From contig CAJMOO010000012.1 in the NCBI GenBank assembly GCA_905215045.1, forward strand, positions 1 to 30,029: 30,029 bases of DNA, read 5' to 3'. The notes below the pieces were generated by a model. That model was not told where the DNA came from. It ran no database searches and saw nothing but the letters and a program-made list of their open reading frames with translations. The first letter of the stretch is position 1, and every line of letters starts with the position of its first letter. A program made the position numbers and the translations under genes. Source of the stretch: an uncultured bacterium (GTDB taxonomy: Bacteria; Bacillota_A; Clostridia; Lachnospirales; Lachnospiraceae). Of this stretch, positions 1 through 30,029 are shown in pieces.

Positions 1-282
1 GATGTAAAAGATAAAAAAGTTTTTTCATATCTGCTGGAACTGACAACACAGATTGGCAAATATCACCTGCCGATTGACCAGATTCATATCAAAGAAGATG
101 GAAATGCATTGTTGATCAGTGATGATATCACGGTGGATCTTTATAATAAAAATGATATTGATATCAAAATACCAGAGCTTAAAGGTATGTTAAAAAAAGT
201 AAAAGGAAAAAGTGGAACTATTGACATGAGATACTTCAGTGAGGACCGCAAAATTGCTATTTTTCAACCAAAAAATGGTTGA
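1..282 (+). CDS. ftsQ: FtsQ/DivIB cell-division protein, C-terminal end (partial)
   Basis: Reading frame 1 is open from the first base to TGA at 280-282 and gives 93 residues; the start lies outside the window. FtsQ/DivIB is a bitopic membrane protein of the divisome that bridges early and late division proteins. The visible part is the end of the extracellular beta domain. It has a stretch ending in a run about keeping LKGMLKKVKGKSG followed by an alternating strand (DMRYFSEDRKIAIF), which resembles the usual FtsQ end, where a Leu-Lys-rich helix is followed by a strand that returns to the sheet. Position directly before ftsZ is the classical dcw-cluster order. The protein family diverges fast, so the assignment rests on position and this tail rather than on a signature motif. 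Confidence 0.72.
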   Translation, partial: DVKDKKVFSYLLELTTQIGKYHLPIDQIHIKEDGNALLISDDITVDLYNKNDIDIKIPELKGMLKKVKGKSGTIDMRYFSEDRKIAIFQPKNG

Positions 283-307
283 AATAATTTAGTAAAAAAG
301 GTATCAT
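279..307 (+). promoter_or_regulatory. Candidate sigma-A promoter for ftsZ
   Basis: TTGAAA at 279-284 and TATCAT at 302-307 are separated by 17 bp, each one mismatch from consensus. The -35 box overlaps the ftsQ stop codon, so ftsZ could be transcribed independently of the upstream division genes. Confidence 0.5.
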
Positions 308-369
308 TAGATTAGTGTACAGAATTTAAGGGAAGTCATTATATAGAGATGGCGTGAAGGAGGAACAAC

Positions 370-1554
370 GTGGTTGAGATTATGCCTAGTGTTGAGAACA
401 CACAAGCAAGGATTTTAGTAATAGGAGTCGGTGGAGCCGGTAATAATGCGGTAAACCGAATGGTTGATGAGAATGTCCAGGGTGTAGAACTCGTGGGTGT
501 GAATACAGACAGACAGGCTTTATCTTTATGTAAAGCCGGAACAAAGATCCAGATTGGAGAGAAACTGACAAAGGGACTTGGAGCAGGAGCAAAACCTGAG
601 ATCGGTGAAGCGGCAGTAGAAGAGAACCGTGAAGAGATTACAGAACTGGTTCAGGGATCAGATATGGTATTTGTAACATGCGGAATGGGTGGAGGTACTG
701 GTACAGGTGCAGCCCCAATCATTGCAGAGATTTCCAAAGGACTTGGAATCTTAACAGTCGGAGTTGTGACAAAGCCATTTACATTTGAAGGAAAACCCCG
801 CATGAACAATGCAATGTCAGGAATCGCCCGCCTTCAGGATCAGGTAGATACAATGATCGTAATACCGAACGATAAGTTATTACAGATCTGTGACAAGAGA
901 ACAACAATTCCAGATGCACTTAAGAAAGCAGACGAGGTACTGCAGCAGGGTGTACAGGGAATCACAGATATGATCTATAACCCAGGACTGATCAATGTCG
1001 ATTTTGCGGATATCCAGACAGTCATGAGAGACAAAGGTATCGCACATATCGGTATGGGTGTTGCAGACGAAGAGCTGGAAGCAATCAAAACAGCGATGGA
1101 AAGTCCATTGCTTGAGACAACAGTTGCAGGTGCTACAGATGTTATCGTTAACTTTGCAGGTGCTGTTGGAATGTTAGAAGCACAGCAGGCTGTGGAATAC
1201 TTAAAGGACGAAGCAGGAGACGATGTCAACGTAATCTTCGGTACAGTCAATGCTGACTTTGGAGATCAGATCAGTGCAACGATCATCGCAACAGGAATCA
1301 AATCTGCAGATGTTACTGGCAATGCAAGAACTGGATTTGCAGCAGCGAAGAAAGCAAAACCAGCTCCACAGCAGCAGGCACCAGCATTTTCAGGACAGCC
1401 TCTTCACAATGGCAAAGTAATGGAAGAACAGCCAGAAGAAACACCAGCATCACAGCAGACAAGTTATGTTTCTGAATCTGAGATGGAAGAGATCGAACAG
1501 GAAAGCACAAAGATCAATATTCCAGAGTTCTTATTAAAGAGCAGAAGAAGATAA
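370..1554 (+). CDS. ftsZ: Cell division protein FtsZ
   Basis: FtsZ is the tubulin-like GTPase that polymerises at mid-cell into the Z ring. The 394-residue product has the nucleotide-binding start [14 protein letters not shown] (about residues 17-31) and the tubulin signature GGGTGTG at 107-113. The GTPase and C-terminal subdomains follow, to about residue 320. A Gln/Pro/Glu-rich linker (about 330-380) leads to the conserved C-terminal peptide [13 protein letters not shown], which in the family docks FtsA, SepF and similar partners. The GTG start at 370 is chosen because AAGGAGG (357-363) lies six bases upstream; the ATG at 382 is less well placed. A hairpin terminator follows directly. Length and motifs are normal for the family. 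Confidence 0.98.
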
Positions 1555-1580
1555 TTTCTTCAATTAATAAAAGATAAAAC

Positions 1581-1623
1581 AAAAGCGTGTAGAATTTATA
1601 TCAATTATTCTACACGCTTTTTT
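1581..1623. terminator. Bidirectional rho-independent terminator between ftsZ and hydE
   Basis: AAAAGCGTGTAGAAT (1581-1595) pairs perfectly with ATTCTACACGCTTTT (1607-1621) around an 11-nt loop. T runs on the plus side and A runs before it allow it to stop both ftsZ and the converging hydE. Confidence 0.88.
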
Positions 1624-1628
1624 CTTAA

Positions 1629-2672
1629 TTATTTGATATAATCTCCACGGGTGAAAACAAGTTCATAATCAATACTTCCAAGTCTTCTTCCAAGACATCC
1701 TGCACATTCCGCAGCTTCCTCTCCCGTACAAATCTTATTATCATACAAAGAATAATCTTTTCTTACCGCCACAGGGGAGAGATTCGGCATCACGACATTC
1801 GCCCCGGCAAGAACCCCTTTTTCCCTTCCACGAGGATCAATGGTTCCAAGTGCTGTTGTAGCAGGAAGTAAAAGATGAGGATTCATCAGACGAAGGATAC
1901 TCACAAGATAAGTTGTAAGCTCTACAGTTCCAGATGGATAATCTTTAAATCTTGTATCATGATGTGGAACAAAAGGTCCAATACCAACCATCTGAGGATC
2001 AAGTTCCTGAATAAATAAAAGATCGTCCACAAGATTCTCAACAGTCTGATATGGTGCACCTACCATGAATCCGGTACCTACAGCATAACCAATCTCCTTT
2101 AAATTCCACAGACACTGAATTCTGTTATCTAATGAAAGACTTTCAGGATGTAATTTCTGGTAAAGTTCAGGGTCAGCAGCTTCGTGGCGGAGCAGATAGC
2201 GGTCAGCTCCGGCATCGTACAACTTCTGATAGCTTTCTTTGGAACGTTCGCCAAGAGAAAGTGTGATCGCACAGTCAGGATAACGCTTTCTGATCTCAGA
2301 AACGATCGGAACCATCACATCATCACTGTAATGAGGATCTTCCCCGCCCTGAAGGACAAAGCTTCGATAACCAAGCTGATAACCATTTTCACAGGCAGAA
2401 AGAATTTGATCTTTTGACAGGCGGTAACGGTTAGCGTTTTGGTTTGCTCCCTGAATTCCACAGTAATAGCAGTTATTTTTGCAGTAATTGGTAAATTCAA
2501 CCAATCCACGAGGGAAAACACCATTTCCATAGATTTTTGCCGCTTCTTCTCTGGCAAGAGAGGCAAGATAAGAGGCACTTTCTTCATCACGTTCCCTGAT
2601 GAGAGTGATAAATTCATCTCTTGAAAGTGTATGTTCTTTATGTAAACGATCAATTAGTTCGTGTAAATTCAT
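1629..2672 (-). CDS. hydE: [FeFe]-hydrogenase H-cluster maturase HydE (radical SAM)
   Basis: HydE is a radical SAM enzyme that, with HydF and HydG, builds the 2Fe subcluster of FeFe hydrogenase. The 347-residue product has the radical SAM cysteines CKNNCYYC at 64-71 (C64, C68, C71), the GGEDP strand after it, and a TIM-barrel body. Near the C-terminus is a C-x7-C-x2-C triad (CTGEEAAECAGC), the arrangement that holds an auxiliary Fe-S cluster in some HydE proteins such as that of Thermotoga. The ATG at 2672 is preferred over an upstream TTG because GGAG lies nine bases before it. No hydF, hydG or hydrogenase gene is in the window, so it stands alone here. BioB-like enzymes are the nearest alternative, but the motif set favours HydE. 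Confidence 0.93.
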   Translation of the reverse strand: MNLHELIDRLHKEHTLSRDEFITLIRERDEESASYLASLAREEAAKIYGNGVFPRGLVEFTNYCKNNCYYCGIQGANQNANRYRLSKDQILSACENGYQLGYRSFVLQGGEDPHYSDDVMVPIVSEIRKRYPDCAITLSLGERSKESYQKLYDAGADRYLLRHEAADPELYQKLHPESLSLDNRIQCLWNLKEIGYAVGTGFMVGAPYQTVENLVDDLLFIQELDPQMVGIGPFVPHHDTRFKDYPSGTVELTTYLVSILRLMNPHLLLPATTALGTIDPRGREKGVLAGANVVMPNLSPVAVRKDYSLYDNKICTGEEAAECAGCLGRRLGSIDYELVFTRGDYIK

Positions 2673-2841
2673 AATATCCAACTCCTTTTTTGTCTATAAG
2701 AAATATAACATATAATAGAGGAAAACACCAAAGAAATATGATAGAATAAAGGAAAATGTTTTTAAATTTCAAGAAAAATCGAGACACGAATGGAAAAAGC
2801 AATGGTATCAATGATCAAAGTTTTGGTACTAAATAATAAAA

Positions 2842-2870
2842 TTGCAACTTTTCATTGATTGTGATAGAAT
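2842..2870 (+). promoter_or_regulatory. Sigma-A promoter for bipA
   Basis: TTGCAA (2842-2847), a 17-bp spacer and TAGAAT (2865-2870). It lies 75 bp before the bipA start. The rest of the 273-bp hydE-bipA gap is AT-rich and I see no further feature in it. Confidence 0.6.
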
Positions 2871-2945
2871 AAGAAAGTTAATCTTGGCATGCTTTATAAA
2901 TGCCATGGAAACTGATACAGAAAGATACTAGAAAGAAGGATATAA

Positions 2946-4766
2946 ATGAAGCGCGAAGATGTGAGAAATATTGCAATCATTGCCCATGTCGATCATGGAA
3001 AAACGACTTTAGTAGACGAGATGTTAAAACAGAGCGGAATTTTCCGTGATAATCAGGAAGTCGCAGAAAGAGTCATGGACTCAAATGACATCGAGAAAGA
3101 AAGAGGAATCACGATCCTGTCTAAGAATACAGGAGTTATGTATAATGGAATCAAGATCAATATCATCGATACACCGGGCCATGCAGATTTTGGTGGAGAA
3201 GTAGAACGTGTACTTAAGATGGTAAATGGTGTTGTATTAGTTGTCGATGCATTTGAAGGACCAATGCCACAGACAAAGTTCGTATTAAAGAAAGCATTAG
3301 AGCTTGATCTGTCAGTGATCGTATGTGTCAACAAAGTAGACCGTCCGGAAGCAAGACCAGATGAAGTTGTCGATGAGACATTAGAATTATTAATGGAATT
3401 AGATGCAGGAGACAAACAGCTTGACTGCCCATTCGTATTTGCATCAGCCAAAGAAGGATTTGCAACATTAGATCTTGATGGTGAGAAGAAAGATATGAAA
3501 CCATTATTCGAAACGATCATCGATCATATCGAAGCACCAGAAGGAGATCCAGAGAAGCCATTACAGGTACTGATCAGTACAATTGATTATAATGAATACG
3601 TTGGACGTATCGGAATCGGTAAAGTAGATAATGGAGAGATTGCAGTCAACAAAGAATGTATCGTAGTAAATGCCCATGACCCAGAGCGTAAAGAAAAAGT
3701 CCGTATTACCAAATTATATGAATTTGAAGGACTTGATAAAGTAGATGTAAAGAGTGCACAGGTAGGATCTATCGTAGCAATCTCTGGAATTTCAGATCTG
3801 TCAATCGGAGATACGATCTGTGATGTGGATGGGGCAGAAGCAATTCCCTTCCAGAAGATTTCAGAGCCAACAATCTCTATGCAGTTTATGGTAAATGACA
3901 GCCCTCTTGCAGGACAGGAAGGTAAATATGTCACATCAAGACATATCAGAGACAGACTGTTCAGAGAATTAAATACTGATGTCAGCCTTCGTGTAGAGGA
4001 AAGTGAGAATCAGGACAGCTACAAAGTATCCGGACGTGGAGAATTACATTTATCCGTACTGATCGAGAACATGCGTCGTGAAGGATATGAATTTGCAGTC
4101 AGCAAGGCAGAAGTATTATACCATTACGATGAGAATGGAAAGAAATTAGAGCCAATGGAGATCGCAGTCATTGACGTTCCAGAAGAATTCACTGGAGCGG
4201 TTATTGAGAAGTTAAGCCAGAGAAAAGGTGAACTTCAGAATATGACAGCAGCCAACGGCGGATATTCAAGACTTGAATTCTCTATCCCATCCAGAGGACT
4301 GATCGGATATCGTGGAGAATTTATGACAGATACAAAAGGAAATGGTATCTTAAATACACTGTTTGATGGATATGGACCATACAAAGGAGATATCCAGTAT
4401 CGTAAACAGGGATCATTGATCGCATACGAAGCAGGAGAAACGATCACATATGGTCTGTTTAATGCACAGGAGAGAGGTACATTATTCGTAGGACCTGGTG
4501 AGAAAGTATACGGTGGAATGGTCATCGGACAGACAGGAAAGACAGAAGATATCGAGATCAACGTATGCCGAAGCAAAAAGCTTACAAATACACGAGCTTC
4601 AGGATCAGATGATGCATTAAAATTATCTCCTCCAAAGATCTTAAGCTTAGAGCAGGCATTAGAATTTATTGATACAGATGAATTACTGGAGATCACACCA
4701 GAGAACATCCGTATCCGTAAGAAGATCTTAGATCCAACAATGAGAAAACGTGCAAAATTCTCATAA
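2946..4766 (+). CDS. typA: Ribosome-associated GTPase BipA/TypA
   Basis: BipA is a translational GTPase related to EF-G that binds the 70S ribosome and supports 50S assembly and stress or cold growth. All G motifs are visible in the 606-residue product: G1 AHVDHGKT (13-20), G2 RGITI (53-57), G3 DTPGH (75-79), G4 NKVD (129-132) and G5 SAK (167-169). The beta-barrel domain II, EF-G-like domains III and V (SRGLIGYRGEF) and the BipA-specific C-terminal domain, with its NTRASGSDDALKLSPP stretch, follow. Length is typical. The ATG has AAGGA just upstream. It appears to be a single-gene unit with its own promoter. Confidence 0.97.
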   Translation: MKREDVRNIAIIAHVDHGKTTLVDEMLKQSGIFRDNQEVAERVMDSNDIEKERGITILSKNTGVMYNGIKINIIDTPGHADFGGEVERVLKMVNGVVLVVDAFEGPMPQTKFVLKKALELDLSVIVCVNKVDRPEARPDEVVDETLELLMELDAGDKQLDCPFVFASAKEGFATLDLDGEKKDMKPLFETIIDHIEAPEGDPEKPLQVLISTIDYNEYVGRIGIGKVDNGEIAVNKECIVVNAHDPERKEKVRITKLYEFEGLDKVDVKSAQVGSIVAISGISDLSIGDTICDVDGAEAIPFQKISEPTISMQFMVNDSPLAGQEGKYVTSRHIRDRLFRELNTDVSLRVEESENQDSYKVSGRGELHLSVLIENMRREGYEFAVSKAEVLYHYDENGKKLEPMEIAVIDVPEEFTGAVIEKLSQRKGELQNMTAANGGYSRLEFSIPSRGLIGYRGEFMTDTKGNGILNTLFDGYGPYKGDIQYRKQGSLIAYEAGETITYGLFNAQERGTLFVGPGEKVYGGMVIGQTGKTEDIEINVCRSKKLTNTRASGSDDALKLSPPKILSLEQALEFIDTDELLEITPENIRIRKKILDPTMRKRAKFS

Positions 4767-4800
4767 AATAACAGAATAATTTACAATCATATATAAAATG

Positions 4801-4827
4801 TCGAAAAAGTGGGGCTAACTTTGTCGA
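4801..4827 (+). terminator. Weak hairpin after bipA
   Basis: TCGAAAAAGT (4801-4810) pairs with ACTTTGTCGA (4818-4827) with one mismatch around a 7-nt G-rich loop. It lacks a clean U tract, so it may be a weak terminator or a 3'-end stabiliser. Confidence 0.3.
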
Positions 4828-4905
4828 ATGATTTTCCTTCTAATTGTGCCAGAATTGGAATAGGATTTAAAGTATACTAATAGGACACAAGAAGGGAGAA
4901 AGAGT

Positions 4906-5541
4906 ATGACAGAGCAGGGAATCAATCATAATCAAGTGGAGGTTTGCGGGCGTATCAATTCAGCGTTTGAATACAGCCATGAGATTTTCGGAGAAGGATT
5001 TTATACAGTCAAACTTTTAGTAAACAGATTAAGTGAAGCAACAGACGAGATACCATTACTTGTATCAGACAGACTTGTGGATGTCAGCAAAGATTACACA
5101 GGGATGCTTGTAAGGGCATGTGGACAGTTCCGTTCCTTTAACAAGCATGAGGAGAATCGTAATCATCTGATCTTATCCGTATTTGTCAGAGATCTGGAAT
5201 TCATTGACAGCATGGAAGGATACAGACCGAATCAGATCATATTAGATGGATTTATCTGTAAACAGCCAGTATACAGGATGACACCGCTTGGAAGAGAGAT
5301 TTGTGATATTCTTCTTGCGGTGAATCGTTCTTATGGCAAATCAGACTACATACCATGCATCTGCTGGGGAAGGAATGCAAGATTTGCAGGGAATCTTGAA
5401 ATAGGTTCAAGAATTCAGTTGATCGGAAGGATTCAAAGCAGGGAATACCAGAAAAGAGTCTCAGAAAACCAGCTGATCAAACGAGTAGCCTATGAAGTAT
5501 CTGTAAATAAACTGGAGTTTCACGAAAAGGATGAAGAATAA
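4906..5541 (+). CDS. SSB-like protein with two OB-fold segments
   Basis: The 211-residue product looks like two consecutive OB-fold halves. The second half (about 108-205) is the clearer one, with the SSB/PriB pattern of a strand beginning LDGFICKQPVYRMTPLGRE, then a FxLAVNR-type strand, an IPCICWGRNA strand and a final GSRIQLIGRIQSREY strand. The first half (about 9-105) has a similar order of strands (VEVCGRINSAF, FYTVKLLVNR, RACGQFRSF) with weaker identity. Such proteins bind single-stranded DNA, and this one is distinct from a housekeeping SSB because it lacks the acidic flexible tail ending in DDDIPF. GGAG sits seven bases before the ATG. Its role here is unknown; a replication, repair or competence accessory is possible. 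Confidence 0.72.
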   Translation: MTEQGINHNQVEVCGRINSAFEYSHEIFGEGFYTVKLLVNRLSEATDEIPLLVSDRLVDVSKDYTGMLVRACGQFRSFNKHEENRNHLILSVFVRDLEFIDSMEGYRPNQIILDGFICKQPVYRMTPLGREICDILLAVNRSYGKSDYIPCICWGRNARFAGNLEIGSRIQLIGRIQSREYQKRVSENQLIKRVAYEVSVNKLEFHEKDEE

Positions 5542-5542
5542 G

Positions 5543-5572
5543 TTGTATTTATAGTATCAGAAATGATATAAT
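5543..5572 (+). promoter_or_regulatory. Promoter for the cobA-dapA-dapB operon
   Basis: TTGTAT (5543-5548), 18-bp spacer, perfect TATAAT (5567-5572) with a TGn extended -10. It lies 51 bp before the adenosyltransferase start. Confidence 0.62.
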
Positions 5573-5623
5573 ATCCTAAACCAAATATATTACTACAAAA
5601 GGAAGATTCTTTGAGGTGAAAAG

Positions 5624-6118
5624 ATGGAAGGACGAGTGGAAGTATACTGTGGCCAGGGCAGAGGAAAGACATCCTGTGCGATCGGCCAGTGTGTGAAAGC
5701 AGCCGGGCAGGAAAAGCAGATCATCATGGTTCAGTTCCTTAAAGGAAAAGAAACAGAAGAATTAAGCTTTTTCAAACGTTTAGAACCAGAAGTACAGTTA
5801 TTTCGTTTTGAAAAATACGAAAGACCATACGAAGAGCTAAGCGATGAAGAGAAGAAAGAACAGGATCATTTTATTTATAACGGTTTAAAATACGCACATA
5901 AAGTCATAGACACAAGACAGTGTGACGTTGTCGTTTTAGATGAGGTGCTGGGACTTTTGGATCTTGGACTTTTAAAGACCGAAGAACTAGTGGAGATGTT
6001 AGAAAACCGAAGTGACGATCAGCTGATCATCATGACGGGAAGACAGATTCCAGATGAATTGATACCATATACAGATGCGGTATACTGCATCAGTACGGTC
6101 AAAGAATCTCAATGTTGA
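5624..6118 (+). CDS. cobA: ATP:corrinoid adenosyltransferase, CobA/BtuR family
   Basis: This cytosolic enzyme transfers the 5'-deoxyadenosyl group of ATP to Co(I) of corrinoids, the last activation step to adenosylcobalamin. The 164-residue product opens with a P-loop of the family type, GQGRGKTS at 10-17. It has the MVQFLKG strand (about 35-41) and a Walker-B-like VVVLDEVLG near residue 105. It is about 30 residues shorter than the enterobacterial BtuR, mainly at the N-terminus, which is common in Clostridia. It is the first gene of a short operon, with dapA starting 30 bp downstream. No other cobalamin gene is nearby, so it probably serves salvaged corrinoid. Confidence in the family is high. 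Confidence 0.9.
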   Translation: MEGRVEVYCGQGRGKTSCAIGQCVKAAGQEKQIIMVQFLKGKETEELSFFKRLEPEVQLFRFEKYERPYEELSDEEKKEQDHFIYNGLKYAHKVIDTRQCDVVVLDEVLGLLDLGLLKTEELVEMLENRSDDQLIIMTGRQIPDELIPYTDAVYCISTVKESQC

Positions 6119-6148
6119 TGCTACACAGGATGATAGGAGGAAAGAAAA

Positions 6149-7033
6149 ATGTCAATTTTTACAGGTGCAGGTGTTGCATTAGTGACACCATTTAAAGAAG
6201 ATTTATCGGTGGATTATGATCAGTTAGAGAAATTTATCGACTTTCAGATCGATAATGGAACAGACAGTATCATTATCTGTGGAACTTCAGGAGAAGCTTC
6301 TACAATGTCTCATGATGAGCAGATCGAGGTAGTCAGTGCATGCGTTTCTCATGTCAATGGAAGAATCCCAGTTATCGCAGGAGCAGGAGCTAACTGTACA
6401 GATGAAGCACTGAATCTTGCCAAGAGATCAGAGAAAGCAGGAGCAGACGGACTGTTAGTTGTAACACCATATTATAACAAAGCAACACAGAAAGGTCTGG
6501 AAGAATATTATACAACAGTTGGTAATTCTGTAGACATTCCAATCATCATGTACAATGTACCAGGAAGAACAGGAACAAACATCCAGCCAGCAACAGCAGT
6601 GAAGATTGCCAAGAGTGTTGATAACATCGTAGCGATCAAAGAAGCAAGCGGAGATATCGGACAGGTGGCAACACTTGCAGCATTAGCAGATGGATGTTTA
6701 GATATCTATTCAGGAAATGATGATCAGGTAGTACCTCTTCTTGCATTAGGTGGAAAGGGTGTTATCTCCGTATTATCTAACGTAGCACCAAGGGAAACTC
6801 ATGACATGGTTATGAAGTTTTTAGATGGGGATGTTAAAGGAAGTTTAGACATTCAGTTAAAATACATGGATGTGATCCATAACTTATTTAGTGAAGTAAA
6901 TCCAATCCCTGCAAAACGTGCAGTTTCAGAGATGGGATATTGCAGAAATATCGTAAGACGTCCATTGACAGAGATGGAAGAAGATCACGCACAGGTATTA
7001 ATTAACGCAATGAAAGAAGCAGGAATTCTTTAA
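6149..7033 (+). CDS. dapA: 4-hydroxy-tetrahydrodipicolinate synthase DapA
   Basis: DapA condenses pyruvate with aspartate semialdehyde, the first committed step to diaminopimelate and lysine. The 294-residue TIM-barrel product shows GTSGE (45-49, with the active-site Thr), the Tyr-containing YNVPGRT segment (135-141, Y135 and R140) and the Schiff-base lysine K164 in VAIKEASGD. AGGAGG precedes the ATG by eight bases. dapB follows after 13 bp, so the two are surely co-transcribed. Related aldolases (N-acetylneuraminate lyase, KDG aldolase) share the fold, but the motif set and the dapB neighbour settle the call. Confidence 0.97.
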   Translation: MSIFTGAGVALVTPFKEDLSVDYDQLEKFIDFQIDNGTDSIIICGTSGEASTMSHDEQIEVVSACVSHVNGRIPVIAGAGANCTDEALNLAKRSEKAGADGLLVVTPYYNKATQKGLEEYYTTVGNSVDIPIIMYNVPGRTGTNIQPATAVKIAKSVDNIVAIKEASGDIGQVATLAALADGCLDIYSGNDDQVVPLLALGGKGVISVLSNVAPRETHDMVMKFLDGDVKGSLDIQLKYMDVIHNLFSEVNPIPAKRAVSEMGYCRNIVRRPLTEMEEDHAQVLINAMKEAGIL

Positions 7034-7046
7034 GGAGTTACAAAAG

Positions 7047-7802
7047 ATGGTTAAGATTATGATGCATGGCTGCAATGGAGTCATGGGACAGGTGATTAGT
7101 AAGATCATAGAAGAGACAGAAGGAGCCGTTATGGCATGTGGTGTAGATCGTGTGGATGACGGACACAATGATTATCCAGTATTTACAGATATTAACGCAT
7201 GTGATGTGGAAGTTGATGCGATCATTGATTTTTCAGCCGCACCAGCAGTTGATGGATTATTAGATTTTGCAGTTGAGCGACAGATTCCAGTTGTATTATG
7301 TACAACAGGACTAAGCGATGAACAGTTAGAGCGAGTTCACGAAGCAAGCAAGAAGACAGCAGTACTTCGTTCAGCAAATATGTCATTAGGAGTGAATACA
7401 TTATTTAAGGTATTAAAATCCATGACAAAATTATTAGCAGATGCAGGATTTGATATTGATATCGTAGAGAAGCATCACAGAAGAAAATTAGACGCACCAT
7501 CTGGAACAGCAATCGCACTTGCAGAAGCTGTGAATGAGCCATTAAACAACGAATATGAGTTTGTTTATGACAGAAGTCAGAGACGAGAACAGCGTCCAAA
7601 GAAAGAGATCGGAATCTCAGCAGTCAGAGGTGGAACAATTGTTGGAGAACATGAGATCATCTTTGCAGGACAGGATGAAGTCATCGAATTAAAACATACG
7701 GCATATTCAAGAGCTATCTTTGGAAAGGGAGCAGTCAGTGCAGCCCTTTACTTAGCAGGAAAAGAAGCTGGTATGTATGATATGAGTGATGTCATTGGAT
7801 AA
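7047..7802 (+). CDS. dapB: 4-hydroxy-tetrahydrodipicolinate reductase DapB
   Basis: DapB reduces the DapA product with NAD(P)H to tetrahydrodipicolinate. The 251-residue protein starts with the Rossmann loop GCNGVMGQ (8-15) and contains the family signature EKHHRRKLDAPSGTA (141-155), including the catalytic His pair and the substrate-binding Lys. AAGGAG lies nine bases upstream of the ATG. It ends the cobA-dapA-dapB unit, with a hairpin terminator downstream. Confidence 0.97.
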   Translation: MVKIMMHGCNGVMGQVISKIIEETEGAVMACGVDRVDDGHNDYPVFTDINACDVEVDAIIDFSAAPAVDGLLDFAVERQIPVVLCTTGLSDEQLERVHEASKKTAVLRSANMSLGVNTLFKVLKSMTKLLADAGFDIDIVEKHHRRKLDAPSGTAIALAEAVNEPLNNEYEFVYDRSQRREQRPKKEIGISAVRGGTIVGEHEIIFAGQDEVIELKHTAYSRAIFGKGAVSAALYLAGKEAGMYDMSDVIG

Positions 7803-7815
7803 GAGATAAGAGTTT

Positions 7816-7867
7816 AAAGACAATAGATACATTCTCCATTAAGACAGTGTGTTTATTGTCTTTCTTT
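7816..7867 (+). terminator. Rho-independent terminator after dapB
   Basis: AAAGACAATA (7816-7825) pairs with TATTGTCTTT (7854-7863) across a 28-nt loop, followed by a T-rich tail. It sets the end of the dapB operon and also argues against HAD-gene starts upstream of 7885. Confidence 0.6.
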
Positions 7868-7884
7868 ATGGAAAGAGAGATAAC

Positions 7885-8670
7885 ATGAGTAAGATAAAGA
7901 TTGCATTTTTTGATATTGACGGGACATTGATCGATCCAGAGAAGAAAAGAATAACAGACAATACCAAAAAAGCATTATTAAAGCTTAAGGAAAATGGAGT
8001 TAAGATCTGTATTGCAACAGGAAGACCGCCAGAAAAAGTTCCAGATTTCAAAAGTGAAGGAATAGATTTTGATGCATTTTTGACGTTTAATGGTTCTTAT
8101 AGTTTTAATGAAACCGAAACGATCTTTGAAAATCCGCTGGATAAAGAAGATGTAAAACAGATCATCCAAAATGGAGAAGAAATGGGACATCCTGTGGTAT
8201 TAGCGACAAAGGACAGGACAGAAGCAAATGGATTAGAAGAAGACCTCGTTGAATATTTTTCCATTACAAATCAGAGGATCAAGCTTGCAACAGATTTTGA
8301 GGAGCTTTCAAAAGATGAAGTATTTCAGATCATGATGGCAGGCGGTAAGGATGAATATAAAGCGATGCTTAAAGATACAAAAAGAGCAGCAGTGGCAGTA
8401 TGGTGGCCGAAAGCTGTCGATATCATTCCGTCAGATGGAGGAAAAGGCGTTTCAGTTGAAAAGGTTTTAGAGTACTACCATTTGAGCAAAGAGGAGGCAA
8501 TGGCATTTGGAGATGGTAACAATGATCTTGAAATGCTAAAGACCGTTGGACTTGCAGTGGCAATGGAAAATGCATCCAAAGAGTTAAAAGAAGCAGCTGA
8601 TGTAATCTGCGGGCATGTATCAGAGGATGGAATTTATACATATTGTAAAGAAAATAATTATTTTGAATAA
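7885..8670 (+). CDS. Cof-type HAD-IIB family phosphatase
   Basis: HAD-IIB (Cof-type) proteins are Mg-dependent phosphatases that act on sugar phosphates, nucleotides or cofactors. The 261-residue product has motif I FFDIDGTLI (nucleophile D10, acid D12), motif II in ICIATGR, a central alpha/beta cap domain (about 80-185), the lysine SDGGKGVS and motif IV FGDGNNDLEM near the C-terminus. The ATG at 7885 is chosen over 7849 because the longer version would begin inside the dapB terminator stem; the ribosome site GAAAGAGAG is weak. The substrate cannot be told from sequence. A strong bidirectional terminator follows. Confidence 0.88.
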   Translation: MSKIKIAFFDIDGTLIDPEKKRITDNTKKALLKLKENGVKICIATGRPPEKVPDFKSEGIDFDAFLTFNGSYSFNETETIFENPLDKEDVKQIIQNGEEMGHPVVLATKDRTEANGLEEDLVEYFSITNQRIKLATDFEELSKDEVFQIMMAGGKDEYKAMLKDTKRAAVAVWWPKAVDIIPSDGGKGVSVEKVLEYYHLSKEEAMAFGDGNNDLEMLKTVGLAVAMENASKELKEAADVICGHVSEDGIYTYCKENNYFE

Positions 8671-8672
8671 AA

Positions 8673-8717
8673 AAAGAATGGTTTCAGATACCTTGTGTAA
8701 GAAACCATTCTTTTTTT
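8673..8717. terminator. Bidirectional terminator between the HAD gene and the CmpB-like gene
   Basis: AAAGAATGGTTTC (8673-8685) pairs perfectly with GAAACCATTCTTT (8701-8713), 15-nt loop, with T run 8711-8717 on the plus strand and A run 8669-8675 serving the minus strand. Confidence 0.85.
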
Positions 8718-8743
8718 ACAGGAAAGTTTGATGTTAAACAATA

Positions 8744-10042
8744 TTAGGAATGAACTTTTTTCGCTTTTGGATATATTTTTTTCATTTTCTGGTCATTATA
8801 ATGAGTATCAAGAAATCTTTCGAAACCATTGGAAGCAGGAACCTGTTTGTCTCTCTGATCATAACGGATCAAGGCAGATAAAGACATCAGCATATTAAGT
8901 GTCATAAAAACAACGACAAACCATGTAAAAACAGTTCCAAAAGCGATTGGAAGTTTTTCAATCAGTCCGGATAGTAATGGATAGATTTTTTTAAACCAGG
9001 CAACTGTTGCAATTCCCCAGAAGAAACAATAAAGAAGATTGATTCTTCCATTCAGATTAAAAGGCATCTTACTGTAATCCCAGAACACTTTTCCGAAGAC
9101 AATTTCACTTAGAACACTGCACAAATATTCATAAGCACCTCCAAGAAATGTTCCCATCAAAAATAAAAAGCTCTCAGAACAATCTTTATAACGATATAAA
9201 AGTAAAGTAACTCCAGCAAAAGCAAATCCCCAGACAATACTGAACGGACCCCATACAAGGCTGCTGCGGCTCATCCAGACACCCATCTTTAAACGGCAAA
9301 AGATCGTTTCAATGATATCACCAAGCAAGGAACCTATAAAAAACAATAAAAAGACTTTATAAAAACCACAGCCCTGAGCAAAGACGCCCGTTTTTGGAAT
9401 TGTTGGAAGTTTTAATTTGCGCTGTGGATAAGCACGTTCGACACGGTGTTCCACGTAAGAAGTTATCAATTTATTTAACTTCATGCTGATCTTTGTAAGA
9501 TATGCATCTGCAGATTCCCAACGCCGTTTATCGATATTTTTCCCAAAAACAACGATTGCCGTGGCTAGTATATCAATGATCAATATTGTAAGCAGAGTAA
9601 AGATAATAATGTGGCGTATCAAGGCAGGAATCATTTTGTATATAGTAAAAATGAAAGGATTTGCAAATCTGACACCAAGATATCCAAGAATTCCCCAGAA
9701 GATTGAATGAGAAACACAAATATAACCATCCAGATTCCATTTATTTTCAGAATAATCCCACCAACGTTCATGATAAAAATGTTCAATGAAATGTCCTCCA
9801 AACCACTCAATGACAGTGGCATCGATCATGGCAACAAGAAAAATCCAAAGGCCAGTCATCTCATGGGTATTGATCGTGATGATCACAGCACCGATACCGT
9901 AAGAAATACAAAGTGGAGAATTAATAAATCCACGGTTTACAAAACGCTTCTGATTAAATGCTGCCTGTATCACTTCCAGAATCCATCCAGTAAAAGAATA
10001 GAGGAAGAAAAGAAAGCATAATTCAAATAATGTTTTTATCAT
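8744..10042 (-). CDS. Tandem CmpB-type (PF06541) polytopic membrane protein
   Basis: The 432-residue product is an internal duplication of the short, four- to five-helix domain annotated as putative ABC transporter type IV (CmpB-like). Half one (about 1-200) begins with helix FLFFLYSFTGWILEVI and contains WWDYSENKWNLDGYI. Half two (about 225-410) repeats this as FLLFFIGSLLGDIIETIF and WDYSKMPFNLNGRI. The shared W-DYS-x-N-LxGRI core is the family hallmark. No ATPase partner is nearby and the real function of the family is unknown. The ATG at 10042 has AAGGAG eight bases upstream. A longer reading to 10204 is open but adds only Phe/Cys-rich residues that cover the promoter. It is divergent from a SorC regulator and shares an operator-like site with it. 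Confidence 0.78.
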   Translation of the reverse strand: MIKTLFELCFLFFLYSFTGWILEVIQAAFNQKRFVNRGFINSPLCISYGIGAVIITINTHEMTGLWIFLVAMIDATVIEWFGGHFIEHFYHERWWDYSENKWNLDGYICVSHSIFWGILGYLGVRFANPFIFTIYKMIPALIRHIIIFTLLTILIIDILATAIVVFGKNIDKRRWESADAYLTKISMKLNKLITSYVEHRVERAYPQRKLKLPTIPKTGVFAQGCGFYKVFLLFFIGSLLGDIIETIFCRLKMGVWMSRSSLVWGPFSIVWGFAFAGVTLLLYRYKDCSESFLFLMGTFLGGAYEYLCSVLSEIVFGKVFWDYSKMPFNLNGRINLLYCFFWGIATVAWFKKIYPLLSGLIEKLPIAFGTVFTWFVVVFMTLNMLMSLSALIRYDQRDKQVPASNGFERFLDTHYNDQKMKKIYPKAKKVHS

Positions 10043-10075
10043 ATGTAAAGCTCCTTTTTTGTTAATAATGTATTC

Positions 10076-10104
10076 AGTATATAAAAAATGACAAAAAAAT
10101 ACAA
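10076..10104 (-). promoter_or_regulatory. Promoter for the CmpB-like gene
   Basis: On the minus strand TTGTAT (10104-10099), 17-bp spacer, TATACT (10081-10076), 34 bp before the start codon. Confidence 0.55.
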
Positions 10105-10167
10105 GAAAGAAAAGCATTGTTTCACAAACTGCACAAAAGCATCTGATAAATTCTTCACAAAATTTCT

Positions 10168-10180
10168 GAACAAATGTAAA
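10168..10180. promoter_or_regulatory. Operator-like site between divergent promoters (site O1)
   Basis: GAACAAATGTAAA, identical over 13 bases to the site at 12502 in the first PTS promoter. It lies about 50 bp upstream of the SorC gene's -35 and about 64 bp upstream of the CmpB-like gene's -35, a position suited to activation or autoregulation. Confidence 0.55.
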
Positions 10181-10230
10181 AATATATATGAAAAAATAAT
10201 TCACTTTGACATAATTTCAGAGAATATGTA

Positions 10231-10259
10231 TTGAAAAGAAAACAAAGATTGACTAGAAT
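10231..10259 (+). promoter_or_regulatory. Promoter for the SorC-family regulator at 10318
   Basis: TTGAAA (10231-10236), 17-bp spacer, TAGAAT (10254-10259). Confidence 0.6.
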
Positions 10260-10317
10260 AAAGGCATAAAGATTGATACAACTTAGAAAGCAGCAAATGA
10301 GAAAGGAGTATCGTCCA

Positions 10318-11286
10318 ATGAAGAAGATTGTAGATGATTGGAGACTGATCTATAAGGTTTGCAGCCTGTATTATGAAGATGATATGAGGCAACAGGAAAT
10401 CAGCGACTATCTTGGAATATCCAGAGCGACAATCTCAAGAATGCTTCAGAAGGGAAAAGAAAGCGGAATTGTACGCGTGGAAGTGGTCAATCCGATTCAG
10501 TTCACTTATGGAAAACTTGAAAAAACACTGGAAAGAAAATATGGTCTGAAAGATGTGATCGTTGTCGAGAATAGTTCTCTTGATACCAGACAGGAATCTC
10601 TGAATAAGATGTATGAAAAGGCAGCACTTTATTTGTCACAGTTTTTCCGTGATGGAGATTATATTGGAGTATCTATGGGATTTACTTTACATAATGTAGC
10701 GAGAACTCGAAGATCATTTGCGAAAGATAATCAGTATATGTTTGTACCAATCGTAGGAGGCATCAGTCCAAACAGTATTAATGGAGTAGATGTCCAGAGT
10801 AACCAGATTGCAAGAGAATTTGCAGATAAATTTGGTGGAAACTATACACAGTTTCTTGCTCCAGCACAGTTCTCAGATAAGAAGATCAAAGATTATTTCT
10901 TAGAGGAAAAGTCAGTGAATTTTATCTTCGATGACTTTGAAAAACTGGATACAGTTGTTATGGGAATTGGAGCAAATGATACAGGAACAGATTCCACACT
11001 GATTCATGCCGGATATATTACGGATGAAGAACTTCAAAGTTTCGCAGACAATGGTGTTGTTGGAAATGTGGCTCTGCAATTCTTTGATTCCGAAGGAAAA
11101 AGAGATAAATTTCAAGGATTCAACGAAAGAATAGCAGGAATGCCCGCAGAGCAGATTAAGAAGATCAGAAACCGAATTGGTATTGCAGGTGGAGTAGAAA
11201 GGGTGAAAGCAGTTAAAGGTGCAATTGCTGGAGGATATATCAATATATTGATCACCAACAATGAATGCGCTGAAAAGTTATTGTAG
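10318..11286 (+). CDS. SorC/DeoR-type sugar-responsive transcriptional regulator (1)
   Basis: The 322-residue product has an N-terminal helix-turn-helix (about 12-50, MRQQEISDYLGISRATISRM) and a long C-terminal SorC-type sugar-phosphate-binding domain. The domain shows the family segments GDYIGVSMGFTLHNVA and TVVMGIGANDTGTDST (about 215-230), GxVGNVALQFFDSEG, and NRIGIAGGVERVKAVKGAI near the end. Family members are tetrameric repressors or activators of carbohydrate operons. The ATG at 10318 is chosen because AGGAG lies nine bases upstream; in-frame starts further up lack one. It is the most diverged of the three SorC proteins here and shares the operator family, so it may be the sensor for the same or a related substrate. 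Confidence 0.9.
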   Translation: MKKIVDDWRLIYKVCSLYYEDDMRQQEISDYLGISRATISRMLQKGKESGIVRVEVVNPIQFTYGKLEKTLERKYGLKDVIVVENSSLDTRQESLNKMYEKAALYLSQFFRDGDYIGVSMGFTLHNVARTRRSFAKDNQYMFVPIVGGISPNSINGVDVQSNQIAREFADKFGGNYTQFLAPAQFSDKKIKDYFLEEKSVNFIFDDFEKLDTVVMGIGANDTGTDSTLIHAGYITDEELQSFADNGVVGNVALQFFDSEGKRDKFQGFNERIAGMPAEQIKKIRNRIGIAGGVERVKAVKGAIAGGYINILITNNECAEKLL

Positions 11287-11294
11287 AACCGCAG

Positions 11295-11346
11295 AAAAAG
11301 AAACTAATCAAGATAAAAAAGATATATTTTTATTAGTTTTCTTTTT
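11295..11346 (+). terminator. Terminator after SorC regulator 1
   Basis: AAAAAGAAACTAAT (11295-11308) pairs with ATTAGTTTTCTTTTT (11332-11346) with one bulged T, ending in a T run. Confidence 0.65.
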
Positions 11347-11404
11347 TTGAACAAAATATTTGTAAAAATAACACAAAAATGAGGAAAAAAGTAAAAATAA
11401 GAAC

Positions 11405-11429
11405 AAAAAAAACAGCGGAAAAACCGCTG
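11405..11429 (-). terminator. Terminator of SorC regulator 2 (minus strand)
   Basis: On the minus strand CAGCGG-TTTTT-CCGCTG (11429-11413) is followed by eight U residues (11412-11405), a textbook terminator just after the regulator stop. Confidence 0.85.
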
Positions 11430-11436
11430 CATGGAA

Positions 11437-12375
11437 TCAATCAAGCAGAGCAAGTGCTGTTTCTTTGGTAGTAAAAAATGAGTTGATCAGATGAAGCGAC
11501 AAAGCAGAATGAATAATATCTTTCTTGTAAGTTCCTTCAGCAATACCAATAGAAACACGAGCATGTTTAGAAGCTTTAAAAATATCAGCATGAATGATTC
11601 TCTCTGTAAGTTCTGTCTCTACAAGTTTTGAATCTGAGGTTAAAAACTGTAAAGAGATATCACCGATAGCACCAGCATCCTTTAGCTGGGCGACTTCATC
11701 CGCAGAAAGAATATCATGTCTTGTCAGAAAAGAGGTTTCAAAAGTTCCGATCCCTGTGATGATGATATCTGGATTCTCAGCAAGATTAAGGGTTGATTGA
11801 ACTTTTGGGTTCGAACTTAAAGTTTCGTATTCTTCCTTGGAAGAACAAAATGCTGGGAAATGAAGTAAATGGGATTTACCACCTGTCAGATTAGCCAGCT
11901 GGATGACGTTATAGTTTGGCAATGTATCAAATGAAGCGCCAAAACTTCCAGCAAGAGGGACGATCTGAATATCAGAAAACTTCAATGGATGGATATGGCG
12001 GATAAATCTTGAAACAGCATTTCCCCATGCTACACCGATGACATCGGTTGGTTTGATCTGTGAGATGAAATAATTCACAGCAGCCATGGAAAGATAATCT
12101 TTGGATGTATCGGAATTGTCGATAACACTTGCATATTCAAGCTGGTATTTATCACAGAGTTGCTGCTCTAACTGAGTATTTCCAAGGATTGGAGACTCGA
12201 TTTCAATCTTAACGATACCGAGTTCTTCAGCACGGGTAAGAAGTTTTGATACCCAGGGTCTTGAAATATTAAGTTTCTTGGCGATTTCCTGTTGGGAGAG
12301 TTTGTCTTTGTAATATAAAGTTGCGATCAAAGTAATGCGATCTAACATAGCATCATTGTTTTCTAGTTTTTTCAT
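11437..12375 (-). CDS. SorC-family transcriptional regulator (2)
   Basis: The 312-residue product has the HTH near its N-terminus (about 14-47, SQQEIAKKLNISRPWVSKLL) and a SorC sugar-binding domain that contains VIGVAWGNAVSRFI, VPLAGSFGASFDTLPNY, IIITGIGTFETSFLTRH and a terminal VSIGIAEGTYKKDII. It is a clear paralogue of the regulator at 18946-19881, with nearly the same HTH recognition helix (SRPWVSKLL), so both should bind the same operator. The ATG at 12375 is preferred over 12384, since the upstream AAAGGA would abut the latter. It is divergent from the first PTS operon, the usual place for a local regulator. Confidence 0.91.
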   Translation of the reverse strand: MKKLENNDAMLDRITLIATLYYKDKLSQQEIAKKLNISRPWVSKLLTRAEELGIVKIEIESPILGNTQLEQQLCDKYQLEYASVIDNSDTSKDYLSMAAVNYFISQIKPTDVIGVAWGNAVSRFIRHIHPLKFSDIQIVPLAGSFGASFDTLPNYNVIQLANLTGGKSHLLHFPAFCSSKEEYETLSSNPKVQSTLNLAENPDIIITGIGTFETSFLTRHDILSADEVAQLKDAGAIGDISLQFLTSDSKLVETELTERIIHADIFKASKHARVSIGIAEGTYKKDIIHSALSLHLINSFFTTKETALALLD

Positions 12376-12414
12376 AGGCAACATCCTTTATAAAAGTAAT
12401 TTTAATCGTAAAAA

Positions 12415-12427
12415 GCACAAATGTGAC
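12415..12427. promoter_or_regulatory. Operator site O2 in the SorC regulator 2 leader
   Basis: GCACAAATGTGAC, a near-perfect dyad, lies between the regulator's -10 (12447-12442) and its start codon. Binding here would block transcription of the regulator, i.e. autoregulation. Confidence 0.6.
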
Positions 12428-12441
12428 ATCTTTTTAACAAA

Positions 12442-12470
12442 ATTATATTGTAAAAAATACAGAAATTCAA
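12442..12470 (-). promoter_or_regulatory. Promoter of SorC regulator 2
   Basis: Minus strand TTGAAT (12470-12465), 17-bp spacer, TATAAT (12447-12442). The same boxes and spacing occur before the paralogue at 19941-19969. Confidence 0.7.
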
Positions 12471-12496
12471 GAAAAAATGGATAAGAAAAAGAAAAA

Positions 12497-12527
12497 AAGA
12501 CGAACAAATGTAAAAGAATGATATATA
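12497..12527 (+). promoter_or_regulatory. Promoter of the first PTS operon with embedded operator O3
   Basis: GAACAAATGTAAA (12502-12514) follows a weak -35-like AAGACG (12497-12502) and precedes a TATATA-type -10 near 12520-12527. The layout matches the stronger promoter at 19998-20026, where the same operator occupies the spacer. The poor -35 suggests dependence on an activator. Confidence 0.5.
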
Positions 12528-12610
12528 TGGAACAAAGGATACCAAAGTCCAATGTAGATTAAAGGGCCCGATTCGATGGATGAGGTATTTGGAGAAACAT
12601 TTATATAGAG
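12520..12610 (+). promoter_or_regulatory. Conserved leader element before PTS IIC copy 1
   Basis: Three blocks are shared with 16757-16853 before the second IIC gene: GATATAYATGGAACAAAG, GGGCCC (12564-12569) and ACATTTATATAGA (12597-12609). The first two are 44 bp apart in both copies. ATACC near 12540 can pair with GGTAT near 12584, placing the self-complementary GGGCCC in a loop. Function is inferred only; see findings. Confidence 0.4.
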
Positions 12611-12664
12611 TGAAAATGAAAAAATTATCATAGGTAAACATTAAAAAAGGAGGAAAACTTATTT

Positions 12665-13183
12665 ATGACAGTTATTTCAAACATTGCAAATGGCTTTATA
12701 GGATTGTTCAACGCAGGTGGAGAGCAGTTTATGAGCTGGGTAACAGGAATTATTCCTTTAGTTATCTGCCTGATGACTGCGGTTAACGCACTGATTGGAT
12801 TTATTGGGGTAGAAAGAGTAGAAAAGTTTTGTCAGAAGATCACAAAATATACACTTCTTCGTTATACATTGCTGCCAATCATGGCCGTTATCTTTTTAAC
12901 GAATCCAGCGATGTATACATTTGGAAGATTTTTAAAGAAAGAACATAAAGCAGCATTTTATGATGCGACAGTTTCATTTTGCCATCCAGTAACTGGATTA
13001 TTTCCACATGCAAATGCAGGAGAGTTATTCGTATACATGGGAATTGCAACAGGTATCCAGAAATTAGGATTATCTATTGGTGGTCTTGCAGTAAGATATT
13101 TCATCGTAGGTGTGATCGTAATTTTGATCCGTGGTATCTTATGTGAAAAAATTTATGCAGTATTAAGCAAGAAAGCAAATTAA
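12665..13183 (+). CDS. srlA: PTS glucitol/sorbitol-family IIC component (copy 1)
   Basis: This is the EIIC-type membrane half of the glucitol-class phosphotransferase permease. The 172-residue product is collinear with SrlA (GutA): an amphipathic start ANGFIGLFNAGGEQFMSWVTG, helices with IIPLVICLMTAVNALIGFIG, then NPAMYTFGRFLKKEHKAAFYD, CHPVTGLFPHANAGELFVYMGIA and a final helix VRYFIVGVIVILIRGIL. It is about 15 residues shorter than the enterobacterial protein at the C-terminus. AGGAGG lies upstream, and the IIBC gene starts 17 bp downstream. The substrate is a polyol or related compound, not necessarily sorbitol. Confidence 0.93.
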   Translation: MTVISNIANGFIGLFNAGGEQFMSWVTGIIPLVICLMTAVNALIGFIGVERVEKFCQKITKYTLLRYTLLPIMAVIFLTNPAMYTFGRFLKKEHKAAFYDATVSFCHPVTGLFPHANAGELFVYMGIATGIQKLGLSIGGLAVRYFIVGVIVILIRGILCEKIYAVLSKKAN

Positions 13184-13200
13184 GGAAAGGAGAATCCAAT

Positions 13201-14217
13201 ATGTATAAAACGATTACGATCAAAGCTGGAAGTGGTGGATGGGGAGGACCATTAACTATCGTACCTACAGAAAAATGCAATAAGATCTTAAGTGTTACAG
13301 GTGGAGGAGTTCATCCGGTCGCACAGAAAATTGCAGAAATGACAGGAGGAGAAGCAGTTGATGGATTTAAGGAAACTCTTCCAGATGATGAAGTTTTAGT
13401 AGCTGTTGTAGATTGTGGTGGTACAGCCCGCTGCGGAGTTTATCCCAAAAAAGGAATTTTTACGGTAAATATTGAACCAGTAGGAAAAGCTGGTCCATTA
13501 GCAAAATATATTACACCAGAGATTTATGTATCAGCAGTTACAGAAAGTGACATTTTTGAATCTGATTATGCTGGCCATATTACACAGAAAGCATCAGAAG
13601 AAAAAGAACAGCCACAAGCAAGTGCTGCTCCAGAGCCAAAATCAAAAGCACAGGCAAAAGAAGAAATTGCAAAAGCAAACGAAGGAAAAAATGAAAATAT
13701 CGTTGTCCGTATTGGTAAAGTTGTTGGACGTGTTGTAAATATCTGTTTTCAGGCAGGTCGTGATACGATCGAAATGGTTGTTGGAACAATCCTTCCATTT
13801 ATGGCATTTACAGCTACACTGCTTGGTATCATTTCGGCTAGTGGACTTGGAAATGTCATTGCAAAAACAATTTCACCTATTTGTTCTACATTGCCAGGAA
13901 TGGTAGCGATCGCATTTATTTGCGGTATTCCGATCCTTTCTCCAGTCCTTGGACCAGGAGCTGTTATTGCACAGGTAGTCGGAACATTGCTGGGATCACA
14001 GTTTGCACTTGGAAATATTCCTCCACAGTATGCACTTCCAGCTTTGTTTGCAATCGATGCACAGGCAGGATGTGACTTTATTCCGGTTGGATTATCCCTT
14101 GGAGAAGCAGATTCAGAAACCATTGAATATGGTGTTCCAGCCGTATTGTTTGAACGACTGATCACAGGACCATTAGCGGTACTGATCGCGTTCGCATTTA
14201 GTATTGGAATGTATTAA
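13201..14217 (+). CDS. srlE: PTS glucitol/sorbitol-family IIBC component (copy 1)
   Basis: This subunit receives phosphate from IIA on a cysteine and passes it to the incoming sugar. Residues 1-120 are the IIB domain, with GSGGWGGPL at 10-18 and VVDCGGTARCG at 69-79; the phosphorylated cysteine should be C72. A charged Ala/Lys/Gln linker (about 122-160, SKAQAKEEIAKANEG) leads to the membrane IIC2 domain. That domain carries FQAGRDTIEMVVGTILPFMAF, GPGAVIAQVVGTLLG and CDFIPVGLSLGEADSETIE. Length is 338, against about 319 in enterobacteria, the extra being the linker. AGGAG precedes the ATG. Copy 2 at 17433 is about 90 percent identical by eye. Confidence 0.94.
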   Translation: MYKTITIKAGSGGWGGPLTIVPTEKCNKILSVTGGGVHPVAQKIAEMTGGEAVDGFKETLPDDEVLVAVVDCGGTARCGVYPKKGIFTVNIEPVGKAGPLAKYITPEIYVSAVTESDIFESDYAGHITQKASEEKEQPQASAAPEPKSKAQAKEEIAKANEGKNENIVVRIGKVVGRVVNICFQAGRDTIEMVVGTILPFMAFTATLLGIISASGLGNVIAKTISPICSTLPGMVAIAFICGIPILSPVLGPGAVIAQVVGTLLGSQFALGNIPPQYALPALFAIDAQAGCDFIPVGLSLGEADSETIEYGVPAVLFERLITGPLAVLIAFAFSIGMY

Positions 14218-14248
14218 TAAATATAGATTTCACAGGAGGTAGAGAAAT

Positions 14249-14617
14249 ATGAAATATCAGTCTAAAATCGTTGGACTTGGACCAGATGCGTTAGCGTTTC
14301 TGGAAGATGAAGATATGAACTTTATCATCATTTTTAACGAAGATGCACCACCAGAACTTGCAGAATTATCGGTACTTCATACAAAAGCTGAATTGAAAGA
14401 AGATCCAGCTGTTGGAGATACATTAAAGATTGGAAATAAAGAATTCAAAGTCAGTGCTGTCGGATGGGAAGCACCTCATACATGGGCAGAACTTGGACAT
14501 TGCACATTAGATTTCAAGGGAGGATCAGAGGCAGAACGTCCGGGATGTATCTCTCTTGAAGGAAACCAGCTGACAGCAGAAGATTTAGCCGTTGGCGGTG
14601 TCATTGAATTATATTAA
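14249..14617 (+). CDS. srlB: PTS glucitol/sorbitol-family IIA component (copy 1)
   Basis: The cytosolic IIA subunit shuttles phosphate from HPr to IIB. The 122-residue product matches SrlB in length and in its C-terminal signature LGHCTLDFKGGSEAERPGC. The predicted phospho-histidine is H44 in SVLHTKAELK. AGGAGGT precedes the ATG. The gene lies 31 bp after IIBC and about 50 bp before the DRL-like oxidoreductase, so transport and first oxidation appear co-transcribed. Confidence 0.93.
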   Translation: MKYQSKIVGLGPDALAFLEDEDMNFIIIFNEDAPPELAELSVLHTKAELKEDPAVGDTLKIGNKEFKVSAVGWEAPHTWAELGHCTLDFKGGSEAERPGCISLEGNQLTAEDLAVGGVIELY

Positions 14618-14665
14618 TTTAGCACTTATTAATTTATTTATATATAAGATAAGGAGAATGTGATT

Positions 14666-15985
14666 ATGTTAAACATGGATCAAAAATTAATCAAAAGACA
14701 GGAAGAAGGAAAAATCATCAAAACTGGTATCGTAGGTGCCGGACAGATGGGACGAGGAATGGTAACACAGATGGTACTGATGAACGGTATCACACCAGCC
14801 ATCGTATCTGACATCAAAGTAGAAAATGCGGTTCACGCATTCAAATATGCCGGAGTATCAGATGAAGATATCGTAGTTGCAAAAACACTTGCAGATGCAA
14901 ACGCAGCAATGGAAGCAGGAAAATATGTAGCATGTGAAGACGCAAACTTCGTATCCCAGGCAAACTTAGTAGAGTGTGCGATCGATGCAACAGGAGTTCC
15001 AGATGTCGGAGCAAAAGTAGCAACAGACGCAATGAAGAATAAAAAACACGTCGTTATGTTAAATGTAGAAACAGACGTAGTTATCGGGCCATACTTAAAG
15101 AAATTAGCTCAGAAAGAAGGAGTCATCTACACAGGATCCGCAGGAGATGAACCTGGAGCAGTCATGGAATTATACAGTTTTGCCAAAGCCATGGGAATGA
15201 ACGTGGAAGTCATGGGTAAAGGAAAGAACAATAAGATCGACTACGAATGCAACCCAGATACAGTCTTAGAAGAAGCAACACGCCGTGTTATGAGTCCAAA
15301 GATGTTATGTGCATTTAAAGATGGAACAAAGACAATGGTAGAGATGACAGCGATGTCTAACTACACAGGGCTGATCCCAGATGTGATCGGAGGACACGGA
15401 CCAAAGACAGCACCGGGAACAGAAGGTGTCAAAGAATTAAATGATATCTTCAAATTAAAAGAAGACGGCGGAATCTTAAACAAACATGGAGTTGTAGAAT
15501 ATGTAAACGGAATCGCACCAGGAGTCTTCGTAACAGTATCCACACCAAACGAAGAGATCGCATACCAGATGGGATACCACAGCATGGGACCTGGACCATT
15601 ATGGACATTATACAGACCATTCCACCTGTGCAACTTAGAGACACCATTAACAGTAGCAAAAGCCGTGATCGACGGAGAAGTTACATGCGTGCCAATCGAC
15701 GGATTAGTATCAGAGTGTATCACAAGAGCGAAGATTGACCTGAAAGCAGGACAGACGATCGATGGTATCGGAGGATACACAACACACGGATCAATCGCCA
15801 CAGCAGAAGAATCCAATGCGAAAGGATATGTACCATTTGGATTAGTAACAAACAAAGCTGTTATGAAGAGAGATGTCAAGAAAGGACAGCTGCTTACATA
15901 TGATGATATCGAATTAGATAAGAGCACACTGATCTACCAGTTAAGAAAAGAACAGGATGCTATGTACGGAAGAAACGTATTATAA
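14666..15985 (+). CDS. COG4091 / DXR-like (DRL) family NAD(P)-dependent oxidoreductase with SAF domain (copy 1)
   Basis: The 439-residue product has a homoserine-dehydrogenase-like Rossmann domain (GIVGAGQMGRGM at 21-32), a central catalytic domain with GPYLKKLAQKEGVIY (141-155) and GKGKNNKIDYECNPDT (184-199), KTMVEMTAMSNYTGLIPD (222-239), and a C-terminal SAF domain (about 347-425). As I recall the Brucella DRL (DXR-II) protein, it has the same length and several of these blocks. DRL makes 2-C-methylerythritol 4-phosphate from deoxyxylulose phosphate by coupled isomerisation and reduction. Other family members have different or unknown activity, so this one most likely acts on the PTS product. 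The ATG at 14666 (AAGGAG nine bases before) is used rather than the GTG at 14660. It is a near-exact duplicate of 20100-21419. Confidence 0.85.
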   Translation: MLNMDQKLIKRQEEGKIIKTGIVGAGQMGRGMVTQMVLMNGITPAIVSDIKVENAVHAFKYAGVSDEDIVVAKTLADANAAMEAGKYVACEDANFVSQANLVECAIDATGVPDVGAKVATDAMKNKKHVVMLNVETDVVIGPYLKKLAQKEGVIYTGSAGDEPGAVMELYSFAKAMGMNVEVMGKGKNNKIDYECNPDTVLEEATRRVMSPKMLCAFKDGTKTMVEMTAMSNYTGLIPDVIGGHGPKTAPGTEGVKELNDIFKLKEDGGILNKHGVVEYVNGIAPGVFVTVSTPNEEIAYQMGYHSMGPGPLWTLYRPFHLCNLETPLTVAKAVIDGEVTCVPIDGLVSECITRAKIDLKAGQTIDGIGGYTTHGSIATAEESNAKGYVPFGLVTNKAVMKRDVKKGQLLTYDDIELDKSTLIYQLRKEQDAMYGRNVL

Positions 15986-16019
15986 AAATACGTCTAAAAA
16001 TTGACACTTTAACTGACTG

Positions 16020-16067
16020 GAGAGCCTGTGACAGGAATAGAATAATACGTTCCTGTTATAGGCTCTC
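16020..16067 (+). terminator. Long hairpin after DRL-like copy 1
   Basis: An 18-bp stem including G-U pairs: GAGAGCCTGTGACAGGAA (16020-16037) with TTCCTGTTATAGGCTCTC (16050-16067), 12-nt loop. The following bases (TTAATTGG) are a poor U tract. It may terminate inefficiently or protect the mRNA 3' end. The gutM promoter lies further downstream. Confidence 0.6.
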
Positions 16068-16160
16068 TTAATTGGTGAAAATAAAAACAATAGGTATACA
16101 ATGATGGTTGTGTAAAAACGCACAAAAAATAAGAAAAATTGAATAAGAAAATAAATGATA

Positions 16161-16189
16161 TTGACAAACAGAAACAAAGTAGATAAAAT
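16161..16189 (+). promoter_or_regulatory. Promoter of the gutM-PTS2 operon
   Basis: Perfect -35 TTGACA (16161-16166), 17-bp spacer, TAAAAT (16184-16189). The stretch aligns with the promoter at 19998-20063, but the spacer operator is degenerate here. Confidence 0.75.
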
Positions 16190-16213
16190 AAGTGTAACAA
16201 AAGTGATTAAGAG

Positions 16214-16226
16214 GCACGAATGTAAA
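16214..16226. promoter_or_regulatory. Operator site O4 downstream of the gutM promoter
   Basis: GCACGAATGTAAA, matching the site family with one change in the core. It lies about 25 bp after the -10, in the same relative place as the site at 20051. Confidence 0.5.
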
Positions 16227-16277
16227 GTATAAAAATATACAGAATTACTAAAAACAAAAAAGGAAGGAGATTTTACA

Positions 16278-16751
16278 GTGAGTGGTATTTCAAAGATGTT
16301 ATTGATCGTATTCGTATTGTTTATCCTGCAGGCCTTGGGAGGCTGGTATCAGATTCAGAATTACAGGAAAGCAATGAGAAGAGTTCATCAGTATGGGAAC
16401 GTCGGATTTGGACAGAGAAAAGGAAGGCTTACAGCAGGATATATCATTATGATCGCATGCAATCATGATGGAATTATCACGAGATGTGAAATCATGCAGG
16501 GATTAAGCTTCTTAGCAAAATTCAAGCCGTTAAATGAATTCCTTGGAAAAGATATGAAAGGAAGAAGCATTTACGAATTCCTTGATGATATGAAAGATTT
16601 TGATAAGAAACAAAAAAAGAAATATAAAGGTTATATCAATGCATTTGAAGCACTTGACCAGAGACTTCAGGACACAAAGCTTGAAGCAGATCAGAAACAA
16701 GCAGATCAGAAACAAGCAGTCAGTCAGGAAGCACAGGATGCATTAGCATAA
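16278..16751 (+). CDS. gutM: GutM/SrlM-family membrane-anchored accessory protein
   Basis: GutM is known in enterobacteria as an activator of the glucitol operon, though its mode of action is unclear. The 157-residue product has one N-terminal membrane helix (about 5-22) followed by the family block QALGGWYQIQNYRKAMRR and VGFGQRKGRLTAGYIIMIA; after this EIMQGLSFLAKFKPL matches the enterobacterial MKGLTVFARP region. It is about 38 residues longer than E. coli GutM. The extra C-terminal part is Lys/Gln-rich and contains an exact 15-bp DNA repeat (16686-16715). The start is GTG at 16278, eight bases after GGAAGGAG. It leads the operon that contains PTS copy 2; copy 1 has no gutM. Confidence 0.88.
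   Translation: MSGISKMLLIVFVLFILQALGGWYQIQNYRKAMRRVHQYGNVGFGQRKGRLTAGYIIMIACNHDGIITRCEIMQGLSFLAKFKPLNEFLGKDMKGRSIYEFLDDMKDFDKKQKKKYKGYINAFEALDQRLQDTKLEADQKQADQKQAVSQEAQDALA
16686..16715 (+). repeat. Tandem 15-bp repeat within gutM
   Basis: GCAGATCAGAAACAA occurs twice in a row (16686-16700 and 16701-16715) and encodes the repeated ADQKQ units. Unit-sized slippage would keep the frame. Confidence 0.85.
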
Positions 16752-16756
16752 AATTT

Positions 16757-16853
16757 GATATACATGGAACAAAGAACAAACGATAGCCGCTTACAGATCA
16801 GGGCCCAAGGAAGTGAGATGGTTATGAAATGTTTTGAGTGACATTTATATAGA
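16757..16853 (+). promoter_or_regulatory. Conserved leader element before PTS IIC copy 2
   Basis: Copy of the element at 12520-12610, here lying between gutM and IIC rather than after a promoter: GATATACATGGAACAAAG at 16757, GGGCCC at 16801-16806 and ACATTTATATAGA at 16841-16853. ATAGCC near 16783 can pair with GGTTAT near 16820, and the adjacent GCTT pairs with AAGT, again exposing GGGCCC in the loop. Confidence 0.4.
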
Positions 16854-16898
16854 ACTTGTGTTTTTAATTAAATTAGGAGCAAAAAGGAGGATAAAATT

Positions 16899-17411
16899 AT
16901 GGAAGTTGTTTCTAACATTGCAAATGGTTTCATCGGTCTGTTCAATGCAGGTGGAGAAACATTTATGGGATGGGTAACAGGAATCATTCCACTGGTTATC
17001 TGCTTAATGACAGCGGTTAATGCGGTGATCGGATTCATCGGTGTTGAACGAGTGGAAGGTTTCTGCCAGAAGATTACAAAGTATACGATCCTTCGTTATA
17101 CATTACTTCCAGTTATGGCAGACATTTTCTTAACAAACCCAGCACAGTATACATTTGGACGTTTCTTAAAGAAAGAACATAAAGCAGCGTTTTATGATGC
17201 CAGCGTTTCTTTCTGTCATCCAATTACAGGTTTGTTCCCTCATGCGAATGCAGGTGAGTTATTCGTATACATGGGAATTGCATCAGGTCTTCAGAAAGCA
17301 GGATATTCCATTGGTGGACTTGCAGTAAGATATTTCATCGTCGGTGTTATTGTAATTCTGATCCGTGGAATCTTATGTGAACGTATCTATGCAGCATTAA
17401 GCAAACGATAA
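16899..17411 (+). CDS. srlA: PTS glucitol/sorbitol-family IIC component (copy 2)
   Basis: The 170-residue product aligns end to end with copy 1 at 12665, with scattered changes such as VMADIFLTNPAQYTF for IMAVIFLTNPAMYTF and SGLQKAGYSIGG for TGIQKLGLSIGG. All membrane segments and the GLFPHANAGELFVYMG loop are kept, so both copies look functional. AAGGAGG lies eight bases before the ATG. It sits downstream of gutM and just before the IIBC gene. Confidence 0.93.
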   Translation: MEVVSNIANGFIGLFNAGGETFMGWVTGIIPLVICLMTAVNAVIGFIGVERVEGFCQKITKYTILRYTLLPVMADIFLTNPAQYTFGRFLKKEHKAAFYDASVSFCHPITGLFPHANAGELFVYMGIASGLQKAGYSIGGLAVRYFIVGVIVILIRGILCERIYAALSKR

Positions 17412-17432
17412 TCTGGAAGGAGGAAAACGAAT

Positions 17433-18446
17433 ATGTATAAAACAATTACGATCAAAGCCGGAAGCGGTGGATGGGGAGGACCATTAACAATCTCTCCAAC
17501 AGAGAAATGCAATAAGATCTTAAGTGTTACAGGTGGAGGAATCCATCCGGTTGCTCAAAGAATCGCAGAAATGACAGGAGGAGAAGCCGTTGACGGATTT
17601 AAAGAGACTCTTCCTGATGATGAAGTCTTAGTAGCAGTCGTTGACTGTGGTGGAACAGCCCGCTGCGGTGTATATCCAAAGAAAGGAATCTACACAGTTA
17701 ACATCGAGCCTGTTGGTAAAGCAGGACCTCTTGCAAAATATATCACACCAGAGATTTATGTATCAGCAGTTACAGAAAATGATATCTTTGAATCTGACTA
17801 TGCTGGACATATCAAAGGAAACCCAGCAGCACAGGCAGCCGAAACAGCAGCTGCAGCACCACAGCCAAAATCAAAAGCACAGGCAAAAGAAGAAATTGCA
17901 AAAGCAAGTGAAGGTAAGAAAGAAAATATCGTTGTCCGCATCGGTAAAGTTGTTGGACGTGTGGTAAATATCTGTTTCCAGGCAGGTCGTGATACGATTG
18001 AGATGGTCGTTGGAACAATCCTTCCATTCATGGCATTTACAGCAACACTGCTTGGTATCATTTCGGCTAGTGGACTTGGAAATGTCATTGCGAAAACAAT
18101 TTCCCCAATCTGTTCTACGGTACCTGGAATGGTAGCGATCGCATTTGTCTGCGGTATCCCTATCCTTTCTCCAGTCCTTGGACCTGGAGCCGTTATCGCA
18201 CAGGTAGTCGGAACATTGCTTGGATCCCAGTTTGCACTTGGAAACATTCCTGCCCAGTATGCACTTCCAGCCTTATTTGCAATCGATGCTCAGGTAGGAT
18301 GTGACTTTATTCCAGTAGGATTATCACTTGGAGAAGCTGATTCAGAAACAATCGAATATGGTGTTCCAGCCGTATTATTTGAACGTCTGGTTACAGGACC
18401 ATTAGCCGTATTGATCGCATTTGCATTTAGTATGGGAATGTATTAA
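17433..18446 (+). CDS. srlE: PTS glucitol/sorbitol-family IIBC component (copy 2)
   Basis: The 337-residue product has the same IIB domain (VVDCGGTARCG, C72), Ala-rich linker and IIC2 domain as copy 1. The linker is the most changed part (NPAAQAAETAAAAPQPKSK here). At DNA level synonymous differences are common, but stretches such as CTTGGTATCATTTCGGCTAG (inside a longer identical run near 18052-18095) match copy 1 exactly, which suggests patchy gene conversion. AGGAGG precedes the ATG. Confidence 0.94.
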   Translation: MYKTITIKAGSGGWGGPLTISPTEKCNKILSVTGGGIHPVAQRIAEMTGGEAVDGFKETLPDDEVLVAVVDCGGTARCGVYPKKGIYTVNIEPVGKAGPLAKYITPEIYVSAVTENDIFESDYAGHIKGNPAAQAAETAAAAPQPKSKAQAKEEIAKASEGKKENIVVRIGKVVGRVVNICFQAGRDTIEMVVGTILPFMAFTATLLGIISASGLGNVIAKTISPICSTVPGMVAIAFVCGIPILSPVLGPGAVIAQVVGTLLGSQFALGNIPAQYALPALFAIDAQVGCDFIPVGLSLGEADSETIEYGVPAVLFERLVTGPLAVLIAFAFSMGMY

Positions 18447-18489
18447 TCAATCACTTACACAGGTTATGTCATAGAAAGGAAATCATCAA

Positions 18490-18858
18490 ATGAAATATCA
18501 GTCTAAAATAGTTGGGTTAGGTCCAGATGCGTTAGCATTTCTGGATGATGAAGATATGAATTTTATTATTATTTTTAATGAGGATGCACCTCCGGAACTT
18601 GCAGAGCTTTCAGTACTTCATACCAAAGCGGAGTTAAAAGAAGATCCAGCAGTAGGAGATACATTCAGAATCGGTAAAAAAGAATATAAGATCAGTGCAG
18701 TTGGTTGGGAAGCACCTCATACTTTGTCCCAGCTAGGTCATTGTACTCTGGATTTCAAAGGTGGAGATGAGGCAGAACGTCCAGGATGCATATCACTGGA
18801 AGGAGAGAAGCTGACTCCAGAAGATCTGGAAATTGGCGGATTGATTGAGATTTATTAA
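18490..18858 (+). CDS. srlB: PTS glucitol/sorbitol-family IIA component (copy 2)
   Basis: The 122-residue product is a close paralogue of 14249-14617, with predicted phospho-histidine H44 in SVLHTKAEL and the LGHCTLDFKGGDEAERPGC signature. It closes the gutM-IIC-IIBC-IIA operon. Unlike copy 1 it is not followed by the oxidoreductase but by a terminator and a reverse-strand regulator. The ribosome site is a plain AAAGGA. Confidence 0.93.
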   Translation: MKYQSKIVGLGPDALAFLDDEDMNFIIIFNEDAPPELAELSVLHTKAELKEDPAVGDTFRIGKKEYKISAVGWEAPHTLSQLGHCTLDFKGGDEAERPGCISLEGEKLTPEDLEIGGLIEIY

Positions 18859-18881
18859 GATTAAGAATTGAAATTTTCTAA

Positions 18882-18915
18882 AAAGGTCTGTGGAGATTAC
18901 TAGCCACAGACCTTT
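18882..18915. terminator. Bidirectional terminator between IIA copy 2 and SorC regulator 3
   Basis: AAAGGTCTGTGG (18882-18893) pairs perfectly with CCACAGACCTTT (18904-18915). The minus-strand product has a U run after the stem, so it mainly serves the regulator. Confidence 0.82.
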
Positions 18916-18945
18916 AATCATTTTACAGTATTTTTCTAAAAGATT

Positions 18946-19881
18946 TTATAAAAGAGATAAAGCGGTTTCTTTATCTGTAAAAAATGCAGTAACAAGATGA
19001 CGAGATAATACAGCATGTATGATTTCTGTTTTCTCAAGACCTTCAGCGATAGCGATCACACAGCGGGCGTGATCCGCAATTTTAAAGACATCTGCTTTGA
19101 TAAGATTTTTGGTAAGTTCTGTATTGATCGTATTTCCGTCCTTGGATAAAAACTGTAATGCGAAATCTCCGACAGCATCGTATTGTTTTAATTCTTTGAT
19201 GGATTCATCGGAGAGAATATGATGTCGCGTCAGGAAGGAAGAATGAAAACTTCCGATTCCGTTGATCACAAGATCTGCATTTTCTGCCTGAGAAAGAACA
19301 GCCTGGGTGTTTTCGTTCTGGCTTAAAGCTTTGTATTCTTCTTTGGAAGAACAAAAAGCTGGAGCATGAAGAATGCCTGCATTTCCCTGAATTCTTTCGG
19401 CAAGTTTTAATGCACTGTAGTTTGGCAGTGTTTCAAATGTTGTTCCAAAACTTCCAGCGAGTGGTACAACATTTGTATCAGGAAGCTGCATAGGCATCAG
19501 TTCATTGATAAAACGTGAAACTGCATTTCCCCATCCAACCGCAATGGTGTCATTGGGTTTTATGACAGAAATAAAATAATTGGCGGCGGCTTGAGCGACA
19601 TAGTCTTTGTATGTATCATCGCGATCGATGACAACAACCTTTTGTAAATTATATTTTTGCTGTAAGGTTTCTTCCAGATCGGAATCTCCAGAGAGTGGAG
19701 AGTCAATTGTGATCTTTACAATGCCAAGTTCCAAAGCCTTTGCTAAAAGTTTTGAAACCCAGGGACGCGAAACATTTAAACGCTTCGCAATTTCTTGTTG
19801 TGAAAAATGATTTTTATAATAAAGATTTGCTGCCAGCAGAATCTTATTATACATTAAATCATCCGTTTCTTTCTTTGCCAT
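18946..19881 (-). CDS. SorC-family transcriptional regulator (3)
   Basis: The 311-residue product carries an HTH (about 14-48, SQQEIAKRLNVSRPWVSKLL) and a SorC sugar-binding domain with TIAVGWGNAVSRFI, VPLAGSFGTTFETLPNY, LVINGIGSFHSSFLTRHH and CVIAIAEGLEKTEI. It is the paralogue of the regulator at 11437. The ATG at 19881 is chosen because AAAGGAG lies seven bases before it. The longer reading from 19917 would start inside the operator. It is divergent from DRL-like copy 2 and shares a control region holding three operator copies, so autorepression with control of the catabolic operon is the likely arrangement. Confidence 0.91.
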   Translation of the reverse strand: MAKKETDDLMYNKILLAANLYYKNHFSQQEIAKRLNVSRPWVSKLLAKALELGIVKITIDSPLSGDSDLEETLQQKYNLQKVVVIDRDDTYKDYVAQAAANYFISVIKPNDTIAVGWGNAVSRFINELMPMQLPDTNVVPLAGSFGTTFETLPNYSALKLAERIQGNAGILHAPAFCSSKEEYKALSQNENTQAVLSQAENADLVINGIGSFHSSFLTRHHILSDESIKELKQYDAVGDFALQFLSKDGNTINTELTKNLIKADVFKIADHARCVIAIAEGLEKTEIIHAVLSRHLVTAFFTDKETALSLL

Positions 19882-19913
19882 GAAGCGACTCCTTTCGATG
19901 AAAACAACAATAG

Positions 19914-19926
19914 GCACATATGTAAC
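19914..19926. promoter_or_regulatory. Operator site O5 in the SorC regulator 3 leader
   Basis: GCACATATGTAAC, with the perfect dyad ACATATGT at 19916-19923, between the regulator's -10 and its start. Confidence 0.65.
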
Positions 19927-19940
19927 TATGATTTAATGAG

Positions 19941-19969
19941 ATTATATAGTAAAAGAGTGACTTATTCAA
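19941..19969 (-). promoter_or_regulatory. Promoter of SorC regulator 3
   Basis: Minus strand TTGAAT (19969-19964), 17-bp spacer, TATAAT (19946-19941), identical boxes to the regulator 2 promoter. Confidence 0.72.
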
Positions 19970-19997
19970 GCAAAATAAAGAAAAATTAGAAAAAGTA

Positions 19998-20026
19998 TTG
20001 ACGAACATATGTAAACTGTATATAAT
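19998..20026 (+). promoter_or_regulatory. Promoter of the DRL2-aldolase-yjbQ-TIM operon with operator O6 in its spacer
   Basis: TTGACG (19998-20003), 17-bp spacer, TATAAT (20021-20026), the strongest promoter in the region. GAACATATGTAAAC (20003-20016) fills the spacer, so a bound regulator would exclude RNA polymerase. Confidence 0.78.
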
Positions 20027-20050
20027 ACAAGTATCAAAAGTAATTGATAA

Positions 20051-20063
20051 GCACATATGTAAC
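20051..20063. promoter_or_regulatory. Operator site O7 downstream of the DRL2 promoter
   Basis: GCACATATGTAAC, identical to O5. Its dyad is 48 bp from that of O6 and 137 bp from O5, so looping between sites is possible for a tetrameric SorC protein. Confidence 0.62.
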
Positions 20064-20099
20064 TTCAAACGATTTTCAATCAGATAGGAGAATGAGATT

Positions 20100-21419
20100 A
20101 TGTTAAACATGGACCAGAAACTGATCAAGAGACAGGAAGAAGGAAAAATCATCAAAACTGGTATTGTAGGTGCCGGACAGATGGGACGAGGAATGGTAAC
20201 ACAGATGGTACTGATGAACGGTATCACACCAGCCATCGTATCTGACATCAAAGTAGAAAATGCGGTTCACGCATTCAAATATGCCGGAGTATCAGATGAA
20301 GATATCGTAGTTGCAAAAACACTTGCAGATGCAAACGCAGCAATGGAAGCAGGAAAATATGTAGCATGTGAAGACGCAAACTTCGTATCCCAGGCAAACT
20401 TAGTAGAGTGTGCGATCGATGCAACAGGAGTTCCAGATGTCGGAGCAAAAGTAGCAACAGACGCAATGAAGAATAAAAAACACGTCGTTATGTTAAATGT
20501 AGAAACAGACGTAGTTATCGGGCCATACTTAAAGAAATTAGCTCAGAAAGAAGGAGTCATCTACACAGGATCCGCAGGAGATGAACCTGGAGCAGTCATG
20601 GAATTATACAGTTTTGCCAAAGCCATGGGAATGAACGTGGAAGTCATGGGTAAAGGAAAGAACAATAAGATCGACTACGAATGCAACCCAGATACAGTCT
20701 TAGAAGAAGCAACACGCCGTGTTATGAGTCCAAAGATGTTATGTGCATTTAAAGATGGAACAAAGACAATGGTAGAGATGACAGCGATGTCTAACTACAC
20801 AGGGCTGATCCCAGATGTGATCGGAGGACACGGACCAAAGACAGCACCGGGAACAGAAGGTGTCAAAGAATTAAATGATATCTTCAAATTAAAAGAAGAC
20901 GGCGGAATCTTAAACAAACATGGAGTTGTAGAATATGTAAACGGAATCGCACCAGGAGTCTTCGTAACAGTATCCACACCAAACGAAGAGATCGCATACC
21001 AGATGGGATACCACAGCATGGGACCTGGACCATTATGGACATTATACAGACCATTCCACCTGTGCAACTTAGAGACACCATTAACAGTAGCAAAAGCCGT
21101 GATCGACGGAGAAGTTACATGCGTGCCAATCGACGGATTAGTATCAGAGTGTATCACAAGAGCGAAGATTGACCTGAAAGCAGGACAGACGATCGATGGT
21201 ATCGGAGGATACACAACACACGGATCAATCGCCACAGCAGAAGAATCCAATGCGAAAGGATATGTACCATTTGGATTAGTAACAAACAAAGCTGTTATGA
21301 AGAGAGATGTCAAGAAAGGACAGCTGCTTACATATGATGATATCGAATTAGATAAGAGCACACTGATCTACCAGTTAAGAAAAGAACAGGATGCTATGTA
21401 CGGAAGAAACGTATTATAA
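20100..21419 (+). CDS. COG4091 / DXR-like (DRL) family NAD(P)-dependent oxidoreductase with SAF domain (copy 2)
   Basis: The protein is identical over all 439 residues to copy 1 at 14666. At DNA level the six differences I find are all synonymous and lie within the first 22 codons (codons 5, 6, 8, 10 and 22). The remaining 1254 bp to the stop codon match exactly, and the flanks then differ at once. Domains are as in copy 1: Rossmann domain, DRL-type catalytic domain and C-terminal SAF domain. This copy begins the catabolic operon under a strong promoter, whereas copy 1 ends a PTS operon. AGGAG lies nine bases before the ATG. The gene is followed by a 15-bp hairpin and the aldolase gene. Confidence 0.85.
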   Translation: MLNMDQKLIKRQEEGKIIKTGIVGAGQMGRGMVTQMVLMNGITPAIVSDIKVENAVHAFKYAGVSDEDIVVAKTLADANAAMEAGKYVACEDANFVSQANLVECAIDATGVPDVGAKVATDAMKNKKHVVMLNVETDVVIGPYLKKLAQKEGVIYTGSAGDEPGAVMELYSFAKAMGMNVEVMGKGKNNKIDYECNPDTVLEEATRRVMSPKMLCAFKDGTKTMVEMTAMSNYTGLIPDVIGGHGPKTAPGTEGVKELNDIFKLKEDGGILNKHGVVEYVNGIAPGVFVTVSTPNEEIAYQMGYHSMGPGPLWTLYRPFHLCNLETPLTVAKAVIDGEVTCVPIDGLVSECITRAKIDLKAGQTIDGIGGYTTHGSIATAEESNAKGYVPFGLVTNKAVMKRDVKKGQLLTYDDIELDKSTLIYQLRKEQDAMYGRNVL

Positions 21420-21434
21420 GAGATAAAAACTTAA

Positions 21435-21468
21435 ACTTTCCTGCCGCATCTTTATGCGGCAGGAAAGT
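21435..21468 (+). promoter_or_regulatory. Perfect intra-operon hairpin between DRL2 and the aldolase
   Basis: ACTTTCCTGCCGCAT (21435-21449), loop CTTT, ATGCGGCAGGAAAGT (21454-21468). It has 15 perfect pairs but no U tract after it. This suits an RNA stabiliser or processing element that sets the DRL-to-aldolase ratio, or partial termination. Confidence 0.6.
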
Positions 21469-21504
21469 AATGAAAATAGTGAATGTAAATTAGGAGGAAG
21501 ACGG

Positions 21505-22374
21505 ATGTTAGTAACTTTAAAAGAATTACTCGACCAGGCCAAGATAGAACACAAAGCGGTAGGTGCATTTAATGGAACGACATTAGAAGCGATCCGTGGT
21601 ATTATTCAGGCAGCAGAAGAATTGAATTGTCCAGTAATTCTGCAGCATGCACAGAGTCATGATGATATCATTGATCTGGAAGAAATCGGACCAATCATGA
21701 AATATTATGCAGAACGTGCAAAAGTTCCTGTAGCACTTCATTTAGATCATGGAAGTTCCTTTGAACGATGCGTACAGGCCCTGCGTTTAGGGTTTACATC
21801 AGTTATGTATGACGCATCAGCAAAAAGTTTTGAAGAAAATGCCGAAGAGACAAAAGAGATTGTGAAAATCGCACATGCAGTAGGAGCAAGTGTAGAGGCA
21901 GAACTTGGACATATCTTTACATCTGAAGTTGTTCATGGAGAGGGTGGCTCCGCAGACAGCAAAGATGATTATGATGATCTTGATGATATTTATACAGATC
22001 CAGAAGTTGCAAAGAAATTTGTAGAGTTAACAGGGGTTGACTGTTTAGCTGTTGCGTTTGGTACAACACACGGAGTATATTTAACAGAACCAAAACTAGA
22101 TCTTCCTCGTGTAGCAAGAATCAGAGAAGCTGCTAACGTACCATTAGTTATGCATGGTGGATCCGGAGTATCCGATGAAGATTACGCTGTTGCGATCGAG
22201 AACGGAATCTGTAAAGTAAATTACTATACATATATGAATGTTGCCGGAGGAAAGGCCTCCAAAGAATTCTGGAAAGATGATGAAACAAATTTCTATGATT
22301 CTATGGCAATTAAAGCAACAGAAGCGATCAAAGAAGATGTAAAACGTGCGATCAAAGTATTCCAGAAATTATAG
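21505..22374 (+). CDS. Class II ketose-(bis)phosphate aldolase
   Basis: Class II aldolases use Zn to cleave ketose phosphates to a dihydroxyacetone(-phosphate)-type fragment and an aldehyde. The 289-residue TIM-barrel product has HLDH at 79-82 (D81 catalytic, H82 metal), EAELG (131-135), H189 in GTTHG and H217 in MHGGSG. The usual strand after GICKVN reads NYYTY (239-243), where family members have NIDTD or NVATE. AFN is followed by GTT rather than VNN. An acidic insert (about 150-161) lies after the flexible loop. These changes near the substrate pocket suggest a non-standard substrate. The ATG at 21505 has AGGAGG seven bases before it. It is second in the DRL2 operon, with yjbQ 14 bp downstream. 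Confidence 0.88.
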   Translation: MLVTLKELLDQAKIEHKAVGAFNGTTLEAIRGIIQAAEELNCPVILQHAQSHDDIIDLEEIGPIMKYYAERAKVPVALHLDHGSSFERCVQALRLGFTSVMYDASAKSFEENAEETKEIVKIAHAVGASVEAELGHIFTSEVVHGEGGSADSKDDYDDLDDIYTDPEVAKKFVELTGVDCLAVAFGTTHGVYLTEPKLDLPRVARIREAANVPLVMHGGSGVSDEDYAVAIENGICKVNYYTYMNVAGGKASKEFWKDDETNFYDSMAIKATEAIKEDVKRAIKVFQKL

Positions 22375-22388
22375 AAAAGAGGATAAAA

Positions 22389-22910
22389 ATGGCAGTATAT
22401 AAAGAAACAATCGAGGTAAAATCTCACGGGAAAACCCCAACATATATTGATATCACAAAGGACGTAAGAAGAGTCATTGAAGAAAGCGGAATCAAGAACG
22501 GTATCTGTGCCGTGATTTCTCCTCACACAACATGTTCCGTATTCTTCGAAGAATTCTGTCATGACTATAATGAAGATGGAGATGAATTCTTACAGGAAGA
22601 TTTAAATAATGTTCTTGCAAAGATCATTCCGGACCACGTATCCAAAGATCAGTATGTATATCCAGGAGAAGAACACTACAAAGCGGTAGAAAGCTGGCCA
22701 AATGCTGAAGATTATCTTCCAGGAGGAGATAGAACAGCATTATTTAATGGAGATGCACATTTAAAATCAACATTACTAGGTTCCAGTGAAACCTTTGAAG
22801 TAGATAACGGAAAACTTGGGGTAGGTACAACAGGATATGTATATTTTGCAGATTTTGACCGTACACGTCCACGAACAAGAAAATGTAAGATCGTAGTTCT
22901 TGGAGAATAA
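22389..22910 (+). CDS. YjbQ/UPF0047-family protein
   Basis: YjbQ proteins are small trimeric enzymes found in all domains; a weak thiamine-phosphate synthase side activity is reported for some, but the true role is not established. The 173-residue product has the family blocks GICAVISPHTTCSVFFEE (PHTT at 45-48), NEDGD (61-65), DAHLKSTLLGSS (122-133) and a C-terminal FDRTRPRTRK. It is about 30 residues longer than typical members, with the extra sequence between the second and third blocks (about 80-118). It is locked between the aldolase and the isomerase genes, 14 and 13 bp from each, which suggests a function in the same sugar-phosphate pathway. Confidence 0.85.
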   Translation: MAVYKETIEVKSHGKTPTYIDITKDVRRVIEESGIKNGICAVISPHTTCSVFFEEFCHDYNEDGDEFLQEDLNNVLAKIIPDHVSKDQYVYPGEEHYKAVESWPNAEDYLPGGDRTALFNGDAHLKSTLLGSSETFEVDNGKLGVGTTGYVYFADFDRTRPRTRKCKIVVLGE

Positions 22911-22923
22911 GGAGGAAAGCATC

Positions 22924-23610
22924 ATGGCAAAAGCCCAGTCACCATTTTTAATTGTCAATCCTAAGTCATATTTATACGGAAAAGAAAGTCTTGAATTAGC
23001 AAAAGCAGCTGATCAGGTTGCCAAAGATACAGGACTTCAGATATATTTCACATGTCCATATGCGGATATCCGTATGATCAAAGAAAATACAACTGATATC
23101 ATCGTATGTGCCCAGTCCATGGACCCATTAGTTCCAGGAAGAGGAATGGGACACGTATTACCAGAATCTTTAAAAGAAGCTGGAGCTGAAGCATTATTTT
23201 TAAATCATGCAGAGAATCCTAAAACAGTCAGTGATCTGTACGCAACGATCAAACGAGCAAAAGAACTTGACATGATCACAGTTGTATGTGCAGACTCAAC
23301 CGTAGAAGCCAAAGCAGTTGCCTGCATGGACCCAGACATCGTACTGGCAGAGCCAACAGACTTGATCGGAACAGGCCAGGTGGCAGATGATTCTTACACA
23401 ATTGAAACAGTCAAAGCGTTAAATGCGATCAATCCAAATGTATTAGTAATGATCGCATCCGGCGTAAGCACAGCTGAAGACTGCTACAATGTAGTAAAAT
23501 TAGGAGCAGACGGAACAGGTGCAACCTCCGGAATCTTAAACGCACCATCCCCTGCACAGAGAGTCAGAGAAATGGCAGAAGCAATCGTTAAGGCAAAAAA
23601 TGAAAAATAA
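22924..23610 (+). CDS. Archaeal-type triosephosphate isomerase family protein
   Basis: The 228-residue product keeps the triosephosphate isomerase catalytic set N12 and K14 (VNPKSY), H95 (LNHAE) and E143 (LAEPTDLIGTG). It is about 25 residues shorter than bacterial TpiA and matches the archaeal form in AEPxxLIGTG and the phosphate loop IASGVSTAED. It should interconvert glyceraldehyde 3-phosphate and dihydroxyacetone phosphate, or a related ketose or aldose phosphate pair; TIM-like EryH in erythritol catabolism shows that the family can take larger substrates. AAGGAGG lies eight bases before the ATG, so the upstream in-frame start at 22900 is rejected. It is the last gene of the operon. Confidence 0.87.
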   Translation: MAKAQSPFLIVNPKSYLYGKESLELAKAADQVAKDTGLQIYFTCPYADIRMIKENTTDIIVCAQSMDPLVPGRGMGHVLPESLKEAGAEALFLNHAENPKTVSDLYATIKRAKELDMITVVCADSTVEAKAVACMDPDIVLAEPTDLIGTGQVADDSYTIETVKALNAINPNVLVMIASGVSTAEDCYNVVKLGADGTGATSGILNAPSPAQRVREMAEAIVKAKNEK

Positions 23611-23659
23611 AAGTTAACAAATAGTTTGTTCACTTGTTTTCTTAATCCATATGAAAAAT

Positions 23660-23691
23660 GAGAAGGGATCTTGGATTCCTTCTTGTTTTTT
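23660..23691 (+). terminator. Terminator of the DRL2-aldolase-yjbQ-TIM operon
   Basis: GAGAAGGGAT (23660-23669) pairs with ATTCCTTCTT (23675-23684) around CTTGG, with a run of six T after it. Confidence 0.75.
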
Positions 23692-23724
23692 GTATAATTC
23701 TGATTTGAAAGGTAGTCGTTGACT

Positions 23725-23858
23725 GTTGTATGAAATAGAAAGAAGATCAGAACAAATATTTATAATATATCGGTGGCAACACGCACTTAAAATATGCTGA
23801 TCGTTGCCACCGATATATTATAAATATTTGTTCTGATCTTCTTTCTATTTCATACAAC
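23725..23858. repeat. Perfect 56-bp inverted repeat with 22-bp spacer
   Basis: The left arm 23725-23780 (starting GTTGTATGAAATAG) and right arm 23803-23858 are exact reverse complements, checked base by base, with spacer 23781-23802. The arms are AT-rich in the middle with a GC-richer base near the loop (CGGTGGCAAC). No T run follows, so it is not a normal terminator. A miniature mobile element or a cruciform-forming palindrome are possibilities. Confidence 0.9.
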
Positions 23859-24166
23859 GGAAGACTATTCAAACCACTACGGAGTGTGCATGTTAAACAG
23901 TATTGGATGATAATTTTTGTATCCGTTAACGGAAGATCAAAGGAACTTACAATCACCGATTTGACGAGAAGTTTGACATATATTTAAATCTTAATTATAT
24001 CCAATACCATCCAACATACACACCAACTCAAATTTTCCAATCTTGTAGTTTCCTACACTATAACCTTCAGGTATATGAGCAAAATTTCACCGCTGTGCTT
24101 TCGGTTGCTTATTTATTTTTTCCATATACGGAAAGACTTCAGTTGGCCAACACTACAATTAAAATT
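23859..24166. other. Gene-free AT-rich stretch before gldA
   Basis: No open frame with a ribosome binding site is visible on either strand. It contains the palindrome CCGTTAACGG (23923-23932) and three related short words, GGAAGACT near 23859, GGAAGATC near 23931 and GGAAAGACT near 24130. It may be the eroded remains of an element that carried the inverted repeat, but I do not recognise any transposase sequence. Confidence 0.4.
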
Positions 24167-24197
24167 TTGAGCAATTCCACTAAAATAATGTTATAAT
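24167..24197 (+). promoter_or_regulatory. Promoter for the glycerol-dehydrogenase-family gene
   Basis: TATAAT (24192-24197) with a TGn extended -10, and TTGAGC (24167-24172) at a long 19-bp spacing. Confidence 0.5.
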
Positions 24198-24241
24198 AAT
24201 AACAAACACCAAATCAAATTAACCAAGAAAGGAGCAAAATC

Positions 24242-25330
24242 ATGGCAGCAATCATCGGAAGTCCAACACGCTACATTCAAGGAAAAGGGGAAATGAAAAA
24301 CCTATGTTCCTACGCAGACAAGTTCGGAAAGAATCTATTCATTTTAACAAGTGCATCTGGAAGGAAGCGAGTAGAACCAGCGATCAACGAAGGGAACAAA
24401 GACAGTAATCTGACATACGATGTATTTAATGGAGAATGTTGTATGACAGAGATCAACCGTATTATAAAGATCGTAGAAGAAACAGGAAGTGATGTGATCA
24501 TCGGAATCGGTGGAGGAAAGATTCATGACACATCAAAAGCTGTTGCATACTATACAAAGAAACCAGTCATTATTGTACCAACCATTGCATCCACAGACGC
24601 ACCATGCAGTGCATTATCTGTGATCTATACAGATGAAGGTGTATTTGAGAAATATTTGTTCTTGCCATCAAGCCCGGATATGGTTATGGTAGATACAGAT
24701 ATCGTTTCAAAAGCACCAGTAAGATTGTTGATCTCAGGTATGGGAGATGCCCTGGCAACTTATTTTGAGGCAAGAGCATGTAAAAGATCCGATGCAAGTA
24801 ATTGTGTTGGCGGAAGATGTACATTGGCGGCAATGAATCTTGCACAGTTATGTTTTGATACATTAATGGAGAACGGAGTACAGGCGATGACAGCGGCAAG
24901 AGAAGGAATCTGTACAAAAGCCGTAGAAAATGTAATTGAAGCAAATACTTACTTATCAGGAATCGGATTTGAAAGTGGAGGATTAGCTGGGGCTCATGCA
25001 ATTCATAATGGATTTACAGCGATTCCAGAGACGCATAAGATGTATCACGGAGAGAAGGTTGCATTCGGAACACTGGTTCAGCTGGTATTAGAAGATGCTG
25101 GAGAAGATGAGATTATGGAAGTGATTGATTTCTGCAGTGAAGTCGGACTTCCTGTGACATTAAAAGCATTGGGAATCGAAGAAATAAAACCAGAACAGAT
25201 TATGGAAGTTGCGAAATTAGCGTGCGCACCGGATGATACGATGGGGAATATGCCATTTGAGGTGACGCCAGAAGATCTGTATGCTGCGATTATGGGTGCG
25301 GATGCACTTGGAAGATATTATACGGAATAA
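24242..25330 (+). CDS. gldA: Glycerol-dehydrogenase-family (GldA) NAD-dependent alcohol dehydrogenase
   Basis: GldA is a Zn-dependent group III alcohol dehydrogenase that interconverts glycerol and dihydroxyacetone and accepts hydroxyacetone and glycolaldehyde. The 362-residue product has the NAD loop GIGGGKIHDTSKAVA (88-102), the TIASTDAPCSALSVIY segment and metal ligands D169 (GMGDALATYFEA), H252 (GAHAIHNG) and H269 (YHGEKVAFG). GGAG lies upstream of the ATG. It has its own promoter and stands 631 bp from the aldolase-TIM operon. Its placement suggests, without proof, that it reduces a carbonyl fragment released by the aldolase and so recycles NADH. Members with other diol substrates cannot be excluded. 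Confidence 0.9.
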   Translation: MAAIIGSPTRYIQGKGEMKNLCSYADKFGKNLFILTSASGRKRVEPAINEGNKDSNLTYDVFNGECCMTEINRIIKIVEETGSDVIIGIGGGKIHDTSKAVAYYTKKPVIIVPTIASTDAPCSALSVIYTDEGVFEKYLFLPSSPDMVMVDTDIVSKAPVRLLISGMGDALATYFEARACKRSDASNCVGGRCTLAAMNLAQLCFDTLMENGVQAMTAAREGICTKAVENVIEANTYLSGIGFESGGLAGAHAIHNGFTAIPETHKMYHGEKVAFGTLVQLVLEDAGEDEIMEVIDFCSEVGLPVTLKALGIEEIKPEQIMEVAKLACAPDDTMGNMPFEVTPEDLYAAIMGADALGRYYTE

Positions 25331-25360
25331 TAGTTAGAAAGATAAGAGCCTTGATAAATA

Positions 25361-25415
25361 AAAAGATACGATAGAATTTGAAAAGAAAGGGAATTTAAAT
25401 TCTATCGTATCTTTT
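25361..25415. terminator. Bidirectional terminator between gldA and glmS
   Basis: AAAAGATACGATAGAATTT (25361-25379) pairs perfectly over 19 bp with AAATTCTATCGTATCTTTT (25397-25415). The plus tail is TTTTATTATT and the minus tail is U-rich. Confidence 0.85.
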
Positions 25416-25475
25416 ATTATTATATGAGTTTCTTTGTTCTGTAGATTTAGTTTTTTGTATGTTTTACAACGTCCA

Positions 25476-25581
25476 CTCAACTAAGTTCGTCTGCCGCCTA
25501 CGGCTCGGACTCACTAAGGTTCGGGACGGGCTTTCTCACTAAATTCGTACTGCGCCGGTGGCTTGCACTCATTAAGTGTTC
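25476..25581. repeat. GC-rich cluster of four imperfect CTCAYTAAGTTCG repeats downstream of glmS
   Basis: Four related words occur at 25476 (CTCAACTAAGTTCG), 25510 (CTCACTAAGGTTCG), 25535 (CTCACTAAATTCG) and 25568 (CTCATTAAGTGTTC), spaced 34, 25 and 33 bp. Between them are GC-rich spacers including CCGCCTACGGC. The base composition differs sharply from the AT-rich surroundings. It lies in the 3' untranslated region of glmS, within 10 bp of the stop codon. Confidence 0.6.
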
Positions 25582-25586
25582 AATGC

Positions 25587-27407
25587 CTATTCAACAGTTA
25601 CAGACTTAGCCAGGTTTCTTGGCTGGTCAGCATCATATCCTCTAAACAGTGTTACATGATAAGCAAGTAACTGTAAAGCAACAGTAGAAGGGAATGTTGC
25701 GAACAGGTCGTCTGTAGCTGGAACCTGAATTAAATCATCATAGATTCCTTCGTAGTTTGTCATATCTTTATCTGTTACGACGATTACATGAGCTCCACGT
25801 GCTTTTACTTCTTCAACGTTTGCCATTAATTTAGGAAGTACGCTTTCCTGTGTAGCGATCGCGATAACAGGGACACCTTCTGTGATCAGAGAGATTGTTC
25901 CATGTTTTAATTCTCCAGCACAGTAAGCTTCAGCGTTTACATAAGAGATTTCTTTTAATTTTAAGCAAGCTTCACAAGCAATACCGTAATCTAAACCTCT
26001 TCCAAGATAGAAAGCTGAGAAAGTATCTTTGATTTTTTCTGCGATTCCTTTGATGTAATCGTCCATCTTTAAGACTTCTTCCACAGTTCCGATTGCCTGC
26101 TCAAATTTCTCACAGAAATCTTTCATCTGTTCATCTGTCATTAAGTTGTTAACTTCAGCAAGTTTTAATGCGATCAGATACATACCAGAGCACTGTACAG
26201 AGAAAGCTTTTGTGCTTGCAACAGCGATTTCAGGACCTGCATGAGTATATAATACATAATCACTTTCACGAGCAATACTTGATCCCTTAACGTTAACGAT
26301 AGAGATTGTTTTAGCTCCACGCTCATTTGCAAGACGAAGTGCTGCAAGAGAGTCAGCTGTTTCTCCAGACTGTGTGATAACAACAACTAATGTATGTTCA
26401 TCTAAAATCGGATTCATGTAACGGAATTCAGAAGCTAATTCAACAGTAACTGGAATACGGATCATGGCTTCGATCAGATGTCTTCCGATCAGTCCTGCAT
26501 GCCATGCAGTACCGCAGGCTGTTACGATCACACGGTTAACGCCTTTAAAGATATCATCAGAGATGTTATCTGCAGAAAAATCTGCACGGTTGTTGTGGAT
26601 ACGAGGCATGATCGTGTTATGAAGAGCTTCTGGCTGATCATAGATTTCTTTCTGCATGAAGAAGTCATATCCACCTTTCTGAGCTGCTGTTGTATCCCAG
26701 TCAACGTGAAGCATCTTAGGTTCTACAACGTCACCGTTCATTGTATATAATGTAATGCTGTCACCTTTCATGACAACGATGTGTTCTTCAGGTACTACAA
26801 AGTAGTCTTTTGTATATTTTAATAATGCAACCATATCAGAAGCGATAAAAGATCCGTCTTCTGTATGAGAAGCTACTAAAGGACTTGCATTTCTCATGCA
26901 GTAGATCTCTCCTGGATGATCCTTAAACATTACACAGAAACCATAAGCTCCTTCTAAAACTTTGTCAGCTTCTTTTAATGCTGCAAATGGATCTCCATCA
27001 TATAAAGAGTCGATCAACATTGCTGCAACTTCTGTATCTGTTTCAGAAATGGCTGTGTATCCTTTTGTTTTTAAAGAAGCAGCTAATTCTTTGTAGTTTT
27101 CAATGATTCCGTTATGGATCAATGTTACATTTCCAGATACATGAGGATGAGCGTTCACTTCTGTAACTCCACCATGTGTTGCCCAGCGTGTATGTCCGAT
27201 TCCGCATGTTCCTTCTAAGTCAGTAGTAGCAGCTACTTTTTCACGAAGTGTAGCAACCTTACCAGTAGTTTTTACGATTCTTGTTTCAGATCCGTTGTTT
27301 ACTGCGATTCCGGCACTGTCATATCCACGGTATTCAAGCTGCTGTAAACCGTCAACTAAAATTCCAGGTGCCTGTAAGTTTCCAGTAAATCCAATAATTC
27401 CACACAT
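25587..27407 (-). CDS. glmS: Glutamine:fructose-6-phosphate aminotransferase GlmS
   Basis: GlmS makes glucosamine 6-phosphate from fructose 6-phosphate and glutamine, the entry to cell-wall amino sugars. The 606-residue product begins MCGIIGF, where Cys2 is the N-terminal nucleophile of the glutaminase domain (1 to about 240). Two SIS domains (about 285-420 and 455-590) follow, with SQSGETADSLAALR and the terminal LAKSVTVE. The start at 27407 is required by the catalytic Cys2 and by AAGGAG nine bases before it; a longer open frame to 27551 is leader sequence. The mRNA leader carries a glmS ribozyme, so expression falls when glucosamine 6-phosphate accumulates. Confidence 0.98.
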   Translation of the reverse strand: MCGIIGFTGNLQAPGILVDGLQQLEYRGYDSAGIAVNNGSETRIVKTTGKVATLREKVAATTDLEGTCGIGHTRWATHGGVTEVNAHPHVSGNVTLIHNGIIENYKELAASLKTKGYTAISETDTEVAAMLIDSLYDGDPFAALKEADKVLEGAYGFCVMFKDHPGEIYCMRNASPLVASHTEDGSFIASDMVALLKYTKDYFVVPEEHIVVMKGDSITLYTMNGDVVEPKMLHVDWDTTAAQKGGYDFFMQKEIYDQPEALHNTIMPRIHNNRADFSADNISDDIFKGVNRVIVTACGTAWHAGLIGRHLIEAMIRIPVTVELASEFRYMNPILDEHTLVVVITQSGETADSLAALRLANERGAKTISIVNVKGSSIARESDYVLYTHAGPEIAVASTKAFSVQCSGMYLIALKLAEVNNLMTDEQMKDFCEKFEQAIGTVEEVLKMDDYIKGIAEKIKDTFSAFYLGRGLDYGIACEACLKLKEISYVNAEAYCAGELKHGTISLITEGVPVIAIATQESVLPKLMANVEEVKARGAHVIVVTDKDMTNYEGIYDDLIQVPATDDLFATFPSTVALQLLAYHVTLFRGYDADQPRNLAKSVTVE

Positions 27408-27544
27408 AATATAAATCTCCTTAAATTTGCGCAAAGAAATAAGAGGAAGCATAAATGTGTAAAAAACTTCCAAATAAATCTTTGATATTCTTTTTTTTCT
27501 AACATCATATGCGGTTTTGTCCGGATTATACTGCCTCTGTTTCA

Positions 27545-27700
27545 TGATCACTCATGGTTTTACTCAGTATATCACGTAGTCCGGAGCTGCGGGAAAGCAT
27601 CCGCCGAATATTTCGATCACTTTCCTCCTCGTTAACCTTCCTATCAGACAAGATCATGTCTGTTTCCGTATCAGAAAGGTGCATGGCGCTTCGATATGTT
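27545..27700 (-). ncRNA. glmS self-cleaving ribozyme/riboswitch
   Basis: Read on the minus strand the leader contains the glmS ribozyme core in order: GAAGCGCC at 27692-27685 (cleavage expected between A27690 and G27689), GGTTAACGAGGAGGAAAG, GATCGAAATATTCGGCGG and ATGCTTTCCCGC. The TTCGGCGGATG and ACGAGG words are family hallmarks. Glucosamine 6-phosphate acts as cofactor for cleavage, after which the transcript is degraded. The outer limits are approximate. It lies about 280 bases before the glmS start; the intervening RNA is AT-rich. Confidence 0.93.
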
Positions 27701-27727
27701 TAAAAACTCCTTTCATTTTATTTGAAG

Positions 27728-27755
27728 AAAATACTCAAAACCCAAAGCTTTTCAA
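27728..27755 (-). promoter_or_regulatory. Candidate glmS promoter
   Basis: Minus strand TTGAAA (27755-27750), 16-bp spacer, TATTTT (27733-27728), about 40 bases ahead of the ribozyme cleavage site. Confidence 0.45.
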
Positions 27756-27894
27756 CGTTAGTGATTCTAACACGGAAATAAAATGAAGTCAAATAAGAAT
27801 CGTATATTTAATAAAATGTTAATAAGTTACGGAAGAAAAAGTCATATTTTAATAAAGTTTTAAGAAGTTAAAACTAGATACTTTAGAACATGAA

Positions 27895-27903
27895 TGGTAT
27901 AAT
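27895..27903 (+). promoter_or_regulatory. Extended -10 promoter of the LtaS-family gene
   Basis: TGGTATAAT (27895-27903): a TGn extended -10 with perfect TATAAT and no clear -35, 35 bp before the start codon. Confidence 0.5.
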
Positions 27904-27937
27904 ACTATGACAGCAAAAGAAGATAAAGGAGAAAAGA

Positions 27938-29944
27938 ATGAAAACTTTTTTTAAGAATATAGGGAAAGTGATCGTGGAAAAACTTCGCAGACATCCGGTC
28001 ATATGTAATCTTGTATTATCGGCTGTTCTGGCATTTTTACTGGAAGTTTTGGGTCGTCAGACATTTGATCTAAGTGCGGTTGGGTTTGTGAATGAACGGA
28101 CCAAGATGTTCCTTTACAGCATTTTTATTATATTTTTGACATATTCTGTGACATTGATCACTAAGAGACGACTTTTTACCTATATTATAGTGACATTGTT
28201 ATGGAGTGTTGTTGGGATTGTGAATTTTATGATGCTAAGTTCACGAAATACGCCATTTACTTATGTTGATATTACATTGATGAAATCTGTGCTTCCGGTT
28301 ATGAATAATTATTTTACTCCTCTGGAGATCGGGGCGATCGGAGCATTAATTTTGATCGCACTGGTGTTGCTTGTTGTAGCATATATGTATCTTCCAATGG
28401 AAGAACAGTTAAATCGTAAGATTGGATTTGTGAAAGTGGCAGTGATCGCAGCAGCATTTGCGGGTGTGACATCTTATGGATTTAAGAGCGGTATGCTCAT
28501 CGATGAGATCCATAACATCAGAATCGCGTTCAGTGATTATGGAACAGCATATTGTTTTAGTATTACAGCACTGAAGAATGGAATTGACAAGCCATCCAAT
28601 TATTCAGATAAGAAGATCGAACAGATTGAGAACCGCACGAAGAAGAGTGTTGCCAAGATAAAGAACCAGAAAGTGATAAAGCCGAACATTATTTTTGTAC
28701 AGCTGGAATCACATTTTGATGTGACACAGGTCAAAGGATTGAAGTTTAATAAAGATCCATTAGAGAATTTTCATAAATATATGAAACAATATTCATCAGG
28801 ACATCTTTCCATGCCTTCCTATGGGGCAGGTACAGCCAATTCAGAGTTTGAGCTGATCACAGGAATGAATCTGGATCATTTTGGGGCTGCAGAGTATCCG
28901 TATAAGACAGTGCTTCAGAATACAACAACAGAGAGTATGGCAACAGTGCTGAAACAGTATGGATATAAAGCGCATGCGATTCATGATAACAGTGCAGCGT
29001 TTTATGACAGGGATCTGGTATTTTCACAGCTTGGATTTGATACATTTACAACGAAAGAAAGCATGAACATCAAGAAGTGGACGGAGAATGGATGGGCAAA
29101 AGATGAGATTCTTACCGGTTGTATTATGGACAGTCTGAATTCCACAAAAGGCCAGGATTACGTTTATTGTATTTCTGTGCAGGGACACGGAGATTATCCG
29201 ACAACACAGATCATAGAGAATCCGGAGATCACAGTAGAAGGAATCGAAGATGAGGCCCTGAGGAATAAATATACCTATTATGTGAATCAGGTATATCAGA
29301 TGGATCAGTTCGTTGGAAGACTTGTGAAGGCGCTGGAGAAACGCGGAGAACCAACGATCCTGTGTATGTATGGAGACCATTTGCCAAGTCTTGAGATTGA
29401 AGATGAAGATCTGACATATGGTAATAAGTATCAGACAAGTTATTTTATGTGGGACAACATTGGATTAAAGAAACATGACGGAACGATCGAGGCGTATGAT
29501 CTTGGTTCAGAAGTTCTTAATAAGTGCAATATTCATACAGGAATCATGAATAGTTTCCATCAGACAAGAAAGGGAACAAAGAATTACCAGAAAGATATGA
29601 AAAATCTGCAGTATGATATGCTTTATGGAAAGCAGTATGTATGGAATCAGCAGAATCCATACAAGGCGACAGATCTTAAGTTTGGAATCCGGCCGCTGAC
29701 TGTTACGAAAGCATATGAAACGGATGACAGCATCTTTATCGTAGGAGATAACTTTACGAACTTCTGTCAGGTTTACGTTGGCGATGTGAAGATCAATACA
29801 ACGTATCACAATGAACATCTGCTGGAAGTTTCGAAGAAGGATCTTAAGAACGGGGACGCATTCAAAGTAAGCATCGTAAGTAAGGCACCGAGGGTGTTAA
29901 GCAGCTCAAATGAGTATGTTTATAAAGAAAAAAGTGAAAAATAA
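27938..29944 (+). CDS. LtaS-family (sulfatase-fold) membrane phosphoglycerol transferase
   Basis: LtaS-type enzymes polymerise or transfer glycerol phosphate from phosphatidylglycerol on the outer face of the membrane. The 668-residue product has about five N-terminal membrane helices (to about residue 185), a linker, and an extracellular sulfatase domain from about 248. Its metal and nucleophile residues match LtaS: E257 (QLESH), T299 (GTANSEFE), D480-H481 (YGDHLPS), plus H417 in QGHGDYP. Residues about 590-660 form an added beta-rich segment (RPLTVTKAYETDDSIFIVGD...) that resembles an IPT/TIG fold. GGAG precedes the ATG. It could make lipoteichoic acid or modify another polymer; exact acceptor unknown. 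Confidence 0.88.
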   Translation: MKTFFKNIGKVIVEKLRRHPVICNLVLSAVLAFLLEVLGRQTFDLSAVGFVNERTKMFLYSIFIIFLTYSVTLITKRRLFTYIIVTLLWSVVGIVNFMMLSSRNTPFTYVDITLMKSVLPVMNNYFTPLEIGAIGALILIALVLLVVAYMYLPMEEQLNRKIGFVKVAVIAAAFAGVTSYGFKSGMLIDEIHNIRIAFSDYGTAYCFSITALKNGIDKPSNYSDKKIEQIENRTKKSVAKIKNQKVIKPNIIFVQLESHFDVTQVKGLKFNKDPLENFHKYMKQYSSGHLSMPSYGAGTANSEFELITGMNLDHFGAAEYPYKTVLQNTTTESMATVLKQYGYKAHAIHDNSAAFYDRDLVFSQLGFDTFTTKESMNIKKWTENGWAKDEILTGCIMDSLNSTKGQDYVYCISVQGHGDYPTTQIIENPEITVEGIEDEALRNKYTYYVNQVYQMDQFVGRLVKALEKRGEPTILCMYGDHLPSLEIEDEDLTYGNKYQTSYFMWDNIGLKKHDGTIEAYDLGSEVLNKCNIHTGIMNSFHQTRKGTKNYQKDMKNLQYDMLYGKQYVWNQQNPYKATDLKFGIRPLTVTKAYETDDSIFIVGDNFTNFCQVYVGDVKINTTYHNEHLLEVSKKDLKNGDAFKVSIVSKAPRVLSSSNEYVYKEKSEK

Positions 29945-29955
29945 CGCAAAGATGC

Positions 29956-29985
29956 TTGTATAAGGCGCAAATCATATGCTATAAT
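29956..29985 (+). promoter_or_regulatory. Promoter for a gene beyond the right edge
   Basis: TTGTAT (29956-29961), 18-bp spacer, TATAAT (29980-29985) with a TGC extended -10. No start codon with a ribosome site is seen before the window ends. Confidence 0.6.
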
Positions 29986-30029
29986 AGGTGAATGTTTGTG
30001 AAATTACAAAAAAGATAATAATTTTTAGG

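Follow-up and report, generated by a model that had tools for sequence, protein, structure and literature searches.

The window, i.e. the whole stretch of DNA analysed (30,029 nucleotides of a contig from an uncultured Lachnospiraceae bacterium), carries two sets of glucitol-class PTS genes and two genes for DRL, a DXR-II-type oxidoreductase, together with SorC-family regulators and a short group of genes for sugar-phosphate enzymes. Its features are as follows.

10273-11286, + strand: SorC/DeoR-type sugar-binding regulator 0 (PF04198, 1.4e-60)
11437-12384, - strand: SorC/DeoR-type sugar-binding regulator 1 (PF04198, 3.2e-48)
12415-12513, + strand: operator-like sites GCACAAATGTGA (12415) and GAACAAATGTAA (12502), pattern GMACRWATGTRA, upstream of PTS set 1
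12665-13183, + strand: glucitol-class PTS IIC, set 1 (PF03608, 5e-74; NF049923 over cut-off)
13201-14217, + strand: glucitol-class PTS IIBC, set 1 (PF03612/PF07663; NF049924 over cut-off)
14249-14617, + strand: glucitol-class PTS IIA, set 1 (PF03829, 6.4e-30)
14660-15985, + strand: DRL1, DXR-II-type oxidoreductase (PF21135, 3.1e-59; marker residues)
16214-16225, + strand: operator-like site, same pattern, upstream of GutM and PTS set 2
16278-16751, + strand: GutM activator-like protein (PF06923, 2.9e-26)
16899-17411, + strand: glucitol-class PTS IIC, set 2 (PF03608, 4.7e-73)
17433-18446, + strand: glucitol-class PTS IIBC, set 2 (91% identical to the set 1 IIBC)
18490-18858, + strand: glucitol-class PTS IIA, set 2 (PF03829, 2.8e-31)
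18946-19917, - strand: SorC/DeoR-type sugar-binding regulator 2 (PF04198, 9.1e-52)
19914-20062, + strand: three operator-like sites, same pattern (19914, at the start of regulator 2; 20003; 20051)
20100-21419, + strand: DRL2, DXR-II-type oxidoreductase (PF21135, 3.1e-59; PDB 3upl, 1.1e-99; NAD-type Asp)
21454-22374, + strand: class II aldolase (PF01116, 7.7e-91)
22389-22910, + strand: long YjbQ/UPF0047 protein of 173 aa (PF01894, 4.3e-28; TIGR00149 over cut-off)
22900-23610, + strand: archaeal-type triosephosphate-isomerase (TIM) family protein (NF003302 over cut-off; PDB 1hg3, 1.8e-47)
24242-25330: GldA

Pfam and NCBIfam searches of the window proteins confirmed the named families at these places, namely both PTS sets (12665-14617 and 16899-18858), GutM, the two DRLs, the class II aldolase, YjbQ and the archaeal-type TIM, all of which had been recognised in an earlier sequence-only reading of this DNA. 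That reading had also assumed a kinase-free system with shared operators, and both assumptions were borne out: a scan of 27 window proteins yielded no kinase family, and the pattern GMACRWATGTRA occurs seven times in the window (10168, 12415, 12502, 16214, 19914, 20003, 20051) against 0.08 expected, an expectation that is flattering because the pattern was written post hoc, after the sites had been seen; with one mismatch permitted, there are 10 sites against 3.26 expected. Most regulators in the DRL loci of relatives are closest to the type of regulator 0. Promoter and terminator scans of the window did no better than chance; a promoter-like site at 19998-20026 (11/12 match) lies amid the operator-like sites at 19914, 20003 and 20051, the scan as a whole being at chance level (49 against 46.9). 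A long hairpin lies between the TIM and GldA genes.

DRL1 and DRL2 are identical in 439/439 residues, and their DNA, part of a gene-sized repeat, differs at 6 bases in 1320, unlike the PTS copies of the window, which are 80-87% alike. The DRL copies of Mogibacterium (92.8%, against 84-93% for the PTS) and of Anaerostipes hominis (94.2%, against 77-97%) indicate little or no homogenisation there. The SAF domain, ascribed to both DRLs by the sequence-only reading, was not called in either of them by Pfam (E<=1e-3), and was called in the DRL of the relative L124 (3.7e-5). The sole PDB matches to the window DRL (E<=0.001) were 3upl and 3upy, the DXR-II of Brucella abortus; with 3upl, DRL2 aligns over residues 5-436 of 439. 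At the substrate-binding, divergence and dimer positions given for this family in PMC3847144, nine of ten residues are kept (G121, K191, K193, T229, H250, R320, V351, E174 and F178), position 322 having Phe for Tyr. The window DRL further differs from the Brucella enzyme in its location within a PTS operon and in the end of strand beta-2, where an NAD-type Asp replaces the Arg of the Arg-rich, NADPH-type Brucella sequence (Ala-Arg-Arg). Of 113 DRLs scored at this place, 103 have Asp (row L144 contained no DRL that could be aligned), and all 11 plasmid DRLs looked at have Asp or Glu. The evidence points to a DXR-II-type enzyme that would be run oxidatively.

Both IIC and IIBC genes are present in 38 of the 40 DRL loci with full flanks. 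The neighbourhood of DRL and the glucitol-class PTS, around which the sequence-only reading had built its kinase-free polyol regulon, is thus conserved, and the regulon itself is supported. As for GldA, which had been counted as a pathway member, it is linked in only one of these 40 loci, and we rejected it as a part of the system.

Among 293 sampled genomes with IspG, DXR-I (PF02670) was missing in 13 of the 31 that possess a DRL and in 3 of the 262 that do not (Fisher 6.7e-12, kinship ignored). Every PF21135 match was taken here as a DRL, even the distant matches in G229, G154, G120, G282 and G097; G260 was left out of the 31, as it lacks IspG, and two DRL-free genomes with marginal DXR-I matches, G041 and G157 (the latter without IspG), were counted as having DXR-I, so that moving G041 would give 4/262. 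On a quick DRL tree the state of DXR-I changes at least seven times, DXR-I being absent at four places within the clade to which the window belongs, and in one Anaerostipes and one Selenomonas isolate dxr is cleanly gone from between cdsA and rseP. PTS genes occur in the fetched DRL locus of 10 of the 13 DXR-I-less genomes, two of these ten having only a IIA-like match. Of the 344 genomes in a phylum sample around a Faecalicoccus genome, two have a DRL, the Faecalicoccus genome itself included. We infer that in the relatives DRL can stand in for DXR-I where the rest of the MEP pathway exists, and, because of this replacement, that the window DRL has DXR-II activity (DXP/MEP); together with the residues, the replacement lends support to the earlier assignment of DRL to the DXR-II kind. 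In Anaerostipes hominis, the closest relative compared, DRL coexists with an intact DXR-I and with DXS, therefore it need not make MEP there.

DXS fell under the cut-off in 13 of 13 genomes with DRL and IspG and without DXR-I, against 10 of 277 with DXR-I and IspG (Fisher 9.1e-17), though G014, below the cut-off, has what looks like a real divergent DXS; of the 29 genomes below the cut-off, 28 were identified directly and the 29th, by elimination, has DXR-I and IspG. Of the first five DXR-I-less genomes, three (G003, G008, G017) have DXS. The ispD gene adjoins the DRL operon in L006, L007, L049 and L076, of which the first two are alike; this adjacency could be partly due to chance. In L006, ispD comes after the genes of RNase Z and TsaD, and in the genome of L049 ispF lies near ispD, both being ordinary surroundings.

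In other clades and phyla the gene order is PTS (or ABC importer and kinase)-DRL-E1alpha-E1beta-E2. E1alpha and E1beta accompany PTS and DRL in 14 of the 31 phylum-sample loci, which leave out the distant paralogue L151, and E2 does so in 13; the E1 genes were named by NCBIfam for L124 and by similarity to L124 in the other loci. On plasmids, each of the best 33 of 429 E1alpha records has a DRL within 10 kb, the distance being 75-209 bases for 32 records. A class-2 relative shares the E1alpha, E1beta, E2 and E3 families with the acetoin and pyruvate dehydrogenase complexes, and in the class-2 and plasmid operons the genes directly follow DRL, whereas neither the window nor any of 80 close loci, of which some are short, showed an E1 complex. 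In PDB searches E1alpha matches pyruvate dehydrogenase and branched-chain enzymes alike. In principle, DXP could be cleaved by an E1/E2 complex to acetyl-CoA and glyceraldehyde 3-phosphate. According to the consulted part of PMC3424233, mutants of the E. coli pyruvate dehydrogenase E1 raised DXP about 20-fold in vivo, and the wild-type enzyme did not raise it.

By alignment, the aldolase of the window retains His, Asp and the GG(S/T) motif, which we take to be metal-binding, catalytic and phosphate-binding, respectively, and has Thr in place of the C-terminal Arg of bisphosphate aldolases (GPA[R]DAIK), presumably the distal-phosphate site; Arg occurs there in 3 of 38 alignment rows, two of which are PDB rows. 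The TIM-family protein keeps, in alignment to 1hg3, the presumably catalytic Lys, His and Glu. In the erythritol pathway, a polyol phosphate is oxidised and its carbonyl is then moved by TIM-like and RpiB-like isomerases. The course proposed below for the window resembles it in the oxidation and in the carbonyl shift with a TIM-like protein, and differs in that the scanned window proteins gave no match to a kinase or RpiB family. The Lachnospiraceae riboflavin-degradation cluster is not identical to the window: in the consulted part of PMC12934955 it has a class I aldolase and other genes.

Our tentative reading is that the window carries a set of SorC-controlled operons by which a 2-C-branched polyol, with 2-C-methyl-D-erythritol as the likeliest candidate, is taken up and degraded; this interpretation falls a little short of probable. 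The sequence-only reading had left branched polyols and plain tetritols or pentitols all as candidates; the DXP/MEP evidence favours the 2-C-branched tetritols, with methylerythritol first, over the plain ones. 2-C-methyl-D-erythritol would be imported and phosphorylated to MEP by the PTS, or elsewhere by an ABC importer and a kinase, and a catabolic NAD-type DXR-II would convert MEP to DXP by oxidative rearrangement; the DRL-PTS linkage and the NAD-type Asp count in favour of this catabolic direction. In class-2 relatives, the E1/E2(/E3) complex would then split DXP in a thiamine-type reaction to acetyl-CoA and glyceraldehyde 3-phosphate. In the window, the carbonyl might be shifted to the position adjoining the phosphate by YjbQ together with the TIM-family protein, after which the aldolase might free DHAP and a two-carbon aldehyde, but this whole part is speculative. 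That bacteria possess a methylerythritol pathway of such a make-up, with PTS or ABC importer and kinase, NAD-type DXR-II, and DXP cleavage by E1/E2 or by the aldolase/isomerase branch, is quite possible though somewhat doubtful; no methylerythritol catabolic operon came up among the papers listed in literature searches. Several observations count against the methylerythritol reading. The E1 complex is absent from the window and the 80 close loci, and where it occurs, a complex of the pyruvate dehydrogenase type may simply handle pyruvate. The divergent PTS copies share near-identical DRLs, which suggests that more than one polyol is handled. Finally, some plasmid contexts do not plainly fit a phosphorylated polyol: in Aminobacter DRL-E1-E1-E2 adjoins an ectoine-type ABC importer, and the Phyllobacterium DRL is accompanied by an ABC importer while its neighbourhood has neither a kinase nor an E1 annotated.

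A linear pentitol (ribitol, xylitol or arabitol) could enter by the same PTS, with DRL as a plain polyol-phosphate dehydrogenase delivering ribulose or xylulose 5-phosphate to the pentose phosphate pathway, and with aldolase and TIM serving a transaldolase-free version of the latter. Of the 80 close loci, 11 have a transketolase alongside DRL and PTS, and this agrees with a pentulose 5-phosphate product at least as well as with the methylerythritol reading; phosphofructokinase in L036, as well as FSA and transketolase in the DRL operon of a Ligilactobacillus plasmid, point in the same direction. So does L064, with SorC, GutM, PTS and DRL only, since this set would suffice if the product were a central metabolite. 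However, a linear pentitol leaves unexplained both the loss of DXR-I with DRL and the DRL-E1 linkage, and the lack of the bisphosphate-aldolase Arg argues against a sedoheptulose-bisphosphate role, so we consider this explanation rather unlikely.

An apulose 4-phosphate pathway with a transketolase is known, and another 2-C-branched polyol, e.g. apiitol, might be the substrate, its phosphate being rearranged by DRL to xylulose 5-phosphate or oxidised to apulose 4-phosphate for a split transketolase. The DXR-II signature combined with split transketolases linked to DRL loci, and the gut or rumen sources, speak for this improbable variant; yet DXR-type activity on the hydroxylated analogue was not found established in the literature. 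The name apulose-4-phosphate transketolase was rejected for now, as NCBIfam calls the split enzymes only transketolase and a literature search for the two terms found no paper.

The E. coli srl/gut sorbitol operon includes PTS IIC, IIBC and IIA, GutM and SrlD. The window shares with it the PTS class, with IIC and IIBC over the NCBIfam equivalog cut-offs, and GutM, and could be regarded as a plain sorbitol operon whose DRL takes the place of SrlD and converts sorbitol 6-phosphate to fructose 6-phosphate. The gut-type operon of Listeria, presumably about lmo0542-lmo0547, has the order SorC-DRL-GutM-IIC-IIB-IIA, and a tagatose-bisphosphate aldolase is annotated about 2.5 kb further along; unlike the window, it has no annotated YjbQ or TIM in the 17 kb examined. 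It is termed a sorbitol operon in the consulted part of PMC11176438. Nevertheless, the window differs from srl/gut in its SorC-family regulators, DRL, aldolase, YjbQ and TIM, no SrlD-type short-chain dehydrogenase was called among its 27 scanned proteins, and the replacement of DXR-I and the E1 linkage would stay unexplained, which makes a sorbitol operon distinctly improbable. It is very improbable indeed that DRL serves isoprenoid supply with an incidental PTS linkage, or that the PTS salvages methylerythritol directly into isoprenoid synthesis: the loss of DXR-I, the ispD neighbours and the DXS counts would agree with it, but G260 (L150) combines PTS-DRL-E1-aldolase-YjbQ-TIM with the lack of IspG, DXS persists in the three DXR-I-less genomes named above, the PTS-linked DRLs have the NAD-type residue, and their linkage to the PTS is too constant for an incidental association.

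DXR-II is described, in the consulted part of PMC13001223, as a scattered substitute for the DXR of the MEP pathway with no defining distribution pattern. A steady partnership of DXR-II with a polyol PTS and, across phyla, with an E1/E2 complex offers a possible reason for this scatter. If the methylerythritol reading is true, the DXR-II of isoprenoid synthesis would have been recruited from a catabolic operon or would share a home with it, and that operon would supply the isoprenoid pathway in some genomes without DXR-I and canonical DXS; the finding would bear on IspG-containing genomes that lack both enzymes and would give the MEP/DXP node a catabolic role as well. The host of the window, akin to gut Anaerostipes, may consume methylerythritol or another branched compound of plant origin, and by-products of plant isoprenoid metabolism would in this way be linked to gut and root bacteria.

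Family scans confirmed all the genes named in the sequence-only reading of the polyol cluster, whose layout is as follows.

10273, + strand: SorC regulator
11437, - strand: SorC regulator
12665-15985: IIC-IIBC-IIA-DRL (PTS set 1 and DRL1)
16278: GutM
16899-18858: IIC-IIBC-IIA (PTS set 2)
18946, - strand: SorC regulator (SorC2)
20100-23610: DRL-aldolase-YjbQ-TIM, with DRL2 first
24242, about 630 bases beyond TIM: GldA

By the same scans, housekeeping genes of the ftsZ, typA, dapA/dapB and glmS families flank the cluster. A glmS ribozyme-riboswitch (27517-27701, minus strand) lies upstream of glmS, well above the Rfam cut-off, and a near-perfect hairpin of 134 bases (23725-23858; -100.6 kcal/mol, z -22.5), possibly a small mobile element, is located between TIM and GldA. 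In DRL sequence, Anaerostipes hominis (94%) and Lachnospiraceae come closest among the genome-collection matches listed.

The oxidoreductase DRL is predicted to be a catabolic, NAD-type DXR-II. A PDB search with it matched only two entries of Brucella DXR-II, and nine of the ten positions checked, all discussed in PMC3847144, are as in Brucella (G121, E174, F178, K191, K193, T229, H250, R320, and V351), position 322 being Phe in the window and Tyr in Brucella. K191 is found in 113 and T229 in 109 of 115 DRL rows, and 10 of the 11 plasmid DRLs examined match Brucella at seven compared positions. The second beta strand of the Brucella enzyme ends with Ser-Ala-Arg-Arg, an ending of the usual NADPH pattern, whereas that of the window DRL ends with Ser-Asp-Ile-Lys, and an acidic residue at this end favours NAD. 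Asp occupies this place in 103 of the 113 scored DRLs (two of the 115 rows being blank), and Asp or Glu in all 11 plasmid DRLs examined, of 94 records. The residue is non-acidic in three genomes lacking canonical DXR (DXR-I) and without PTS in the fetched DRL locus (G043, G058, G214), in the loci L131 and L139 (IIA-like match only), and in a small number of further DRLs, some of them distant paralogues.

Among the close loci (the best 80 of 179 DRL matches in the genome collection), 71 contain a glucitol-class PTS gene; their hosts, by record titles, include Lachnospiraceae, Mogibacterium, Selenomonas, Brachyspira, and Conservatibacter, as well as, presumably, further Negativicutes and Erysipelotrichia-type genera. 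In the 40 of these loci with at least 5 kb on each side, IIC and IIBC were each found in 38, IIA and SorC each in 37, GutM in 31, YjbQ in 25, aldolase and TIM each in 24; GldA, initially taken as a member of the pathway, is present in one of the 40 and drops out. Aldolase, YjbQ, and TIM occur together in 35 of the 80 close loci; 11 of the 80 have transketolase, either intact or split. In three lineages ispD directly adjoins the DRL-PTS cluster (L006, 5937-6638; L049, 11441-12199; L076, 16532-17257), ispF being also near in the genome of L049. L132 and L136 contain DRL without PTS but with alcohol dehydrogenase, L132 additionally having FGGY kinase and SIS-domain genes.

DRL1 and DRL2 are identical at 439 of 439 residues, with 6 base changes in 1320, and the repeat is only gene-sized (14644-15985 and 20079-21419), while the PTS copies of the window have a DNA-level similarity of 80-87%. 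Two Anaerostipes MAGs that carry several PTS sets show the same contrast (DRL 95.8-98.4%, PTS 60-73%); it is weaker in Propionispora (79.6% vs. 56-61%), and there is little or none in A. hominis (94.2% vs. 77-97%) and a Mogibacterium (92.8% vs. 84-93%). The likeness of the DRL genes is probably due to copying between them, which, where true, means that divergent importers all feed one and the same DRL. The supposed shared operators were recovered as operator-like sites GMACRWATGTRA, present seven times in the window, on the plus strand only (0.08 expected), a count that reflects the likeness of the sites rather than a clean significance, since the pattern was built from the same regions. Three copies lie between SorC2 and DRL2, the first overlapping the SorC2 start, two ahead of PTS set 1, one ahead of GutM, and one upstream of the first SorC gene, within the beginning of the adjacent minus-strand gene.

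Of the 31 phylum-sample loci, 14, all with PTS, have E1alpha and E1beta of a complex of the 2-oxoacid/acetoin type in the DRL cluster; 13 of these also have E2, and 5 have E3. NCBIfam names the parts of the complex for one of such loci, L124, and Enzyme I for L124 and two others; the HPr-sized ORF of L124 between E3 and Enzyme I received no Pfam name at 1e-10. At the locus L150, E1/E2 is accompanied by aldolase, YjbQ, and TIM, and the genome lacks both IspG and DXR-I, so this set has no obligatory link with isoprenoid synthesis. Among the E1alpha records of the plasmid collection (60 listed, 429 in all), the 33 top-ranked are at most 10 kb from DRL, 32 of them at 75-209 bases, the query itself having been taken from a DRL operon; by name, 32 are alphaproteobacteria and one is Priestia. 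According to annotation, DRL is accompanied by glucitol PTS, Enzyme I-type ptsP, and GutM on Terrarubrum, Nitratireductor, and Pseudoroseomonas plasmids, by an ABC importer and a sugar kinase on those of Rhizobium, Agrobacterium, and Sinorhizobium, and by FGGY kinase in Priestia. PTS and importer-plus-kinase look interchangeable across DRL loci, and the DRL substrate is therefore probably a phosphorylated polyol. The exceptions are an Aminobacter plasmid (L169, 4626-13714), where DRL-E1alpha-E1beta-E2 stands beside an ectoine-type ABC importer, and Phyllobacterium, with DRL and an importer, kinase and E1 not being among the annotated genes. L169 also has a desuccinylase/aspartoacylase family gene at this place, and the whole context hints at another substrate. 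DXP, an acyloin, could be split by the acetoin-type complex to acetyl-CoA and GAP. In E. coli, as described in PMC3424233, PDH-E1 mutants, but not the wild type, raise DXP in vivo.

In relatives, DRL appears to stand in for DXR-I. Five of the first 17 DRL genomes lack DXR-I (two Pfam domains), each having IspG, IspF, and one DRL copy. In the phylum sample of 299 genomes (DRL in 32, DXR-I in 279, IspG in 293), DXR-I is absent from 13 of 31 DRL-positive vs. 3 of 262 DRL-negative genomes among the 293 with IspG (Fisher 6.7e-12, a value that ignores kinship, the genomes being of unstated completeness). A quick DRL tree gives at least seven changes of DXR-I state, with absence in four places of the window's own clade (L076+L078, L051, L020, L006); elsewhere the tree has long branches and many unresolved forks. 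The loss is shown directly by gene order: cdsA-dxr-rseP-ispG in A. hominis and Selenomonas ruminantium, but cdsA followed directly by rseP-ispG in Anaerostipes sp. 992a and Selenomonas sp. F0473; in the genome G054 the dxr slot is occupied by an AI-2E-family transporter gene. PTS genes are present in the fetched DRL locus of 10 of the 13 DXR-I-less genomes, two of these having an IIA-like match only. The single DRL of DXR-I-less genomes in the window's clade likewise has Asp, so MEP there would have to be made with NADH.

The dxs profile stays under the cut-off in 13 of 13 sampled genomes with DRL and IspG but without DXR-I vs. 10 of 277 with DXR-I (Fisher 9.1e-17); nine of the 13 sit in one DRL clade, which implies few events behind the association. 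One of them, G014, has two strong dxs-profile pieces in one frame and probably carries a real, divergent DXS, and DXS is present in G003, G008, and G017 of the five DXR-I-less genomes found first. In the genomes with IspG and DRL without DXR-I or over-cut-off DXS (G054, G132, G166, G193, G242, G266, G313, G217, G096, G043, G058, G214, G005), canonical genes do not account for the first two MEP-pathway steps. Candidate ways of feeding the pathway in such genomes are methylerythritol import, DXP formation by E1 or another thiamine enzyme, and a DXS missed by the profile.

No E1 complex was found in the window. Its aldolase, in alignment, retains the metal-binding residues, the catalytic Asp, and the GGS motif, with Thr in place of the Arg shared by the bisphosphate aldolases shown, a change that, we assume, may remove the second phosphate site; with no kinase called among the 27 window proteins scanned, a monophosphorylated ketose is its likely substrate. 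In the TIM-family protein, Lys, His, and Glu are conserved. A speculative route, chemically possible, would take DXP to a 5-deoxyketose 1-phosphate and then to DHAP and acetaldehyde. The DRL product could equally be a pentulose 5-phosphate, which the transketolase-linked relatives fit equally well.

PMC11176438 describes the gut genes of Listeria, which include one for a SAF-domain protein, as a sorbitol operon; annotated Listeria DNA has the order SorC-DRL-GutM-IIC-IIB-IIA. Neither "PTS" nor "sorbitol" occurs in the main text of PMC3847144, and no methylerythritol breakdown pathway appeared among the listed papers of the open-access literature. The initial idea of a polyol regulon was right in direction, with the evidence now shifting the substrate towards a branched polyol of the DXP/MEP type. 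Methylerythritol itself is a tentative choice for the window, its chance being, in our judgment, slightly short of even; we are more confident that a DXR-II-type enzyme serves a catabolic polyol operon.
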